A stretch of DNA of 64,000 nt from Alphaproteobacteria bacterium (lineage in GTDB: Bacteria; Pseudomonadota; Alphaproteobacteria; Rhodospirillales; Casp-alpha2): contig JAJRRU010000010.1 in assembly GCA_024279135.1 (NCBI GenBank), positions 372,001 to 436,000 on the forward strand. Reading direction: 5' to 3'. The translations under genes were made by a program, and so were the position numbers. The notes under the pieces are model-generated. The model worked only from the letters and a program-made list of their open reading frames with translations. It was not told the origin of the DNA and did no database searches. How positions within the stretch are numbered: position 1 is the first letter of the stretch; the number at the start of each line of letters is the position of its first letter. Positions 1 through 64,000 of this stretch are shown here, piece by piece.

Positions 1-432
1 TGTGTCATAGGCATATACCGTTGACCATACGATGGTTGCAACAGCACAATCGGTCAGCGCACCATCGATGAAGTCATCGGTGGCAGGCGTGCCATCGGGA
101 GCCGCCGGAAGCATGCTCGCATCAATAGTCTCCAGAATGCCTTCATCACACCCGCGAACCGCGTCTGATAATTCAACATCGAGCAGATCCCAGGTCACGT
201 TGCCAGCTTCCACCTGGGCACGAACCTCGGCCAGGCCACCGGAATAATCTTCTGAATTGATCTTGGTTCCGGTCATTTTGGTATAAGGCTTGTGATAAGC
301 TTCAACCTGACTGTGCGTGTAGGCACCGCCCCATGAAACGATCGTTAGAGCATCAGCCATGGCTGCGCTTGTCATACCGCCGATTAGTGCTGCAACAGCA
401 GCAAATGTTGAAAATTTTAGTATTTTATTCAT
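1..432 (-). CDS. ABC transporter periplasmic binding protein, spermidine/putrescine (PotD/PotF) type, partial
   Basis: Only the first 144 codons are present; the 3' part lies beyond the left edge. The protein starts with a signal peptide (basic MNKILKF, hydrophobic stretch, cleavage near TSAAMA-DA) and continues TIVSWGGAY, the usual opening of the mature PotD/PotF-like extracellular binding protein family. A Shine-Dalgarno AGGGAG sits 6 bases before the ATG. It would bind a cationic solute such as a polyamine in the periplasm and pass it to a membrane permease. The ATPase gene of the same transporter type lies 149 bp upstream on the same strand; permease genes are not in view and probably follow to the left. 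The substrate is inferred from family only. Confidence 0.85.
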   Translation of the reverse strand, partial: MNKILKFSTFAAVAALIGGMTSAAMADALTIVSWGGAYTHSQVEAYHKPYTKMTGTKINSEDYSGGLAEVRAQVEAGNVTWDLLDVELSDAVRGCDEGILETIDASMLPAAPDGTPATDDFIDGALTDCAVATIVWSTVYAYDT

Positions 433-452
433 TCGGTTTCTCCCTGTAATTT

Positions 453-473
453 GGTTGCTTTGCCGAGGCAACC
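453..473. other. Small inverted repeat in the leader of the binding-protein gene
   Basis: GGTTGC and GCAACC (6 bp) are separated by 9 bases just upstream of the ribosome binding site of the leftward binding-protein gene. It could fold in the mRNA leader between the ATPase and binding-protein genes. No T-run follows, so it is not an obvious terminator. The function is unknown. Confidence 0.3.
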
Positions 474-581
474 TTGTTTGCCACTTTTTATTATTTTGGC
501 GCGGCAGCAAAAAATAACATCATTGGCTCTATGGCATGTCAACCATGAATTAACTACAAATCTCCTGTGTGATTATGCCAA

Positions 582-1685
582 TTATAACCCTTCATAGAAG
601 TCCAATGCACGGCAATCATTCGTTTTCCAACCAATCTTGATGGTTTCTCCTTCGCTCATGTGCGCGACGTTGCTGGAATTGGGCACTTTGATGATAAATT
701 CATCATTGCCACACACATTGACCCGGGTGCGGATGTGATCACCCAGATAGATAAGCTCCCTGACGGTGGCATCAAAAATATTGTTGAAATCCGTACTATC
801 TGCATTGACCTGAACACGTTCGGGGCGCAAGGAAAGTGTCGAGCGTTCGCCGACTTGCGATACATTAATTCGCACAGCCGTTACCATGTCACCGGAGTCC
901 AGTTCCACCGTAGCTGTGTCGTCTGAAATTTCTTTTACAATGCCGTTTAGGCGATTGTTTTCACCGATAAACTGGGCAACAAAGGCGTTGTCTGGCTTTT
1001 CATACAGGTCCGCAGGAGCGGCCAGTTGCTGGACAATTCCGTCTTCGAACACGGCGATGCGATTGGACATGGTCAGGGCTTCGGACTGGTCATGGGTCAC
1101 ATAGACCACGGTCACGCCCAGCCGTTCATGAATATGCTTGATCTCATACTGCATTTGCTCACGCAGTTGTTTGTCCAGCGCGCCCAGGGGCTCATCCATC
1201 AAAACGAGCTGCGGATCAAAAACCAGAGCGCGGGCCACGGCAACACGTTGCTGTTGGCCGCCGGATAACTGGGCTGGCCTGCGGTGGCCGAAGCCTCCCA
1301 GTTGGACCATATCCAGTGCCCGGTTGACTTTTTCTTCGGTCTCGGCCTTGCCCATACCACGGACCTCCAGCGGAAATGCCAGATTTTCGGCCACGCTCAT
1401 ATGGGGGAACAGGGCATAGTTCTGAAACACCATGCCGATGCCGCGTTTGTGGGGGGCCACGTTATTGATCGGTTTGCCGTCGAGCATGATGTCGCCATGG
1501 GTGGTCGGTTCGAAACCGGCCAGCATCATCAGACACGTGGTTTTGCCGGAGCCAGATGGGCCAAGCATGGTGAGAAACTCACCGCGAGCAATATCCAGGT
1601 TAAAATCTTTTACGACGAGTATCTCGCCATCGTAACTTTTCTGGACCCCGATGAAACGTACGAGTGGATCATTAGTATCAATCAT
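582..1685 (-). CDS. ABC transporter ATP-binding protein, PotA (spermidine/putrescine) type
   Basis: A 367-residue cytoplasmic ATPase subunit. Walker A LGPSGSGKTT is at about residues 41-50, followed by the Q-loop (FQNYALFPH), the signature LSGGQQQR, Walker B LVLMDEP and the switch His in VTHDQSEA. The C-terminal 120 residues look like the TOBE regulatory domain of the PotA/FbpC branch. I chose the ATG of MIDTNDPLVR: the reading frame stays open further upstream, but that extension (hydrophobic and Cys-rich) does not fit the family, and 367 residues is the normal length. It pairs with the polyamine-type binding protein to the left. A 160-bp gap containing a hairpin separates it from the transglycosylase gene, so it may start its own transcript. 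Confidence 0.9.
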   Translation of the reverse strand: MIDTNDPLVRFIGVQKSYDGEILVVKDFNLDIARGEFLTMLGPSGSGKTTCLMMLAGFEPTTHGDIMLDGKPINNVAPHKRGIGMVFQNYALFPHMSVAENLAFPLEVRGMGKAETEEKVNRALDMVQLGGFGHRRPAQLSGGQQQRVAVARALVFDPQLVLMDEPLGALDKQLREQMQYEIKHIHERLGVTVVYVTHDQSEALTMSNRIAVFEDGIVQQLAAPADLYEKPDNAFVAQFIGENNRLNGIVKEISDDTATVELDSGDMVTAVRINVSQVGERSTLSLRPERVQVNADSTDFNNIFDATVRELIYLGDHIRTRVNVCGNDEFIIKVPNSSNVAHMSEGETIKIGWKTNDCRALDFYEGL

Positions 1686-1767
1686 GCGCCAAGATTCCGC
1701 CCTGTTATTATATAGTTGTATGTGTTTTTTTTTATTTAAAAAGTAACACTGTAAACACAATACACAA

Positions 1768-1786
1768 ACTTGTCCCAAGGGCAAGT
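1768..1786. terminator. Hairpin between transglycosylase and ABC ATPase genes
   Basis: ACTTG and CAAGT arms enclose a CCC/GGG inner stem, about 8 bp in all with a one-base mismatch. It lies in the 160-bp gap between two leftward genes. On the minus strand it is followed by TTTGTG, a weak T-tract. It may end the transglycosylase transcript or lie in the leader of the ATPase transcript. Confidence 0.3.
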
Positions 1787-1845
1787 GATACGAAGGTGGG
1801 GTAAAGTTGTCTGGTGTGGCGTTAAGGATCAGGAATAGCGGTGCG

Positions 1846-2823
1846 TTATTCTGCAGGTTTTATACTGAATCTCTTGCGCCATTTATCCAGGTCGTTGCGG
1901 TGGCGGCCCGCTAATTGGCTTTTTTCTTTTGCCAGCAGGTCCTTGATGTTCTGCATTTCTTTTGCGGCTTTTCGAATTCGATTAATCTGGGCCGACAGGG
2001 TATAGGTTTGCCCGGTCCGCACACCGCGCACGTAACTGGATCGCCAGCCATTTTCTGCCCCTTCGGCCTGTTCGCTTATTCTGGTGGCCCGTACGCTGGG
2101 TGGTTCGTTGAGACGATTGCGGAATGCCTCGTTCAATTGTGCGGTGCGGACCGTATCGATGCGGGGTCGGGTCAGGCGGGTGTTGATATTGGCCGTGTTA
2201 TAATAGGTTTCCAGGGCCTGGTTATTGGCCTGGCTTTCCTGCCAGTAACGATCATCGTTCCAGATCGCGACAAAACGTTTACGATAGCGATCATGATATT
2301 TGGGCGTGGTCGAATGATAATTGCCCACCGCCGTTATCCAGTCCGGTGTGTTTTTGCGCAGTTTTTTCAGATATGTTGCCGCATAGCTCACATTGCGAAG
2401 GGGATCAAACATCTGTGTCAGGTTATTGAAATATTCCCGGTGATAGCGCAGGTTGAGCTGCATACAGCCCACATCAATGTTGCGCACACCAGCATTTAAC
2501 AGGCTTTCAACCTGGGCGATGGCTTGTTGTTTGGTGTCCAGATACCATTCCTGTGAACCGGACGTTACTGTCCAGGGCCACGCGGCATGGGTATTGTCGC
2601 GATCATTCCAGCGCCCCGATTCCACGATGGCAATGGCTTGTAATACCCGTTCGGGTAAGTTTGCCTGGCGTTCAGTTGCATGGGTTGCTGCCCCGCAAAG
2701 GGTCCATGACAGGGCAGTCTGGCGGATGCTGGCTGCGTTCGCCGCAGGGCTGTAGCCGAGCAAAAACCCACCCAGCAATACAGCCAGCAAAATAATCAGA
2801 ACCGATGTGTAGGAACGCCTCAT
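1846..2823 (-). CDS. Secreted lytic transglycosylase, SLT domain
   Basis: A 325-residue protein with an N-terminal signal peptide (hydrophobic residues 8-25, cleavage near AANA-AS at 30). The SLT fold follows: the catalytic Glu is in AIVESGRW (E68), then DVGCMQLNLRYH, the family's G-x-MQ-x-N block, and an AATYLKKL helix with YH near the end of the domain. The last 140 residues are charged and may be a wall-binding or coiled region; I recognise no domain there. It would cleave peptidoglycan strands in the periplasm, giving 1,6-anhydro-muropeptides. It lies 46 bp downstream of the GNAT gene on the same strand. Placement among hut genes looks incidental. Confidence 0.85.
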   Translation of the reverse strand: MRRSYTSVLIILLAVLLGGFLLGYSPAANAASIRQTALSWTLCGAATHATERQANLPERVLQAIAIVESGRWNDRDNTHAAWPWTVTSGSQEWYLDTKQQAIAQVESLLNAGVRNIDVGCMQLNLRYHREYFNNLTQMFDPLRNVSYAATYLKKLRKNTPDWITAVGNYHSTTPKYHDRYRKRFVAIWNDDRYWQESQANNQALETYYNTANINTRLTRPRIDTVRTAQLNEAFRNRLNEPPSVRATRISEQAEGAENGWRSSYVRGVRTGQTYTLSAQINRIRKAAKEMQNIKDLLAKEKSQLAGRHRNDLDKWRKRFSIKPAE

Positions 2824-2869
2824 GGTGGCTCCGCATTCAGGGTGAATTCATATTAAAGCGGATTTATGG

Positions 2870-3388
2870 TTAATTATTCTTTAACATACGCTGCATAAAA
2901 ACACTGTCGACCCAGCGATTATGTTTGTAGCCAACATCTTTTAATACACCGGCCATTGCAAAGCCGTGCTGTTCGTGCAGCTTGATGGATGCCGTATTAT
3001 CTGAATCTCCGATCACCGCAATAATTTGATTGTATCCGCGTTTCTCACACCCTTCAATGGTGGCTTGCAGCAAAGCACTGCCGATCTTGCGCCCGGTCAT
3101 TGAAGGGTCCACATAGACCGAATTTTCCACACTGTGACGATAGGCCGGACGGGCACGATATTGCACGGCATAAGCATAGCCGACGACTTGGTTGTCAATT
3201 TCGGCCACATGGTAGGGGTATCCTGCATCACATATTTCTTTAAAGCGGGCCAGCATTTCACTGGCCTCTGGCGGGATCTCCTCGAAGCTCGCCAAACCAT
3301 AAATCACATGGTGAGCATAAATTTCGGTGATCTTCGGGATATCATTTTTATGGGCATCGCGGACTTTGATCCGGTTTTTCGTGTTCAT
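2870..3388 (-). CDS. GNAT N-acetyltransferase, phosphinothricin/methionine-sulfoximine acetyltransferase-like
   Basis: A 172-residue acetyl-CoA-dependent transferase. It opens with IKVRDAHKNDIPKITEIYAHHV, keeps the substrate-side stretch TASFEEIPP in the form LASFEEIPP, and has the acetyl-CoA loop MTGRKIGSALL; ENSVYVDP precedes it. These are typical of the Pat/YncA branch, which acetylates phosphinothricin, methionine sulfoximine or related amino acids. The start is the ATG overlapping the upstream amidohydrolase stop (ATGA), so translation is probably coupled to it. A longer reading frame exists but runs into the upstream gene. The amino-acid-like substrate fits a hut neighbourhood, but the actual substrate is not shown. 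Confidence 0.85.
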   Translation of the reverse strand: MNTKNRIKVRDAHKNDIPKITEIYAHHVIYGLASFEEIPPEASEMLARFKEICDAGYPYHVAEIDNQVVGYAYAVQYRARPAYRHSVENSVYVDPSMTGRKIGSALLQATIEGCEKRGYNQIIAVIGDSDNTASIKLHEQHGFAMAGVLKDVGYKHNRWVDSVFMQRMLKNN

Positions 3389-4257
3389 TGTGCGGCTCTC
3401 GCTTCGCCCTGGGTGGCACACAAGGTTTCGGCCAGGCGCAACAGATTTTTGCGTAACACGTCAAATACAGGCAGGCAGCTCACGGATCGTTGATCCATGT
3501 ACAGCCCGCGGCTGATCTCGATCTGGATTGCGTGAACCGAGGATTTGGGATGGCCGTAGTGTTCAATAGTATAACCGCCTGCGTAGGGTGTGTTGCGGCG
3601 TACGGAATATCCCATGGCCAGAATGGCATGTTCTGCGGCATTTGAAATCTCCGGTGCGCAAGACTTGCCCCAGCAATCACCGATCACGAATTCAGCCTGG
3701 GCACTGGTCTGCGGCGGGCTCGGCATGGAATGACAATCGACCAGTAATGCCATACCGAACTTCGCCAGTGTTTGATCGAGCAACCGTTGCAAGGCCTGAT
3801 GATAGGGGAAATAACACGCCGCCAGCCGTTTGCTGGCTTCGTTGTAGGACAGGGTAGACTGGTAGATTGACCGGTTGTTGCCGACCACGCGTGCGATGGT
3901 GCCGATGCCGGCCTTGACCCGTGACGATGTGGTGTTCGCCTGGGCTGGCAAAGGGTCTTTGAACATGTCCGGGTCAAGCTCCATGGCCTCGCGGTTGACG
4001 TCCACATAGGCGCGAGGAAATTGCGCGGTGATCAGGGGGGCGCCCAAATCAACCACACCGGCGAAAAGCTCATCGATGAAGGCATCTTCCGAAGTCCGCA
4101 AACTCAGCGGATCAAGGCATGACTGGGCAAGGAAGTCAGCCGGGTACAAACGCCCGCTGTGGGGGCTGGCAAACACCACCGGTACGCGCTGGTGCTCCGG
4201 TGTTAAAATACGAACCGCCGAAAGGGGTGTGAATTGGTTGATGTTGTCGGGTTTCAT
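3385..4257 (-). CDS. hutG: N-formylglutamate amidohydrolase (N-formylglutamate deformylase family)
   Basis: A 290-residue enzyme of the FGase family: SPHSGRLYP near residue 32, EDAFIDELF, DVNREAMELD, DCHSMPSPP with the metal-binding His, and a C-terminal EISRGLYMD block. It releases formate from N-formyl-L-glutamate to give glutamate, the last step of histidine breakdown in organisms that use formiminoglutamate deiminase (HutF). It lies 86 bp downstream of hutC, and its last codons overlap the GNAT gene by 4 bases. The hut setting supports the assignment. The symbol hutG is also used for the unrelated formiminoglutamase; this is the amidohydrolase version. hutF and hutI are not in the window. 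Confidence 0.85.
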   Translation of the reverse strand: MKPDNINQFTPLSAVRILTPEHQRVPVVFASPHSGRLYPADFLAQSCLDPLSLRTSEDAFIDELFAGVVDLGAPLITAQFPRAYVDVNREAMELDPDMFKDPLPAQANTTSSRVKAGIGTIARVVGNNRSIYQSTLSYNEASKRLAACYFPYHQALQRLLDQTLAKFGMALLVDCHSMPSPPQTSAQAEFVIGDCWGKSCAPEISNAAEHAILAMGYSVRRNTPYAGGYTIEHYGHPKSSVHAIQIEISRGLYMDQRSVSCLPVFDVLRKNLLRLAETLCATQGEARAAQ

Positions 4258-4343
4258 TTAACGTCCGTCCGGTAAAATAAGTGCGGTGCCATTCGGTCAT
4301 CATAAAATCACTGCCGTTTTATACAATCGGTTATCGTCATTTT

Positions 4344-5039
4344 TTATAAAGTGGAGTTCAGTCGGTAACCCGGCCGGTACGCCAAACGCACGAAGGTAAT
4401 GGGTTGGGTGTCGCTCCAGGTGGTGCGTTCGACGATCAGGATCGGCCGGCCTTCATCAATACCCAGATGCAGCGCCTCGTCGGCTGAGGCCGCAGCGCTC
4501 AGGATGGAAAGCTCGCCCCGCGAATACGGCGCATGGCCGACCAGCCATTCGTTGGCGCTGATGGTGGTAAAATCAACCTCCTGGATGTCAGGCATGACGA
4601 TGGTATTGATCCAGCGGTCTTCATATAAAAAGGCTTCATGATCGGACAGGTGCAGGGCCTTGTGATGCAAGGCCTTGACCCCGCCCGGCACATTAAACCG
4701 GCTGGTCATGTGCGCAGGCAGGCGTTTGAGGGTGTTTTCGATCAGAACATGGCTGTAGGTGCATCCGCGGGCCTGGATTTCCTGCCGGGTGACCGGAATG
4801 CTCATGGTGGCCTTGCGGACCGGATTTATGGTCACCCTGGTGCCGGATTTTCGTTTGCGTTCCAGAATTCCGGTACTGGCAAGTTCGTTGAGGGCCTTGT
4901 TAACTGTAGCCCGCGCACAACCGAATTCCCGGGCAAACTCCATTTCACTGGGCAGGGTGTCGCCGGGCAGCCATTGGCGTTCCGACAGTCGGCGCAGGAC
5001 ATTGTTTTTGATGATCTGCCAGGTGTTAATCTCGGGCAT
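4344..5039 (-). CDS. hutC: Histidine utilisation repressor HutC, GntR family with UTRA domain
   Basis: A 231-residue regulator. The N-terminal 70 residues are a GntR winged helix (GDTLPSEMEFAREFG, then ATVNKALNELASTGILERKRKSG). The remainder is a UTRA ligand-binding domain ending in WSDTQPITFVRLAYRPGYRL. In known hut systems HutC binds urocanate and releases the hut promoters. It is divergent from hutH, and a GT-C-TA-G-AC palindrome of the HutC-subfamily type lies 34-47 bases before its start, so it probably represses itself and hutHU. No clear Shine-Dalgarno precedes the ATG. Confidence 0.9.
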   Translation of the reverse strand: MPEINTWQIIKNNVLRRLSERQWLPGDTLPSEMEFAREFGCARATVNKALNELASTGILERKRKSGTRVTINPVRKATMSIPVTRQEIQARGCTYSHVLIENTLKRLPAHMTSRFNVPGGVKALHHKALHLSDHEAFLYEDRWINTIVMPDIQEVDFTTISANEWLVGHAPYSRGELSILSAAASADEALHLGIDEGRPILIVERTTWSDTQPITFVRLAYRPGYRLNSTL

Positions 5040-5060
5040 GAAGAAAATGCGATGCTTCTG

Positions 5061-5090
5061 TTGACTCGTTATTATGTCTAGACATATACT
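5061..5090 (+). promoter_or_regulatory. Probable sigma-70 promoter of hutHU
   Basis: TTGACT (5061-5066) and TATACT (5085-5090) are separated by 18 bases, close to the TTGACA/TATAAT consensus. The HutC palindrome fills the spacer and overlaps the -10 box, so a bound repressor would block RNA polymerase. Transcription would begin near 5097, leaving a leader of about 60 bases before hutH. Confidence 0.65.
5073..5086. promoter_or_regulatory. HutC operator, perfect 14-bp palindrome
   Basis: TATGTCTAGACATA is a perfect palindrome with core GTCTAGAC, matching the GT-N-TA-N-AC pattern known for the HutC subfamily of GntR regulators. It sits between and over the divergent hutC and hutH promoters. Confidence 0.75.
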
Positions 5091-5111
5091 ATATTAAGAT
5101 AGGCATATCAA
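5083..5111 (-). promoter_or_regulatory. Probable promoter of hutC
   Basis: On the minus strand, TTGATA (5111-5106) and TATATG (5088-5083) are separated by 17 bases. The -10 box overlaps the HutC palindrome, which implies autoregulation. The match to consensus is moderate. Confidence 0.45.
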
Positions 5112-5117
5112 GATATG
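5104..5117. promoter_or_regulatory. Second inverted repeat downstream of the hutH start point
   Basis: CATATC and GATATG flank AA. The site would lie about +7 to +20 relative to the inferred hutH start point and overlaps the -35 box of the hutC promoter. It lacks the GT/AC ends of the main palindrome, so it may be a weaker HutC site or bind another factor. Confidence 0.4.
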
Positions 5118-5157
5118 ATCTTTCAAAACGTGACTTTCTAACAGGAGACACCACAGC

Positions 5158-6738
5158 ATGACGCCTGCCGCCAAAACAACGGTTTTAACCCCCGGCTCGG
5201 TTAGTCTGGAACAGTTGTGTGAGATTTTTCGCTCAAACAGCGCGGTGACCATTGATCGTGCCTGCAAGCCCCAGGTTGAGGCCGCCCGGTTGTTGATCGT
5301 GGACGCCGTGGCGGGGCGTGATGCGGTGTACGGTGTCAACACCGGTTTCGGTAAACTATCGAGCGTTAAAATAGAGCCTGAACTTACCGCGACCCTACAG
5401 CGTAATCTGGTTTTATCCCATTGCTGCGGTGTGGGCGAGCCATTGGAAACGGGTGTGGTCCGGTTGATGATGATCCTGAAGTTGTTGTCATTGGGACGCG
5501 GGGCCTCCGGTGTGCGGTGGCTGATTATCACCCAGATTGAGGCCCTGCTGGAAAACGGCGTCACGCCGGTTATCCCCTCGCAAGGGTCCGTCGGCGCATC
5601 GGGTGATCTGGCCCCGCTGGCCCATCTGGCGGCAACCCTGCTGGGCGAAGGTCAGGCGGAACTGAATGGTGAAATACTATCCAGTGCAGAGGCTTTGGAT
5701 AAAGCGGGTCTGGAACCGCTCGAACTGGCTGCTAAAGAAGGTCTTGCCTTGATCAATGGTACACAATTTTCCACGGCCTGTGCGCTGACCAGCTATTTTG
5801 ATGCCTGGCGCAATGCGGCGGCGACCATCGTGGTGTCGGCCCTGTCGTCCGATGCCATCATGGGTTCGACGTCTCCGTTGGTACCTGAAATCCATGCCCT
5901 GCGGGGCCATGCGGGCCAGATTGCCGTGGCCGCTATCATGCGCCAGTTGATGGACGGCTCGCAAATTCGCGAAAGCCATCGTCAGGATGATGCCAGGGTT
6001 CAAGATCCCTATTGTATCCGCTGCCAGCCCCAGGTGGCGGGGGCCTGTCTTGATATGCTGCGGTTTGCCGGCCAGACACTGGAAATCGAGGCCAACGCCG
6101 TTACTGATAACCCGCTGGTTTTACAGCAGTCCGGGCGGATTATTTCCGGGGGTAATTTCCACGCCGAACCGGTGGCTTTTGCCGCAGATACCCTGGCCTT
6201 GGCCATTGCTGAAATGGGGGCCATCGCCCAACGCCGGGTGGCCTTGATGGTGGACCCGGCCCTGTCATTTGATCTGCCACCATTTCTGACCGCCGATCCG
6301 GGCCTGAATTCCGGGTTTATGATTGCCGAGGTGACCTCGGCGGCCTTGATGAGCGAAAACAAACATCTGGCAAATCCCTGTTCCACCGACTCCACACCGA
6401 CCAGCGCCAATCAGGAAGACCATGTTTCCATGGCCGCCCACGCAGCCCGGCGTCTTACGCGCATGAACGCCAACCTGAGCAATATTATCGCTATTGAATT
6501 GCTGTGTGCCGCGCAAGGTATTGAATTCCGCAAGCCTTTGAAAACCAGCGCAGTGCTGCAAGCCGTGATTGACAGATTACGCCAGGTTGTCCCGCCATTG
6601 GGCAGTGATCGGTATATGGCGCCCGATATCGTGCACGCAGCGGAGCTTGTGGCGGGGAATATTGTGGCCGAGGTCGCCGGGCTTGGCGACTTCGCCGCGG
6701 GCCAGATTGATGGATATAACCGGCAACATTTGAGTTAA
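5158..6738 (+). CDS. hutH: Histidine ammonia-lyase
   Basis: A 526-residue enzyme that deaminates L-histidine to trans-urocanate, step 1 of histidine breakdown. YGVNTGFG with the catalytic Tyr is at 58-65. The self-processing Ala-Ser-Gly that forms the MIO cofactor is at 147-149 in [13 protein letters not shown]. Later come the family blocks [23 protein letters not shown] and NQEDHVSM. The length is slightly above the usual 510. A Shine-Dalgarno AGGAG is 10 bases before the ATG. hutU follows after 11 bp, so they form one operon controlled by the HutC palindrome upstream. Confidence 0.97.
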
Positions 6739-6749
6739 CTGGAGGAACC

Positions 6750-8426
6750 ATGAATAAATCCCGTCAAAATACCCGCGATGTCTATCCCCCCATGGGCAGC
6801 CAGATCACGGCGAAGTCCTGGTTGACGGAAGCCCCTATGCGGATGTTGATGAACAACCTGCATCCCGATGTGGCGGAAAATCCCCATGAACTGGTGGTTT
6901 ATGGTGGTATCGGGCGGGCGGCGCGGACTTGGCAAGATTTTGATCTGATCGTGGCAACCCTAAAAGACCTAAATGAGGATGAAACATTATTGGTCCAGTC
7001 AGGCAAGCCGGTCGGTGTGTTCAAGACCCATAAGGATGCGCCCCGGGTGTTGATTGCAAATTCCAATCTGGTACCGCACTGGGCAAACTGGGATCACTTT
7101 AACGAGCTGGATAAAAAGGGGCTGGCTATGTATGGCCAGATGACGGCGGGTTCGTGGATCTACATCGGCAGCCAGGGTATCGTGCAAGGCACCTATGAGA
7201 CCTTCGTCGAGGCCGGGCGCCAGCACTATAAGGGTGATTTGACCGGCAAGTGGATACTGACCGGTGGACTGGGGGGGATGGGTGGTGCCCAACCTCTGGC
7301 GGCTGTCATGGCCGGGGCCTGTTGTCTGGCGGTGGAATGTAATACTGACAGTATCGATTTCCGCCTGCGCACCGGTTACGTGGACGAGCGGGCCGAAACC
7401 CTGGACGAGGCGCTCACTATGATCGAACGCTGGACAAAAGCGGGACAGGCCAAATCCGTCGGCCTGCTGGGTAATGCGGCCGATGTGTTCCCCGAACTGT
7501 TTGCCCGCGGGGTCCGTCCCCACATGGTAACCGATCAAACCTCGGCTCATGATCCTCTGAATGGGTACCTGCCGCAAGGCTGGACAATGGCCCAGTGGAA
7601 AGACAAGCGCCAGAGCGATCCCAAAGCCGTGGAAAAAGCCGCCCGGGCGTCTATGGCGACCCACGTTGCGGCCATGGTGGATTTCTGGCAGGCCGGTGTG
7701 CCGACCTTCGATTACGGAAATAATATTCGCCAGGTTGCCCTCGATGAGGGTCTGGAAAACGCCTTTGAGTTTCCGGGCTTCGTTCCGGCCTATGTGCGCC
7801 CGTTGTTCTGTCGGGGTATCGGCCCGTTCCGCTGGGTGGCCCTGTCGGGCGATCCGCAGGATATCTACAAGACCGACGCCAAGGTGAAAGAGATACTACC
7901 GGACAATACACACCTGCATAATTGGCTGGATATGGCGCGTGAGCGGATCAGCTTTCAAGGTTTGCCGGCGCGGATTTGCTGGGTTGGCCTGGGTGATCGT
8001 CACCGGCTTGGGCTGGCGTTCAATGAAATGGTTGCCAGTGGCGAGCTGAGTGCGCCCATCGTGATCGGGCGTGATCATCTCGATAGTGGTTCGGTGGCCT
8101 CGCCCAACCGGGAAACAGAAGCCATGAAAGATGGCTCGGACGCTGTATCGGACTGGCCTTTGTTAAATGCCTTGCTGAATACGGCCTCCGGGGCGACCTG
8201 GGTTTCGCTGCATCATGGTGGCGGGGTTGGCATGGGGTTTTCGCAACATGCGGGCATGGTTATCGTAGCCGATGGCACTTCTGATGCAAAAAGGCGTCTG
8301 GGCCGTGTTTTGTGGAATGATCCGGGTACGGGTGTCATGCGTCACGCCGATGCGGGGTATGACAGTGCACTTGACTGTGCCCGCGAGCAGGGATTGAACC
8401 TGCCGGGTATTTTACAGGGCCGGTAG
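6750..8426 (+). CDS. hutU: Urocanate hydratase
   Basis: A 558-residue NAD-dependent enzyme that converts urocanate to imidazolonepropionate, step 2 of the pathway. Recognisable blocks are [27 protein letters not shown] (nucleotide-binding glycine-rich loop), the [10 protein letters not shown]-like stretch [27 protein letters not shown] and [17 protein letters not shown]. Length and order match the family throughout. A strong GGAGG precedes the ATG by 5-6 bases. It is the last gene of the rightward hut transcript; a 10-bp hairpin follows. Step 3 (HutI) is not encoded nearby. Confidence 0.97.
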
Positions 8427-8446
8427 TATGTTGTCCGACCGGCCCG

Positions 8447-8474
8447 ACTGGCAAAAACCGATTATTTTGCCAGT
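8447..8474. terminator. Hairpin between convergent hutU and the DUF1127 gene
   Basis: ACTGGCAAAA and TTTTGCCAGT form a perfect 10-bp stem with an 8-base loop, 21 bases after the hutU stop and 23 bases after the stop of the convergent small gene. Its symmetry and position suggest a two-way terminator. There is no separate long T-run; the T/A runs lie inside the stem. Confidence 0.6.
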
Positions 8475-8496
8475 ATTACGCTATACCGTGTGTTGT

Positions 8497-8661
8497 TTAG
8501 GAAGCTCTGGGGAAACCGGTTATGGTCATGGCATCGACGGCTGCCAGAGTTGAGTTACGATAGTTAACGCCGATATCGGCTAACTGGTAAGAGTTCAGGC
8601 TGGCCAGTTCGGTGTTGACGGTGCGGGAAACCAGAGAGTTCAAGAATTTTACAATTTTCAT
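8497..8661 (-). CDS. Small DUF1127 (YjiS-like) protein
   Basis: A 54-residue protein starting MKIVKFLNSLVSR and continuing TELASLNSYQLADIGVNY. That stretch matches the DUF1127 core, in which L-x-x-L-x-D/S-x-x-L-x-DIG-x-x-R is conserved. A Shine-Dalgarno AAGGAA is 9 bases before the ATG. DUF1127 proteins are common in alphaproteobacteria; some affect phosphate, carbon or RNA-related control, but most have no known role. Here Asn takes the place of the final conserved Arg region only in part (VNYRNS). It has its own hairpins on both sides and so is probably a single-gene transcript. It is easy to miss because of its size. Confidence 0.75.
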   Translation of the reverse strand: MKIVKFLNSLVSRTVNTELASLNSYQLADIGVNYRNSTLAAVDAMTITGFPRAS

Positions 8662-8760
8662 AATACAAATTCCTTGTGGGATATCGGGGTTAAGTAATCA
8701 TTGTTTCGTGTTGCAGGGAATTTAATGCCGCTCTGCAAAAATGACTAATGCCAAGATGTC

Positions 8761-8788
8761 AAAACAGCCATGCAGCCGTTGCATGGCT
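8761..8788 (-). terminator. Terminator of the LysR-type gene
   Basis: AGCCATGCA and TGCATGGCT form a perfect 9-bp stem with a 5-base loop. Read on the minus strand it is followed by GTTTTG, 35 bases after the stop of the LysR-type gene. Confidence 0.6.
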
Positions 8789-8822
8789 TTGTGTGGAATC
8801 GTGATGGGGAATAGTCGCCTGG

Positions 8823-9764
8823 TTAATACAGGGACCATCTGTCTTTCAGAATCAAGGTCATTTTTTTATGATCGTTTCGCATCTCGCTGATTAACCAGTC
8901 GCGCACGTCTTCGACCATGGGGCGCATGGGGTTCAGGTTCGATGCCACAACATGATAACGCCGTCCGGTTTTGACCACCTGGGTACAGGCCGTAACCAGA
9001 TTGCCCTCGATAATCTGTTTCGAGGCGTCCGTAACCCATGCCAGGGAAATGCCCTGACCCTGAAGTGTTGCCTGCATAACGCTGGAATAATCGGAAAACC
9101 GGATGAATTTAGGCGTCTTTAATCTCATTTGGCCGGTTGCGTGAAAAAATTCGTCAAAGGTAAAACGCTGGTCTCCCGATTGGATCAGGCTGTGGGTGAA
9201 CCCTTTTATGGGTTTGTCCAGGCAGCCGTGCTCAGAAAAATACTCAGGCGTGCAAACGGCAATAATCTGTTCGTCGGCGAAGGGCCATCGGTGCATGTCT
9301 GTGTCCAGAGGATTGGACAGCCGTATCCCTAAATCAATATTGTGAAAAAAACCGTCCATCTCGTCGTTGCTAAACTGGAAATCAAGGCTGATTGTGGGAA
9401 ACGTCTCATTAAACGAAAACATGCGCGGAATGAACCAGTAATTGATCGCCGTGGCCGTCATGGCAATTTTAAACGTGTCGCGACGTTCGGCCTGCTGGTC
9501 AATATCGCGCAACACATCGGTGACGGTGTTAAATGCCATCGATGTTGCGCGGAAAAGCTTGCCACCACTGAGGGTGAGCTCGATCCACCGCCCATGTCGT
9601 TCAAACAGGTTATACCCGAGATGGGATTCCAGATTTTTTATAGATCGGCTGACGGCGGGCTGGGTCACATTAAGCTCGTTTGCCGCGTCGGAAAAACTCC
9701 GCAGACGAGCGACTGCTTCAAACGTGAACAGGGCGTTCGTGGATGGCAGGCGGCGCCTCAGCAT
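8823..9764 (-). CDS. LysR-family transcriptional regulator (GcvA-like branch)
   Basis: A 313-residue regulator. The N-terminal helix-turn-helix reads FTFEAVARLRSFSDAANELN then VTQPAVSRSIKNLESHLG; the region from about residue 90 to the end is the periplasmic-binding-protein-like effector domain (FKIAMTATAINYWFIPRM). It is divergent from the peptide-type ABC operon starting at 9914, so it probably controls that operon and itself. A T-N11-A palindrome lies directly upstream and overlaps its ribosome binding site. The effector is unknown. Confidence 0.9.
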   Translation of the reverse strand: MLRRRLPSTNALFTFEAVARLRSFSDAANELNVTQPAVSRSIKNLESHLGYNLFERHGRWIELTLSGGKLFRATSMAFNTVTDVLRDIDQQAERRDTFKIAMTATAINYWFIPRMFSFNETFPTISLDFQFSNDEMDGFFHNIDLGIRLSNPLDTDMHRWPFADEQIIAVCTPEYFSEHGCLDKPIKGFTHSLIQSGDQRFTFDEFFHATGQMRLKTPKFIRFSDYSSVMQATLQGQGISLAWVTDASKQIIEGNLVTACTQVVKTGRRYHVVASNLNPMRPMVEDVRDWLISEMRNDHKKMTLILKDRWSLY

Positions 9765-9767
9765 AAT

Positions 9768-9782
9768 ATAACCTCAGGTAAT
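9768..9782. promoter_or_regulatory. Candidate LysR-type binding site (T-N11-A)
   Basis: ATAACCTCAGGTAAT is a palindrome with only the third pair and the centre unmatched, and it fits the T-N11-A rule of LysR regulators. A related sequence, AAACCTGAGTAATAAT, occurs at 9866-9881 on the side of the ABC operon. Both lie in the 149-bp divergent gap. The first copy overlaps the regulator's own Shine-Dalgarno, which would suit autoregulation. Confidence 0.45.
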
Positions 9783-9913
9783 ATTTGATATGATTATTAT
9801 ACAGTTTCAATTCTTCTGCAAGACCGCAAGACTATAAACAGGTGAAGAAGTTCATCAGGATCTATAAACCTGAGTAATAATTAATAAAGTTATCAAACAA
9901 CGGAGGAAACACA

Positions 9914-11539
9914 GTGACCAAATCAAACAGTACCCTGCCTACTATCGATAGTCTTTCGCTAGTTGATCGTGATCGGGTAACCGCTGGATTGCGTCGTGGC
10001 GCGAACCGGCGTGAAGTTATGTCATGGCTTATCGCTGGCGGCATTTCTTTTGCTGCGGCTGGCTCCATTATCACGTCTGCGAAAAAGGCTTTGGCGGCGA
10101 CACCGAAAAAAGGTGGCAGACTGTCATTCGCCAGTGACCTACATGGGCCGTCCGATACCCTCGATCCGGGGCTTAACACCTCGACCATCGATTATACCCG
10201 TGGCCGCTCACATTATAACGGCCTGTGCCAGATGAATGAAAATCTGACAACGCGGCCTGAACTGGCCGAAGAATACTCGCCCAATAGTGATAATACGGAA
10301 TGGACCTTTAAACTGCGCAAGGATGTGAAATTCCACGATGGTTCATCGTTCGGTGCGGATGATGTTATCTATACCATGAGCCGTCATTACGGCGAGACAT
10401 CAACCTCGACGGCCAAGACCCTGGTTGCCGACGTTGCGGAATGGAAGAAAGTTGACAACCATACGGTCAAGGCGATCATGTCCTCACCAAGTGGCGATCT
10501 TCCGGCTATTTTGTGTACGCCCCAGTTCAAGATGATTAAAAACGGCACAACGGATTTCCAGAACCCGACCGGTACGGGACCATACAAGCTAAAGGAATAC
10601 AAACCCGGTGTGCGTTCACTTCATGTGCGTAATGAAGGTTACTGGCGTGAAGGTGGCAACGTTGACGAGATCGAGATTTTTGCCATTACCGATCCGGTGG
10701 CGCGTACCAGTGCCTTACTGTCCGGTGACATCACCATGATGCAGGCGCTCGATCCCAAAGCCATTAAACAGGTCGAAGGTACCCCTGGTGTGGGTATCTG
10801 GTCTGTTCCAGCCGGTGGTTATTTCGGCATCTGCGCTATGACCAATACGTCGCCCGGCAACGACCCGGACTTCGTCAAGGCCCTGCAATATATCCAGCGT
10901 CGCAAGAAGGTCATTAAATCGATCCTTAAAGGTCAAGGCACCGTTGGCAACGATCAGCCGATCAATATTTCTTACGGTGTGGATCATTGTTCCGATCTGG
11001 AACAGCGTGTTCATGATCTGGACAAGGCCAAGTTCCATCTCAAGAAATCCGGTATCACCACGGCTGAATTGCATGTGGCCGAGGTCGCACCAGGCCTGAC
11101 GGACTCGTGTCTGCTGGCCCAGCGCGAGGCCTCCAAGATCGGCCTTGACCTGCAAATCAAGAAAGTACCCAACGATGGTTACTGGGGTGCTGTGTGGATG
11201 AAGACACCGCTGAATGTTGTGTCATGGAACATGCGTCCAACGGCTAATATCATGATGAATTTGGCCTTTGCACCGGACGCGCCATGGAATGATACTTTGT
11301 GGAAAGACGAGCGCATGGGTAAATGGCTGGTTGAACACCGGGCTGAAACCGACCCGGGCAAACAACACGAATTAATGTGTGCCATGCAGACGCTCATTAA
11401 TGAAAATAGTGGCATGGTCATCATGGCTCATCGCAACTATCTCGACGCCAAGTCAGATAAAGTACAGGGTATTTCCCGTATGCCGCTTGGCTCATTGGGT
11501 GGTTACGAATGGCCGGAGTTTGCCTGGCTGGAAGGCTAA
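9914..11539 (+). CDS. ABC transporter solute-binding protein, family 5 (peptide/opine type), probable Tat export
   Basis: A 541-residue protein starting at GTG with GGAGG 7 bases upstream. The N-terminus is long, with a twin-arginine motif NRREVMSWL (Arg 32-33), a hydrophobic stretch AGGISFAAAGS, and a likely cleavage near ALA-AT at 61, so it is probably exported folded by the Tat system. The mature part opens GGRLSFASDLHGPSDTLDP and contains EYSPNSDNTEWTFKLRKDVKFHDG, classic SBP_bac_5 blocks (DppA/OppA family). It would deliver a peptide, opine or similar ligand to the permeases encoded next. A 339-bp gap with two hairpins separates it from them, which often keeps binding protein in excess. 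Confidence 0.9.
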   Translation: MTKSNSTLPTIDSLSLVDRDRVTAGLRRGANRREVMSWLIAGGISFAAAGSIITSAKKALAATPKKGGRLSFASDLHGPSDTLDPGLNTSTIDYTRGRSHYNGLCQMNENLTTRPELAEEYSPNSDNTEWTFKLRKDVKFHDGSSFGADDVIYTMSRHYGETSTSTAKTLVADVAEWKKVDNHTVKAIMSSPSGDLPAILCTPQFKMIKNGTTDFQNPTGTGPYKLKEYKPGVRSLHVRNEGYWREGGNVDEIEIFAITDPVARTSALLSGDITMMQALDPKAIKQVEGTPGVGIWSVPAGGYFGICAMTNTSPGNDPDFVKALQYIQRRKKVIKSILKGQGTVGNDQPINISYGVDHCSDLEQRVHDLDKAKFHLKKSGITTAELHVAEVAPGLTDSCLLAQREASKIGLDLQIKKVPNDGYWGAVWMKTPLNVVSWNMRPTANIMMNLAFAPDAPWNDTLWKDERMGKWLVEHRAETDPGKQHELMCAMQTLINENSGMVIMAHRNYLDAKSDKVQGISRMPLGSLGGYEWPEFAWLEG

Positions 11540-11556
11540 GCTAACGTTGTTATATA

Positions 11557-11585
11557 TCCGCTGGCCTGATGATCCGGTCAGCGGA
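11557..11585 (+). terminator. Hairpin after the binding-protein gene
   Basis: TCCGCTG and CAGCGGA (7 bp) are extended inward by GCC/GGT (one G-T pair) around a 9-base loop, 17 bases after the stop codon. No T-run follows. It is likely a partial terminator or 3'-end mRNA stabiliser. Confidence 0.45.
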
Positions 11586-11832
11586 CAAACCACGTACGTG
11601 ATTGAGTATCTGGTGAAAAATCCGACATTGTTTTGAGATGCGACCGCGAAGGAGCATTGCTTAAAGGCGGACCTGTTAATCATTTAACGTGATGAGGGTA
11701 GCGCAATTTTTTTTCTTCGTAACTGACCTGCTGTTGGGTTTCAGTAAAATTTGGTAGGGTCTGGTACGTTTGTTCTTGTGTCGTCAGTAAAGTTGATCGC
11801 CGTAAAAAATAAAAAAGCGACGCGTTTAGACA

Positions 11833-11858
11833 AAATCAAGGTTGTAGAAACTTGATTT
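11833..11858 (+). other. Hairpin just upstream of the permease ribosome binding site
   Basis: AAATCAAG and CTTGATTT form an 8-bp stem with a 10-base loop, ending 4 bases before the GGGAGG ribosome binding site of the first permease gene. It may affect mRNA stability or permease translation. Confidence 0.4.
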
Positions 11859-11878
11859 AGGGTGGGAGGCACTTACAC

Positions 11879-12826
11879 ATGCAACGCATGGTCATAAATC
11901 GAATTTTAATTGGTATCGTTACGCTGTTTGTTGTGTCGATTCTGGTTTTTGTCGGCACATCCATATTACCGGGAGACGTGGCCGAGATTGTCCTGGGACA
12001 AGCCGCAACGCCTGAATCACTGGCGGCTTACCGGGCCGAACGCGGCCTTGATCAACCGCTCTATATCCAGTTCATTAGCTGGCTGCAGGGCATGGCGACC
12101 GGTGATCTGGGAATCTCAAAGGCCGGCGGTGCCACCATTTCCAGTCTGATCGACGGGCGTCTGGGCAATACCATGTATCTTGCCGCAATCGTTGCGGTTA
12201 TATCTGTGCCGTTGTCCATTGCACTGGGGTTGCTGGCAGCCATGTATCCCGGCACCTGGATTGACCGGGTTTTGACCTTCGGAACATTGAGCCTGATTTC
12301 GGTACCCGAGTTCTTTATTGCCACATTTATGGTGCTTATTCTGGCCGTCAATCTGCACTGGTTGCCGGCGATTTCACGTATTTCACCGGATGCTACATTC
12401 CTGGAGGAAATGCGTGGCCTGGCCATGCCGCTGATAACCCTGATCATTGTCGTTTCCGCACAAATGATCCGTATGACCAGGGCCGGCATCCTCAACGTCA
12501 TGAACTCTCCCTACATTGAAATGGCCATCCTGAAGGGTGTCCCGCGCAAACGGATTATCCTGCGCCATGCTTTTTTCAATGCCATTGGCCCCATCGTCAA
12601 TGTGGTTGCCCTCAATCTGGCTTACCTGGTTTCCGGGGTTGTAGTGGTGGAAACCATCTTTGCCTATCCGGGGCTGGCCAAACTGATGATTGACGGGGTG
12701 CAGACCCGTGACCTACCGCTGGTCCAGGCCTGTGCCATGATTTTTTGCGGCACCTATGTTGTGCTGATCATTCTGGCCGATGTTGCGGCTATTTTGTCTA
12801 ACCCTCGTTTACGTAATCCGAAATAG
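11879..12826 (+). CDS. ABC transporter permease, DppB type
   Basis: A 315-residue inner-membrane protein with six predicted hydrophobic segments. It starts with MQRMVINRILIGIVTLFVV, has a periplasmic loop with the DppB-like GLDQPLYIQFISWL, and the cytoplasmic EAA loop EMAILKGVPRKRIILRHAF that docks to the ATPase. It belongs to the peptide/nickel/opine permease family and works as a heterodimer with the next gene product. GGGAGG is 10 bases before the ATG. The substrate is inferred only from the binding protein. Confidence 0.92.
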   Translation: MQRMVINRILIGIVTLFVVSILVFVGTSILPGDVAEIVLGQAATPESLAAYRAERGLDQPLYIQFISWLQGMATGDLGISKAGGATISSLIDGRLGNTMYLAAIVAVISVPLSIALGLLAAMYPGTWIDRVLTFGTLSLISVPEFFIATFMVLILAVNLHWLPAISRISPDATFLEEMRGLAMPLITLIIVVSAQMIRMTRAGILNVMNSPYIEMAILKGVPRKRIILRHAFFNAIGPIVNVVALNLAYLVSGVVVVETIFAYPGLAKLMIDGVQTRDLPLVQACAMIFCGTYVVLIILADVAAILSNPRLRNPK

Positions 12827-12838
12827 GCGTATTGAATC

Positions 12839-13756
12839 ATGACAGACAATATTACCAGCACAGGCGAAGAAGAAGAAAAGACCATCTATGATGAGTTGCA
12901 CGATGCGCCGCCCAAAAAGAAGCTTAAGCTTACCTGGGTCGGCAAACTTGGTGTGACCGTCGTTGCTTTCTGGGTGGTTATGGCTTTGATCGGGCCTTAT
13001 ATTGCGCCATTCCACGAGGCCGATATCATCGCCGATGACAGTTACCTTCCCGCGTTCAGCACGGATTCAGAAGGAACCTACATTCTGGGTACGGATTATC
13101 TGGAACGTGATATTTTATCGCGGATAATCTGGGGTGCGCGGACCACCATTGGTATTTCATTCGTTGCAACGTTGCTGGCCTATATGATGGGGGTAACCCT
13201 TGGTATTGGTGCTGCGGTGGCCGGTGGCTGGACCGATATGATCCTGAGCCGGGCCAATGACGCTATCTTATCCCTGCCGTCGATCATGCTTGGATTGCTG
13301 ATCGTTGTGGCATTGGGAACCTCTATACCGATCCTGATTTTGACGGCTTCGCTGATCTATGCCGCCAGTGTTTTCCGAATAGCGCGTGCCTTGGGTCAGG
13401 ATATTATGGTGATCGATTTTGTCGAAGCGGCCCGAGTTCGTGGCGAAGGGTTGTGGTGGGTAATTTCCCGCGAGGTCCTGCCCAATGCGGCTATGCCGCT
13501 GGCCACGGACTTTGGTCTTCGGCTGGTGTTTGTGGTGCTGTTTATTTCGAGCCTCAGTTTCCTCGGTCTCGGTATCCAGCCACCGGCGGCTGACTGGGGC
13601 AGCATGGTTCGCCAGAATTTGAGTGGACTTGGATATGGCTCCTACGCCTCTGTATGGCCCGCTTTGGCGATTGCCAGTTTCACGATTTCCATCAACCTGA
13701 TCGTTGACGATATTTCAGCGAAGTCCGGCGGCAGCCTGGCCAAGAAGATGATATAA
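12839..13756 (+). CDS. ABC transporter permease, DppC type
   Basis: A 305-residue permease starting after a 12-bp gap. The first 45 residues are hydrophilic and acidic (GEEEEKTIYDELHD), followed by a first membrane segment LGVTVVAFWVVMALIGPY and the DppC hallmark LGTDYLERDILSRIIWGAR. The EAA loop is FVEAARVRGEGLWWVISREVL, and SLSFLGLGIQPP is near the end. It pairs with the DppB-type subunit. Its stop codon overlaps the ATPase start by one base (TAATG). Confidence 0.92.
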   Translation: MTDNITSTGEEEEKTIYDELHDAPPKKKLKLTWVGKLGVTVVAFWVVMALIGPYIAPFHEADIIADDSYLPAFSTDSEGTYILGTDYLERDILSRIIWGARTTIGISFVATLLAYMMGVTLGIGAAVAGGWTDMILSRANDAILSLPSIMLGLLIVVALGTSIPILILTASLIYAASVFRIARALGQDIMVIDFVEAARVRGEGLWWVISREVLPNAAMPLATDFGLRLVFVVLFISSLSFLGLGIQPPAADWGSMVRQNLSGLGYGSYASVWPALAIASFTISINLIVDDISAKSGGSLAKKMI

Positions 13757-15678
13757 TGAGTGAACTTTTAGAAGTACGCGGCCTGAAAATAGAGGCCAAA
13801 AAAGAAGACGGTACACCTATTCCTATCGTCAAGGGTGTGGATTTTGTTGTCAAAGCCGGACAGGTGGTTGCCCTGATCGGCGAGTCAGGGTCGGGTAAAA
13901 CTACGATTTCCCTGGCAGCACTTGCGTATACCCGGCCGGGCCTGGAATTTTGCGGCGGTGAAGTTTGCCTGCATGGCGAAGATATTCTGACCATGCCCCC
14001 ACTCGGCCAGCGTAATTTACGTGGCAATCGTGTTGCCTATTTGGCCCAGAGTGCGGCGGCGACTTTTAATCCGGCAATCACCATTGGTGAACAGGTCACC
14101 GAGTCGGCTGTTCTGCATGGTGTATTGACCCAGGAAGAAGCCAACATACGAGCAATCGAGCTGTATGGTGCGCTCGAACTGCCGGACCCTGAACTGTTGG
14201 GCAGACGCTATCCTCACCAGGTTTCCGGTGGTCAGCTTCAACGCCTGATGGCGGCTATGGCGCTGATCGGTAAACCGGACCTGCTGGTGCTGGATGAACC
14301 CACAACCGCACTGGATGTGACAACCCAGATCGAAGTGCTGAAAGCCTTTAAGAAGGTCATCAACGAAGAAGGCTCTGCGGCCATTTATGTGACCCATGAT
14401 CTGGCTGTCGTGGCACAGGTCGCCGATCATATTGTGGTGCTGTATTCCGGTGAAGTGCAGGAGCAAGGTTCGGTTGAACAGATAATCAATAATCCACAAC
14501 ATCCCTATACCAAACGCCTGATGGCGGCGGTCAAACCGAAACCGACGGTCGATCTGGCCAGTGATGCGGTCGACGCCCGGCATGACCGCGAGCATGACAA
14601 TGTTAGAGTTGAAAACATGACGGCGGGTTATGGTGGCATAATCGATGGCAAACCGGCCATAACGGTGCTGCGTGATATTGATATGTCCGTGGAAAATGGC
14701 CATGTTGTCGGTGTTATCGGCGAAAGTGGTTGTGGCAAGTCCACGCTTGCACGTGTTATCGCCGGGTTGCTGGCACCGGCCCAGGGCAGTATATCACTTG
14801 ATGGTAAAATCCTTCCTGGCAATATGCTTTCGCGTTCACGCTCAGAATTGCAGAAGCTCCAGTTTGTTTACCAGATGGCCGATACGGCCCTCAATCCGAG
14901 ACAGCTTATCGGGGACATACTGGGCCGTCCTTTGCAATTCTATCATGGTATCACCGGCAAGGAGAATCGCAGACGGGTTAACGAGCTGCTGGAACTGGTT
15001 GAATTGCCCATCGATTTCGCCGAACGCTACCAGACAGAATTGTCCGGTGGACAGAAACAGCGTGTCAATCTGGCCCGCGCCCTGGCCGCCGAACCGGAAG
15101 TGTTGCTGTGTGATGAGGTCACATCGGCGCTCGACAGTATCGTCAGTTCCAACGTGATCAAGCTGCTCTCTAAATTACGAGACAAGACCGGTGTATCGTT
15201 CATGTTCATCAGCCATGATTTGTCTACGGTGGCATCCTTTGCCGATGAAATCGTGGTTCTGTATGCTGGCCGTGTGGTTGAGCAAGGCCCGGTGGCGAAA
15301 ATTCTGGCCCCGCCGTTCCATCCCTATACCCGGTTGTTAATCAGCTCGGTGCCTGAATTGCGCATCGGCTGGCTAGAAGAAACCATGGGCAAGCGTGAAA
15401 TGGCGGTCGGTATCGCCCGCGGTGTGGAAATAACCGAGGTTGGTTGCCCGTTCTATAACCGGTGCCCCATGGCTATTGAGGGAACCTGTAATCTCGACAC
15501 GGCCCCGGTTCATGAGCCGTCTTCGGGTCATTTGATTGCCTGCCATTGCAGCCTGGAAGATATCATCGCGGTAGAACATGAAACGCAACAAATTCTCAAG
15601 GGCTTTGAAGGTATAGGTGATAAAGTTGATATAAACCCCACTGGTAAAGCAGCCGTTTTAACGCAAGAACATTTTTAA
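13756..15678 (+). CDS. Fused double ABC ATPase, DppD-DppF type
   Basis: A 640-residue protein carrying both ATPase subunits of a peptide-type importer. The first domain has Walker A IGESGSGKTT (41-50), signature SGGQLQRLM and Walker B LLVLDEPTTALD. The second has GESGCGKST (about 321-329), LSGGQKQRVNLARA and VLLCDEVTSALD. The second Walker B has Cys-Asp-Glu-Val in place of the usual LDEP, and the catalytic Glu is kept. The C-terminal part carries a Cys-rich stretch (CPFYNRCPMAIEGTC) like the oligopeptide-type ATPase tail that binds an iron-sulfur cluster. The start overlaps the DppC-type stop codon, so translation is coupled. Confidence 0.93.
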   Translation: MSELLEVRGLKIEAKKEDGTPIPIVKGVDFVVKAGQVVALIGESGSGKTTISLAALAYTRPGLEFCGGEVCLHGEDILTMPPLGQRNLRGNRVAYLAQSAAATFNPAITIGEQVTESAVLHGVLTQEEANIRAIELYGALELPDPELLGRRYPHQVSGGQLQRLMAAMALIGKPDLLVLDEPTTALDVTTQIEVLKAFKKVINEEGSAAIYVTHDLAVVAQVADHIVVLYSGEVQEQGSVEQIINNPQHPYTKRLMAAVKPKPTVDLASDAVDARHDREHDNVRVENMTAGYGGIIDGKPAITVLRDIDMSVENGHVVGVIGESGCGKSTLARVIAGLLAPAQGSISLDGKILPGNMLSRSRSELQKLQFVYQMADTALNPRQLIGDILGRPLQFYHGITGKENRRRVNELLELVELPIDFAERYQTELSGGQKQRVNLARALAAEPEVLLCDEVTSALDSIVSSNVIKLLSKLRDKTGVSFMFISHDLSTVASFADEIVVLYAGRVVEQGPVAKILAPPFHPYTRLLISSVPELRIGWLEETMGKREMAVGIARGVEITEVGCPFYNRCPMAIEGTCNLDTAPVHEPSSGHLIACHCSLEDIIAVEHETQQILKGFEGIGDKVDINPTGKAAVLTQEHF

Positions 15679-15693
15679 GCAAGGGACCGTCAT

Positions 15694-16137
15694 ATGATTA
15701 AAAAAATCCTGATAGCCGTTGATGGTTCCAAACATTCATTGAAGTGTGTCGAATACGGGGCCTCCCTGGCTATGGGGCTGGGCGCCAAGATTCTACTTTT
15801 TCATGTGGTAAAACCCTATAACCTGCCGGACAGTCTGAGAAATTTTGCTAAGGCAGAACACATGGCGACGATCGATGCTGACCTGCTTAAAAAAGGTGCC
15901 CAGTATCTGCTCGCCAGTGCTTTGGATATCGCCCATGCAGCGGGTGTGAAAGACGTGACTATCGAGGCCGAAGAAGGCCCTATTGCGCGAACCATTGTAA
16001 AGCGGGCAGAATCCTACAAGGCTGATATGCTGGTTATCGGATCTCGTGGCATGGGGGATGTGGAAGGCATGTTGCGCGGCGGGGTTTCCCACCGGGTCGA
16101 GATTCTCTCAAAATGCCCTGTGGTGGTGGTTAAATAA
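15694..16137 (+). CDS. Universal stress protein, UspA family
   Basis: A 147-residue single-domain protein: MIKKILIAVDGSKHSLKCVEYG at the start, and the ATP-binding pattern G-2x-G-9x-G near the end in IGSRGMGDVEGMLRGG, followed by SKCPVVVVK. It lies 15 bp after the double ATPase gene with an AAGGGA ribosome binding site, so it is probably the last gene of that operon. Stress-type proteins next to transporters are common and may bind ATP or signal energy state; the role here is unknown. Confidence 0.92.
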   Translation: MIKKILIAVDGSKHSLKCVEYGASLAMGLGAKILLFHVVKPYNLPDSLRNFAKAEHMATIDADLLKKGAQYLLASALDIAHAAGVKDVTIEAEEGPIARTIVKRAESYKADMLVIGSRGMGDVEGMLRGGVSHRVEILSKCPVVVVK

Positions 16138-16177
16138 AATATCGCTCTGGCAGTTGCAGATAATGCTCTGGGCAATC

Positions 16178-16219
16178 AAACCCCCGTCGATTGATCGTGC
16201 ATCGGTTAGAGGGGGGTTT
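16178..16219 (+). terminator. Hairpin after the universal stress protein gene
   Basis: AAACCCCC (16178-16185) and GGGGGTTT (16212-16219) can form an 8-bp stem around a 26-base loop, 40 bases after the stop codon. There is no further T-run. It may separate the ABC operon from the MmgE/PrpD gene. Confidence 0.45.
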
Positions 16220-16323
16220 CCATGAATTCAATTCAGGCCAGCAATAGATAATTTCTCTTGCAGAGTGCATGGTCAGTCATGAACACTGTTTGCGGTTCAA
16301 TACCCTGGGCAAGGAGTTCCGCG

Positions 16324-17694
16324 ATGGGCGTCCCTTTTAACGAGTTTATTTCACCATTGTGTTATGAGACCCTGCCCGAGGATGTCCGCAAGGTTATGTT
16401 GCGCAGCCTGCTCGATACTATCGGTGTGGCCGCCGTGGGCAGCACCACAAAGCTTTCTGTCATCGCCCGCCAATTTGCCAGTGAGCACATGGCCGCTGGC
16501 CCGGATGGACCGCAAGCCCGTCTGTTATTTGATGGCCGTGCCGTAAGCCCGGCCGGGGCCGCAATGGGGGGGGCTTTTACCATAGATTCCATCGATGCCC
16601 ATGATGGTTATTCCGCCGTCAAGGGCCATGCCGGATCGGCGGTCCTGCCCGGTGTGCTGGGTGTGGTCGATGGTCTGCGCAGCCAGGGAAAAGATGTTTC
16701 CAGCCACCAGTTCATCACCGCACTGGCCATCGGGTATGAGGTCGGCTACCGCGCAGGCCTGGCCATGCACGCCACGTGCGCCGACTATCATACATCGGGT
16801 GCCTGGACGGCGGTCGGTGTCGCGGCGGCGGCGGCGAAATTGCTGGGGCTGGAGTATGAACAGGTCCGCCATGCCATGGGCATTGCGGAATATCATGGCC
16901 CGCGCAGCCAGATGATGCGCTGCATCGATCATCCCTCCATGGTCCGCGACGGCGTGGGCTGGGGCGCGCCGTCGGGTGTCAGCGCGGCTTATATGGCCCG
17001 TGCCGGTTTCACCGGCGCACCGGCTATTACCGTGGAAGCCAGCGACGATGTGACGGCGGGTTTCTGGTCTGATCTGGGCGTGAACTGGCAAATCAACAAT
17101 ACCCATTATAAACAATATCCGGTTTGTCGCTGGGCACACCCGTCTATCGATGCCGGCGATAAATTAATGCGCGAACATAATCTTACCAGCGATCATATTG
17201 AGCGGGTCCGTATCTCGACATTCCACTATGCTACGCGGCTGGCGGGACATCAGCCCAAGTCCCTCGATGAGCTGACTTATGCCTTGGCATTCCCTCTGGC
17301 TATCATGATTGTAAAACGCCGGATCGGCGCCGAGGAACTGCAAGAAAGCATTCTCAGCGATGAGGAGGTTCTGCGCATCAGTATGGCCACGGAAATCGTC
17401 GATTCTGATCACTATACCAAGATCAGCACCGCCAAGCGCTGGGCCGATGTGACGCTCTATCTGAAAGACGGTCGCGAACTTCAGTCGCCACCCAACACCC
17501 CGCGGGGTGACCCGGACGACCCATTGTCAGACCGCGAAATCAGCACCAAATTCCATTTACTGGCCGACCCGGTTCTGGGCGCAACCAAGACCAGTGATAT
17601 TGAAAATTTGATACCGCAGGATGGTCAGGGAGAATTCGATCTGGCCCGGTTGCTGGACCTGATACTGGCCCCAGTGGACGAAAACCCTGTTTAG
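16324..17694 (+). CDS. MmgE/PrpD family protein
   Basis: A 456-residue protein of the MmgE/PrpD family, which includes 2-methylcitrate dehydratase, cis-aconitate decarboxylase and iminodisuccinate epimerase. Seen blocks: LRSLLDTIGVAAVGS, GAAMGGAFTIDSIDAHDGYS with the conserved Asp-His pair, KGHAGSAVLPGVLGV and HYKQYPVCRWAHPSIDA. The start is the ATG with AAGGAG 7 bases upstream; the open frame begins earlier at 16258 but without such a site. The true substrate cannot be told from sequence. It is convergent with the DeoR-type gene and overlaps its end by 4 bases. Confidence 0.88.
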   Translation: MGVPFNEFISPLCYETLPEDVRKVMLRSLLDTIGVAAVGSTTKLSVIARQFASEHMAAGPDGPQARLLFDGRAVSPAGAAMGGAFTIDSIDAHDGYSAVKGHAGSAVLPGVLGVVDGLRSQGKDVSSHQFITALAIGYEVGYRAGLAMHATCADYHTSGAWTAVGVAAAAAKLLGLEYEQVRHAMGIAEYHGPRSQMMRCIDHPSMVRDGVGWGAPSGVSAAYMARAGFTGAPAITVEASDDVTAGFWSDLGVNWQINNTHYKQYPVCRWAHPSIDAGDKLMREHNLTSDHIERVRISTFHYATRLAGHQPKSLDELTYALAFPLAIMIVKRRIGAEELQESILSDEEVLRISMATEIVDSDHYTKISTAKRWADVTLYLKDGRELQSPPNTPRGDPDDPLSDREISTKFHLLADPVLGATKTSDIENLIPQDGQGEFDLARLLDLILAPVDENPV

Positions 17695-18476
17695 TCGGTC
17701 ACCGTTATTTTAACTTTATTTGCCAGCAGTTTTTGTTCGAGCTTGCGCGGTGGGCGGGTTTCGCACACCAGCTCATTAACCTGGTTCATGTCGCACAAAC
17801 GTAACGGGGCAATCTTGCCGAATTTTCGGGAATCCGCCGCAATGCAGGTTTTCTCCGCTCGTTTGATAATGGCCCCGGCAAATTCCGCTTCACCCAGATG
17901 ATGGACCAGAATACCCTTGTCGGGATGGATTGCCGCGGCGGAAAAGATTGCATACCTGACCTCGAACTTTTTGACGAATTCCAGTGTTTCCGGCCCAAAG
18001 GCTCCGCCGTTCTGGTGGCGCAATTCACCACCGGCCATGAACACCTTGTTACCCGGATGAACAGCCAGAATGTTGGCGACGATGACGGAGTTCGTTACCA
18101 CAAAAAGGCTTTTGTGATCGCTCAGGGCATGGGCGATATAGGCCGTGGTCGAGCCATTGTCGAGGATTAGCGAATCGCCGTCCTTGATTTGACCGGCTAT
18201 GTGTTCGGCAATGCGTTGTTTGGCTTCCTTGCCTTCATTCATGCGTAAGGGGAAGGCGGCTTCCGACAGGGTATCAGGCAACATCACACCGCCGCGGATT
18301 TTTTGTAGCAAGCCTTCTTCGGCGAGAATTTTTACATTTCGGCGGATGGTTCCATCAGACACATCAAGCTCATTGGCCAGGTCGATTATGCTGCTGGTGC
18401 CGTGCATTCTGATGATCTTCAGAATTTCAGCCTGACGTTTGTTTGACAGGATCGTGGGTGGTTTGCGATGGATCAT
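17691..18476 (-). CDS. DeoR-family transcriptional regulator
   Basis: A 261-residue regulator. The N-terminal DeoR helix-turn-helix is KRQAEILKIIRMHGTSSI then NELDVSDGTIRRNVKILAEEGLL with the KIRGG wing. The C-terminal DeoRC sensor domain has DSLILDNGSTTAYIAHAL, FMAGGELRHQNGGAFGP and TCIAADSRKFGKIAPL. DeoR sensors usually bind sugar phosphates or other phosphorylated intermediates, which is of interest because the divergent operon carries two kinase genes. It probably controls that operon through the inverted repeats at 18548-18603. Confidence 0.92.
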   Translation of the reverse strand: MIHRKPPTILSNKRQAEILKIIRMHGTSSIIDLANELDVSDGTIRRNVKILAEEGLLQKIRGGVMLPDTLSEAAFPLRMNEGKEAKQRIAEHIAGQIKDGDSLILDNGSTTAYIAHALSDHKSLFVVTNSVIVANILAVHPGNKVFMAGGELRHQNGGAFGPETLEFVKKFEVRYAIFSAAAIHPDKGILVHHLGEAEFAGAIIKRAEKTCIAADSRKFGKIAPLRLCDMNQVNELVCETRPPRKLEQKLLANKVKITVTD

Positions 18477-18547
18477 AAATGCTCCAAAATTTCACTTATT
18501 TCTTTGTTATGATTGAATTATATAGGCAATTACCGCACAAACACAAC

Positions 18548-18603
18548 TTATTCCACAGTAAACCCACATATTTTGTTGGCTTTCTATGTTTTTTGTGGAA
18601 TAA
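18548..18603. promoter_or_regulatory. Candidate DeoR operator: two 10-bp inverted half-sites
   Basis: TTATTCCACA (18548-18557) and TGTGGAATAA (18594-18603) are perfect inverted copies, 36 bases apart, in the 208-bp gap between the DeoR-type gene and the betaine ABC operon. DeoR proteins are often tetramers that bind separated sites, so these could be its operator pair. No clear sigma-70 promoter could be fixed nearby. Confidence 0.5.
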
Positions 18604-18684
18604 TTGCTTGGTAGTTAAAATTGCTACTCAAAAATATTTTTGATCTATATATTTCGTGAAATTCTACTGCAGGGAGACTTTCTT

Positions 18685-19647
18685 ATGAAGCGCAACCTAT
18701 TGTTATCTCTTGGGCTGGCCGGTGCAATGGCGCTGGGCAGCCTGGCCTTAACATCGACCAGTGTATCGGCCGGTGTGGAATCCAATGACCCTATCAGGCT
18801 GACAATCCATGACTGGACCGGGCAATATGTCTCGACCCATCTTATGGGCGAAGTCCTGAAAAAAGCCGGTTACAATATTGAATATGTACAGGCCGATTAT
18901 ATCGCCCAGTTTGCCGGGCTCGAAACAGGCGATTTGCACGTCGCCATGGAAATGTGGGAAACCACCGGTAAGCAGGCAATGGAGGCTAGTCTGGCCACTG
19001 GAAAAACGATCGATCTTGGTGAAACCGGCATGGATGCCAAGGAAGACTGGTGGTATCCGTCTTATATGAAAGACGTCTGTCCTGGCCTGCCTGATTGGAA
19101 AGCTCTCAACGATTGCGCCGAATTATTTTCGACGGCTGAAACTGCACCCATGGGTCGCTATCTTGGTGGACCTGTGACCTGGGGCGGATTTGATGATGAG
19201 CGTGTCGAGGCTTTGGGTATGGATTTTGAAGTTGTTCATGCCGGAACGGACGCGGCTTTGTTCGCCGAACTGGAATCTGCCTATCAGCGTAAAGCACCGG
19301 TCCTGTTGTGGATTTATGCACCCCATTGGGCGGTTGCCAAATTCGACGGTGAATGGGTTGAATTCCCGGAATATACCGATGAATGTTATAATGATCCCAG
19401 TTGGGGCATGAATAAAGACATGGCCTATGACTGTGGCAAGCCCTTCGGCTGGATCAAGAAAGTCGGCTGGAAAGGTGGCGAAAAGAAATGGCCGGGTGCG
19501 TTCAAAGCCATTCGCAAGTTCCATATTGAGAACGATGCCATGAGCCAGATGATCGTCGAGATCGATCTCGAAGGCAAGGATCTGGATGCGGTTGTTACCA
19601 ACTGGATGGATAATAACAAGAGCACCTGGCAAGCCTGGATCAAATAA
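18685..19647 (+). CDS. Glycine betaine/proline-type ABC binding protein (ProX/OpuAC family)
   Basis: A 320-residue periplasmic protein. The signal peptide is MKRNLLLSLGLAGAMALG with cleavage near SVSA-G. The mature part has LTIHDWTGQYVSTHLMGEVL, VAMEMWETTGKQ, DWWYPSYM and LLWIYAPHWAVAKF, Trp/Tyr-rich blocks like those that cage quaternary ammonium groups in OpuAC proteins. The start is the ATG preceded by AGGGAG; an in-frame upstream start at 18640 would spoil the signal peptide. It is the first gene of the long operon divergent from the DeoR-type gene. The ligand is probably a betaine or choline-like amine, not fixed by sequence. Confidence 0.9.
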   Translation: MKRNLLLSLGLAGAMALGSLALTSTSVSAGVESNDPIRLTIHDWTGQYVSTHLMGEVLKKAGYNIEYVQADYIAQFAGLETGDLHVAMEMWETTGKQAMEASLATGKTIDLGETGMDAKEDWWYPSYMKDVCPGLPDWKALNDCAELFSTAETAPMGRYLGGPVTWGGFDDERVEALGMDFEVVHAGTDAALFAELESAYQRKAPVLLWIYAPHWAVAKFDGEWVEFPEYTDECYNDPSWGMNKDMAYDCGKPFGWIKKVGWKGGEKKWPGAFKAIRKFHIENDAMSQMIVEIDLEGKDLDAVVTNWMDNNKSTWQAWIK

Positions 19648-19664
19648 ATTCCGCTTGTGTCTTG

Positions 19665-19692
19665 ACGGGTGGCTGCGATTGCCGCCACCCGT
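19665..19692 (+). terminator. Intercistronic hairpin between binding-protein and ATPase genes
   Basis: ACGGGTGGC and GCCACCCGT form a perfect 9-bp, GC-rich stem with a 10-base loop, 17 bases after the binding-protein stop. No long T-run follows. It probably acts as a partial terminator or mRNA stabiliser. It covers a possible GTG start (19669) of the ATPase gene, which argues for a later start. Confidence 0.6.
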
Positions 19693-19722
19693 TTGCTCAC
19701 TCTAGGCGTGAACTGGACAGAC

Positions 19723-20793
19723 ATGCCCTTACAAACATCGAGTGATATTGATGCCCGACCAATCAAGTTATCTTGCAATGGTATCTGGAAGATATTTGGT
19801 GATGGCGGTGCACAATTATTAAAACAGACAAACAACGCACCCCAGGAAAATGACCTGATAGAACGCTCGCTGATCGCGGCTGTTCGCGATGCAAGCATCG
19901 AGGTTCGCGAGGGTGAAATTTTCATCATCATGGGGCTGTCGGGATCGGGTAAGTCGACCATGGTTCGGTGCCTGTCTCGGCTTATTGAGCCGACCGCCGG
20001 TGAGGTGTTGTTTGAAGGTCAGGATTTGCTGAAGGCAAACCCCAAGGAACTTATTCAAATTCGCCGCCACAAGATGGGCATGGTGTTCCAGCACTTTGCC
20101 CTGCTGCCCCATTTAACGGTTCTGGGCAACGTCGCTTTCCCTCTTGAAATCCAGGGGATCAAACGCCGTGAGCGAGAAGACCGCGCCCTGGAGGTCATCG
20201 AACTGGTTGGCCTGAAAGGGCGCGAAACCTATTATCCACGCGAATTATCCGGCGGCCAGCAACAACGTGTGGGCATTGCGCGCTCCCTGGCGGTGGAACC
20301 CGATATCTGGTTTCTGGATGAGCCTTTTTCCGCCCTCGATCCGTTGATCCGCCGTGAAATGCAGGATGAATTTCTGCGTCTGCAAAAAATGCTTCAGAAA
20401 ACCATTGTTTTTATTACCCATGATTTTGATGAAGCCATTCGTCTGGCCGATCATATTGCCATCATGAAAGACGGTGCGGTCATTCAGATTGGAACCCCGG
20501 AACAACTGGTATTGAACCCGGCGACCGAATATGTGGCGGAATTCACCAATGGCATTCCACGCGCCAAGGTTCTGTCGGTGGGCTCGGTCATGGAACCCGT
20601 CATGGAACCGGGGGGGAATGATTACTCAGGGCGTGTGTTCGCCGATATACGGCTTGAAGAACTGGGCGGCGATATTCTGCACGCCGACAAACCGTTTGCC
20701 GTGATTGATCGCAATGACCAGATTATTGGTCAGGTCACCCGGGACGTCGTTCTGGAAGTTTTGGTCGGTAGTTCTTCACAGAGTGATACATGA
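19723..20793 (+). CDS. Glycine betaine/proline-type ABC ATPase (ProV/OpuAA family)
   Basis: A 356-residue ATPase from the ATG chosen here; the frame is open to a GTG at 19669, which lies inside a hairpin. It has the ProV layout: KLSCNGIWKIFGDGG, an insertion, VREGEIFIIMGLSGSGKSTMVR with Walker A, ELSGGQQQRVGIARSLA signature and IWFLDEPFSALDP Walker B. After the ATPase fold comes a single CBS-like tail (FAVIDRNDQIIGQVT); ProV normally has two CBS modules, so the ionic-strength sensor may be reduced. The stop overlaps the permease start (ATGA). Confidence 0.9.
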   Translation: MPLQTSSDIDARPIKLSCNGIWKIFGDGGAQLLKQTNNAPQENDLIERSLIAAVRDASIEVREGEIFIIMGLSGSGKSTMVRCLSRLIEPTAGEVLFEGQDLLKANPKELIQIRRHKMGMVFQHFALLPHLTVLGNVAFPLEIQGIKRREREDRALEVIELVGLKGRETYYPRELSGGQQQRVGIARSLAVEPDIWFLDEPFSALDPLIRREMQDEFLRLQKMLQKTIVFITHDFDEAIRLADHIAIMKDGAVIQIGTPEQLVLNPATEYVAEFTNGIPRAKVLSVGSVMEPVMEPGGNDYSGRVFADIRLEELGGDILHADKPFAVIDRNDQIIGQVTRDVVLEVLVGSSSQSDT

Positions 20794-22763
20794 CCAGCCG
20801 CTTCACATCCTGGCAGATAGCCTGGGGTGTCGCCCTGTCTCTGGCGGTGGTCGGTTTTTTCCTGAAAGATATTGCACCGTGGGCTTTTAAATACCCCCGT
20901 GACTGGGTTTTCCCCTTACGGTTCTGGATCAGCGATTTTGTGAAATGGTTGTTGAACGATTTCGATCTTGGATTATTTACATTCAAGGAATTTACCCGCG
21001 CAATTTCCTGGCTTATCGAATTACCTTATATATTTGTGCGCTCTTTGCTATCGGATGGTTTCCGCGAGGGCCAGGGCAGCAACGCTATTCAGGTTTTCCC
21101 CCGGGTTTCCTGGATAGCCGTTATTTTGTTCGTGATTATGATCGGGCGTTACGCGCGGGACTGGAAACTGGCCGCTCTGGCTAGCGGGTGTTTTACCTAT
21201 CTCGCAGTTTTTGGCCAATGGGACAGCGCCATGGTCACCTTGAGCTCGATCATCATCGCGGTTCCCCTCGGGGTTGTCGGTGGTATCATGATTGGCGTGC
21301 TGGGCTATCGCTCGGCCACATTCAAGGCCATGATAATGCCGGTTCTGGACCTGATGCAGACCGTACCGGTTTTTGCCTATCTGGTGCCGATCCTGATCCT
21401 GTTTGGTTTTGGGCCGGTATCGGCCATGATCGCGACTGTTATCTATGCCATGCCACCCATGGTTCGTATCACCTTGCTTGCCCTCAGCCAGGTACCGGAA
21501 GAAATCGTTGAATTTGGCCGCATGGCCGGGTGCAATACCCGTCAATTGTTGTGGAAAGTGCTGATCCCGTCGGCCAAACCGGCCCTGATGATCGGGGTTA
21601 ATCAGGTCGTTATGTTGTCGCTGAACATGGTCATTATCGCCTCCATGATCGGTGCCGGTGGTCTGGGCTTCGATGTGCTGAACGCCTTGAAGCGATTGCG
21701 CATCGGTGAGGGTATCGAAGCCGGGCTGGCCATTACCCTGCTGGCCATAGCACTTGATCGGTTAAGCCAGGGCCTGGCCAATCGTCCGCCACCGGAACAT
21801 GGTTCCGAGGTGAAAAATTTTGCGGGTCGTCATCCATTTGCCATTGCCGCACTTGGTTTCATGTCCCTGACCTGGTTGATCGGGCTGGTGCTGCCTGCAT
21901 TCCAGACCTATCCGGAAGGTTTAGAGCTGACCACCGGAACGTTCTGGGGCGATACGGTAAGGTGGCTCAATATCAATTATTTTGACCAGATCGATGGTTT
22001 CAAAAACGCCGTGTTGCTGAATTTCATGATCCCCACAAAGCGGTTTTTGCTGTCGCTGCCCTGGCCCGTGGTGGTTGGACTTGTCGCCATGCTCGGCCTG
22101 CAACTGGGTGGTTGGCGGCTGGCCTTGCTATGCGGGGGAATGGCGTTCGTCATCGCCACTCTCGGCTTATGGCCCAAGGCCATGATCACCGTTTATTTGT
22201 GTGGACTGTCGGTTATTATCGCAGCAGCCATCGGTATTCCGGTGGGTATTATGGCGGCCCTGAATGAACGTTTTCACCGTGTCATTCAGGTTGTTGTCGA
22301 TACCTTGCAGACCCTGCCCAGTTTTGTCTATCTGATGCCCATCGTGATGTTATTCCGGGTCGGTGATTTTTCCGCCTTTATTGCCGTGATAGTTTACGCC
22401 ATTGCACCGGCTATTCGCTATACCGATCATGGTATCCGCCGGGTCCCGCCCCATCTGATCGAAGCGGCTACCCAGATGGGATGCAGCCCGTGGCAGATTT
22501 TATGGCGGGTTCGTCTGCCCATAGCAATGCCAGAGATTATGCTGGGCATTAACCAGACCATCATGATGGCGCTCAGTATGTTGGTTATTACCGCCCTGGT
22601 CGGAACCCGTGATCTCGGTCAGGAAGTCTATATAGCCCTGACCAAGGCCGATAGCGGTCGCGGTCTGGCTGCTGGAATGAGTGTCGCCTTTATCGCCATC
22701 ATCGCTGATCGATTGATCAACGCCTGGAGTGCTAAACGCAAAGCAGAATTGGGGCTCGACTGA
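20790..22763 (+). CDS. Fused double permease of the betaine-type ABC importer (ProW-ProW)
   Basis: A 657-residue membrane protein, about twice the usual ProW length, with two BPD_transp_1 domains in tandem. Copy one has PVLDLMQTVPVFAYLVPILILFG and the EAA-type loop EFGRMAGCNTRQLLWKVLIPSAKP. Copy two has DTLQTLPSFVYLMPIVMLF and EAATQMGCSPWQILWRVRLPIAMP. Both have the QVVMLSLNMVIIASMIGAGGLG-type block that follows. The two halves therefore probably form the transmembrane dimer from one chain. A variable N-terminal region of about 90 residues precedes them. The start overlaps the ATPase stop by 4 bases. Confidence 0.92.
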   Translation: MTSRFTSWQIAWGVALSLAVVGFFLKDIAPWAFKYPRDWVFPLRFWISDFVKWLLNDFDLGLFTFKEFTRAISWLIELPYIFVRSLLSDGFREGQGSNAIQVFPRVSWIAVILFVIMIGRYARDWKLAALASGCFTYLAVFGQWDSAMVTLSSIIIAVPLGVVGGIMIGVLGYRSATFKAMIMPVLDLMQTVPVFAYLVPILILFGFGPVSAMIATVIYAMPPMVRITLLALSQVPEEIVEFGRMAGCNTRQLLWKVLIPSAKPALMIGVNQVVMLSLNMVIIASMIGAGGLGFDVLNALKRLRIGEGIEAGLAITLLAIALDRLSQGLANRPPPEHGSEVKNFAGRHPFAIAALGFMSLTWLIGLVLPAFQTYPEGLELTTGTFWGDTVRWLNINYFDQIDGFKNAVLLNFMIPTKRFLLSLPWPVVVGLVAMLGLQLGGWRLALLCGGMAFVIATLGLWPKAMITVYLCGLSVIIAAAIGIPVGIMAALNERFHRVIQVVVDTLQTLPSFVYLMPIVMLFRVGDFSAFIAVIVYAIAPAIRYTDHGIRRVPPHLIEAATQMGCSPWQILWRVRLPIAMPEIMLGINQTIMMALSMLVITALVGTRDLGQEVYIALTKADSGRGLAAGMSVAFIAIIADRLINAWSAKRKAELGLD

Positions 22764-22764
22764 T

Positions 22765-23649
22765 ATGTCAGGTGATACCACAACCTTGGTGAAAAATCTG
22801 TCATGCTGGAATACACCGGTCGATCCCATACCGCTCGGGGGCGGGATTACCAATACCAATTTCACGGTGCAGGATGGCGAGCGGAAATATGTCGTGCGCA
22901 TCGGTGAAGATATTCCGGTCCATGGTATCATGCGCTTTAATGAATTATCGGCCAGTCGTGCGGCTCACGGGGCGGGCCTGTCTCCGGAGGTTTTCCATAG
23001 TGAAAATGGCGTGCTGGTTATCGACTTTATCGCCAGCCGGACATTATCACCCGCCGACATTCGAAACCTGGTCATGCTGGAACAGATCGTGCCGATTATC
23101 CGCCGTGTGCATCATGACATTCCAAGATATCTGGAAGGCCCCGTCCTGAGTTTCTGGGTGTTTCAGGTGTTGCGCGATTATCGCCGCACCCTGCGTCAGG
23201 CTAACAGCCGGATGATCGCCGATCTGGATGGTTTGGAAAGCATCGCCCATGAACTGGAACACGCCGTCGGGTCGGTGCATCTGGTGTTTGGCCATAATGA
23301 TTTGCTGGCGGCAAATTTTCTCGATGATGGGCAACGTCTGTGGATTATCGATTGGGACTATGCCGGTTTCAACAGTCCCCTGTTTGATCTCGCAAACCTG
23401 GCGTCCAACAATGAATTCGACGTGGATCTGGAACACAGATTACTGGAACTTTATTTCCACGATGGCGTCCCGGACAAAGTGTGGCAATCGTTCAGCGCCA
23501 TGAAATGTGCGTCGCTTCTTCGTGAGGCTATGTGGAGCATGGTATCAGAAATTCATTCCACACTGGACTTCGATTATGTGGCCTACACCACAGAAAATCT
23601 GGAACGGTTTAATACGGTATATGAACATTACAAATTGAATAGGAGCTAA
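22765..23649 (+). CDS. Choline/ethanolamine kinase-like phosphotransferase (first copy)
   Basis: A 294-residue protein of the APH/choline-kinase fold. It has a nucleotide loop IPLGGGITNTNFTVQDGERKY, the catalytic Brenner motif FGHNDLLAANFL (H-x-D-4x-N) and the metal-binding, choline-kinase-style IDWDYAGFNSPLFDLANL. It should transfer phosphate from ATP to a hydroxyl of a small amino-alcohol such as choline or ethanolamine. I chose the ATG one base after the permease stop; a longer frame starts inside the permease gene. The flavoprotein gene begins 1 base after its stop, so it is firmly in the operon. Confidence 0.87.
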   Translation: MSGDTTTLVKNLSCWNTPVDPIPLGGGITNTNFTVQDGERKYVVRIGEDIPVHGIMRFNELSASRAAHGAGLSPEVFHSENGVLVIDFIASRTLSPADIRNLVMLEQIVPIIRRVHHDIPRYLEGPVLSFWVFQVLRDYRRTLRQANSRMIADLDGLESIAHELEHAVGSVHLVFGHNDLLAANFLDDGQRLWIIDWDYAGFNSPLFDLANLASNNEFDVDLEHRLLELYFHDGVPDKVWQSFSAMKCASLLREAMWSMVSEIHSTLDFDYVAYTTENLERFNTVYEHYKLNRS

Positions 23650-23650
23650 A

Positions 23651-26095
23651 ATGAGTTCACTGCCCACCCATGCCCGTGTAGTGATTATCGGTGGCGGGAT
23701 CATCGGTTGTAGTACGGCCTATCACCTTGGCAAACTTGGCTGGAGTGATGTGGTTGTCCTGGAAAAACACAAACTGACCAGTGGATCTACCTTTCACGCC
23801 GCGGGGCTGGTCGGGCAATTGCGCAGCAGTGCAAATATAACCCAGTTACTGAAATACAGTGTTGAGCTGTACGATACACTGGAAGCCGAAACCGGCCTGG
23901 GCACGGGCTGGAAGATGAACGGTGGTTTGCGGCTGGCCTGTAATTCACAACGCATGATCGAGATTGAACGACAGGCTACCACGGCCCAGAGCTTCGGTCT
24001 GGAGATGAATGTTTTGAGCGCTCAGCAGGCTCAGGATTTATGGCCGTTGATGGATATCTCAGACGTTGTCGGGGCGGCCTTCCTGCCCAGCGATGGTCAG
24101 GCCAATCCTTCTGACATTACCATGGCGCTAGCCAAGGGTGCGCGCAATTGCGGTATTCAAATTGTCGAGGACTGTACTGTTACCGGGATTGTCAAGAAGG
24201 ACGGACGAGCCTGTGGCGTGACCACCTCGCTGGGTGATATTGAGTGCGAGGTCGTGGTTAATTGTGGTGGACAATGGGCCGGTGAAATAGGCCGTATGGC
24301 CGGGGTCACCGTGCCACTGATTTCTGTCGAGCACCAGTTCATGATTACCGAGCTTATCGAGGGCATCACCAGCGACCTGCCCACCTTGCGCGATCCCGAC
24401 CGGCTGATCTATTTCAAGGAAGATGTTGGCGGTCTGGTCATGGGCGGGTACGAGCCAAATCCCATCGGCTGGGCCAAGGACGGCATTCCGGAAGGCTTTA
24501 ACTTTACCTTGCTGGAATCCAACTGGGATCATTTTGAACAACTGATGTTACAGGCTCTGGAGCGTGTTCCGGCACTGGAAACTGCCGGGGTCAAGACCCT
24601 GACCAATGGACCGGAATCCTTTACCCCCGATGGCAATTTTATCCTCGGTGAAGCACCAGAACTGGATAATTTCTTTGTCGGTGCCGGGTTTAACGCCTTC
24701 GGTATCGCATCGGGTGGCGGGGCTGGTAAAGCCCTGGCTGAATGGATTGTCGGTGGCGAGCCTTCGCTGGATCTGTGGCCGGTCGATATCCGGCGCTTCG
24801 GTAATCATCACCGTGATCAGGACTGGGTACGGACCCGGACACTGGAGCTTTACGGTAAGCATTACACCATGTCGTGGCCCTTCGAGGAGCACGAGAGTGC
24901 CCGGCCAACCCGCACCTCTGCCCTGTATGAACGGTTGGTAGCCGATGGTGCATGTTTTGGCGAAAAGATGGGTTGGGAAAGGCCAAACTGGTTTGCCCCT
25001 CCCGGTGTGGAACCAAAAGACGTTTATTCATTCGGGCGCCAGAACTGGTTTGAGCATGTGGGGCAAGAACACAAAGCCGCCCGCGAGCGGGTGGTGCTCT
25101 ATGACCAAAGCTCTTTTGCCAAGTTCATGGTTAGCGGTCCCGGTGCGCAAGAAGCCCTGAGCTGGATTTGTGCCAATGATATCGCCAAACCACCGGGGGC
25201 TTTGATCTATACCCAGATGCTCAATGTCCGAGGCGGGATTGAGTGCGATCTGACGGTGGTTCGTCTGGCCGAAGACCAGTTCTATCTGGTCACCGGAACA
25301 GGATATCGAACCCATGATTTCCAGTGGATCCGGCGCAATATTCCGGATGGCTGTGATGTGACGCTGGATGATGTCACCGACAGCATGTGCACCTTGTCCC
25401 TGATGGGGCCGCGCGCTCGCGATGTTTTGTCACGGGTCACTAAAACGGATGTTTCCAATGCATCGTTTCCGTTTGGAAGTTACCAGCAAATTGTCATCGC
25501 TGAGGCAACCGTCAAAGCTTTGCGGATCACCTATGTTGGTGAACTGGGCTGGGAATTTCATTTCCCCATTGAGCACGCCCTGACGGTGTATCAGGCATTG
25601 ATGTCCGCCGGGCAGGATTGCGGTATAACCAATGCCGGATACCGGTCTATTGAGTCCCTGCGACTGGAAAAAGGTTACCGGGCATGGTCTTCGGATATCG
25701 GACCGGATTATTCGCCCTTTGAATCCGGTTTGGGCTGGGCGGTCAAGTTGAAAAGTAATATTCCGTTTTTGGGCCGCGAGGCGGCTGTTGCCCTGAAGGA
25801 TAACCCGCGCACCAAATTGCTGGCTTGTTTCACGGTTGATGACCCGGATGTGGTGTTGCTGGGACGGGAAACCATTTACCGAAACGGTGAGCGGGTCGGC
25901 TGGCTGAGCAGTGGCGGGTATGGCTATACCATCGCCAAGGGTATCGGATATGGCTATGTACGTAATGGGGATGGTGTCACCCGTGATTATCTTGCCGCCG
26001 GAAACTATGAACTGGACGTTGCAACCAGACGGGTTCCATGTACGATACATTTTCAGGCTCTTGTCGATCCGGCAATGGAGCGTATCAAGGCCTGA
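23651..26095 (+). CDS. Dimethylglycine/sarcosine dehydrogenase-like flavoprotein (DAO + GcvT domains)
   Basis: An 814-residue two-part enzyme. Residues 8-390 are a DAO-type FAD domain: VVIIGGGIIGCSTAYHLGKLG, then TSGSTFHAAGLVGQL, in which His 49 is at the position that carries covalent FAD in dimethylglycine dehydrogenase. After a short FAO_M-type linker, residues from about 430 form a GcvT folate-binding domain (MLNVRGGIECDLTVVRL, ITYVGELGWEFHFP, ESLRLEKGYRAW), with its C-terminal barrel (RVGWLSSGGYGY) at the end. Such enzymes oxidise an N-methyl group and pass the carbon to tetrahydrofolate. Substrate could be dimethylglycine, sarcosine or another N-methyl amine. It lies between two kinase genes. 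Confidence 0.88.
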   Translation: MSSLPTHARVVIIGGGIIGCSTAYHLGKLGWSDVVVLEKHKLTSGSTFHAAGLVGQLRSSANITQLLKYSVELYDTLEAETGLGTGWKMNGGLRLACNSQRMIEIERQATTAQSFGLEMNVLSAQQAQDLWPLMDISDVVGAAFLPSDGQANPSDITMALAKGARNCGIQIVEDCTVTGIVKKDGRACGVTTSLGDIECEVVVNCGGQWAGEIGRMAGVTVPLISVEHQFMITELIEGITSDLPTLRDPDRLIYFKEDVGGLVMGGYEPNPIGWAKDGIPEGFNFTLLESNWDHFEQLMLQALERVPALETAGVKTLTNGPESFTPDGNFILGEAPELDNFFVGAGFNAFGIASGGGAGKALAEWIVGGEPSLDLWPVDIRRFGNHHRDQDWVRTRTLELYGKHYTMSWPFEEHESARPTRTSALYERLVADGACFGEKMGWERPNWFAPPGVEPKDVYSFGRQNWFEHVGQEHKAARERVVLYDQSSFAKFMVSGPGAQEALSWICANDIAKPPGALIYTQMLNVRGGIECDLTVVRLAEDQFYLVTGTGYRTHDFQWIRRNIPDGCDVTLDDVTDSMCTLSLMGPRARDVLSRVTKTDVSNASFPFGSYQQIVIAEATVKALRITYVGELGWEFHFPIEHALTVYQALMSAGQDCGITNAGYRSIESLRLEKGYRAWSSDIGPDYSPFESGLGWAVKLKSNIPFLGREAAVALKDNPRTKLLACFTVDDPDVVLLGRETIYRNGERVGWLSSGGYGYTIAKGIGYGYVRNGDGVTRDYLAAGNYELDVATRRVPCTIHFQALVDPAMERIKA

Positions 26096-26119
26096 AATGG
26101 GGAATAGGGGATAAGTAAA

Positions 26120-27037
26120 ATGGAAGAAGTGCGTCGACAGCTTGCTCGTATTGAGATGTTTCAGGGCCGCGAGGCAGAGGCACAAATCGAGCGTCTGGGG
26201 GGATTGACGAACTTGGTCTACAAGATCAGCCTGGATGGTGAGGCGTATATCTTGCGCATTGCCGGTGAAGGAACCGATGAGATTATTGACCGGGTGATCG
26301 AAAAACATAATGCCAGGGTCGCAGCGAATGCCGGCATGTCGGCTGATGTGCTGTTTTTCGATGCTTCCGATGGGCTGATGTTGGCAAGCTATATTCCTGG
26401 CGAGACCATGAGTGCCGAAAAGTTTACCAATTCAGCGGGCAGTGCGGCTCGCGCCGCCCGGGCCTTTAAAATCATTCATACCTGCGGCCAGGAATTCAAG
26501 TTCCGGTTCGAACTGTTTGCCATGATGGACGACTATCTCAAGGTGCTGGATGATCTGGGCGCAACACTTCCAGACGGTTATCACGATGTGGTTCACGAGG
26601 CCCAGGCGGTCCGTCGGGCCATCGATGCGCACCCTGCCGATCTGGTGCCCTGTCATTGTGATCCGCTTTGTGAAAATTTCATTGACGATGGTGAGCGGAT
26701 GTGGATTATCGATTGGGAATATTCCGGGATGAATGATCCACTGTGGGACCTGGGCGATCTGTCCATCGAGGCTGGTTTCACAGAGGCACAAGACCGCGAA
26801 ATGATGGAGGCGTATTTTGATAATCAACCCACCGAAGCACAGTTTGCCCGCATGGTCATTTACAAGGCTATGGCGGATCTTCTGTGGACATTATGGGGGT
26901 TGATCCAACATGCCAATAACAACCCCGTCGACGATTTCTGGGCCTATTCTATTGGCCGGTTTGAACGGTGTAAAAAATTGATGGCCTCGCCTGAATTTAC
27001 CCGGCACCTTGAAGCCATGAATAGTACACATGAATAA
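26120..27037 (+). CDS. Choline/ethanolamine kinase-like phosphotransferase (second copy)
   Basis: A 305-residue relative of the gene at 22765. It has the nucleotide loop RLGGLTNLVYKISLDGEAYILR, the catalytic motif VPCHCDPLCENFIDDG (H-x-D-4x-N) and IDWEYSGMNDPLWDLGDLS, which is very close to the choline-kinase signature. It starts 24 bp after the flavoprotein stop. The two copies share the motifs but differ widely elsewhere, so they are old paralogues with probably different substrates. Phosphorylation of an amino-alcohol is the likely reaction. Confidence 0.88.
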   Translation: MEEVRRQLARIEMFQGREAEAQIERLGGLTNLVYKISLDGEAYILRIAGEGTDEIIDRVIEKHNARVAANAGMSADVLFFDASDGLMLASYIPGETMSAEKFTNSAGSAARAARAFKIIHTCGQEFKFRFELFAMMDDYLKVLDDLGATLPDGYHDVVHEAQAVRRAIDAHPADLVPCHCDPLCENFIDDGERMWIIDWEYSGMNDPLWDLGDLSIEAGFTEAQDREMMEAYFDNQPTEAQFARMVIYKAMADLLWTLWGLIQHANNNPVDDFWAYSIGRFERCKKLMASPEFTRHLEAMNSTHE

Positions 27038-27056
27038 TACAATGCATCAGTCGCAC

Positions 27057-27089
27057 GTATAAAAACATGTATAAAAGATTTGTATAACC
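27057..27089 (+). repeat. Three phased GTATAA direct repeats before the aldehyde dehydrogenase gene
   Basis: GTATAAAA occurs at 27057 and 27069, and GTATAACC at 27082, so starts are 12 and 13 bases apart. They lie in the 74-bp gap between the second kinase and the aldehyde dehydrogenase genes, 22-55 bases before the start codon. They could be a regulator site or an internal promoter for the second half of the cluster. Confidence 0.35.
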
Positions 27090-27111
27090 AACCTGGTTTA
27101 ACCATAAGGAT

Positions 27112-28506
27112 TTGACCATGCTTAGAATAATTTCTCCGGTTGACGGCAGTGTTTATGCGGAACGTCCCTACGCCGATCCGCAAGCAATTCGTGATACCCT
27201 GACCAGTGCCAGTGAGGCGCAAAATTCCTGGAAGCTGGTCAGTATTGCCGAGCGTGGGGCTATTTGCTCAAAAGCAATTGATGCCTTTGTCGCCGACAAG
27301 GATCGCATCAGCGATGAACTGGCCTGGCAAATGGGTCGGCCCATTCGTTTTGGCCCCGGTGAAGTGGGCGGATTTGAAGAACGCGCCCGTTATATGATCT
27401 CCATTGCCGAGCAGGCGCTCAAACCGGTTGATGTGGGGCCCAAGGATGGGTTCGTGCGTTATATCAAACGCGAACCTGTGGGTGTGGTGCTGACCATTGC
27501 ACCGTGGAATTTCCCGTTTATGACGGCGGTTAATTCGATTATTCCGGCGCTTATGGCGGGCAATGCAGTGATCTTGAAACACGCCCAGCAGACCCTGTTG
27601 TGCGCCGAACGGATCGCGGACGCTTTTGTCGCCGCCGGATTACCCGAAGGCCTGTTTCAGGTTCTGCACATGTCACACGACCAGACAGCCGAGGTTATCC
27701 AGTCTCCAGAGATCAACTTTGTTGCTTTTACCGGGTCGGTCCCGGCGGGTGCCACCATGGAACGTAATGCTGCGGGCCGGTTCATCGGTATGGGACTGGA
27801 GCTGGGCGGCAAGGATCCGGCTTACGTTTGCGCCGATGTGGATGTAAACTATGCGGCTGAAAATCTGGTCGATGGGGCGTTTTTCAATACCGGGCAGTCG
27901 TGCTGCGGCATCGAGAGAATTTATGTTCACGAGGATGTTTATGACGCCTTTGTGGCGCGGTTCTGTGAGGTGGTTCGCGGCTATGTGCTGGGCAGTCCCA
28001 TGGACCCGGAAACTACTTTGGGACCGTTGGTCACGACCAAGGCCGCCGACTTTGTCCGGGGCCAGATTGATGATGCTGTGGCCGCCGGTGCCACGGCTTT
28101 GATCGATACGTCGAAATTTACCCGTGATGAGGCTGGCACACCCTATATGGCACCACAGGTTCTGGTCGATGTGGATCATTCCATGCGGGTCATGACCGAA
28201 GAAAGTTTCGGTCCGGTGGTCGGTATTATGAAGGTCAGGGACGATGATCAGGCCGTCGAGTTGATGAACGATAGTGAGTTTGGCTTGACCGCGTCGATCT
28301 GGACGTCTTCACAGGACACCGCTATCGCCATCGGTGACCGGATTAATACCGGGACTTTTTTCATGAACCGGTGTGACGCACTGGACCCGGCACTGGCCTG
28401 GACGGGGGTTAAAAATACCGGACGGGGTTGCACTTTATCCAGTGTAGGTTATGAAGCCATCACGCGGCCCAAGTCCTATCATTTGCGTGTCGATATTGAT
28501 AAATAA
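27112..28506 (+). CDS. NAD(P)-dependent aldehyde dehydrogenase
   Basis: A 464-residue member of the ALDH superfamily. VLTIAPWNFPFMTAVNSIIPAL is the cofactor-binding motif; NFVAFTGSVPAG and GLELGGKDPAYV carry the general-base Glu; the catalytic Cys is C264 in NTGQSCCGIERI, followed by a second Cys. ESFGPVVGIM is the C-terminal signature. It oxidises an aldehyde to the acid. The next gene is an alcohol dehydrogenase, so the two probably act in sequence on an alcohol released from the imported amine, or on formaldehyde. The family is too broad for a precise substrate. Confidence 0.92.
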   Translation: MTMLRIISPVDGSVYAERPYADPQAIRDTLTSASEAQNSWKLVSIAERGAICSKAIDAFVADKDRISDELAWQMGRPIRFGPGEVGGFEERARYMISIAEQALKPVDVGPKDGFVRYIKREPVGVVLTIAPWNFPFMTAVNSIIPALMAGNAVILKHAQQTLLCAERIADAFVAAGLPEGLFQVLHMSHDQTAEVIQSPEINFVAFTGSVPAGATMERNAAGRFIGMGLELGGKDPAYVCADVDVNYAAENLVDGAFFNTGQSCCGIERIYVHEDVYDAFVARFCEVVRGYVLGSPMDPETTLGPLVTTKAADFVRGQIDDAVAAGATALIDTSKFTRDEAGTPYMAPQVLVDVDHSMRVMTEESFGPVVGIMKVRDDDQAVELMNDSEFGLTASIWTSSQDTAIAIGDRINTGTFFMNRCDALDPALAWTGVKNTGRGCTLSSVGYEAITRPKSYHLRVDIDK

Positions 28507-28526
28507 GTTTCTTTAAGGAAAACACC

Positions 28527-29714
28527 ATGACCATGTCTTTGTCCCTTGATCCGGAAACCCTTGTTGGCAACTGGAACTTTCCTACCACTATAAAATTCGG
28601 ACCCGGGCGGATTGTCGAACTGCCCGCAGTCTGTGCCGATCAGGGTATGTCAAATCCATTGATTATTACCGATCCGGGCTTGCGTGATTTGCCCATGACC
28701 AAGGCCATTCTGGACAACTTTAAGGCGGCAAACATTCAATGTGGACTGTTTTCAAATATAAAACCAAACCCGGTCGGGCAGAATATTGACGATGGTGTGG
28801 TCGCATATAAATCCGGCGGTCATGACGGTGTTATCGCCTATGGTGGTGGCAGCGGCCTGGATGCGGCAAAGGCCGTAGCCCTGATGGTCGGTCAGGACCG
28901 ACCGCTGTGGGACTTTGAGGATGAAGGTGACAACTGGACCAGGGTCAAGCTCGATGGGGTGGCCAGCGTGGTCGCCGTGCCTACCACCTCGGGTACCGGA
29001 TCGGAAGTTGGTCGGGCCTCGGTGATCATTAATGAAGAGGCACACCTGAAGAAAATTATTTTCCATCCCTCCATGTGTCCGGCCATTGTGATCGCCGATC
29101 CGGAATTGACCCTTGGTCTGCCGGCCAAGATCACGGCGGCCACCGGCATGGACGCGTTGTCGCATAATCTGGAAGCCTTTTGTGCGCCAGGCTTCCATCC
29201 CATGGCCCGTGGCATGGCGGTTGAAGGTATCAGGATCACCAAAGACTGGCTGCCCGAAGCAACTCGCAATGGTAGCAACATTTCTGCCCGCGCCATGATG
29301 ATGGCAGCCTCAACCATGGGGGCCACCGCTTTTCAGCGCGGCCTGGGCGGTATGCACGCGCTGGCTCATCCATTGGGGGCTACTTTTGATGCCCATCACG
29401 GGCTGCTCAATGCCATTTTGATGCCTTATATATTATGGGCCAACAAATCGGTTATCGAGGACGACATCTGTTATCTGGGCGGTTGCATCGGACTGGCCAA
29501 GAGCTTCGATGCGGTGGTTGACTGGATTCTTGGTTTGCGTGAAGAACTGGGTATTCCCAACGATCTTGCGGCTATTGGAATTCCAGAGGATTGCGTCGAT
29601 GATATTGGTGCCAAGGCCGAGGTCGATCCGGCGGCTGGTGGTAATCCCATCACGTATACCGGCTCGCAATATGCGGCGATCTGCCGCAAGGCTGTTCTTG
29701 GTCAGCACGGCTGA
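28527..29714 (+). CDS. Iron-containing (group III) alcohol dehydrogenase
   Basis: A 395-residue enzyme with the family layout: KFGPGRIVELPAV at the start, an NAD-binding GGGSGLDAAKAVAL, VPTTSGTGSEVGRASVI, and metal ligands in ATGMDALSHNLEAFCAPG and GGMHALAHPLGATFDAHHGLLNA. It oxidises an alcohol or reduces an aldehyde with NAD(P). It begins 20 bp after the aldehyde dehydrogenase gene with AAGGAAA before the ATG. Group III enzymes act on substrates as different as methanol, propanediol, hydroxypropionate and hydroxyethylphosphonate-like compounds, so the substrate is open. Confidence 0.92.
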   Translation: MTMSLSLDPETLVGNWNFPTTIKFGPGRIVELPAVCADQGMSNPLIITDPGLRDLPMTKAILDNFKAANIQCGLFSNIKPNPVGQNIDDGVVAYKSGGHDGVIAYGGGSGLDAAKAVALMVGQDRPLWDFEDEGDNWTRVKLDGVASVVAVPTTSGTGSEVGRASVIINEEAHLKKIIFHPSMCPAIVIADPELTLGLPAKITAATGMDALSHNLEAFCAPGFHPMARGMAVEGIRITKDWLPEATRNGSNISARAMMMAASTMGATAFQRGLGGMHALAHPLGATFDAHHGLLNAILMPYILWANKSVIEDDICYLGGCIGLAKSFDAVVDWILGLREELGIPNDLAAIGIPEDCVDDIGAKAEVDPAAGGNPITYTGSQYAAICRKAVLGQHG

Positions 29715-29744
29715 TCTTTATTAATACAAAAGGAAAAACAGACT

Positions 29745-30500
29745 ATGACAATTCGTGCGGTAACCTTTGATCTATGGGATACCATCGTTCATGACGATTC
29801 GGATGAGCCCAAACGCGCCGCCAAGGGCTTGCGCAGCAAACGCGACGAGCGTCGGCATCTGGTATGGCAGGCTCTTAACACCGTCGAGCCCATTGATCTG
29901 GCTTTGGTGGTGGCGGCTTATGATGTGGCCGATGCCGCCTTTAACGTGGTGTGGAAGGAAAATCATATCAACTGGACCGTGGACCAGCGTATGCGGGTTA
30001 TCCTGAGCGGTCTGGGTCGGACACTGCCCGATGATGTGATGGCCAAGCTGATCCATGACACCGGACGCATGGAGGTTAACATTCCGCCCGATCTGATCGA
30101 TGGCATCAAAGAGGCTCTGGAAGATTTACACGGTCGTTACAAGTTGTGCATTGTCTCGGACGCCATCGTCACACCGGGAACCGGTTTGCGCGACCTGTTG
30201 GAAGCCTATGGCCTGAAACAGTATTTTACCGGCTTTGCTTTTTCTGATGAGGTCGGTCATTCCAAACCCCACAAGTCCATGTTTGACAGTGCCGCCCAGC
30301 AGCTCGGTGTGGAACTTCATGAAATCGTTCACATTGGCGATCGGGACCATAATGACGTGAAGGGCCCCCATGCCATCGGTGCCAAGGCCATTTTGTTTAC
30401 TGCCACCCGCGCCGATGATCGTGATACAACCACAGCCGATGCGATCTGTGACCACCACCGTGACCTGGCCGCGACCATTGACCGGCTGGCCGCCAGCTAA
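29745..30500 (+). CDS. HAD-superfamily hydrolase lacking the second motif-I aspartate
   Basis: A 251-residue HAD protein. Motif I reads TFDLWDTIVHDD: the nucleophile Asp is present, but Trp stands where phosphatases have the second, acid-base Asp. Motif II is LCIVSDAIV, motif III includes the Lys in GHSKPHKSMFD, and motif IV is VHIGDRDHNDVKGPHAIG. Absence of the second Asp is typical of dehalogenases and some other non-phosphatase HADs, so calling it a phosphatase would be unsafe. It sits between the alcohol dehydrogenase and amidotransferase genes with short gaps, so it is probably in the same operon. Confidence 0.82.
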   Translation: MTIRAVTFDLWDTIVHDDSDEPKRAAKGLRSKRDERRHLVWQALNTVEPIDLALVVAAYDVADAAFNVVWKENHINWTVDQRMRVILSGLGRTLPDDVMAKLIHDTGRMEVNIPPDLIDGIKEALEDLHGRYKLCIVSDAIVTPGTGLRDLLEAYGLKQYFTGFAFSDEVGHSKPHKSMFDSAAQQLGVELHEIVHIGDRDHNDVKGPHAIGAKAILFTATRADDRDTTTADAICDHHRDLAATIDRLAAS

Positions 30501-30519
30501 ATAGAATAGGATTATATAA

Positions 30520-31383
30520 ATGACTGAACAAATCAGATTTCTGGTCATCGATGGCTACGCGCTGGCTGGACGGGAAGACCTGAAGGCCGGCGGGGCATCC
30601 ACGGCTGGCGAGTTGTATGAAAGAATGCTCAAAAAATGTCTGCCCGGTTGCGCTGTAGATGTTTTGTTTCCGGCGGATCCCGGAGCAAAATTACCCCAAG
30701 GTGCCGATATCGCTCAATACGACGGTATCGCCTGGACCGGTTCCAGCCTGACGGTTCACAAACCCGATGAGAATGTCACACCCCAGATCGAGTTTGCCAA
30801 AGCCGCCTTTAAAGCCAGGGTGCCCAGTTTCGGCAGTTGCTGGGCGGCCCAGATCGCCGTGGTGGCAGCTGGTGGAATTTGTGCCGTGAACCCGCGGGGC
30901 CGCGAGATGGGTTTTGCCCGCAAGATTTCTCTCACCTCGGAAGGCCGCGGCCACCCGCTTTATTACGGCAAAAATTCGGTGTTTGATGCCTACATCAGCC
31001 ACGATGACGAAATTACCCATGTGCCGCCTGGCGGTATTGTGCTGGCCTCAAATGCCTATACCCGGGTCCAGTCGGTTACCGTGACCCATCAGGGCGGGGT
31101 ATTTTGGGGGTTGCAGTATCATCCGGAATACGATCTGCATGAAATGTCCCGGCTGTGTTATTGCCGCAAGCAAAAACTCACCGACAAGGGGTTTTTCCGC
31201 TCGACCGACGACGCTCAGGTTTTTGTCGATCAACTGGAGATCCTGTTCCAGGACCCCGGCCGCACGGATATATCCTGGCTGCTGGGCATTGATGAGGACA
31301 TCATGAACGAAGATATTCGTCTAGCCGAGGTCCGCAACTGGATCGAACAACTGGTGATCCCTACGCGTATCGCCCGGCGTTAA
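30520..31383 (+). CDS. Class-I glutamine amidotransferase-like hydrolase
   Basis: A 287-residue GATase-1 protein of the GMP-synthase-like type. The nucleophile is C107 in PSFGSCWAAQIAVVAAGG, and the His-Glu pair is in LQYHPEYD (H201, E203). No partner synthase domain is fused, so it may act alone as a gamma-glutamyl or amide hydrolase. The last 70 residues extend beyond the amidotransferase fold. It is the final gene of the cluster; a run of 13-bp repeats begins at its stop codon. The role in amine breakdown is inferred from position only. Confidence 0.85.
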   Translation: MTEQIRFLVIDGYALAGREDLKAGGASTAGELYERMLKKCLPGCAVDVLFPADPGAKLPQGADIAQYDGIAWTGSSLTVHKPDENVTPQIEFAKAAFKARVPSFGSCWAAQIAVVAAGGICAVNPRGREMGFARKISLTSEGRGHPLYYGKNSVFDAYISHDDEITHVPPGGIVLASNAYTRVQSVTVTHQGGVFWGLQYHPEYDLHEMSRLCYCRKQKLTDKGFFRSTDDAQVFVDQLEILFQDPGRTDISWLLGIDEDIMNEDIRLAEVRNWIEQLVIPTRIARR

Positions 31384-31416
31384 TCCCCGACGTTAATCCC
31401 CGGCGTTAATCCCTGG
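31378..31416. repeat. Three 13-bp tandem repeats at the operon end
   Basis: CGTTAATCCCCGA, CGTTAATCCCCGG and CGTTAATCCCTGG lie head to tail, followed by a degenerate fourth copy (GGTTAATCACAG). The first copy contains the stop codon of the amidotransferase gene. The array fills most of the gap to the convergent bioB stop and probably arose by slippage. Confidence 0.7.
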
Positions 31417-31450
31417 GGTTAATCACAGTATTCTGGTCACGGTCAGTCGA

Positions 31451-32434
31451 TTATTCGGCGGCTGTGACTTTTCCTTCGAAGTGCTGTTCGGCTTTAAGGC
31501 CCAGGGTTTTAAACAGGGCCATGTCGGTGTCGTTGTCCACATTGCGGGTGGTCAGCAACCGATCACCGCAGAAGATGGAGTTGGCCCCGGCCAGGAAACA
31601 CAGTGACTGGGCATGGTCGTTCAATTCCATGCGCCCGGCTGACAATCGCACATAAGAACGCGGCATCATGATGCGGGCAACGGCAATGGTGCGGATTAGC
31701 TCGAAACTATCTACTTGATCCAGATCGGCAAACGGCGTGCCGGGAATGGGGACCAGCATATTGATGGGCACACTCTCGGGGTGTTTGGGTAAACATGCCA
31801 AGGTACGCAGCATATTGGCCCGATCAATACGGGTCTCGCCCATACCGATGATGCCGCCCGTACACAGTTTGATTTTCTTGTCACGGAGAATAGCCAGGGT
31901 ATCGATACGATCGTTGAAACTGTGGGAGCTGACGACAGTTTTGTAATATTCCTGCGAGGTATCGATGTTGTGATTGTAATAATCCAGACCGGCTTCTTTC
32001 AGCTCACCAGCCTGCTCGGGTGAAACAAAACCCAGTGTAACACAGGTTTCCAATTCCAGATTTTTCACCGCTTTGACCATTTCGATAATCTTTGGCATGT
32101 CGCGCTCTTTTGGGTTGCGCCAGGCAGCCCCCATACAAAACCGGGTCGCGCCAGCTTGTTTGGCGTCTTTGGCGGCGGCGACCACTTGTTCCAGTGGGAT
32201 GATTTTCGAGGCTTCCAGGCCACTGTCATAAGAAGAGCTTTGGGAACAATAACTACAGTCTTCTTCACACCCGCCGGTTTTTATACTTAACAGGGAGCTC
32301 ATCTGTATCATGTTGGGATCGAAACAGGCCCGGTGCACGCTTTGGGCCTGGAACAATAAATCGTTGAACGGCAAATTGAAAAATTTCAGAGCTTGTTCAC
32401 TTGTCCAATTATGATAAGGGGTTACATGTTTCAT
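31451..32434 (-). CDS. bioB: Biotin synthase
   Basis: A 327-residue radical SAM enzyme that inserts sulfur into dethiobiotin, the last step of biotin synthesis. The CxxxCxxC cluster is in [18 protein letters not shown] (C56, C60, C63), followed by [32 protein letters not shown] and [11 protein letters not shown] chose the ATG of [10 protein letters not shown], preceded by GAGA at about 10 bases; an upstream in-frame start at 32494 is possible but less likely. It stands alone, without bioA, bioD or bioF. Confidence 0.95.
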
Positions 32435-32852
32435 AAGACTAATTCTCTTTTTATCGTGGTGCTGTACCGCTAAATATTTATTCTGTGGATACATGTTTTA
32501 CTGAAAAATTGGCCCAATATCAACTCATACCCGTGTCATATGCCAAGACATTTCCTAGCGGCTGAGATTGCTTAAGTTGTGAAAATATATGGAAAAATTA
32601 TCCGAATCATAAGGGAAAACTGCTAAAAGTTAAAATAACCCTATAGATATCAATGTATTTTACATGAAATCAATAGTAACGCTTGCAATAGTGTTAATAA
32701 TAAGGCAGATTTCACTCGGTTCTATATGATTCTGGCGTAAGCTCCTAACGCCCACGCGCTTAGCCGTGTTACCCCTAGAAATTGAGAGCCTGTCAGTCCT
32801 GTGCCGTTTTTGGGATGGGATATTATGTACTAAATTATAAAGGAATACGACA
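32435..32852. other. Divergent regulatory gap between bioB and the cold-shock gene
   Basis: These 418 bp are AT-rich and hold no gene I can support. They must hold the bioB promoter on the minus strand and the promoter and leader of the cold-shock gene. Long structured leaders are typical of cspA-type genes, where they control translation by temperature; I cannot fold this one reliably by eye. A pyrimidine/GC-richer stretch at 32740-32820 would be part of that leader. Confidence 0.4.
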
Positions 32853-33062
32853 ATGGCAACTGGATCCGTTAAGTGGTTCAACTCAACCAAGGGTTATGGC
32901 TTCATTGAGCCTGATGATGGCTCAAAAGATGCATTCGTACACATTTCTGCCGTACAGCGTGCCGGTCTTTCCGGTCTGCGTGATGGCCAGAAAGTCGAGT
33001 ACGAACTGGTGCCCGGACAGAATGGCAAGACTTCTGCAGAAAATCTGGTTGCACTGGATTAA
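32853..33062 (+). CDS. Cold-shock protein, CspA family
   Basis: A 69-residue single cold-shock domain: [20 protein letters not shown] carries the RNP-1 motif and DAFVHISAV the RNP-2 motif. It binds single-stranded RNA and DNA and melts RNA structure. The ribosome binding site is AAGGAA, 8 bases before the ATG. The long leader and two terminators mark it as a single-gene transcript. Which paralogue of the family it is cannot be told. Confidence 0.96.
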
Positions 33063-33073
33063 TTCGGAACGAT

Positions 33074-33105
33074 CAAGCCATTATCAAATGGCTTGTTAGC
33101 TTTTT
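33074..33105 (+). terminator. First terminator of the cold-shock gene
   Basis: CAAGCCATT and AATGGCTTG form a perfect 9-bp stem with a 4-base loop, followed by TTAGCTTTTT, 11 bases after the stop codon. Confidence 0.8.
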
Positions 33106-33151
33106 CCATTTTCTCTGGTGGTAAATGGATGTGATATTCAAGATCACGATG

Positions 33152-33190
33152 AACGACAGCAGCGGTGACGCTGCTGTCGTTTTCGTTTTC
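33152..33190 (+). terminator. Second, stronger terminator of the cold-shock gene
   Basis: CGACAGCAGCG and CGCTGCTGTCG form an 11-bp stem (13 bp with flanking A-T pairs) around a GTGA tetraloop, then a TTTTCGTTTT tail. Its direction fits rightward transcription, and it shields the convergent YaiI-type gene. Confidence 0.85.
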
Positions 33191-33203
33191 GAAGCTGAAC
33201 GTA

Positions 33204-33665
33204 TTACCGTCTTTTTGATAGCTGAATGGCTTCTTCCAGGGCACTGAGGAAACGGGAACGATCCTGTTTTGTAAAACCCGATGGACCACCGGTGATCTCG
33301 CCGGTTTCGCGTAACTGGGTCATCAGGTCGCGCACCGCCAGTGCCATACCAATACTGTCGGTGGTAAAAGGTTTGCCGTTGGGGGCGAGAACATGGGCAC
33401 CTTGTTTGATGCATCGCGATGCCAAGGGAATATCCGATGTGATGGCGATGTCGCCAGGCTTTATATGATCAATAATCCAGTCATCGGCCACATCGGGGCC
33501 TTCGGCAACCACGACCCGGTTAATCAGCGGGCTTTTATCAAGGCGCATCCAGCTGTTTGATACCACATGAATTTTCAGGTTATGTCGGCTCGCCACCCGT
33601 AAGGCTTCATCCTTTACCGGACAGGCGTCCGCATCAATATATATTTCAGGTGTTATTTCTGGCAC
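33204..33665 (-). CDS. YaiI/YqxD family protein (DUF188)
   Basis: A 153-residue protein of the UPF0178 family: IYIDADACPVKDEALRVASRH at the start, VVVAEGPDVADDWI in the middle, GDIAITSDIPLASRCI, and TGGPSGFTKQDRSRFLSALEEAI near the end. The fold is NYN/PIN-nuclease-like with conserved Asp residues, which suggests a metal-dependent nuclease, but no activity has been established that I know of. It lies 4 bp after the stop of the TolC-type gene on the same strand and is probably co-transcribed. Confidence 0.88.
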   Translation of the reverse strand: MPEITPEIYIDADACPVKDEALRVASRHNLKIHVVSNSWMRLDKSPLINRVVVAEGPDVADDWIIDHIKPGDIAITSDIPLASRCIKQGAHVLAPNGKPFTTDSIGMALAVRDLMTQLRETGEITGGPSGFTKQDRSRFLSALEEAIQLSKRR

Positions 33666-33669
33666 GGAA

Positions 33670-35022
33670 TTATGGCTGCGGCAGGTTCAGGTTACCCGAC
33701 GTCAGTCGCCCCATGGCCAGCAGGAGCTGATAAGTGGACAGGCGTTCACTGTAGGCAGTCGATGTATAGTTGATCTGGGCACTGGTGACCTGATTTTGGG
33801 CGTCGAGAACATTGATCACCGTTTCCTTGCCCGCGGCACGGAGTTTGGCCCGGGATATAAAAACTTCTGAGGCGATGTTTACGGCATTTTCCAGCAGGCC
33901 GACCCTGGTGCGGGTCGTCAGCAGAGACTGCCAGGCCAGTTGGACCTGTTCGGCGGCCTTGCGTTGGACGAAGATATGATTATCCATGCTGGCGCGATAG
34001 TCATAAAAAGCCTGATCCATGCTGGCCGGGGTGGAAAAACCGGAAAACAATTCCCACGATGCTCGCAACAGCAGGATATAATCCCGCCTGATGCCCAGGG
34101 CGGTGTCATTGTTTTTTTCGTAGTTGGCTGTACCTTCAAGATCAAATGTCGGGTATAGCTCGGAAGCCACCGACTGGCGTCGTTCGCGGGATAATTCTAT
34201 ATTGGCGGTGCTGTTGCTGACCGACGGATTTTCGCGTAGTGCAATGGCGATGGCTTCTTCCAGCGTGCTGGGGATCAGCGATACCGGTGGCCAGGGGTCT
34301 TGCATGGTATCGGGATTGGCCAGCCGTCCGAAGACCTGATTATAACGGGTCATGGCATCGATCAGGGCACCATCAAAACTGACCAGACGTTCTTTGGCAA
34401 TTTGCAGCCGTGACTTGGCTTCCAGCACATCCACGGCGATGCCCGATCCCCGCCGCACCCGTTCGTCTTCCAGATTAAGCTGTTCTTCAATGTTTCTGAC
34501 GTTTTCGCGGCCCAGATCGACCAGTCTTTTTTGGCGCAATACATCAATGTAGGCGGTGACGCCTTCGAATAATATGGTCTGCCTGGTATTTTTCAGCTCA
34601 ATACTCGCCGCTTCGGTATTGAGTTGCGCCGTGCGAACATCAGATTTTGTCTGTTCGCCATTAAACAAATTCTGGGATACCGTTAATGTGGCCACATGCT
34701 TGGTTCGTTTGTAGGCCGATCCGGCTTCACGGGTTGACGGATTTTCGATGTACTGTGGTCCTGTGTCGCCGGCGATATTGATGTTTGGATAATAATCAGA
34801 TTTTGCAATATCAATGCCTGAACGTCGGCTTTCTTCGGTTTTTTGGGCCGCTTTGATACTGGGGTGTTCTATCAGTAAAAGTCCCAACGCGGTTTCTATT
34901 TTGCTGGCATGGACGGGCGCTGACATGAGCACGGATAATATGCAGCCAAACAGCCAAAATCCCATAGCGCGCAGACCTGGGCTGCGTGATGTGTCGCCCG
35001 CAATATAACGTAATCTGATCAA
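33670..35022 (-). CDS. TolC-type outer-membrane efflux/secretion protein
   Basis: A 450-residue outer-membrane factor. The signal peptide is GFWLFGCILSVLMSAPVHAS. Two related halves follow, each with long coiled-coil helices and the TolC landmarks YYPNINIAGD, TLTVSQNLFNG, GVTAYIDVLR in the first and LYPTFDLEGT, ASWELFSGF, ELAWQSLLTTR-like AWQSLLTTRTR and NVLDAQNQ in the second. It forms the trimeric tunnel of a type I secretion or drug-efflux system. The first possible start is TTG at 35022 with AGAG upstream; an ATG at 34965 also gives a good signal peptide. No membrane-fusion or inner-membrane partner gene lies nearby. Confidence 0.92.
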   Translation of the reverse strand: MIRLRYIAGDTSRSPGLRAMGFWLFGCILSVLMSAPVHASKIETALGLLLIEHPSIKAAQKTEESRRSGIDIAKSDYYPNINIAGDTGPQYIENPSTREAGSAYKRTKHVATLTVSQNLFNGEQTKSDVRTAQLNTEAASIELKNTRQTILFEGVTAYIDVLRQKRLVDLGRENVRNIEEQLNLEDERVRRGSGIAVDVLEAKSRLQIAKERLVSFDGALIDAMTRYNQVFGRLANPDTMQDPWPPVSLIPSTLEEAIAIALRENPSVSNSTANIELSRERRQSVASELYPTFDLEGTANYEKNNDTALGIRRDYILLLRASWELFSGFSTPASMDQAFYDYRASMDNHIFVQRKAAEQVQLAWQSLLTTRTRVGLLENAVNIASEVFISRAKLRAAGKETVINVLDAQNQVTSAQINYTSTAYSERLSTYQLLLAMGRLTSGNLNLPQP

Positions 35023-35093
35023 CGTGTTCTCTCTAACGTTGGTGTGTGTATCAAAATACTATAACATTTGAGCATGAATGAGGAGTTAAAGTA

Positions 35094-35198
35094 TTGCAGC
35101 CATGTAAAATTCGTTTAATAATTTTTGGCCTGACAGCCCTGTGGGGTGTTGCACCAGGCATCATACAAGGCGCAAAATGCGACGGAAAAGACGTGTAG
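35094..35198 (+). CDS. Possible 34-residue membrane or secreted peptide
   Basis: A short frame starting at TTG, with an excellent GAGGAG 8 bases upstream. The peptide has a basic start (QPCKIR), a hydrophobic stretch LIIFGLTALWGVAPGII and a polar end with one Cys (KCDGKDV). This looks like a small membrane protein or a signal peptide with a short tail. It lies 113 bp before the DUF3750 lipoprotein gene, same strand. I recognise no family, and the TTG start makes it uncertain. Confidence 0.3.
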   Translation: MQPCKIRLIIFGLTALWGVAPGIIQGAKCDGKDV

Positions 35199-35311
35199 GT
35201 TCTGTAAATTTGCCGGTGTCTTGTCGAAAAAAGTTGCCAGATTAGCTCTGAAGGCTTTTATAAAGTACGACCCGCCTCGTTGATACTGGATCAAAGGTGA
35301 AATATATAAGA

Positions 35312-36070
35312 ATGTGTTGGAAACGGTTATTTCGATATTTTCTGACCGGGCTTGTTCTACTGATCACAGGATCGGGACTTGCAGCGTGCAGCAAAGGACA
35401 CAGTATGACGGCTGACTGGCGAACGGCGAGCCGGGAATCGGCGGGAATTGCTCCAGACCCTCAGGAGGTTCGCCAGGCCGTTGTACAGGTATATTCTGCC
35501 CGGGCATTCAACTGGCGCGGACTTTTGGGTGTGCATACCTGGATTGCCTCGAAACGCACCGGTGCAGAGAATTTTCTGGTCTATGAAGTTATTGGCTGGC
35601 GGCAATATCGCGGCTTGCCGGTTGTATCGATCAATACCCGTGCGCCGGATCAACGCTGGTTCGGGGCTATGCCCGAGGTTCTACTCGATATTCGCGGGGC
35701 TCATGTGGACGGGATCATCGATGAAATCGAAGCCGCCGTTGGGCGCTATCCTTTCAGCGAGCAATATCATGTCTGGCCGGGGCCAAATTCCAATACATTT
35801 ACCGCGTTTGTGGCCCGTGAAGTTTCCGGTCTGCGGCTCGACCTGCCACCCACAGCTATTGGGAAGGATTATCTGGAAACCGGTTTTTTTGCCCGTGCGC
35901 CCAGTGGGTCGGGGGGGCAATTTTCGCTGTTTGGAATGCTCGGCGTGATGCTCGCCAGGGAAGAAGGTTTGGAAATTAATATCCTTGGCCTGACATTCGG
36001 TCTTGATCCGGAAGATCTGGCGATTAAATTTCCGGGCATCGGGCGTCTTTCCCTGTTGTCTGACGACTAG
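35312..36070 (+). CDS. DUF3750 lipoprotein
   Basis: A protein of 252 residues from the ATG used here, or 257 from a GTG at 35297. The N-terminus is a lipoprotein signal: basic WKRLFRY, hydrophobic FLTGLVLLITGSG, lipobox LAAC. The rest matches the DUF3750 family: VVQVYSARAFNWRGLLGVHTW, YEVIGWRQYRG, YHVWPGPNSNTFTAFV and a C-terminal FGLDPEDLAIKFPGIGRL. GGTGA lies 11 bases before the ATG. The family is of unknown function; the WPGPNSNTF block looks like a peptidase-like His/Asn site, but this is a guess. It should be anchored on the periplasmic side of a membrane. Confidence 0.82.
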   Translation: MCWKRLFRYFLTGLVLLITGSGLAACSKGHSMTADWRTASRESAGIAPDPQEVRQAVVQVYSARAFNWRGLLGVHTWIASKRTGAENFLVYEVIGWRQYRGLPVVSINTRAPDQRWFGAMPEVLLDIRGAHVDGIIDEIEAAVGRYPFSEQYHVWPGPNSNTFTAFVAREVSGLRLDLPPTAIGKDYLETGFFARAPSGSGGQFSLFGMLGVMLAREEGLEINILGLTFGLDPEDLAIKFPGIGRLSLLSDD

Positions 36071-36113
36071 AACAGTTCCGCTCTAAAACGCTCAAAACCA
36101 CCCATAAACCTGA

Positions 36114-36884
36114 TTACGGTATTGAGGGAGCCAGATGGGGTAATCCGTGTTTGTTGAAAATCTTGGCAACGATCCCGTCGTCATAGAGTTCATCATAGGC
36201 GTTTTGCCACGTCGTAATGATTTTTTGCGGCGTGGTCTTGCTGAATGCAATGTAGAGCAAGGATTCTTTCGTGATAAAAAGCTCCTCGACTTCGGTTTGC
36301 GGGATATTTTTCTGTTTCAGAATTTCGTTAATTGTTGAACTGCTAGCGTACCATAATTCGGAATGCCCGCGAAGCAGGTTGTGCAGGTTACGCATGGGGA
36401 AAATAACCTTGTTCAGTTGGGAAAATCCTTCAGATGTCAGGAACTGCTCACTGACCCCATCCTTTTGGACGCCAATTCGGTAGGCTTTGGCATCTTCGAT
36501 TTTGTTCAGTACGATACCCGACCCGGCTTTGCCATAGAAAGCGAATTTCTTGACGGCCAGCGGGCCGACCCATTTGAAGAGTCTTTCTCTGATTTCCGAT
36601 CGGGTGGTCGAGAATAAGGCGATGTTATCACGAGTTTCGAGCAGATTATAACCGTGGGCCCAGGGGAGAACATCGATTTTTGTGGTCAGATAAAGCTTCT
36701 TTAGAATCTCCCGGACAATATCGACCGAGGCCCCTTTCAGGTCTGAATATTCCACATAATTAAGCGGCGGGTAATCTTCTGTGATGATCCGCAAATATTC
36801 CTGCGCATGACCTTGAGCGGGTAAAAAAATTAAGTAGACGGCGATTGAGAGGATTTTCGTTAACCATGCTCTTATCGCATTCAT
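36114..36884 (-). CDS. Orphan family-3 periplasmic solute-binding protein
   Basis: A 256-residue protein with a signal peptide ending near GHAQ-EYL, then LRIITEDYPPLNYVEYSDLKGASVDIVREILKKL, the standard opening of SBP_bac_3 proteins. The later part (AYRIGVQKDGVSEQFL) carries the second lobe hinge. Such proteins usually bind amino acids, but this branch (with LFSTTRSEIRERLFKWVGPL) is often found as a stand-alone protein with no transporter, as here. A ligand sensor or unknown role is equally possible. The neighbours on both sides are on the opposite strand. Confidence 0.85.
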   Translation of the reverse strand: MNAIRAWLTKILSIAVYLIFLPAQGHAQEYLRIITEDYPPLNYVEYSDLKGASVDIVREILKKLYLTTKIDVLPWAHGYNLLETRDNIALFSTTRSEIRERLFKWVGPLAVKKFAFYGKAGSGIVLNKIEDAKAYRIGVQKDGVSEQFLTSEGFSQLNKVIFPMRNLHNLLRGHSELWYASSSTINEILKQKNIPQTEVEELFITKESLLYIAFSKTTPQKIITTWQNAYDELYDDGIVAKIFNKHGLPHLAPSIP

Positions 36885-37007
36885 TATATATCTCTCAATA
36901 ATATATCAGAGGCCACAAGTTATGATAGATATACCCCGCAGAAATGATAGCACTTGCCCTCGTGGAATAACAAGCTTAGGTATTCTGATATAGGGAGGCG
37001 ATGAATA

Positions 37008-37766
37008 ATGTCTATTTGGGGTAAAGTCATTGGTGGTGTTACGGGATTTGCGCTTGGCGGGCCATTTGGGGCCTTGATGGGCGCTTTTGCCGGACATGCC
37101 ATGGACCGTATGCGTAGTACCATGCCTGAAGGTGGCGGCATGGCTGATGGCATGGGGGGTGGCGGGCAAGACCGCCAGGTAGCTTTTACCATGGCTGTTA
37201 TTGTGATGGGCGCCAAGCTGGCGAAAGTCGATGGCCGAGTTACCTCAGACGAGGTTGCGGCTTTTCGCAAGGTATTCAATATTCCCCCCGATGAGGCTGG
37301 CGAAGTTGGTCGGCTGTTCAATGAGGCCAAGCAGGATGCACAGGGTTTCGAGCCTTATGCCCGCCAGATTGCCGGAATATTTTCCCAAAACAGGTCCGTG
37401 CTGGAAGAATTATTGGGTGCCTTGTTTCATATTGCCATGGCCGATGGCACCTATCATCCGGCGGAAAAAGACTATTTGAGCCGGGTCGCCGTAATTTTCG
37501 GGTTTTCCCGGAGCGAGTTCCAGCGACTTGAGGACACCTTCGTCAACAAGGGCGACGCCGAGAACCCCTATAAAATTCTCGACATCAGCGAGAGCGCCGA
37601 TAATGATGAAATCAAGAAACATTACCGTAAACTGATCCGCGAGAACCACCCCGATAAGCTCATGGCCCAGGGTTTGCCTCAGGAATTTATTGATCTGGCC
37701 AATGAACGCATGGCGACTTTTAACGCGGCATATGACAAGGTATCCAAGTTACGGGGTATTAAATAG
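37008..37766 (+). CDS. DjlA-type co-chaperone: TerB-like domain plus C-terminal J domain
   Basis: A 252-residue protein. Residues 1-35 form a Gly/Ala-rich, probably membrane-inserted helix (GFALGGPFGALMGAFAG) like DjlA. Residues about 60-175 are TerB-like (VIVMGAKLAKVDGRVTSDE, then ADGTYHPAEKDYL, two acidic repeats). Residues about 185-250 are a J domain with the essential HPD in RENHPDKLMAQG. It would stimulate the ATPase of DnaK at the membrane. The next gene starts 18 bp downstream. Confidence 0.9.
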   Translation: MSIWGKVIGGVTGFALGGPFGALMGAFAGHAMDRMRSTMPEGGGMADGMGGGGQDRQVAFTMAVIVMGAKLAKVDGRVTSDEVAAFRKVFNIPPDEAGEVGRLFNEAKQDAQGFEPYARQIAGIFSQNRSVLEELLGALFHIAMADGTYHPAEKDYLSRVAVIFGFSRSEFQRLEDTFVNKGDAENPYKILDISESADNDEIKKHYRKLIRENHPDKLMAQGLPQEFIDLANERMATFNAAYDKVSKLRGIK

Positions 37767-37784
37767 AGGTCTGACAGATCCGCC

Positions 37785-38477
37785 ATGATTGCCATGATCG
37801 AACGACCATCCGCCAATTATAACGAGCGGCCTGCCGGTGTCGGGATCGAGATGCTGGTATTGCATTATACGGGCATGGTGTCTTGTGAGGATGCGCTGGC
37901 CCGACTGTGTGATGAACAGGCCAAAGTCAGCGCCCATTATCTGATCGATGAAGATGGCCGGCTTTATAGACTCGTTGCGGAAGACCGCCGGGCCTGGCAC
38001 GCCGGGGTGGCCTATTGGCGCGGCGAGCGCAATATCAACGCCTGTTCGATCGGCATCGAAATGGTCAACCCGGGTCATGAGTTTGGCTATCGGGAATTTG
38101 GCGAAGCCCAGATGTTAACGCTGATCGATCTTTGCCAGGACATTCTTGCACGATATGTTATACCGCCTGGCCATGTGCTGGGGCACAGTGATGTGGCACC
38201 ACAACGCAAGAAAGACCCCGGCGAACTGTTCGACTGGCAACGGCTGGCCGTTGACGGCATCGGTTTGTGGCCACAGTCATCTGGCCCGGTAGAACTGGAA
38301 GAGGGTGCGGCAAGTCAGCTCTTGCACAGCATCGGTTATGATACCAGCGACTTGCCAGCAACCCTGATGGCCTTTCAGAGGCGGTATCGCCCCGAGCAGA
38401 TCGACGGTTTGCTTGACCCCGAGACAGGCGGGCTGATCAGGGCGTTGTCCCGCGCCAGTGAAAAGCCACCCGCGTAA
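37785..38477 (+). CDS. N-acetylmuramoyl-L-alanine amidase, AmpD/AmiD type
   Basis: A 230-residue zinc amidase (Amidase_2 fold). Zinc-binding candidates are in MLVLHYTG, AWHAGVAYW and LGHSDVAPQRKKDPG; NINACSIGIEMVNPG carries the catalytic Glu. The last 60 residues resemble a peptidoglycan-binding module (LMAFQRRYRPEQIDGLLDPETGGLI). No signal peptide is visible, so it is probably the cytoplasmic enzyme that recycles anhydro-muropeptides. It is the second gene of a pair with the DjlA-type gene. Confidence 0.92.
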   Translation: MIAMIERPSANYNERPAGVGIEMLVLHYTGMVSCEDALARLCDEQAKVSAHYLIDEDGRLYRLVAEDRRAWHAGVAYWRGERNINACSIGIEMVNPGHEFGYREFGEAQMLTLIDLCQDILARYVIPPGHVLGHSDVAPQRKKDPGELFDWQRLAVDGIGLWPQSSGPVELEEGAASQLLHSIGYDTSDLPATLMAFQRRYRPEQIDGLLDPETGGLIRALSRASEKPPA

Positions 38478-38519
38478 TAGTTTTGACCCGTACAGGACTT
38501 GTATGCTATCGCTTGGCTT

Positions 38520-38939
<420 letters not shown>

Positions 38940-38962
38940 ATGATGGTCACACCGTCATGGTA

Positions 38963-39352
38963 TTATGTAGCAAATCCCAGTTGCTTCAGGGTATCACTCA
39001 ATTCTTCATAGAGTTCGCCCATTGACAGGCTTTTACGGATATATCCACAAGCCCCGGAATGGCTGCTTGATTCCGCGACAGCGGTATCGTCCATTGCCGA
39101 CAGCATGACGACCTTTGCCTGGGCGTTTAACTTGATGATGTCTCGTAACGTCGCCATACCATCTTTCCCGGGCATCCTGATATCCATAAATACCAGGTCC
39201 GGCTGGCTGGTTGTAAATTGCCGGATGCCATCCTTGCCATCACTGCACAGTGCGACGATTTCACAGTTCAGGCTGCTTAGAATATTCTGCAATAAAGCCC
39301 TGACGTCTTCGTCATCATCACAAATCAAAACCCGTGTTGCCGTCTTGCTCAT
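38963..39352 (-). CDS. Stand-alone receiver-domain response regulator (CheY-like)
   Basis: A 129-residue protein with only a receiver domain: acidic pocket CDDDEDVRALL (Asp 12-14), phospho-acceptor D57 in PDLVFMDIRMPGKDG, the conserved Ser in VVMLSAMDD, and the Lys in CGYIRKSLSMGELYEEL. No output domain and no kinase gene are nearby. It may act by protein contact or as a phospho-relay member. It is convergent with rnpB. Confidence 0.92.
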   Translation of the reverse strand: MSKTATRVLICDDDEDVRALLQNILSSLNCEIVALCSDGKDGIRQFTTSQPDLVFMDIRMPGKDGMATLRDIIKLNAQAKVVMLSAMDDTAVAESSSHSGACGYIRKSLSMGELYEELSDTLKQLGFAT

Positions 39353-39623
39353 GACCTATCTTTGGTGTTTCAGACATTAATTGTTCAACTAATCATTATA
39401 TGTTTAAGCCCGTTTCAATTCAACTAAAGTCGGGATGACAATAGAGAAAAAACCGGATTTCATGGCCGGTGTCACATTGCTGCCTTAAATATCCATTAAC
39501 CCGGTCTGTGAGATACTGATTGCCTGTGGGGATCGCCTCGGGAATTACTTCAGGTCTGAAAAATGCGAATCTCCATGATTTTGGCCTGATTTAGGCGGGT
39601 TTACAGGGGTTATAGGCGTGCTA

Positions 39624-39668
39624 GCCCATTGACGCCCATCAATGCCCATGATATCCCATGTAAGTCCA
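39624..39668 (-). promoter_or_regulatory. MraZ operator: phased TGGGN repeats
   Basis: On the minus strand four TGGGN units (TGGGA, TGGGC, TGGGC, TGGGC) are separated by exactly 5 bases each, giving a 10-bp period; a fifth, degenerate unit (TGGAC) continues the phase. MraZ of E. coli is known to bind TGGGN direct repeats with 5-bp spacers upstream of its own gene and repress the dcw cluster. The array ends about 150 bp before mraZ. Confidence 0.8.
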
Positions 39669-39782
39669 ATAAATCCGGTGGCATTCGGATTGCGAGGCGT
39701 TGCCAATCTGTTCGACTGATTAGATTTTTAACAACAAATCGGGTACAGATTTTATGGTAATCGGCATAAGAGGTACATAGAC

Positions 39783-39810
39783 GACACGCAGGAGACACGC
39801 AGGAGACACG
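39783..39810 (+). repeat. 11-bp tandem duplication before mraZ
   Basis: GACACGCAGGA is repeated exactly (39783-39793 and 39794-39804), followed by GACACG. Each copy carries AGGAG at its junction, so there are two Shine-Dalgarno-like cores 15 and 26 bases before the mraZ ATG, plus GGGG at 7 bases. This may be slippage with an effect on translation. Confidence 0.6.
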
Positions 39811-39820
39811 GGGTATTTAC

Positions 39821-40315
39821 ATGACGTTGCTGGTCGGCAGGCACACGAATAAAATCGATAAAAAGGGGCGGGTATCCGTGCCCAAGATTTTTCGTGCGGT
39901 CACGACACATCAGAATTTTAACGGCGTCTATGCCTATCCCTTATTCAAGCACCCGGCCATCGAGGTCTGCGACGAGGTTTTTATGACCCGAATCAGTGAC
40001 AGCCTGGACGCGCTTGATATGTTTTCCGACGAACAGGATGATCTGGCAACGGTGATTATGAACCATGCAGAGGCCCTCGGTTTCGACCCCGAAGGCCGTA
40101 TCGTGTTGCCCGAGCGTTTTCTTGTCCATGCCGGAATTTCGGCTCAGGCGGTTTTTGTCGGGCGCGGGCGGCGGTTCCAGATCTGGGATCCGGAGACCTT
40201 TGAAGCCCATAACCATCGTACTTTCGAGCGGGTGCGTTCAAGCGGTGTGACCTTGCCCTTACGGTCCGATCATGGACGCCCTGACCTTGTGGGCCCGGGT
40301 GGTGGGGAGGGTTGA
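39821..40315 (+). CDS. mraZ: Transcriptional regulator and cell-division protein MraZ
   Basis: A 164-residue protein with two MraZ/SpoVT-AbrB-like half domains: LLVGRHTNKIDKKGRVSVPKIFR at the start and EALGFDPEGRIVLPERFLVHAG in the middle. FVGRGRRFQIWDPETFEAH follows. It represses the dcw cluster by binding TGGGN repeats; four such repeats lie upstream. The last 25 residues are Gly/Pro-rich and longer than in E. coli. It is first in the cluster; rsmH begins 2 bp after its stop. Confidence 0.95.
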   Translation: MTLLVGRHTNKIDKKGRVSVPKIFRAVTTHQNFNGVYAYPLFKHPAIEVCDEVFMTRISDSLDALDMFSDEQDDLATVIMNHAEALGFDPEGRIVLPERFLVHAGISAQAVFVGRGRRFQIWDPETFEAHNHRTFERVRSSGVTLPLRSDHGRPDLVGPGGGEG

Positions 40316-40317
40316 GA

Positions 40318-41283
40318 ATGCAGCCTCATATCCCCGTGCTGATCAATGAAGTCCTGGATGCCCTGCAACCGCGCGACAATGGATTATATGTGGACGCCAC
40401 ATTTGGTGCCGGGGGCTATACCCGGGCATTGTTGGAGGCCGCACAGTGTTCGGTCTGGGCCATTGATCGCGATCCAAATGTCCGCTGTCATTGTGAGGCT
40501 CTCGAAAAAGAATTCCCCGGCCGTGTAGGGTTACTTCAGGGCTGCTTCGGTGACATGGCGAACTTGCTGCACGGTGCCGGGGTTGATGGCGTTGACGGAG
40601 TCGCCATTGATCTGGGTGTCTCGTCCATGCAATTGGATGATCCGCAGCGTGGGTTCTCATTCCGTTTCGATGGCCCGCTTGATATGCGCATGGGCCAGTC
40701 GGGTCGTTCAGCCGCCGATGTGGTTAATTCCATGGATGAGGCAGAACTGGCCGATATTATTTATTTGTACGGTGAAGAACGGGCCTCGCGCAAAGTCGCC
40801 CGGATAATCGTTGAGCGCCGCGAAAGTGAGCCGTTCAGCAGGACCACAGAGCTGGCCAATGTGATCCGCAAAGTGGTGCGTAAATCCAAAGACGGGATCG
40901 ATCCCGCCACCCGCACATTTCAGGCTTTGCGAATTTACGTAAATGATGAACTGGGCGAGATTGAGCGCGGTCTGGCAGGCGGTGAGGCGGTGCTTCGCAG
41001 CGGTGGCCGGCTGGCTGTGGTTGCGTTCCATTCGCTGGAAGACAAACTGGTTAAACGGTTTATGCGTAATCACAGCGGCGGACAGGCGCGTGTTTCACGC
41101 CATTTGCCGGAACTCAGCAATCCCGACGAAGCCGCACCGACCTTCGACTTGATAAAACGCAGTGGCGTTACCGCGGGAAAACAGGAATTACGCTCCAATC
41201 CGCGCTCGCGCTCTGCCCGGCTGCGGTGGGCTGTACGAACGGCGGCCCCGGCGCTACCGGGAGGGGTGGAGGCCGCCGTATGA
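40318..41283 (+). CDS. rsmH: 16S rRNA (cytosine(1402)-N4)-methyltransferase
   Basis: A 321-residue SAM-dependent enzyme (formerly MraW). It has HIPVLINEVLDALQP, the SAM loop YVDATFGAGGYTRALL, AIDLGVSSMQLDDPQRGFSF, and GGRLAVVAFHSLEDKLVKRF. It methylates C1402 in the ribosomal P site. The ATG is 8 bases after GGGAGG; a TTG six bases earlier would overlap the mraZ stop. The 3' end overlaps ftsL by 4 bases. Confidence 0.96.
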   Translation: MQPHIPVLINEVLDALQPRDNGLYVDATFGAGGYTRALLEAAQCSVWAIDRDPNVRCHCEALEKEFPGRVGLLQGCFGDMANLLHGAGVDGVDGVAIDLGVSSMQLDDPQRGFSFRFDGPLDMRMGQSGRSAADVVNSMDEAELADIIYLYGEERASRKVARIIVERRESEPFSRTTELANVIRKVVRKSKDGIDPATRTFQALRIYVNDELGEIERGLAGGEAVLRSGGRLAVVAFHSLEDKLVKRFMRNHSGGQARVSRHLPELSNPDEAAPTFDLIKRSGVTAGKQELRSNPRSRSARLRWAVRTAAPALPGGVEAAV

Positions 41284-41687
41284 GCCGTATCATAACCCTG
41301 GTATGCCTGTTGATCAGCACCTTGCTGGTGGTCTTCGTTTTTGCCATTAAATACAGTGTTCAGGACCTGGAAACAGAATATGAAAACCTGAACCGTCAAA
41401 TTGAAATTGAGCAAAAGGCAATCCATATCCTCAAGGCGGAATGGAGTTATCTAAACGAACCACAACGGTTGCAAGCCCTCACTGAATTGTATCTGGACGG
41501 CACAAAACTGACCTACAAACAAATGGAAGCCCTGGAGCTTATTCCCATGAAAGATGCCTCCGGGACACCCGATCCGGAGGCTCTGGAAACAGCCAGGCCA
41601 ACCGTGCCCATAGGCGATGGCGTCACTACCATGGCGACCATAGAAGCCGTCTTGCGTGAGCTTCGCGAAAAGCAGGTGGCACAGTGA
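41280..41687 (+). CDS. ftsL: Cell-division protein FtsL
   Basis: A 135-residue bitopic membrane protein. A short cytoplasmic start is followed by a membrane segment (ITLVCLLISTLLVVFVFAI) and a periplasmic coiled coil (QDLETEYENLNRQIEIEQKAIHILKAEWSYLNEPQRL), the alphaproteobacterial FtsL pattern. It scaffolds FtsB and FtsQ and helps activate FtsWI. I chose the ATG in an ATGA overlap with rsmH; its stop overlaps the ftsI GTG in the same way. A tail of about 55 residues beyond the coil has no known domain. Confidence 0.9.
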   Translation: MSRIITLVCLLISTLLVVFVFAIKYSVQDLETEYENLNRQIEIEQKAIHILKAEWSYLNEPQRLQALTELYLDGTKLTYKQMEALELIPMKDASGTPDPEALETARPTVPIGDGVTTMATIEAVLRELREKQVAQ

Positions 41688-43402
41688 AACAAACCGCCAA
41701 CAATTTTAGCGCAACACGCATCCAGCTCGAAGGGGTACGCAAACAGGCAATCGAAATGGGTCGTCGTCGTTTGTTGGTCACCGGTGTTTTCATCATGGCG
41801 GCCTTTATGGCGATTTCCCTGCGTCTGGTTGATTTGATGGTGGTCGATAGTAATGAACTGGCCCGCATTGATCGTGGTTTCAAGGCCATACAGGCTCCCG
41901 TCAGCCGGGCCAGTATTGTTGACAGGAACGGCGTTATCATTGCGATCAGCCTGCCCACGGCATCGCTCTACTCTGACCCGGCCTTAATTCAGGATCCCCA
42001 TGAGGCCGCCCGGCGTCTGGCCCAGATATTGCCTGAATTGGACCGACAGGAAATTTACCGGAAAATTACCCTGGACAAGCGTTTTGTCTGGCTCAAACGA
42101 AACCTGTCACCCGACCAGCATTACCGGATTAATGCCCTCGGCGAGCCGGGCTTTGGTTTTAAACACGAAGAACGCCGGGTTTATCCACAAGGCCCCCTGA
42201 TGGCTCATGTAATCGGCCTGACCGATACCGATGGCAAGGGCACAGCGGGTGTGGAGAAATATTTCAATTCCATTCTCGACGAAAATGTTGCCTCCTTGCG
42301 ATTATCCCTCGATGTGCGTGTGCAATCGCTGGTCCGTCAGGCGCTGATTGATACCATGACAGAGTTCAAGGCAATCGGGGCGGCTGCCGTCGTGATGGAT
42401 GTATCCACGGGCGAAGTTCTGTCGCTGGTATCGTTACCTGATTTTGATCCCAATACCCCTGGTTTGGCCAGCCCGGATGCGATTTTTAACCGGGTTACCA
42501 AGGGGGTGTATGAAATGGGCTCCACCTTCAAGCTGTTTACCGCAGCCATGGCACTTGACACCGGTGCGGTTCAGCTTGATGACGGCTACGATGCCTCGGA
42601 ACCCATACAGGTAGCGCGTTATACAATTTCCGATTACCACGGCAAGAACCGTTGGTTATCGATACCGGAAATTCTGGTTTATTCATCGAATATCGGATCG
42701 GCCAAAATGGCTCTCGATGTGGGTGGCGAACGCCAGCAAAGTTATCTCAATGATTTCGGGCTGATGGACCCAGCCGAGATCGAATTGCCGGAAATTGGAA
42801 AACCTTTGCTGCCCCGGCCTTGGCGTGAAATCAGTACCATGACCGTATCGTTCGGCCATGGCATTGCCGTCAGCCCCCTGCAATTGACCAATGGTGTGGC
42901 GGCACTGGTAAACGGTGGTATGTTTCATCCACCGACAATTTTGCGACAGGTCACAGGCGCTACGGTGCCCGGTGTCCGGGTGATTGATCAGGCCACGTCA
43001 AATTCCATGCGCGGTCTGATGCGCCTGGTCGTGGAATACGGTACAGGCAAAAATGCCGAGACCGCCGGATATATGGTCGGTGGAAAAACTGGCACATCGG
43101 ATAAGTTAGTCAATGGTGCATACAGCAATGACAAAAGGATCGCATCCTTTGTCGCGGCTTTTCCCATGGATAAACCCCGCTATGTTGTTTTTGTGCTGGT
43201 CGATGAACCGGTCGGTATCAAGCGGACTTTCAATTATGCCACCGGTGGCTGGGTCGCCGCACCTACGGCCCAGAAGATTATAGCCAGTATGGGACCGTTG
43301 CTTGGTATCACACCACGGGTGGTTGTGGCATCAAATGAAAACAAAAAACCGACCCGGAAAACTTTTATGCGAGATTTGGAGCGGGCCCTTGAGGTTCGCT
43401 GA
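41684..43402 (+). CDS. ftsI: Septal peptidoglycan transpeptidase FtsI (PBP3)
   Basis: A 572-residue class B penicillin-binding protein. One membrane segment lies near residues 27-47, a PBP dimer domain follows (SRASIVDRNGVIIAISLPT), then the transpeptidase domain with the catalytic Ser 280 in MGSTFKLF, the SxN motif in VYSSNIGSAK and KTG in VGGKTGTSDK. It crosslinks septal peptidoglycan with FtsW. The start is GTG in a GTGA overlap with ftsL. The last codons overlap murE by 14 bases. Confidence 0.96.
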   Translation: MKQTANNFSATRIQLEGVRKQAIEMGRRRLLVTGVFIMAAFMAISLRLVDLMVVDSNELARIDRGFKAIQAPVSRASIVDRNGVIIAISLPTASLYSDPALIQDPHEAARRLAQILPELDRQEIYRKITLDKRFVWLKRNLSPDQHYRINALGEPGFGFKHEERRVYPQGPLMAHVIGLTDTDGKGTAGVEKYFNSILDENVASLRLSLDVRVQSLVRQALIDTMTEFKAIGAAAVVMDVSTGEVLSLVSLPDFDPNTPGLASPDAIFNRVTKGVYEMGSTFKLFTAAMALDTGAVQLDDGYDASEPIQVARYTISDYHGKNRWLSIPEILVYSSNIGSAKMALDVGGERQQSYLNDFGLMDPAEIELPEIGKPLLPRPWREISTMTVSFGHGIAVSPLQLTNGVAALVNGGMFHPPTILRQVTGATVPGVRVIDQATSNSMRGLMRLVVEYGTGKNAETAGYMVGGKTGTSDKLVNGAYSNDKRIASFVAAFPMDKPRYVVFVLVDEPVGIKRTFNYATGGWVAAPTAQKIIASMGPLLGITPRVVVASNENKKPTRKTFMRDLERALEVR

Positions 43403-44876
43403 ATTATTGACAAGGGCAGGCCAACACGTGATCGCGAATATACCAGATCTGGTTTTGCAAGGCGATATAGCCGGTATCACCTGTGACTCCCGACGGGTTG
43501 AGGCGGGCTTTATGTTTGCCGCCCTGCCCGGATTGCGGGTTGATGGTCGTGACTATATGAACCAGGCCATCGCCCGCGGGGCGCGTGTTATTCTGGCCCC
43601 CGAAGGAACCTCGCTGGAACCATCGTCACCTTCGGTATGTTTGATCACCGATCACAATGTTCGGCAATGTTATGCCCGCCTGTCGAGTGCTTTTCACCCA
43701 AACCAGCCCAGTTGGATTGCCGCCATTACCGGGACCAATGGCAAAACCTCGGTGGCATCCTTTGCACGCCAGATCTGGGCCGCTTTGGGTCTGAAGGCGG
43801 GTGCCCTCGGCACCCTTGGGGTCCAGGCCAGCGGCGGTGATCTGGAGATCAATAATCCGGGCAGCCTGACCACACCCGACCCGGCTGATTTGCATCAGAT
43901 TCTGGCCGAGCTTGCCACCATGGGGGTGGCTCACATGGCCATTGAGGCTTCCAGCCACGGCCTCGATCAATTCCGGCTCGATGGTGTCCACATCAAAATA
44001 GCCGCCTTCACCAACCTGTCGCGTGATCACCTTGATTATCATGGTGATGTGGTAAGTTATTTTCAGGCCAAGCGCCGCTTGTTCGATGACCTGCTGGAGG
44101 TCGATGGCACGGCCGTCCTGAACGCCGACGCGCAGGAATATCGTGATCTGAAAGACCGGGTGAAACGCCGGGGATGCCGGGTTATCAGTTACGGCAGGCA
44201 GGCGACGGACATCGTTTTGCTGGGCCATGAAACCCATCGCAATGGACAGCGTATATCACTCGTCGTGGAAGGCAGGGAAATCGACATAGACATGCCGTTG
44301 ATCGGTGCGTTTCAGATTGAGAATGCCTTGTGTGCTCTGGGCATCATCATGGCCTCTGGCGAAGACCCGTATCTGGCCGCACAGGTTTTATCGTCCTTGC
44401 AAGGCGTGCGGGGTCGGCTGGAACTGGTTGCCACGTTGCGCAACGGGGCCAGCGTCTATGTAGATTTTGCCCACACCCCGGACGCGCTGGTTACCATGTT
44501 GCAAAACCTGAGACCGCATGTGAGCGGGCGGCTGGTCGTGATATTCGGATGTGGCGGTGACCGGGACCCCGGCAAGCGGGCCGCCATGGGTCGTGCGGCG
44601 CAGGAAAATGCCGATTATGTTATTCTGAGTGATGACAACCCGCGCAGCGAAGACCCGGCAGCTATTCGTGCCCAGGCGCGCGAGGGTTGCCCCGGTGCAA
44701 CAGAAATCGGTGATCGCGCCGAGGCCATCGGATTTGGCATTGAGCTGATGCAAACCGGTGACCTGCTGGTTGTTGCCGGTAAAGGTCACGAGCAGGGACA
44801 GGTCATCGGTGACACCATCCATCCGTTCGACGACGCAAATGTCGTGCGCCGCGTTATTGAGGAAATTTCAGCATGA
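43389..44876 (+). CDS. murE: UDP-MurNAc-tripeptide synthetase MurE (meso-diaminopimelate adding)
   Basis: A 495-residue ligase. I chose the TTG at 43389, preceded by GGAG at 7 bases, giving MRFAELLTRAGQHV, which fits the family start; the open frame extends upstream inside ftsI but out of family. Motifs: ITCDSRRVEAGFMFAALPG, the ATP loop ITGTNGKTSVASF, the EASSHGLDQFRLDG block, HTPDALVTML and DNPRSEDPAAIRAQ. The DNPR motif is the mark of meso-diaminopimelate specificity. It overlaps ftsI by 14 bases and murF by 4. Confidence 0.93.
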   Translation: MRFAELLTRAGQHVIANIPDLVLQGDIAGITCDSRRVEAGFMFAALPGLRVDGRDYMNQAIARGARVILAPEGTSLEPSSPSVCLITDHNVRQCYARLSSAFHPNQPSWIAAITGTNGKTSVASFARQIWAALGLKAGALGTLGVQASGGDLEINNPGSLTTPDPADLHQILAELATMGVAHMAIEASSHGLDQFRLDGVHIKIAAFTNLSRDHLDYHGDVVSYFQAKRRLFDDLLEVDGTAVLNADAQEYRDLKDRVKRRGCRVISYGRQATDIVLLGHETHRNGQRISLVVEGREIDIDMPLIGAFQIENALCALGIIMASGEDPYLAAQVLSSLQGVRGRLELVATLRNGASVYVDFAHTPDALVTMLQNLRPHVSGRLVVIFGCGGDRDPGKRAAMGRAAQENADYVILSDDNPRSEDPAAIRAQAREGCPGATEIGDRAEAIGFGIELMQTGDLLVVAGKGHEQGQVIGDTIHPFDDANVVRRVIEEISA

Positions 44877-46324
44877 CCGGGGATATGATGCACAATCTTG
44901 TACAATGGTCATCACGTGAGCTTTGTCATGCGCTGGGGTGTGAAGGGGTGGGGGCGTGGACGGCCAGCGGCGTGTCGATTGACAGCAGAACCCTGCAAAC
45001 CGGTGATTTGTTTGTCGCCCTGCAAGGCCCCAACCATGACGGCCACGATCATGTTGCACGCGCATTCCATGACGGGGCGGTGGCCGCAGTTGTCTCGCGC
45101 CAGCCTGATGACCTGACCGAAGATGCCCTGTCTGGCGATACCCTGTCCGACCTTGCGCCATTGCTGGTGGTTGGTGATACCATGATCGCGCTGGAAGATC
45201 TGGGTCGTGCGGCACGCCACCGCATGGCCGGTAAGGTTATCGCGGTAACCGGCAGTGTGGGAAAAACCGGCACCAAGGAAATGCTGCGCCTGGCCTTTGA
45301 AGGACAAGGTTTGGTATCGGTCAGTGCAGGCAATCTGAACAATCAATTCGGTGTACCGCTCAGCCTGTCGCGTATGGCCGCCGAAACCGATTATGGGGTC
45401 TTTGAGGTCGGCATGAACCACCCCGGCGAGATCCGCCCGCTTGCAAAAATGATCCAACCCCACGTTGTGGTCGTTACATCGGTTGATGCCGTGCATCTGG
45501 AATATTTTGACAGCGTCGAACAAATCGTCGATGCCAAGGCCGAGATTTTCGAAGGTCTGGCACCCGGTGGTCTTGCTATCATAAATCGCGACAATATGCA
45601 TTACCCTCGCCTTGCCCATGCCGCGAAGGTTACCGGCGTGAAAAATATTATTGGCTTTGGCGAGCACGATGATTGTCAGGCGCGGCTTGTATCACTGGCT
45701 CAACGTGATGGACATTCCAGGATCGAAGCGGTGATTTGCGGCGAAACAGTAAATTTTGAACTGCACGTGCCAGGACGTCACCATGTCATGAACAGTTTGG
45801 CAGTGCTTGCCGCGGTTAGCAGTGTTGGCGGAAACCTGCAAAGCGCGGCTGAAACCCTGAAGGGCTTTGCCCTGCCTAAAGGCCGTGGTGCGCAAAGCAG
45901 GATCAGACTGGGTGATGGTGGCGAGGTGCTGATAATCGATGAGAGCTATAACGCCAGTCCGCCGTCAATGCACAGTGCCCTGGATATTCTTGGTGGCATT
46001 AATCCGGTGAAAACGGGACGCCGCATAGCCGTTCTGGGCGACATGCTGGAACTGGGTGTCAGTGCACCGGAAATGCACCGCAACCTGCTCGATATCATCA
46101 TTCGTAACAACGTCGATATGGTGTTTGCCTGTGGTCCGCTCATGGAGAACCTGTGGTCTGATTTACCCGATGGTTTGCGTGGCGGATATTCCATCAGCCC
46201 GGAAAAAGTCGCGCTGATTGTTGCCAGCATTTTGCAACAGGGTGATGTGGTGATGGTCAAGGGGTCATTAGGCAGCCGTGTGGGCGTGATTGTTGACGCC
46301 TTGCTTGATTTGGGAGAGAGGTAA
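44873..46324 (+). CDS. murF: UDP-MurNAc-tripeptide:D-Ala-D-Ala ligase MurF
   Basis: A 483-residue ligase completing the cytoplasmic pentapeptide. It has [24 protein letters not shown], the ATP loop [40 protein letters not shown] and [15 protein letters not shown]. The ATG lies in an ATGA overlap with the murE stop. mraY begins 2 bp after its stop. Confidence 0.96.
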
Positions 46325-46326
46325 GT

Positions 46327-47415
46327 ATGTTACAGTATATTCTGGTTCCCCTGGCGGATCAATTTTCCGCCTTGAACGTGTTTCGATATATCACCTTCAG
46401 AACCGGCGGTGCGGTGATGACCGCATTGTTGCTCAGTTTTCTGTTCGGCCCTGTTATCATCAGGTTGCTGAAAGTTCGTCAGGGCAGCGGCCAGCCGATC
46501 CGCGAAGATGGTCCGCAAAGTCATATTCTGACCAAGGCCGGAACGCCAACCATGGGCGGCATCCTGATTTTACTGGCCATGACCAGCGCCACATTGTTGT
46601 GGGCGGACCTGTCGAGCCCACTGATCTGGGGTGCATTAGCCATTACCATTGCTTATGGCATCATCGGTTTTATGGACGATTACCTGAAAGTCAGCCAACG
46701 CAACAGCAAAGGGTTGTCGGGCAAACTTAAACTGGTCCTGCAGGTGAGCATTGCCCTGGTGGTGTCTTTTTGGTTGCTGAGCAACCTGCCGCCCGACCTG
46801 GCGACCACATTGGCCGTGCCGTTTATGAAGGATACCCTGATTGAATTTGGTTGGGTTTTTGTAGGGTTTGCCGTGCTTGTCATGGTCGGTTCATCCAATG
46901 CGGTTAATTTGACAGACGGGCTGGACGGGCTGGCGATTGTCCCGGTTATGATCGCTGCCGGTGTATTTACACTGATTGCCTATTTGGTCGGGAACTCTGT
47001 TTTCTCAAACTATTTGCAATTACCCTATGTGCCCGGCGCAGGCGAACTATCGGTTTTCTGTGGCGCTCTGGTGGGTAGTGGTCTGGGATTTTTGTGGTTC
47101 AATGCGCCACCGGCAAGAATTTTTATGGGTGATACAGGCTCGCTGGCTCTGGGTGGGGCATTGGGTGCGGTTGCGGTGATCACCAAACATGAACTTGTTC
47201 TGGCTATCGTTGGTGGTTTGTTCGTGCTGGAAACCGTTTCGGTTATTGTTCAGGTTATTTCCTTCAAATTAACCGGCAAACGGGTTTTCCGTATGGCACC
47301 GCTGCACCATCACTTCGAGCAGAAAGGCTGGGCAGAGAGCACCATTGTTATCCGGTTCTGGATTATCGCGTCCATTCTGGCACTGGTCGGTCTGGCCACA
47401 TTGAAACTACGGTGA
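46327..47415 (+). CDS. mraY: Phospho-MurNAc-pentapeptide transferase MraY
   Basis: A 362-residue polytopic membrane enzyme that makes lipid I. It has [31 protein letters not shown], the catalytic FMDDYLKV, the [10 protein letters not shown] loop, [15 protein letters not shown] and [15 protein letters not shown], all characteristic. About ten hydrophobic segments are visible. It starts 2 bp after murF and ends 18 bp before murD. Confidence 0.97.
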
Positions 47416-47433
47416 AGGGGGCTATCGCGAACC

Positions 47434-48828
47434 ATGATTAATGGAACCTCCATTTGCGGTAAACGCATGGCCGTTTTCGGTCTGGGTAAATCGGGTATCT
47501 CCGCTGCCCTTGCCCTGCGCGGTGACGGGGTCGAGGTGCTGGCCTGGGATGATAATATAGTATCGCGTGGGCGGGCGAAGGATCTGGGGCTTACGGTATC
47601 AGACCTGTCTGCTGCGGACTGGCATGGCATTGATGGGCTGGTTCTGGCCCCCGGTGTACCGCTCCACCATCCCAGCCCCCATCCGGTGGTTCTACGGGCC
47701 CAGGACGCCGGATGTCCGATTATTGGCGATATTGAAATTCTGGGTCGTGTGGAACGCCATGCACAATTTATCGGGATTACCGGGACCAATGGAAAATCCA
47801 CCACCACGTCACTGATCGGTCATGGCCTTGATAGAGCCGGTCGGCGTGTGGAAGTGGGTGGAAATCTGGGCAGGCCGGTTCTCGATATGGATAATCTGGG
47901 ACAAGGCGGCATCTATGTTCTGGAAATGTCATCTTACCAGATCGACCTGACACCCTCGTTGGAATTCCATGTTGCGGTGTTGCTGAATATTACCCCCGAT
48001 CATCTGGACCGCCACGGCGGCATGGCTGGATACGTGGCGGCAAAAAAGCAGATGTTCAAAGCCCAGGGCAAAACTTCTGTCGCCATTATCGGGGTAGATA
48101 CCGAGCCCTCACGCGAGATATTCGAGGCCCTGAAAGAAAGCGGTGGTCAACGGGTCGTCGCCATTTCCGGGTCGTCAGTTATAGTGGGCGGGGTGTATGT
48201 ACAAGACGGTATCTTGATTGATGATACAGCTCACCGTCAGACGGTTATCATGGACCTGGCTTATGTGAAGACCTTGCAAGGTGCCCACAACTGGCAAAAT
48301 GCCGCGGCTACCTACGCGGTTATGGATGCCATGGGTGTGGACGCTGAAACCATAGCCTCCTGCATTGCAGATTTCCCCGGACTGCGTCATCGCCAGGAAG
48401 TCGTTGGGACGTTCAACGGTGTGTTATTTATTAATGACTCCAAGGCGACGAATCCCGATGCGGCGGCCCGCGCACTGACCAGCTACCGCGCCATTTACTG
48501 GATCGTTGGCGGACAGCTCAAACAGGGCGGGTTCGATGTGCTGCTTGACCAGCTGGCCGCCGTGCAGCATGCCTATCTGGTCGGCGAAGGGGCATCTGAT
48601 ATTGCCCAAATTATCGGTGACCGTGTCTCCAGCACCCTGTCGGAAACCATTGCCCATGCCACGCAAGCGGCTTACGCACAGGCCTTGAAAGACGGTCATG
48701 ATGATCCGGTGGTGATGTTGTCACCGGCCTGTGCCTCGTTCGATCAGTTCGAAAATTTTGAGCTGCGCGGCGATCATTTCAAGGCTTGTGTCTCATCCAT
48801 TGTCAAAACAGCGCGAGGTGTGGCATGA
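47434..48828 (+). CDS. murD: UDP-MurNAc-alanine:D-glutamate ligase MurD
   Basis: A 464-residue ligase. The N-terminal Rossmann part is MAVFGLGKSGISAALAL; APGVPLHHPSP and the ATP loop GITGTNGKSTTTSLIGH follow; EMSSYQIDLTPSL, NITPDHLDRHGGM, and INDSKATNPDAAARAL with the glutamate-binding DSKATN. It adds D-glutamate to UDP-MurNAc-L-Ala. It ends in a 4-base overlap with ftsW. Confidence 0.96.
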   Translation: MINGTSICGKRMAVFGLGKSGISAALALRGDGVEVLAWDDNIVSRGRAKDLGLTVSDLSAADWHGIDGLVLAPGVPLHHPSPHPVVLRAQDAGCPIIGDIEILGRVERHAQFIGITGTNGKSTTTSLIGHGLDRAGRRVEVGGNLGRPVLDMDNLGQGGIYVLEMSSYQIDLTPSLEFHVAVLLNITPDHLDRHGGMAGYVAAKKQMFKAQGKTSVAIIGVDTEPSREIFEALKESGGQRVVAISGSSVIVGGVYVQDGILIDDTAHRQTVIMDLAYVKTLQGAHNWQNAAATYAVMDAMGVDAETIASCIADFPGLRHRQEVVGTFNGVLFINDSKATNPDAAARALTSYRAIYWIVGGQLKQGGFDVLLDQLAAVQHAYLVGEGASDIAQIIGDRVSSTLSETIAHATQAAYAQALKDGHDDPVVMLSPACASFDQFENFELRGDHFKACVSSIVKTARGVA

Positions 48829-49973
48829 CTACAATCGCGCGGACAGATACCAGCCTTGTGGGACATTGGTGGTGGACCGTTGATCGTTGGTTGATGGTGA
48901 TGATCGGTCTGCTGATTTTCGTCGGCGGGGTTATGACATTGTCGGCCTCACCGGCGGTTGCCGAGCGGATCGGGTTCGATACCTATCACTTTGTCATTCG
49001 TCAATTAGTCTTCCTGCCCGCAGGCATCATGTTAATGCTTGGGGTTTCCCTGCTATCGCCCCGGTCTGTTTGTTATCTGGCCTTGTTGGTGATGGGTGGG
49101 GCTATTGTCTTGATGGTGGCGACCCTGGTTATCGGTATGGATGTCAAGGGTGCGACCCGGTGGATCAGGTTTGGCAGTTTTGCCCTGCAACCGTCAGAAT
49201 TCGTCAAACCGGGTTTTGCTGTCATTGCGGCCTGGTTGTTTTCCCGGCGCAGGCTGGACGACAGGTTTCCGGGATATCTGCTGGCGACCGGGTTATTTAT
49301 GCTGATAGCGGCCTTGCTGGTGCTGCAACCGGATATCGGTATGGCGTTGGTTGTTTCGGCGGTCTGGGCCGTGCAATTTTTCCTTGCCGGATTGCCCATG
49401 GTTCTGGTGTTTGGTCTGGGCTTTGTTTTCCTCGGTGGCAGTGTCTCGGCTTATTTCATGTTTGATCACGTTCAGGTTCGCATTGACCGGTTTTTTGATC
49501 CATCGCTTAGCGAAGGTTATCAGGTCAAGCGCGCCCTCGAAGCCCTGCAAAACGGCGGCTTGTTCGGGCGCGGCCCGGGCGAGGGTTCGGTCAAGGAAGT
49601 GCTGCCCGATGCCCATGCTGATTTTATTTTTGCTGTTGCTGCAGAAGAGTTCGGCCTGATTGTTTGCCTGGCTCTGGTGTTGTTGTTTGCCTGCATCGTT
49701 TTACGCGGCCTGAGCCGGGCCTACCGGGGCGGTGATCTGTTCGTGCTTGTGGCCGTTGCGGGATTGATGGTCCAGTTTGCCCTGCAAGCGATTATCAACA
49801 TGGCGTCAACGCTGAACATGATGCCACCCAAGGGTATGACCCTGCCGTTTATTTCCTATGGCGGGTCTTCAACAATTGCCATCGCCCTTGGTATGGGTAT
49901 GGTTCTGGCCTTGACACGCGCTTTGCCGGTTGACGGGAACCTCGGCACACCGCTTGGCAGGAGGCCATTATGA
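48825..49973 (+). CDS. ftsW: Septal peptidoglycan polymerase FtsW (SEDS family)
   Basis: A 382-residue SEDS membrane protein with about ten hydrophobic segments. Family blocks are GATRWIRFGSFALQPSEFVK, LQPDIGMALVVSAVW, GGLFGRGPGEGSVKEVLPDAHADFIFAVAAEEFG and MPPKGMTLPFISYGGSS. It polymerises lipid II at the septum with FtsI. I chose the ATG in an ATGA overlap with murD; the frame is open 39 bases upstream inside murD. Confidence 0.95.
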   Translation: MTTIARTDTSLVGHWWWTVDRWLMVMIGLLIFVGGVMTLSASPAVAERIGFDTYHFVIRQLVFLPAGIMLMLGVSLLSPRSVCYLALLVMGGAIVLMVATLVIGMDVKGATRWIRFGSFALQPSEFVKPGFAVIAAWLFSRRRLDDRFPGYLLATGLFMLIAALLVLQPDIGMALVVSAVWAVQFFLAGLPMVLVFGLGFVFLGGSVSAYFMFDHVQVRIDRFFDPSLSEGYQVKRALEALQNGGLFGRGPGEGSVKEVLPDAHADFIFAVAAEEFGLIVCLALVLLFACIVLRGLSRAYRGGDLFVLVAVAGLMVQFALQAIINMASTLNMMPPKGMTLPFISYGGSSTIAIALGMGMVLALTRALPVDGNLGTPLGRRPL

Positions 49974-51088
49974 GCAGGCGGGTAAAGCTTCTGGTTCTGG
50001 CTGCCGGAGGAACGGGGGGGCATGTTTTCCCGGCCCGCGCCCTGGCGGCGGAAATTAAGTCCCGTGGCTGGTATGTAGCTTTTATTACCGATGTTCGCGG
50101 GGCGGCCATCAACACAATGGAAGACATGGAAACATTTACCGTATCGGCTGGCGGGATCGCCGGTAAGAGTATTCTGGGGCGTCTGTTCAGTCTCGTATCG
50201 CTGTTTATCGGCATGGTTCAGGCCCGCTCAATCCTGAAACGTCTGAAGCCGGATGTAGTGGTGGGTTTTGGCGGTTATCCATCGGTACCAACTATGATGG
50301 CGGCAAAGTATGGCAACTATGTCATGGCGATCCATGAACAAAACGCAATTCTGGGTCGCGCCAATCGTTTGCTGGCCAGCTCAGTCGGTTGTATCGCCAC
50401 CTCCTATAGTGCCATGAAAGCGCTCCCAGATGAGGTGGTCTCAAATGTCACGTTAACCGGTATGCCGGTCAGGCAACAGGTTATCGAGCACCGCCATGCG
50501 CCATACCATGAAGTTGATGACAGCGGACCCATAAACCTGTTGGTGCTCGGCGGCAGCCAGGGCGCTTTGGTCCTCAGCCAGGTTGTCCCGGCAGCGATCG
50601 CCCTGCTTGACGATGGCATGCGTCGACGTATCTCTGTGGTGCAGCAATGCCGTGCCGAAGATCTGGAAGATGTGCGTCAGGCCTATGAGGATATCGGGGT
50701 GCAAGCCGAGCTTGATACATTTATTGATGATGTACCTCGCAGGATTGTCGATGCTCATTTGCTGATTGCCAGGTCCGGCGCGTCCACGGTGGCCGAATGC
50801 ATGGTTATCGGACGCCCGGCAATTCTTGTGCCTTATCCCCATGCGGTTGATGACCACCAGTCGGCCAATGCCCACGCCATTACATCAGCCGGAGCCGGCT
50901 GGATCATGGAACAATCCGTATTCACGGCAGAAAACCTTTCGTTACGACTGGGTGAATTATTCAGCACGGGGGAAATCCTGAAGGCAGCGGCTAAATGCGC
51001 CTGTAAAGTCGGCGTTGCCGATGCGGCCAGCCGGTTGGCCGATATCGTCGAGGCTTTAACCCATAAAAACGGAGGGCAACAGGAATGA
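49970..51088 (+). CDS. murG: UDP-GlcNAc:lipid I N-acetylglucosaminyltransferase MurG
   Basis: A 372-residue peripheral-membrane glycosyltransferase of the GT-B fold. [19 protein letters not shown] is the N-terminal glycine-rich loop; [45 protein letters not shown] and [31 protein letters not shown] follow. It makes lipid II. It overlaps the ftsW stop (ATGA). Confidence 0.96.
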
Positions 51089-51128
51089 GCCATCTTTTAT
51101 GGTCGCGGGTATATGGAGGAAAGACACT

Positions 51129-52556
51129 ATGAGGGCATTGCCTCTCGATCTTGGGGTTATTCATTTTGTCGGCATCGGTGGTATCGGCATGAGTGGTATC
51201 GCCGAGGTGCTGCACAATCAGGGCTATGCCATCCAGGGCAGTGATATGGCCGAAAGCCCCAATGTTGCCCGGCTGCGTGATATGGGAATTTCCATCGCCA
51301 TCGGCCATGCCGAGGAAAACCTTGGCGAGGCCGCCGTGGTGGTTATTTCCTCGGCGGTCGGGGCGGATAATCCGGAAGTCACCGGGGCACGTGCGCGGTT
51401 GGTTCCGGTGGTCAAACGCGCCGAGATGCTGGGCGAGCTCATGCGGTTGAAGTGGGGCGTTGCGGTCGGTGGAACTCACGGTAAGACCACTACAACATCG
51501 CTGTTGGCTGCCTTGTTTGATACTGCCGGTCTCGATCCGACCGTCATCAACGGAGGCATCATCAATGCCTGGGCATCCAATGCACGGCTCGGCGAGGGCG
51601 AGTGGATGGTGGTTGAGGCCGACGAGTCAGATGGTACCTTTGTTAAACTGCCGGCCACCATTGCGGTGGTAACCAATATTGACCCAGAGCACCTGGATCA
51701 TTATGGCGATTTTGATGCGGTGCGGGCAGCCTTTGTGCAGTTTGTTGAAAATATACCGTTTTATGGTCTGGCCGTGCTGTGCATCGATCATCCCGAAGTC
51801 CAGGCCATGATCCCCAAGGTGTCAGACCGCCGGGTGGTGACCTATGGTTTCAGCCCCCAGGCAGATATCCGCGGGGTTAATTTACGGCCGGATTCTGCGG
51901 GGATGCATTTCGACGTCGTGATTACCAACCGGCGCGATGATACCATACGCACCATTGACGGGCTGTTCCTGTCCATGCACGGCGAGCACAATGTGCAAAA
52001 TGCACTTTCGGCTGTGGCCATTGCCGATGAAATGGACTTGCCCAATGACGTGATCAAACGCGCCTTGTCGGGTTTCGAAGGTGTTAAACGGCGTTTCACC
52101 AAAACCGGTGAGGTAAATGGTATCACGGTGATCGATGATTATGGCCACCATCCGGTTGAAATTCTGGCGGTCCTGAAAGCCGCCAGGGGTGCCGTATCAG
52201 GACAGGTCATTGCCGTGGTTCAGCCGCACCGTTATACCCGGTTGCGTGATCTGTTCGAGGATTTCTGTACCTGTTTCAATGATGCCGATGCGGTGCTGGT
52301 TTGTGATGTTTATCCGGCCGGTGAGCAACCCATCGAGGGTTTTGATCGGGACGGTCTGGTGGCCGGGTTGCGCGAACACGGGCACCGGGTCGTGGAAGGC
52401 GTAGACGCGCCGCAAGACCTGGCTGTTACCATCAACAAGATCGCCTCTGCCGGTGATATGGTGGTCTTCCTCGGGGCTGGAAATATTACCCAGTGGGCCG
52501 CTGCCCTGCCCGATGAGTTACGCAAGCTGCACGATATGGGAGCACCCGGCACATGA
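51129..52556 (+). CDS. murC: UDP-MurNAc:L-alanine ligase MurC
   Basis: A 475-residue ligase. The ATG is 8 bases after GGAGG; the open frame begins 30 bases earlier without such a site. It has [31 protein letters not shown], the ATP loop [53 protein letters not shown] and [15 protein letters not shown]. It adds the first amino acid of the stem peptide. It overlaps murB by 4 bases. Confidence 0.96.
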
Positions 52557-53503
52557 CCTCGCCCGTTACATTCAACAGCAATCTGTCCGACAAGTTGCCG
52601 GAGGTTCGCGGCAGTTACGAAGACAATGCATCGCTGAACAAATACACCTGGTTTCGCACCGGGGGGCCGGCCGAAGTTTTGTATAACCCGACCGACATTG
52701 ATGACCTGATGGTTTTCATGGCTGCCCGCCCAAGGGATGTTGCGGTGACCGTGATAGGCCTGGGTTCGAACCTGATCATCCGCGATGGCGGCATTCCGGG
52801 TGTGGTTATCCGACTTGGCAAATCATTTACCGTAATTAATGCTCGCGATGACCATTTGCTGGTCGGTGGCGGCGCGCTCGATAGTGCGGTTTCAGCCGCG
52901 GCACGCGATGTCGGTCTGACGGGCATGGAATTCCTGTCAGGCGTGCCCGGAACAATCGGTGGTGCCTTGCGCATGAATGCCGGGGCCTTTGATCAGGAAA
53001 TGAAGGATATCGTCAGCTACGTGCGGGTAATCGATAACAAGGGAAAATTACAGATCATCCAGAACGAAGACCTGGGTTACAGCTATCGCAGCACGAGTGT
53101 CGCGGAGGACTGGATTTTTGTCGGTGCCATGTTGCAAGGCACACCCGGTGATCGCGGTGTGATCGCCCGCAAGATGGAAGAGATCAGAATGTACCGTGAA
53201 GACTCCCACCCCATGCGAACGAAAACCGGCGGTTCCACATTCCGAAATCCAGACCCCGAGGGTGTGCTCAGTCGCAAGGCCTGGGAGCTTATTGAGAGTG
53301 TTGAAGGACGGGGGCTGACACTGGGTGGTGCGAAAATTTCGGAAAAACATTGCAATTTCTTAATCAATACAGGCGATGCTACATCAACGGAGTTGGAAGA
53401 ATTAGGTGAAATGGTGCGTAAACGAGTACTTGAACGGACCGGGGTTGTCCTGGAATGGGAAGTTCGCCGCATTGGACAACACTTGCCGATGAAAAAGAAA
53501 TAA
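52553..53503 (+). CDS. murB: UDP-N-acetylenolpyruvoylglucosamine reductase MurB
   Basis: A 316-residue flavoenzyme that makes UDP-MurNAc. FAD-binding blocks are [59 protein letters not shown] and [29 protein letters not shown] carries the catalytic Ser. The short type lacking one E. coli loop (type II) seems likely from length. It overlaps the murC stop (ATGA). Confidence 0.96.
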
Positions 53504-53523
53504 ACCGGGTAACAGAGAAATAA

Positions 53524-54441
53524 ATGGCAAAAAAAATTGCAGTCTTGATGGGTGGTTGGTCAGCCGAGCGGGAAGTCTCGCTGGTCAGCGGTGCGGCGTG
53601 CGCCAAGGCTCTGGTGCGTGCCGGATATATGGTTACCCCGATCGATGTGCAACGCGATATGGGGGCTTTGCTGACACGCCTGCTGCCGCGACCGGATGTT
53701 GTGTTTAATGCCCTGCATGGCCGGTTTGGCGAGGATGGCTGCGTCCAGGGGTTGCTCGATATTCTGGATGTTTCCTATACCCATTCAGGCTTGCTGGCCT
53801 CCGCGCTGGCCATGAACAAACCCGTATCCAAGAAAATGTTTGCCGCCGCCGGTCTGCACGTTGCCGACGAGATTGTTGTTAGTCCACAGACCCTGATGGC
53901 GGGTGATCCCATGGCGCGCCCCTATGTGGTCAAACCGGTCAATGAAGGTTCCAGCGTTGGTGTTCATATTATTACCGAGGGTGATAATCACGAACCCTAT
54001 GATGATGTGGGATGGCCACTGGGTGACGAAGTCATGGTCGAGAAATTTATCCCCGGGCGTGAATTTACAGTCGCCGTCATGGGCAAGGGTGATGACGCAA
54101 AAGCCATGACGGTTACTGAGATTACCACTGATCACGGGTTCTATGATTATGATGCCAAATATGTGGCTGGCGGTTCTCGACATGAGGTACCAGCCGATCT
54201 GGATGAGGCGGTGTTTGAGGAAGCCTTGCGCAGTGCGCAAACCGCACACCGGGTACTGGGCTGTCGTGGTATATCGCGGGCGGATTTCCGCTATGACGGG
54301 GAGACCCTCTATATTCTGGAGATAAATACTCAGCCCGGCATGACACCGACCTCGCTGGTCCCCGAACAGGCAAAATTAATCGGCATGGATTTTGAGAGTC
54401 TGGTCGCCTGGATGGTCGAGAACGCGGAGTGTGATCCATGA
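53524..54441 (+). CDS. ddl: D-alanine:D-alanine ligase
   Basis: A 305-residue ATP-grasp enzyme. It has VLMGGWSAEREVSLVSGAAC, ALHGRFGEDGCVQGLLDI, YTHSGLLASALAMNKPVSK, VVKPVNEGSSVGVHII, GREFTVAVMG and the metal-binding LYILEINTQPGMTPTSLVPEQA. It makes the D-Ala-D-Ala dipeptide used by MurF. The start is 20 bp after murB with only a weak ribosome binding site; the stop overlaps ftsQ. Confidence 0.96.
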   Translation: MAKKIAVLMGGWSAEREVSLVSGAACAKALVRAGYMVTPIDVQRDMGALLTRLLPRPDVVFNALHGRFGEDGCVQGLLDILDVSYTHSGLLASALAMNKPVSKKMFAAAGLHVADEIVVSPQTLMAGDPMARPYVVKPVNEGSSVGVHIITEGDNHEPYDDVGWPLGDEVMVEKFIPGREFTVAVMGKGDDAKAMTVTEITTDHGFYDYDAKYVAGGSRHEVPADLDEAVFEEALRSAQTAHRVLGCRGISRADFRYDGETLYILEINTQPGMTPTSLVPEQAKLIGMDFESLVAWMVENAECDP

Positions 54442-55328
54442 GCCCCGCGAGTAACAAGAACATGAGTACTGCGACCAAAAAGAACAAATCTGCATCCGCA
54501 CAGCGCTCGCCACAGGGTAAACCGCGCAAACAGGCGGCACCGTTGTGGCGACGGGGATGGCTGCGCAGTGTCATGGTTATTTTGCTGCTGGCTGGTATGG
54601 CGGGCAGTGGCTGGTGGACGGTATCGTCTGGACTATTTGACACGGTCATGGAGACGACCAGAAAACATGGCCTCGCAATTTCCATTAAAATTGGCTTGCG
54701 GGTTGATGAAGTGCTCGTGGTCGGGCGGCAAAATGCCGAACGTCCCGAATTGCTGCGGGCGCTGAACATCACCCGCGGCGAGGCTATACTGGCATTTGAT
54801 GTGGAACAGGCTCGCCAACGGGTAGAGGCCCTGCCCTGGGTGCGTGGCGCTTCGGTAGAGCGTCTGCTGCCCGATACCATCCTGCTCACCGTGGAAGAAC
54901 GCGCCCCGCTTGCCCTGTGGCAGTACAATGGCCGGTTCTCACTGATCGATTATGAGGGCCATGTGATCTTGCGCAAAGGCCTTGGGCGATACAGTGACTA
55001 TATGGTTGTGGTCGGCAAGGATGCGCCCAGACACGCCGCAGACCTCATGGAAATGCTTGATTCCCAGCCAGAGCTCATGGCGCTGGTCCGGGCCGCCATC
55101 CGGGTTGGTGGCAGGCGCTGGAATTTGCGGCTGGCCGGGGGGATCGATGTCCAGTTGCCCGAGGATGATATGCCCTCGGCATGGTTGCGTCTGGCACAAT
55201 ACCAGCGTTCGCACAGCGTTCTCGATCGTGACGTGAGTATTGTGGATCTTAGGCTCCCTGACCGTTTGATTGTTCGCCGCACGCCGCAGGACAAAATTGT
55301 TATTTTAAATTTGGGTCAGGAAACATGA
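54438..55328 (+). CDS. ftsQ: Cell-division protein FtsQ
   Basis: A 296-residue bitopic protein. A basic, Lys-rich cytoplasmic tail (residues 1-36) precedes a membrane segment (SVMVILLLAGMAGSGWWTV). The periplasmic POTRA domain is KIGLRVDEVLVVGRQNAERPELLRAL and VEALPWVRGASVERLLPDTILLTVEERAPLALW. It recruits FtsB and FtsL. It overlaps ddl upstream and ftsA downstream by 4 bases each. Confidence 0.94.
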   Translation: MSPASNKNMSTATKKNKSASAQRSPQGKPRKQAAPLWRRGWLRSVMVILLLAGMAGSGWWTVSSGLFDTVMETTRKHGLAISIKIGLRVDEVLVVGRQNAERPELLRALNITRGEAILAFDVEQARQRVEALPWVRGASVERLLPDTILLTVEERAPLALWQYNGRFSLIDYEGHVILRKGLGRYSDYMVVVGKDAPRHAADLMEMLDSQPELMALVRAAIRVGGRRWNLRLAGGIDVQLPEDDMPSAWLRLAQYQRSHSVLDRDVSIVDLRLPDRLIVRRTPQDKIVILNLGQET

Positions 55329-56587
55329 CTACCTTTAAACCACAATCGCTTAATCGTAGCGGCCTTATAGCGGTCCTCGATATTGGCACCACAAAAATTT
55401 GCTGCCTGATTGCCAGGATGACGGATTTCGGTCCAAAAATTGTCGGCCTCGGTCATCAGGTCTCCGCCGGGGTGCGCAATGGCACCGTGGTCGATGTGCA
55501 GGCCCTGGAAGGTGCTATTCGCTCTACTGTCGAGGCGGCAGAGAAAATGGCCGGAGAAAACATTCGCAGTGTAACCATTAACGTCTCCAATGCGGCATTA
55601 CAGTCTCGCCTGATATCCTATGAGATATCCACCGCAGGCCACCGCATCGATCAGGCTGACCTGCGCCACCTGCTTGATCCCCATGGTTTAAAAATCAAGG
55701 AAGGCGAAGGCCGCGAACGCATCCATGTGGTTCCCGTTGGTTATAGTATCGATGGGGTTCGCGGGGTACGTGATCCCATCGGCATGTATGGTCAGCGGCT
55801 GGCCGTTAACATGCATGTTATATCGGCCTCTTCGGCACCGTTGCGTAATCTGGAAATGGTCGTCTCCAAATGTCACCTTGGGATTTCCGGTGTCGTATCG
55901 ACGCCGCTGGCATCTTCGCTGGCCTGTCTGGTGGGTGACGAGGCAAAGTTGGGCGTTACCATGATCGATATGGGTGGCGGGACCACATCGGTTGCCGTAT
56001 TTTTTGATGGTGAACTGGTCCATACCGACATGATTCCCATCGGCGGAACCCATGTGACCAATGATATTGCGCGCGGCATGTCCACACCACTGGCCCATGC
56101 AGAACGGGTAAAAACCCTGTTTGGCAATGCGGTGTCATCATCATCCGATGATCAGGCTCATATTGAGGTTCCCCTGATTGGTGAGGACGGAGTCGGCGAA
56201 GCGACCCATGTTCCACGCTCCATGCTGGTCGGTATTATTCGTCCCAGACTGGAAGAAACTTTTGAACTGATCCGCGAACGATTGAAACATGCCGGGTTTG
56301 AGCAGGCCTCCGGTCCGCGTCTGGTACTGACCGGCGGGGCTTCACAATTGCCCGGGGTCAGCGATGTGGCAAACCAGATCCTTGATCGCCAGGTACGTAT
56401 TGCCAAGCCCAATATTATAAGCGGCCTGGCCGAGGCGGCATCGGGTCCTGCATTTTCCACCAGCCTGGGACTGATCAATTTTACGATTCGCGAATCCACC
56501 CACATATCAACTGAAATTTTGTCGTCTGGCGCCGTGTCTTCGGGGCGATTTGGTCGCCTGGGGCAGTGGTTTCGAGAGATTTTTTGA
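55325..56587 (+). CDS. ftsA: Cell-division actin homologue FtsA
   Basis: A 420-residue actin-like ATPase. LIAVLDIGTTKICCLIARM is phosphate loop 1, VTMIDMGGGTTSVAVFFDG phosphate loop 2, and LVLTGGASQLPGVSDVA the adenosine motif. The extreme C-terminus (RLGQWFREIF) is the amphipathic membrane-anchor helix. It tethers FtsZ to the membrane. It overlaps ftsQ by 4 bases; 97 bp then separate it from ftsZ, with a probable promoter. Confidence 0.96.
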   Translation: MTTFKPQSLNRSGLIAVLDIGTTKICCLIARMTDFGPKIVGLGHQVSAGVRNGTVVDVQALEGAIRSTVEAAEKMAGENIRSVTINVSNAALQSRLISYEISTAGHRIDQADLRHLLDPHGLKIKEGEGRERIHVVPVGYSIDGVRGVRDPIGMYGQRLAVNMHVISASSAPLRNLEMVVSKCHLGISGVVSTPLASSLACLVGDEAKLGVTMIDMGGGTTSVAVFFDGELVHTDMIPIGGTHVTNDIARGMSTPLAHAERVKTLFGNAVSSSSDDQAHIEVPLIGEDGVGEATHVPRSMLVGIIRPRLEETFELIRERLKHAGFEQASGPRLVLTGGASQLPGVSDVANQILDRQVRIAKPNIISGLAEAASGPAFSTSLGLINFTIRESTHISTEILSSGAVSSGRFGRLGQWFREIF

Positions 56588-56623
56588 GAACAACCATTAA
56601 AAACACTGAAATGAATGAAAAAT

Positions 56624-56652
56624 TTACCTGATATCAACCATGTCTCTATAAA
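56624..56652 (+). promoter_or_regulatory. Probable promoter of ftsZ
   Basis: TTACCT (56624-56629) and TATAAA (56647-56652) are 17 bases apart in the only sizeable gap of the late dcw cluster. Transcription would start about 25 bases before the ftsZ ATG. This would give ftsZ its own supply in addition to readthrough. Confidence 0.45.
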
Positions 56653-56684
56653 CATTTTAAGATATTGCTTATCCGGAGGTCACA

Positions 56685-58625
56685 ATGAGCATCAATCTTA
56701 GTATCCCCGAAGAAACCATCGATCGGGAATTGAAACCAAAAATTACAGTCGTCGGCGTCGGTGGCGCTGGTGGTAATGCCGTCAATGATATGATTACGGA
56801 AAAATTGGCAGGTGTGGATTTCCTCGTCGTCAATACGGATGCCCAGTCCCTGAAAGGGTCAAGCTCCGAACGCCGTGTTCAGATGGGGGCTTCGATTACC
56901 AGCGGCTTAGGTGCCGGTGCCAGTCCCGAGATCGGACGTGCTGCGGCCGAAGAATCACTGACAGAAATCATGGAGCACCTGGAAGGTGCCAACATGGTGT
57001 TTATTGCCGCCGGAATGGGTGGCGGGACAGGAACCGGTGGGGCGCCCGTTATTGCACAGGCCGCCCGCGAAAAAGGTATCCTGACCGTTGGTGTTGTTAC
57101 CAAGCCATTTCATTTTGAAGGCACCCACCGCATGAGACTTGCCGAACAGGGCATCGAGGAACTGAGTCAGTTCGTCGATACGCTGATCGTCATTCCCAAC
57201 CAGAACTTATTTCGGGTAGCCAACGAGAAAACGACTTTTGCCGATGCTTTCCGCATGGCCGACGAAGTGCTTTATTCCGGCGTGCGCGGGGTAACCGACC
57301 TGATCTTGATGCCGGGTATGATTAATCTGGATTTTGCCGATATTCGCACGGTGATGCATGAAATGGGCAAGGCCATGATGGGAACGGGTGAGGCCGAGGG
57401 CGAACGCCGCGCACTCGATGCCGCAGAGGCGGCCATTGCCAACCCGTTGCTTGATGACAGTTCAATGAAGGGTGCCCGTGGTGTCTTGATCAATATCACC
57501 GGTGGCAGCGATATGACCCTGTTCGAAGTGGACGAAGCGGCAAACCGCATACGTTCCGAAGTTGACGAGGATGCCTATATTATCTTCGGTTCGGCATTTG
57601 AAGATAACCTGGAAGGTAAAATCCGGGTATCTGTTGTTGCCACGGGAATCGATTCTGGAAAAGCTATCACGCCGGTTCCACTACCGCAAAGACAAGACCG
57701 GACAGTCATGGCCTCGAGCCCTGTGGACAATACCCAGGTTGCCGGCGCACCGGAAATTTTACGTGTTGAGGATGTCGTCACCGATACAGTTGAACAGTTC
57801 ACTGAGGAAACGGTAGTAAAGGCAGGCCCGAAATCAGCTGCTGAAACGGCTTTGGAATCCGTCTTTGCCAATGCCGAGGATGCATTGGAAATGATTGAGG
57901 AAACGCAACAGAAACCGTTGCCATTTTCCGCCTCGCAAGGGTCTGATGATACTCAAGTTGAAACCAGTCAGGAAGATACTGCAGAGCTTGACGATGTTCC
58001 CGATGTGATCGAAAAACAAGTTGATATAATGACTGCCAGTGGAAGTCCATCATCGGCACCAATGGCTGAAATGCCCGTTGCCGTAACCGATAAACCGGAA
58101 GCCATGCCGGGTGCTCAGGCCTCAGACCCCTTTATTCCGCCTGTTCCCGCCGTGGCGAATGGCAAGGAAGAAATGCCGCCCAGCAAACCATTTGCGGAAT
58201 CGGAATTCATTAATGGTGCTAACGAACCGGCGGCTGTTACCTCTTCTGCCGCCGTGAAGAAACCAGTCATTAAGCGCGCAGGCAGCCTGTTTAAAACCAT
58301 CCTGGGGGCAAACAAGGCCAAGACAGTAAGCCAGCCAGTGGACTGGCAGGACAAGGCCAAGGTTGCACCGGCGGCAACGGCGGCAACGGCGGCACCGGTA
58401 GCACCGGCTGCAATGGCGGCACCGGCTGCAACGGCAGCAACGGCCCCGACCATGCCTGCTTCGCGCTTTGGTCCTTCCCCTGCGAGCGGTAACGTGATCA
58501 GTTCCACCAGCGGCATGGCCCAGGCCAACCTTGATGTGGTTGAACAGCCAGATAGATATTCCCTGAATGACCAGGAAGACGACCTGCTTGATATTCCGGC
58601 ATTCCTGCGCCGTCAGGCCAATTAA
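56685..58625 (+). CDS. ftsZ: Cell-division tubulin homologue FtsZ, long-linker form
   Basis: A 646-residue GTPase, much longer than the 380-residue E. coli form. Residues 15-330 are the tubulin-like core: [15 protein letters not shown], the tubulin signature [11 protein letters not shown] (112-122), and [12 protein letters not shown] linker of about 300 residues follows. It is acidic, then Ala/Pro/Thr-rich, with low-complexity runs at about 561-592. The C-terminal peptide [12 protein letters not shown] (FtsA-binding) is kept. Long linkers are usual in alphaproteobacteria. GGAGGT sits 4 bases before the ATG. A strong terminator follows. Confidence 0.96.
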
Positions 58626-58669
58626 TGCTGACGTCTTGATGACGCATTAAAGGCGATCGAAATACAACA

Positions 58670-58711
58670 AACAGGGCGAGGGCTGCAGTGAAGCTCACGC
58701 CCTGTTTTTTT
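58670..58711 (+). terminator. Terminator of the dcw cluster after ftsZ
   Basis: ACAGGGCG and CGCCCTGT (8 bp; 9 bp if an A-T pair from the T-run is counted) enclose an inner GCT/AGC stem, followed by seven T, 45 bases after the ftsZ stop. It ends the division cluster before lpxC. Confidence 0.85.
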
Positions 58712-58864
58712 GTTGTTTAAGAACACCTTATAAATCGTCGGTGACTGTAAATACCGTAACAAAACGTAACAAAGAGTGATTTGTATAGCGGCCTGACTTT
58801 TGTTAGAAGAAGGTAACAAAATAGGAGCTTGGCTTTGCCAGGTGTGGTCACGAGGATGGTTGCG

Positions 58865-59839
58865 ATGGATGGTGTGGAACACCTTTATTTGAATAGACGA
58901 CCTGTTAAGCAGCGCACGCTGAAAACAGAGATCGATTGTAAAGGGGTTGCTTTACATTCGGGTAACAAGGTCACCATGACACTGTGTCCCGCAGATGTGG
59001 ATACCGGTATTGTATTCCGCCGTACCGACATTGCCGGGCTTCGTGCTGAAATTCCTGCCAGGTGGGACAATGTTACCGATACCCGGTTGTGCAGTGTTAT
59101 CGGCAATGACGAGGGTATCAAGGTATCGACCATCGAGCATGTTATGGCAGCCCTGTCAGGGTGTGGCATTGATAATGCCTATGTTGATGTTAATGGCCCG
59201 GAAGTTCCTATTATGGATGGCAGTTCCGAACCATTTGTCTTCCTGATTGAATGTGCCGGTATTATTGAACAACAGGCCTCGCGCCAGGTGATCCGTGTCT
59301 TGAAGTCCGTCGTCGTAAGTGATGGCGAGAGCATGGCTTCGCTGTCTCCGGCTGAAAATTTTTCCGTCGATATGGCAATTGTCTATGACTGTGCCGTTGT
59401 GGGACGTCAGAGCGTCCAGTTGGATATCATTAACGGTGCGTTTATCAGTGAACTTGCCCGGGCCAGAACCTTCGGTTTCCTGCATGAGGTAGATGCCATG
59501 CGCGCGGCAGGTCTGGCCAGAGGTGGATCGCTTGATAATGCCGTGATTATCTCCGGTGACGGGATCATGAACGAAGATGGTTTGCGGTTTGAAAATGAAT
59601 TTGTCCGCCATAAAGCCCTGGACGCCGTTGGCGATATGTATCTCGCCGGGGGACAGGTTATCGGGGCGTTCAGCGGTGTACGGTCGGGACATGCGCTCAA
59701 TAACAAACTGTTACATGCCCTGTTCGCAGATCCGTCTGCGTGGTGTTATGCCACAATCTCTGCTCACGACGAGAAAGCCTTTCAAACAGGCAAGGCCCAA
59801 CGTGACCATGAACAGCGTTCTGTCGCCGTAAACGGGTAA
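58865..59839 (+). CDS. lpxC: UDP-3-O-acyl-N-acetylglucosamine deacetylase LpxC
   Basis: A 324-residue zinc enzyme that commits to lipid A synthesis. Blocks: QRTLKTEIDCKGVALHSGNKVTM-type start (from QRTLK), STIEHVMAALSGCGIDNAYV with zinc-binding His, GPEVPIMDGSSEPFV, ARTFGFLHEVDAM, and EFVRHKALDAVGDMYLAG with the other zinc ligands. The start is uncertain: ATG 58865 has GAGG 9 bases upstream; TTG 58835 has AGGAG 7 bases upstream; ATG 58856 is also in frame. It lies after the ftsZ terminator and has its own transcript. Confidence 0.93.
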   Translation: MDGVEHLYLNRRPVKQRTLKTEIDCKGVALHSGNKVTMTLCPADVDTGIVFRRTDIAGLRAEIPARWDNVTDTRLCSVIGNDEGIKVSTIEHVMAALSGCGIDNAYVDVNGPEVPIMDGSSEPFVFLIECAGIIEQQASRQVIRVLKSVVVSDGESMASLSPAENFSVDMAIVYDCAVVGRQSVQLDIINGAFISELARARTFGFLHEVDAMRAAGLARGGSLDNAVIISGDGIMNEDGLRFENEFVRHKALDAVGDMYLAGGQVIGAFSGVRSGHALNNKLLHALFADPSAWCYATISAHDEKAFQTGKAQRDHEQRSVAVNG

Positions 59840-59951
59840 ATCTTAGACCTCAAACAGCCATTTCCCGCATACCGTTTCCGATTGAACGGCCATAAGTTCG
59901 TTTTTCTGCCATAATTCGGATTTAAGGCTGTTCGTATCGCCCTGTCGGCGT

Positions 59952-59963
59952 GCTATATATAGC
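59952..59963. other. Perfect 12-bp AT-centred palindrome upstream of bamD
   Basis: GCTATATATAGC is a perfect palindrome, 72 bases before the bamD ATG, immediately followed by three 10-bp direct repeats. It could contain the bamD -10 box or a regulator site. Confidence 0.4.
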
Positions 59964-59966
59964 GCA

Positions 59967-59996
59967 CGGATATTGTCGGATATTACCGGATAATAC
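59967..59996 (+). repeat. Three 10-bp direct repeats upstream of bamD
   Basis: CGGATATTGT, CGGATATTAC and CGGATAATAC lie head to tail, so the unit is exactly one helical turn. They fall in the 195-bp gap between lpxC and bamD, 38-68 bases before the bamD start. A protein that reads one helix face could bind here; no known regulator is recognised. Confidence 0.55.
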
Positions 59997-60034
59997 GCCC
60001 TTTGGTATTTGTGAAGTGACGGTTTTGAATTGAG

Positions 60035-60931
60035 ATGAGAATAACAACCCTTGCTGAGACCTTTAATGTGGTTATGAACTCTGGCCTGACAAAGCTCATG
60101 AGGGCAGGCTCCTGCCTGCGCGTTTCCCGATTTATGGTCGGGGTGTTTTGTCTCATGTTGCTGGCAGCCTGTTCGGGCGATGAAGAACTGGTGTATTTGG
60201 AAGAAGGTGTCGACGTGCTTTATAATGAAGCACAGGATCTGATGGACGACAAAAAATACAATGCCGCCGCCAGAAAATTTGACGAAGTTGAACGTCAACA
60301 CCCCTATTCAAAATGGGCCACCAAGGCACAGTTGATGTCTGGATATGCCTATTATCAGGCTAACAGATATGACGATTCTGTTATTGCCCTGGACCGCTTT
60401 ATCCAGTTACACCCGTCCCACAAGGATGTCGCCTACGCCTATTACCTGAAGGCATTGTGTTATTATGAGCAGATCTCGACCGTTGATCGGGACCAGCAAA
60501 TGACGGTAAACGCAACCAAGACGCTCAATGAGCTGGTGACCCGCTTTCCGGACAGTAAATATGCCCGTGATGCCAAAGTGAAGATGGATCTGACATTCGA
60601 CCACCTGGCTGGCAAGGAAATGGCTATTGGCCGATATTATCAGGGCCAGAAACAGCATCTGGCTGCCCTGAACCGGTTTAAACTGGTTGTCGAGAGGTAT
60701 CAGACGACAACCCATGTTCCCGAAGCCCTGCTCAGGATGACCGAGTCGTATCTGGCCATCGGACTGGTCAACGAGGCGCAAAAAAGCGCATCGGTGCTCG
60801 GCCATAATTTCCCGGGCAGTGAATGGTATGTCGATGCCTATCAGATCGTCGAAGGCCGCGTTATCCGTGCAGAAGAAATCGATGATCCGTGGTATAAATC
60901 ATGGTATCAATCGTTGGAAAATATCTGGTAA
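60035..60931 (+). CDS. bamD: Outer-membrane assembly lipoprotein BamD (ComL/YfiO)
   Basis: A 298-residue lipoprotein with lipobox LAAC after the hydrophobic FMVGVFCLMLL. The mature part has five TPR-like helical pairs, starting LYNEAQDLMDDKKYNAAARKFDEVERQHPYSKWATKAQL, as in BamD. It is an essential part of the complex that inserts beta-barrel proteins. The first ATG gives a long, basic N-terminus of about 33 residues; a later ATG (60098 or 60134) would give a more usual signal. Confidence 0.94.
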   Translation: MRITTLAETFNVVMNSGLTKLMRAGSCLRVSRFMVGVFCLMLLAACSGDEELVYLEEGVDVLYNEAQDLMDDKKYNAAARKFDEVERQHPYSKWATKAQLMSGYAYYQANRYDDSVIALDRFIQLHPSHKDVAYAYYLKALCYYEQISTVDRDQQMTVNATKTLNELVTRFPDSKYARDAKVKMDLTFDHLAGKEMAIGRYYQGQKQHLAALNRFKLVVERYQTTTHVPEALLRMTESYLAIGLVNEAQKSASVLGHNFPGSEWYVDAYQIVEGRVIRAEEIDDPWYKSWYQSLENIW

Positions 60932-60954
60932 GAACCATACGGTAAAATAATACC

Positions 60955-64000
<3,046 letters not shown>

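Follow-up and report, generated by a model that had tools for sequence, protein, structure and literature searches.

Based on observed gene families, their conservation, context links and invariant residues, from which every substrate and reaction below is inferred, we propose that an eleven-gene cluster probably, though far from certainly, imports N-methyl- and/or N,N-dimethylethanolamine, phosphorylates, N-demethylates and dephosphorylates it, and oxidises the product via a gamma-glutamyl conjugate to glycine. The preliminary description of this DNA had envisaged the import, phosphorylation, demethylation and oxidation of a methylated amino-alcohol or betaine. That outline is also our best reading, narrowed to an ethanolamine skeleton, a gamma-glutamyl conjugate and a role for the kinases in making the substrate acidic.

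Gene content and recurrence of the cluster

The cluster spans positions 17691-31383 of the window, the whole 64,000-nt stretch that was analysed, and the order and families previously assigned to its genes are present as claimed. A DeoR/GlpR-type regulator (deoR, 17691-18476, minus strand; PF00455, 150 bits; PF08220, 52 bits) diverges from the other genes, which lie on the plus strand and begin with an importer composed of an OpuAC-type binding protein (sbp, 18640-19647; PF04069, 159 bits), a ProV/ChoV-type ATPase (atp, 19669-20793; TIGR01186, 355 bits, exceeding the cut-off of 326.6) and a fused permease with two transport domains (perm, 20790-22763; PF00528 and TIGR03416, 417 bits, each in two stretches). 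These are followed by a PF01633 kinase (kinA), a flavoprotein with DAO, FAO_M, GCV_T and GCV_T_C domains (dmgA), a second PF01633 kinase (kinB), an aldehyde dehydrogenase (aldh), an iron-containing alcohol dehydrogenase (feadh), a HAD protein (had) and a class I glutamine amidotransferase (gat). The tight spacing of 1-31 bp described earlier holds for most joints (sbp/atp 21 bp, atp/perm -4, kinA/dmgA 1, dmgA/kinB 24, aldh/feadh 20, feadh/had 30 and had/gat 19) and fails at kinB/aldh, which are 74 bp apart; the divergent deoR/sbp gap is 163 bp. The open reading frame of kinA opens at 22729, overlapping perm by 35 bp, and an in-frame ATG at 22765, which would leave a gap of 1 bp, is the likelier start.

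The core of DeoR, TmoX-like importer, kinA and dmgA recurs in Alpha- and Gammaproteobacteria, mostly marine. Among the best 80 of 344 relatives, kinA is followed by dmgA in 63 of 74 testable loci, counted by tblastn since ORF calling favoured antisense ORFs in GC-rich loci; kinA stands without dmgA or dmgB nearby in 10 of the 74, which counts against our proposal. Co-location in this strain alone, which the preliminary description had named as grounds for refutation, is thereby excluded, and, with parts of the gene order shared by dozens of other genomes, so is chance for the core. Nineteen plasmid records, some of them from near-identical strains, carry dmg at 61-69% identity; exactly these 19 are also the best kinA records, and the coordinates of the two genes adjoin in 19/19. 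A DeoR gene lies near kinA in 36/64 testable loci, and the regulator would probably sense a phosphorylated intermediate. Of 289 genomes sampled from the class, 34 carry kinA.

Kinases and flavoproteins

Both kinases flank dmgA: kinA (22765-23649; PF01633, 85 bits; PDB matches 3dxq and the LicA-type 4r77) and kinB (26120-27037; PF01633, 91 bits). Residues H189, D191, N196 and D208 of kinA (numbered from 22729), which we take to be the catalytic His-x-Asp...Asn and Asp of choline/ethanolamine kinases, are invariant in 25/25 aligned sequences; the motif was judged by these aligned columns, whereas two regular expressions matched 63/90 and 42/90 kinA rows. In a tree of every fourth of the 90 kinA rows and all other rows, kinB is separate from kinA. 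Elsewhere kinB is often paired with dmgB, with DeoR-dmgB-kinB units in L135-L138; kinB without dmgB within the sequence covered is seen in L004, L017, L085 and L101. Two points here weigh against our proposal: the window has no dmgB between dmgA and kinB, unlike the close relative L002, and the second kinase has no explanation if a single phosphorylation serves all steps.

The protein encoded by dmgA (23651-26095) is a predicted flavin- and folate-dependent N-demethylase with the architecture DAO-FAO_M-GCV_T-GCV_T_C and a match to human dimethylglycine dehydrogenase (DMGDH; 5l46, E=2e-164). It has in common with the mitochondrial enzymes (5l46, 4p9s) this domain order and a His segment that is presumably FAD-linking, whereas Tyr, His, Phe, His and Arg of human DMGDH are replaced by Q56, R58, W87, K88 and K256. 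A DMGDH-like flavoprotein implies a secondary or tertiary amine as substrate. In established chemistry, an enzyme of this type is not known to oxidise a quaternary nitrogen, and direct flavin demethylation of choline was rejected for this reason. Choline or betaine is therefore unlikely as the direct flavoprotein substrate, also because neither an MttB query nor a Rieske oxygenase query (one of each) matched at E<=1e-5 in a set of 102 loci made up almost entirely of kinA loci. The annotation of a Shinella plasmid (L102) places a small Rieske-domain gene, together with a sterol-desaturase-family gene, some 2.3 kb away from the core.

In a tree of 86 of 104 dmg rows, 18 near-duplicate or short rows having been dropped, the dmgA clade comprises 56 rows, every one from a kinA locus (SH-aLRT 100); the plasmid records opened label such proteins simply 'FAD-dependent oxidoreductase'. 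The adjoining group holds four rows linked to 2-aminoethylphosphonate (AEP), the window genome's paralogues L106-L108, and L074. AEP genes lie within ~8 kb of dmg in 5/5 AEP-type regions opened, and no choline-kinase-family kinase was found at E<=1e-3 in any of the five. These relatives suggest an acidic substrate. The N-methyl-AEP oxidoreductases PbfB, PbfC and PbfD resemble the predicted activity of dmgA, as far as excerpts of PMC10590968 describe them, in that flavin oxidises an N-methylamine, which here carries a phosphono group; they yield phosphonoacetaldehyde, and these excerpts describe no DMGDH-type enzyme with a folate domain.

The kinases would thus phosphorylate the hydroxyl of the imported amine and probably supply the demethylase with an acidic substrate, by analogy with a proposal made for phosphocholine in Eubacterium limosum, where, according to parts of PMC12155760, MthB demethylates phosphocholine, not choline, after phosphorylation by MthK. 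In both systems a choline-kinase-like enzyme would phosphorylate the alcohol before the methyl group passes to folate. However, the MthK/MthB/MthC/MthA system described there is anaerobic and acts on quaternary phosphocholine with a cobalamin-dependent MttB-family enzyme, whereas the window encodes a DMGDH-like flavoprotein and the skeleton is probably consumed. The kinase lies beside the demethylase in the 63 of 74 loci and 19 of 19 plasmids above, and the MttB query above matched no such gene beside the kinase in the 102 loci; the cluster is not a member of the MthK/MthB type, though it may work alike. Flavin oxidation by dmgA would strip N-methyl from the phosphorylated amine and capture the carbon on folate, with electrons probably passing to ETF. 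Relatives encode ETF (L083, L125, L126) or ETF-like genes at 37-40% identity (L023, L029), 1.4-Mb streamlined genomes hold kinA, dmg and ETF together, and FrmR is a one-carbon neighbour in three Shinella plasmids, as are FolD and PurU in the Salipiger locus described below.

Fate of the ethanolamine skeleton

Gene contexts in L033, L093 and L021 make ethanolamine the most likely substrate skeleton. L021 carries, in this order and all on the same strand, an EtoX-like TRAP transporter, a glutamine-synthetase-like ligase, ALDH, Fe-ADH, kinA and dmgA, a stretch of ~2 kb separating the ligase from ALDH; L033 has an ethanolamine-permease-like gene, ligase and ALDH; and L093 has EutH by annotation. 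Further ethanolamine-linked loci are L036, L005 and L067, and a Salipiger locus combines ETF, FolD, PurU, ligase, ALDH and Fe-ADH. None of the links to ETF, Eat, EutH or TRAP comes from the window, all being found in relatives, which counts against our proposal.

By analogy with the published route via gamma-glutamylethanolamide in Phaeobacter sp. MED193 (EtoVWX, ETAGA, GAADDH, GETADH, GGAH; PMC10132767), oxidation of the alcohol probably takes place on a gamma-glutamyl conjugate, with the ligase encoded elsewhere in the genome. The window's Fe-ADH and ALDH match this route in kind, as judged by the like-ordered locus of Ruegeria B32, and ligase and amidohydrolase-family genes are also present outside it; the window differs in its additional importer, two kinases and N-demethylase, its class I amidotransferase and its lack of TRAP. 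The probable gamma-glutamyl-aminoacetaldehyde dehydrogenase (aldh, 27112-28506; Aldedh) is 57% identical to a Salipiger enzyme, itself beside its ligase, and the next copies in the window genome reach <=39%. Likewise, the probable gamma-glutamylethanolamide dehydrogenase (feadh, 28527-29714; Fe-ADH) is 51% identical to the Salipiger enzyme, with the next copy in the window genome at 30%, and 52% to its counterpart in the Eto-type locus of Ruegeria B32. Both thus fall with the presumed gamma-glutamylethanolamide enzymes, represented in the comparison by Salipiger and Ruegeria B32 proteins, and are the genome's only close matches to them. The glutamine-synthetase-like ligase (L088/L094, located at G000:C12 and 56% identical to that of Salipiger) would join ethanolamine to glutamate, and the window's Fe-ADH and then ALDH would oxidise the conjugate. 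Across 289 genomes, co-occurrence of the type-1 ligase with kinA was not significant (7/34 vs 32/255, p=0.19), against our proposal. That of feadh with kinA (32/34 vs 66/255) reflects lineage at least in part, since in several mixed families the listed members without kinA carry feadh too.

Phosphoethanolamine would be dephosphorylated by the HAD hydrolase (29745-30500; PF00702, 65 bits), weakly a possible phosphatase, or in some relatives by an IMPase-family enzyme, genes for which adjoin DeoR or dmgA in 9 loci. At residue 9 the HAD protein reads D-L-W-D-T, a motif also present in L002, L004, L005 and L020; we take this to be the HAD catalytic motif, in which the second Asp is normally catalytic. 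The usual second Asp is then replaced by Trp, which counts against the phosphatase step. Cleavage of the conjugate to glycine and glutamate would fall to the class I glutamine-amidotransferase-type protein (30520-31383; PF00117, 53 bits), a possible gamma-glutamylglycine hydrolase, or to an N-formylglutamate-amidohydrolase-family protein also encoded at C12. The former carries Cys and His-Glu motifs, confirmed in 2/4 relatives (the string 'GLQYHPE' was absent from L004 and L005 in the motif scan), and its PDB matches are led by GMP synthases and include plant gamma-glutamyl peptidase 1 (E=2.4e-5).

Alternative readings and implications

The closest solved relative of sbp by sequence is TmoX (4xz6, E=6e-83), of the TMAO importer TmoXWV, which it resembles in family, aromatic cage and the equivalent of Glu131 (parts of PMC8918994). 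Its pocket (W59 W106 G110 E135 W181 W224 Y226) is invariant in 49/49 sequences, the window included, and keeps four of the seven TmoX positions (W55 W102 F106 E131 W177 F220 W222), whereas F106 is changed to G, F220 to W and W222 to Y; the window permease is, moreover, fused. Together with the DMGDH-like dmgA, this kinship would allow a TMAO or glycine-betaine importer with ordinary demethylation and no tie to amino-alcohols, which we consider highly improbable given the divergent pocket, the ethanolamine genes that adjoin the core in relatives, and the fact that neither compound offers a hydroxyl to two kinases. A TMAO route was rejected because the pocket differs and the kinases are left without a role, and simple glycine-betaine uptake because catabolic genes are conserved together with the importer.

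TmoX also binds choline, as reported in parts of PMC8918994, and the aromatic cage of sbp would suit choline too, which counts against our proposal. Choline might then be imported and converted by kinA to phosphocholine, losing its first methyl to an MttB-type enzyme and the other two to dmgB and dmgA. The dmgB paralogue elsewhere in the window genome (L105, G000:C17) adjoins an MttB-family gene, and E. limosum performs the first part of this chemistry (parts of PMC12155760). We think this unlikely, since the MttB and Rieske queries were unmatched in the loci above, phosphocholine as the substrate of the C17 enzyme is a supposition, a scan of C17 neighbours recognised no corrinoid protein, and the genome also carries betA. 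The earlier statement that betA, betB and related genes are absent is true of the cluster, which has no GMC-type gene and an ALDH far below the BADH cut-off; the genome holds betA above the curated cut-off (G000:C17:93643). C18 and C28 encode GCV_T proteins 1023 and 1025 aa long, which equals sarcosine oxidase alpha in size. By word search, a paper on choline (PMC4744692) contains neither 'kinase' nor 'ethanolamine'.

Choline/ethanolamine kinases commonly feed lipid synthesis. The kinases could accordingly act after demethylation, in ethanolamine trapping or lipid synthesis, with dmgA using free N-methylethanolamines, and the HAD motif, in casting doubt on the phosphatase step, would fit. This seems to us quite improbable: no lipid-route cytidylyltransferase was recognised by annotation among the neighbours, IMPase-family genes stand beside DeoR or dmgA, and dmgA has AEP-linked relatives, which point to an acidic substrate. 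We give very little credence to the breakdown of some other methylated amine with a hydroxyl, for example trimethylhomoserine derived from betaine lipids, in which Fe-ADH and ALDH would work on a C4 chain. The best NCBIfam models are indeed 4-hydroxybutyrate dehydrogenase for feadh and succinate-semialdehyde dehydrogenase for aldh, both below cut-off; however, similar Fe-ADH and ALDH genes adjoin ligase and amidohydrolase-family genes in three plasmid loci opened, one of which also holds an EtoX-like TRAP.

Returning to methylated ethanolamines, every part belongs to a known kind and the combination appears undescribed: open-licence PMC papers, weak evidence of absence, yielded pieces of the gene set and not the whole. 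Catabolic routes of marine bacteria are published for the head groups of phosphatidylethanolamine and phosphatidylcholine (PMC10132767), and in the same open-licence literature we found none for the methylated intermediates between them. More broadly, and as a doubtful conjecture, aerobic proteobacteria may follow a general scheme of acidifying, then demethylating, in which kinases convert methylethanolamines to phospho-amines, one branch of DMGDH-like enzymes strips these, close relatives strip N-methyl-2-aminoethylphosphonates, dmgB is responsible for the dimethyl step and dmgA for the monomethyl one, and an MttB homologue here may extend the ladder to phosphocholine. The gene set offers a concrete candidate route for methylated ethanolamines, which are fragments of membrane lipids; if the proposal is true, it would link lipid, nitrogen and one-carbon turnover and predict what one branch of DMGDH-like proteins is used for.

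Conservation of the kinA-dmgA core

The eleven genes that the preliminary description had recognised in the window (the divergent deoR, then sbp, atp, perm, kinA, dmgA, kinB, aldh, feadh, had and gat) were borne out in order and family assignment, and the tight joints it had reported hold for most pairs, the exception being kinB/aldh with 74 bp. At perm/kinA, an annotated 35-bp overlap becomes a 1-bp gap when the start of kinA, a choline-kinase-family gene, is placed at ATG 22765. A biotin synthase gene follows the cluster on the opposite strand (bioB, 31451-32494), and two Ruegeria plasmids (L082 and L091) have a bio operon close to their copy of the orthologous cluster, but on its other side. 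The upstream neighbours (13756-17694), encoding a fused peptide-type ABC ATPase, a universal stress protein and an MmgE/PrpD-family protein, have no visible connection to the cluster.

The proposed search for the same gene order in other genomes recovered the core of kinA and dmgA, the latter encoding a putative DMGDH-like N-demethylase. A kinA scan of one genome per species confirmed 344 relatives, and neighbours were counted by tblastn in the best 80 of these. Sequence of 1500 bases or more downstream of kinA was available for 74 of these loci, and in 63 of the 74 dmgA follows kinA at a distance of no more than 500 bp; in L005 its place is taken by the paralogue dmgB, and ten have neither gene there (L011, L053, L060, L062, L063, L065, L070, L071, L072 and L074). 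By the same tblastn counts, the fused permease is adjacent upstream of kinA in 46/76 loci, and the binding protein and DeoR genes are near it in 39/64 and 36/64, respectively. Because these loci had been collected via kinA, a reverse check was started from dmg (dmgA or dmgB). Searches of the plasmid collection with dmg and with kinA placed an identical set of 19 records at the top (dmg at 61-69% identity), and the two genes are adjacent in all 19, some of which are near-identical strains; later dmg matches drop to 56% identity or less. Two streamlined 1.4-Mb genomes carry kinA, dmg, EtfB and EtfA, in one (G025, L125) together with the binding protein and permease and in the other (G216, L126) as these four genes.

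Binding protein and fused permease occur together in L009, L041, L046, L056, L075 and L125, with no ATPase match between or near them. In L044, L053 and L060, kinA is preceded by a pair of large genes (1462-1837 and 702-706 aa); dmgA is absent from L053 and L060, and the sequence of L044 stops too early to judge. Five loci from records titled SAR324, Deltaproteobacteria or proteobacterium (L010, L012, L013, L015 and L034) have kinA and dmg followed by genes of ~305 and ~260 aa, which in L010, the one scanned, are an EamA-type transporter and a class I methyltransferase; no ABC importer was found within the sequence examined for the five.

Indications of a phosphorylated substrate

Kinase and demethylase genes keep company across loci. 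Work on E. limosum (PMC12155760) describes that MthK must phosphorylate choline before MthB demethylates it, the authors' reason being that an acidic substrate is needed. IMPase-family genes stand beside DeoR or dmgA in nine loci (L007, L051, L054, L073, L077, L078, L082, L083 and L091) and beside kinA in two more (L133 and L071, the latter without dmg), and had and gat are found in the window, L002, L004, L005 and L020. The window HAD protein lacks the second motif Asp, which counts against a phosphatase step in the proposed route.

In the demethylase, Q56, R58, W87 and K256 are kept in at least 97% of 71 dmgA rows, 5/5 relatives linked to 2-aminoethylphosphonate (AEP) and 18/18 dmgB sequences, and Lys occupies position 88 in at least 97% of the dmgA rows and 5/5 AEP-linked proteins, with Lys or Arg there in 16/18 dmgB. 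Human DMGDH, read off the alignment, has Tyr, His, Phe, His and Arg at the positions matching 56, 58, 87, 88 and 256 of dmgA, and most of nine paralogues in the window's own genome differ as well. R58 and K88 of dmgA are candidate phosphate-holding residues. Relative to TmoX as described in PMC8918994, the window-type binding protein keeps the aromatic cage and Glu and has three altered pocket positions. All seven pocket positions, these three included, are invariant in all 49 binding proteins (the window's and 48 passing a length and score filter); this suggests that the family shares one ligand, different from TMAO.

A single clade of the dmg tree (SH-aLRT 100) unites the dmgA rows, 56 in number and each taken from a kinA locus. 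Its neighbouring group comprises eight rows (four AEP-linked, the own paralogues L106-L108, and L074), several on long branches whose placement the tree tool flagged. All five AEP-type regions examined (L098, L099, L120, L121 and L122) have AEP genes no more than ~8 kb from dmg and a DeoR gene immediately upstream of it or one gene further away, and none of the five gave a choline-kinase-family match at E<=1e-3. Their DMGDH-like proteins, from Sinorhizobium, Ensifer and Aminobacter plasmids, are 55-56% identical to dmgA and are candidate folate-linked N-methyl-AEP demethylases; N-methylated AEP would resemble phospho-N-methylethanolamine as its phosphonate look-alike. In Aminobacter MSH1 and niigataensis, DeoR and the dmgA relative are preceded by a Rieske-type oxygenase, a reductase and a dmgB-like gene, plausibly a tri-, di-, mono-methyl ladder.

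The second kinase, kinB, is apart from kinA in the kinase tree (support 100/99), its own fork of 21 rows having moderate support (90/86). Of 40 loci that extend 9 kb or more to each side, 11 contain both kinB and dmgB and none contains just one of them; outside that set, kinB occurs without dmgB in the sequence examined for the window, L004, L017, L085 and L101. DeoR, dmgB and kinB form one unit in each of the four plasmid regions opened for kinB. We read dmgB as the dimethyl step and dmgA as the monomethyl step. On contig C17 of the window's genome (G000), the dmgB-clade gene L105 adjoins an MttB-family methyltransferase and a LysR gene (region L123:8528-12505), and no corrinoid protein was recognised among the scanned neighbours. 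On contig C6, a DeoR gene accompanies two more, mutually adjacent choline-kinase-family genes (L095:7179-9875), adjoining genes that by size alone resemble a peptide-type ABC transporter. In Paracoccus methylovorus p1 (L090), two phosphotransferases are accompanied by DeoR and histidinol-phosphatase genes and by an ABC transporter.

Links to ethanolamine and the gamma-glutamyl route

The core (DeoR, importer, kinA and dmgA) is tied to ethanolamine by several differing gene contexts. L021 encodes on one strand, in order, an EtoX-like TRAP transporter, a glutamine-synthetase-like ligase, an ALDH, an Fe-ADH, kinA and dmgA, with ~2 kb lacking an identified gene between ligase and ALDH. L033 runs from an amidohydrolase-family gene through a permease, kinA, dmg, a second permease and the ligase to an ALDH, its outermost genes truncated by the contig ends; the second permease scores 359.5 bits against the ethanolamine permease model, under the cut-off of 381.75. 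Nitratireductor pOM-1 has DeoR, kinA and dmg followed by a gene annotated EutH, and in Salipiger pPABY1 the core precedes ETF, FolD, PurU, an amidohydrolase-family gene, ligase, ALDH, Fe-ADH and GlyA. Ligase, ALDH and Fe-ADH are also close to the core in L005, L036 and L067, the ligase of L005 and L067 being a second type, ~30% identical to the first. Ruegeria B32 has RpiR, an amidohydrolase-family gene, TRAP, ligase, ALDH and Fe-ADH, the same order as the Phaeobacter MED193 ethanolamine locus described in PMC10132767.

A survey of 289 genomes from the class, filtered at completeness 90, detected kinA in 34 (E<=1e-40) and Fe-ADH in 98 (E<=1e-80). Fe-ADH is present in 32/34 genomes with kinA versus 66/255 without it, a co-occurrence owed at least partly to shared ancestry, and the type-1 ligase has no significant association with kinA in the same survey (7/34 versus 32/255). 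Of the two kinA genomes without Fe-ADH, G236 has no dmg within the 19 kb taken around kinA, and G034 has both kinA and dmg.

Every part of the cluster has a known relative, and literature searches among open-licence PMC papers did not find the combination of a TmoX-like importer, a kinase and a DMGDH-like demethylase feeding the gamma-glutamylethanolamide route. The window ALDH (57% identical to the Salipiger enzyme; next at most 39%) and Fe-ADH (51%; next 30%) are the sole close copies in their own genome, and contig C12 holds a ligase and an amidohydrolase-family gene; for these reasons, the window cluster and the C12 locus could jointly form the ethanolamine route.

Follow-up and report, generated by a model that had tools for sequence, protein, structure and literature searches.

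Methylated ethanolamines arise from phospholipid head groups and from choline breakdown. An incomplete search of the literature returned no assigned genes for their aerobic bacterial catabolism, and, among genes for methylethanolamine catabolism, only those of the cobalamin route of Eubacterium limosum. In the MthK/MthB/MthC/MthA system of this anaerobe, the base is initially phosphorylated by a choline-kinase-type enzyme, after which an N-methyl group passes to tetrahydrofolate; phosphocholine is demethylated and choline is not, so that phosphorylation must come first, and the argument that the phosphate serves as an acidic handle has been made for MthK/MthB (PMC12155760). The operon described here lies in the window (the whole 64-kb stretch of DNA that was analysed) and resembles this system in combining choline-kinase-type enzymes with a predicted folate-linked demethylase. 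It differs in that demethylation in E. limosum falls to MthB, a cobalamin-based member of the MttB methyltransferase superfamily, whereas the window encodes a flavin oxidoreductase and no MttB-superfamily methyltransferase beside the kinases of its operon, and in that it has two kinases instead of one. It would be an aerobic, flavin-based counterpart of MthK/MthB.

Three further systems invite comparison. Dimethylglycine dehydrogenase (DMGDH), dimethylglycine oxidase and sarcosine dehydrogenase share with the window's flavin enzyme, FADox1, the domain order FAD, FAO_M, GcvT as well as the same His/Tyr pair and folate Asp, but FADox1 sits in a separate clade, is genetically tied to the kinases and is predicted to act on a substrate that carries a phosphate, not a carboxylate. 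The gamma-glutamylethanolamide pathway is known from Phaeobacter (PMC10132767) and, with GlnA4, from Streptomyces (PMC6529630). In Phaeobacter MED193, it is encoded by an ethanolamine-specific operon (RpiR-FGase-TRAP-GS-ALDH-FeADH) whose proteins become more abundant on phosphoethanolamine; ethanolamine is bound by EtoX (PMC10132767). The window shares with this pathway an orthologous aldehyde dehydrogenase (ALDH) and Fe-dependent alcohol dehydrogenase (Fe-ADH) and a gamma-glutamyl hydrolase-type gene, but adds kinases and a demethylase, has its ligase encoded elsewhere and carries a class-I glutamine amidotransferase-like hydrolase (GATase) in place of the formylglutamate-amidohydrolase-type enzyme. 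As to LicA and the Mesorhizobium loti protein 3DXQ, one of the two kinases, K2, falls in the 3DXQ clade and retains the rim Glu and every aromatic residue of the LicA pocket; the other, K1, lacks two pocket residues, and the setting in the window is catabolic, whereas that of LicA is cell-wall decoration.

On balance, we favour reading the operon as a catabolic route for N-methylated ethanolamines that proceeds from phosphorylation over demethylation to ethanolamine gamma-glutamylation.

Organization of the locus

17691..18476, minus strand: DeoR/GlpR-family regulator, divergent from the operon (Pfam DeoRC, 5e-44)
18685..19647, plus strand: OpuAC-type periplasmic substrate-binding protein (Pfam OpuAC, 1e-46)
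19669..20793, plus strand: ProV-type ABC ATPase (NCBIfam proV, above cut-off)
20790..22763, plus strand: duplicated (fused) ABC permease (Pfam BPD_transp_1, two stretches)
22765..23649, plus strand: K1, choline-kinase-like phosphotransferase with a remodelled amine pocket, N215/E254 (Pfam, tree, pocket alignment, AF2 model)
23651..26095, plus strand: FADox1, DMGDH-type FAD and folate (GcvT) oxidoreductase (Pfam domains, conserved catalytic and folate residues, own clade)
26120..27037, plus strand: K2, choline-kinase-like phosphotransferase with the canonical LicA choline pocket (Pfam, tree, pocket alignment, relative 3DXQ)
27118..28506, plus strand: ALDH, gamma-glutamyl-aminoacetaldehyde dehydrogenase orthologue (relatives in ethanolamine-type operons)
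28527..29714, plus strand: Fe-ADH, gamma-glutamylethanolamide dehydrogenase orthologue (relatives, co-occurrence with K1)
29745..30500, plus strand: HAD-family hydrolase, candidate phosphatase (Pfam Hydrolase)
30520..31383, plus strand: GATase, candidate gamma-glutamylglycine hydrolase (Pfam GATase)

K1 (294 aa, ATG start at 22765) and K2 (305 aa) enclose FADox1 (814 aa). Since the spacers between the permease (stop at 22763) and K1, between K1 and FADox1 and between FADox1 and K2 measure only 1, 1 and 24 nt, the importer genes, K1-FADox1-K2 and the genes for ALDH, Fe-ADH, HAD and GATase form a single operon, and as the same layout recurs in other genomes, the arrangement is not due to chance. 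A promoter and terminator scan gave a signal near chance. The importer upstream of K1 is a TMAO/betaine-type ABC system, the closest solved structure to its binding protein being the glycine-betaine/proline-type binding protein 4xz6 (E=2e-82), and a DeoR gene occupies the equivalent position in many relatives. Right before the DeoR gene lies an MmgE/PrpD-family gene (16258-17694), itself preceded by an oligopeptide-type ABC importer (9914-15678). A tRNA search across the 64-kb window found none.

Two intact kinases with different amine pockets

K1 and K2 both match the Choline_kinase family (Pfam PF01633) with E=7e-24 and E=1e-25, respectively, their scores of 85 and 91 bits lying well above the cut-off of 29, and the best 50 PDB matches listed for the AF2 model of K1 (pLDDT 95) are choline/ethanolamine kinases throughout. 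The best NCBIfam match, the guanitoxin-type N-oxide kinase GntI, was rejected because its 163 bits fall short of the cut-off of 357. A first-pass annotation of this DNA had recognized both genes by an H-x-D-4x-N motif and an IDW-D/E-Y block, and these are indeed present, the former as HNDLLAAN and HCDPLCEN. It had also considered that one of the kinases might be inactive, but neither looks so: the catalytic HxDxxxxN residues and the later Asp are conserved in both (D179/N184/D196 in K1, D181/N186/D198 in K2), and both enzymes, intact and catalytically complete, should be active.

The same annotation held a recent duplication to be unlikely and proposed a phylogeny of the two proteins. With an identity of 26% between K1 and K2 and two old, separate clades, a recent duplication is ruled out. 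A carefully built ML tree with 85 kinases groups 47 K1 sequences in one clade (support 98/86) and places K2 in a separate clade that contains 3DXQ, its closest solved relative (E=1e-112); LicA comes to lie on the K2 side, on a long branch that makes its placement unsure.

The choline pocket of LicA consists of T29, D176, V178, Y197, E213, W251, W254 and Y268 (PMC4364537), a numbering that we checked and that fits the aligned sequence exactly. Five of these residues (Y197, E213, W251, W254 and Y268) are all kept in 21/21 K2 sequences, and the E213/W251 pair recurs in 80/80 K2 of a second set (80 loci, retrieved with K2 as query). K1 retains Y, W and Y at positions 197, 254 and 268 and does not have the five-residue choline pocket: E213 is replaced by N in 47/47 sequences and W251 by E in 45/47, with the N/E pair found in 43/45 K1 of the second set.

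Because these pocket residues differ between the clades in a fixed way, the substrates of K1 and K2 should differ as well, and the two kinases likely act on different amines or methylation states. The first-pass annotation had offered two explanations for the presence of two kinases, a role in different methylation states of the substrate or a pathway with two different phosphorylation steps; two phosphorylations in series on one molecule need not be assumed. The exchange of an aromatic wall for an acid, with the rim acid gone as well, suggests that the substrate of K1 is an amine that still bears an N-H and is thus less methylated. Eukaryotic ethanolamine kinases likewise keep the pocket tryptophans, which is why a Trp alone is no proof of choline specificity.

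On another contig of the same genome (C6; L005 9178-11090), two further choline-kinase-like genes lie side by side, accompanied by genes for a DeoR regulator, an amidase and an oligopeptide-type ABC importer; the His of HxD is lost from one of the two kinases (CMNDTLAGN). Relatives of this pair occur in Agrobacterium vitis, in Paracoccus yeei (followed by EutBC) and in Arthrobacter (near GS, IMPase and amidase genes), and such pairs apparently represent a separate two-kinase system.

A dimethylglycine-dehydrogenase-type oxidoreductase between the kinases

The middle gene had been annotated as a GcvT-type dehydrogenase. GcvT domains are present, but the protein is better described as a dimethylglycine/sarcosine-dehydrogenase-type enzyme with an N-terminal FAD domain than as a plain GcvT protein: Pfam detects DAO, FAO_M, GCV_T and GCV_T_C (E down to 4e-78), and almost the entire length of FADox1 can be aligned with human DMGDH (E=2e-164) and with Arthrobacter dimethylglycine oxidase. 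In the latter, H225 and Y259 are the catalytic pair and D552 is the acid of the folate site; their counterparts in FADox1 are H228, Y254 and D533, and these residues are conserved in all FADox1 as well as in all FADox2, the related enzymes linked to K2. In a quick tree, FADox1 forms a clade of its own (SH-aLRT 97) and FADox2 a separate one, and human DMGDH groups with other paralogues, apart from FADox1. When the FADox1/2 alignment was searched for a distinct phosphate-binding residue, the clade-specific positions T245, K256, W87 and S114 emerged, none of them decisive without coordinates.

In Salipiger, the K1-FADox1 cluster also contains genes for ETF alpha/beta, FolD, PurU, GlyA and SdaA, and in 1.4-Mb genomes that are SAR11-like as judged from size and gene content it contains those for ETF and ETF-QO. 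A folate-linked oxidation by FADox1 fits these neighbours. The window's own 3.6-Mb genome encodes eleven paralogous FAD-GcvT oxidoreductases, which suggests a broad use of N-methylated amines.

Two modules, compressed in the window

That no standard amine pathway is known to contain a flavin enzyme sandwiched between two kinases, as the first-pass annotation remarked, still holds. The sandwich is, however, not unique: it condenses two modules that many genomes carry, K1-FADox1 and FADox2-K2. In a survey of 385 alphaproteobacterial genomes, K1 is present in 42 (about 11%) and K2 in 13, and K2 is nested within K1, with 12/13 K2 genomes also encoding K1 (p=7e-12, uncorrected for relatedness). An FAD/GcvT oxidoreductase adjoins K1 in 36/47 K1 loci and is missing from the immediate surroundings in the other 11; FADox2 adjoins K2 in 50/80 K2 loci, and K1 or a FADox lies within the locus in 72/80. 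The order K1-FADox1-FADox2-K2 occurs in 16/80 K2 loci, the exact order of the window (K1-FADox1-K2) in three of the 80 (L160, L162 and L180), with HAD and GATase downstream. In Ruegeria, the modules are distant from each other, as DeoR-ABC-K1-FADox1-IMPase and DeoR-FADox2-K2. Both pairings, K1-FADox1 and K2-FADox2, are conserved across classes. The regulator and the importer differ from lineage to lineage.

The nearest relative of the window, a Rhodospirillales metagenome bin (L109/L153), has the four-gene form K1-FADox1-FADox2-K2 and is sister to the window in the trees of K1, K2 and FADox1 alike; from this, FADox2 seems to have been lost in the window operon. No FADox2 gene is present in the operon, and the nearest FADox2-like gene of the genome resides on contig C17. 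The K2 module may be devoted to a more methylated substrate and the K1 module to a later step, which would match the nesting of K2 within K1.

On C17 (L147 8527-12504), an MttB-superfamily methyltransferase gene is located directly upstream of the FADox2-like gene; the closest solved relatives of its product include glycine betaine methyltransferase, and the enzyme could supply a first, quaternary demethylation. MttB/corrinoid genes are not a standard part of the K2 module, as only this locus and one other were found. At L094 (2773-10358), K1 has as neighbours an MttB-family gene and two divergent FAD-GcvT oxidoreductases, the same parts wired differently. A SAM methyltransferase gene is present in 11/80 K2 loci, mostly directly upstream of K2 and in opposite orientation (L020 13279-13920, L103, L159, L165, L170, L172, L188, L190, L200, L216, L221, L226); its assignment as a phospholipid N-methyltransferase is unsupported, the product being METTL27-like instead.

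Link to ethanolamine gamma-glutamylation

The neighbouring genes indicate where specifically the route leads, namely into ethanolamine gamma-glutamylation. In Ruegeria and Paracoccus, close relatives of the window ALDH and Fe-ADH are encoded as a pair in operons of the form RpiR-FGase-TRAP-GS-ALDH-FeADH, the same gene order as in Phaeobacter MED193, so that an orthologous pair of the gamma-glutamylethanolamide pathway is present. The contact between the two gene sets is direct in several lineages: in Salipiger, an FGase-GS-ALDH-FeADH block is contiguous with K1-FADox1; in Shinella, FGase-RpiR-GS is adjacent to the K1 module; and in an Octadecabacter bin (L230), GS-ALDH-FeADH adjoins FADox2-K2. 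A gene for the ethanolamine permease EutH follows K1-FADox1 in two lineages. Fe-ADH of the window type is encoded in 38/42 K1 genomes as compared to 113/385 overall (p=1e-18, uncorrected for relatedness), and in many K1 genomes it lies beside ALDH, GS or GATase genes.

The GATase has its catalytic Cys (GSCWAAQ) and His-Glu (YHPE), and in Legionella lytica a GATase gene comes after GS-ALDH-FeADH. The best PDB relative of the HAD protein is a probable phosphoserine phosphatase. Most HAD phosphatases carry a second (+2) Asp in motif I; this residue is absent from the HAD protein of the window (FDLWDT), and the phosphatase step could therefore belong to another enzyme. Phosphatase-type genes are also seen in K2 loci, as IMPase in 14/80 and as HAD in 10/80.

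A GS-like ligase gene was sought in the window operon and none was found. The nearest orthologue lies on contig C12 in a run of genes (L123 8607-14454) that further comprises a neighbouring phosphonate-type ABC importer, a formylglutamate-amidohydrolase-type gene and a HAD hydrolase gene; this ligase is 56% identical to that of Salipiger. Ligases of the C12 type are not enriched in K1 genomes (7/42, p=0.16, 385 genomes, uncorrected for relatedness), and in these genomes GS types other than the C12 type adjoin Fe-ADH.

Proposed pathway and alternatives

The ABC importer, by its family, would take up a small methylated amine. K2, with its choline pocket, would phosphorylate the base with more methyl groups (N,N-dimethylethanolamine or choline), and K1, with its altered pocket, the one with fewer (N-methylethanolamine), the phosphate serving as an anionic handle in the role that the carboxylate plays in dimethylglycine. 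FADox1, which has the requisite residues, would then oxidize an N-methyl group of the phosphorylated amine and transfer the C1 unit to folate as methylene-THF, and FADox2 would take a second methyl group in many relatives. Quaternary choline itself cannot be oxidized in this manner, and the flavin substrates are hence likely phospho-dimethyl- and phospho-monomethylethanolamine. A phosphatase (HAD here, inositol-monophosphatase type elsewhere) may release ethanolamine, which the GS-like ligase encoded elsewhere together with the orthologous Fe-ADH and ALDH and the GATase would convert via gamma-glutamylethanolamide and gamma-glutamylglycine to glycine.

That the kinases, the demethylase and the ethanolamine genes are functionally linked seems secure. 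The particular substrates and the reaction sequence given above are put forward with a little better than even confidence, and we give about an even chance to the wider proposition that the operon encodes an undescribed aerobic phosphobase demethylation, in which methylation-state-specific kinases and an oxidative demethylation at the phosphate level precede ethanolamine gamma-glutamylation. No published description of such an oxidative kinase-primed route was found in the literature search, which was incomplete.

Conceivably, the same enzymes handle another substrate, for example a longer amino alcohol or a hydroxylated betaine that is phosphorylated, demethylated by FADox1 and then passed to Fe-ADH, ALDH and GATase. 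The variation of regulator and importer across lineages would suit this reading, as would the further kinase pairs of the family that adjoin amidases and oligopeptide-type importers; the orthology of ALDH and Fe-ADH to ethanolamine-pathway enzymes, the EutH genes in two lineages and the full choline pocket of K2 nevertheless make it unlikely, if still credible.

Reaction order, moreover, cannot be read from gene order, and FADox1 might demethylate free amino alcohols whose products are then phosphorylated by the kinases for trapping, for regulation or to feed lipid synthesis. This reversed order appears quite improbable: the nearest flavoproteins use substrates with an acidic group, the sole characterized kinase-linked demethylation needs phosphorylation first (PMC12155760), two pockets would be unneeded for one product, and the phosphatase-type genes in the clusters would reverse the final phosphorylation.

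Slightly less probable again is that FADox1 works in glycine betaine catabolism as an ordinary dimethylglycine or sarcosine dehydrogenase, with the kinases as chance neighbours that serve, for example, phospholipid head groups. Its best solved relatives are dimethylglycine dehydrogenases and the importer is of the betaine type, but the FADox1 clade stands apart from human DMGDH and other paralogues, ten further such oxidoreductases are already available in the genome, and the kinase pairings of FADox1 and FADox2 are conserved across classes. That K1 and K2 form one heteromeric kinase with a catalytic and a regulatory subunit, as their joint encoding and the missing His in one member of the separate C6 pair might suggest, is highly improbable given that both keep every catalytic residue, that 30/42 K1 genomes have no K2 and that K1 and K2 belong to two separate modules in Ruegeria.

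Implications

The favoured route for N-methylated ethanolamines would be the catabolic mirror image of plant phosphoethanolamine N-methylation. In many bacteria, small SAR11-like genomes included, the cluster supplies a named candidate for each step. The E213/W251 switch, in LicA numbering, may set the methylation state that choline-kinase-type enzymes accept and would be useful for reannotating the many proteins that are named choline/ethanolamine kinase. If the proposed route is correct, activation by phosphorylation ahead of demethylation evolved in an oxidative as well as in a cobalamin-dependent form, and the pathway would be widespread in Proteobacteria, including SAR11-like cells.
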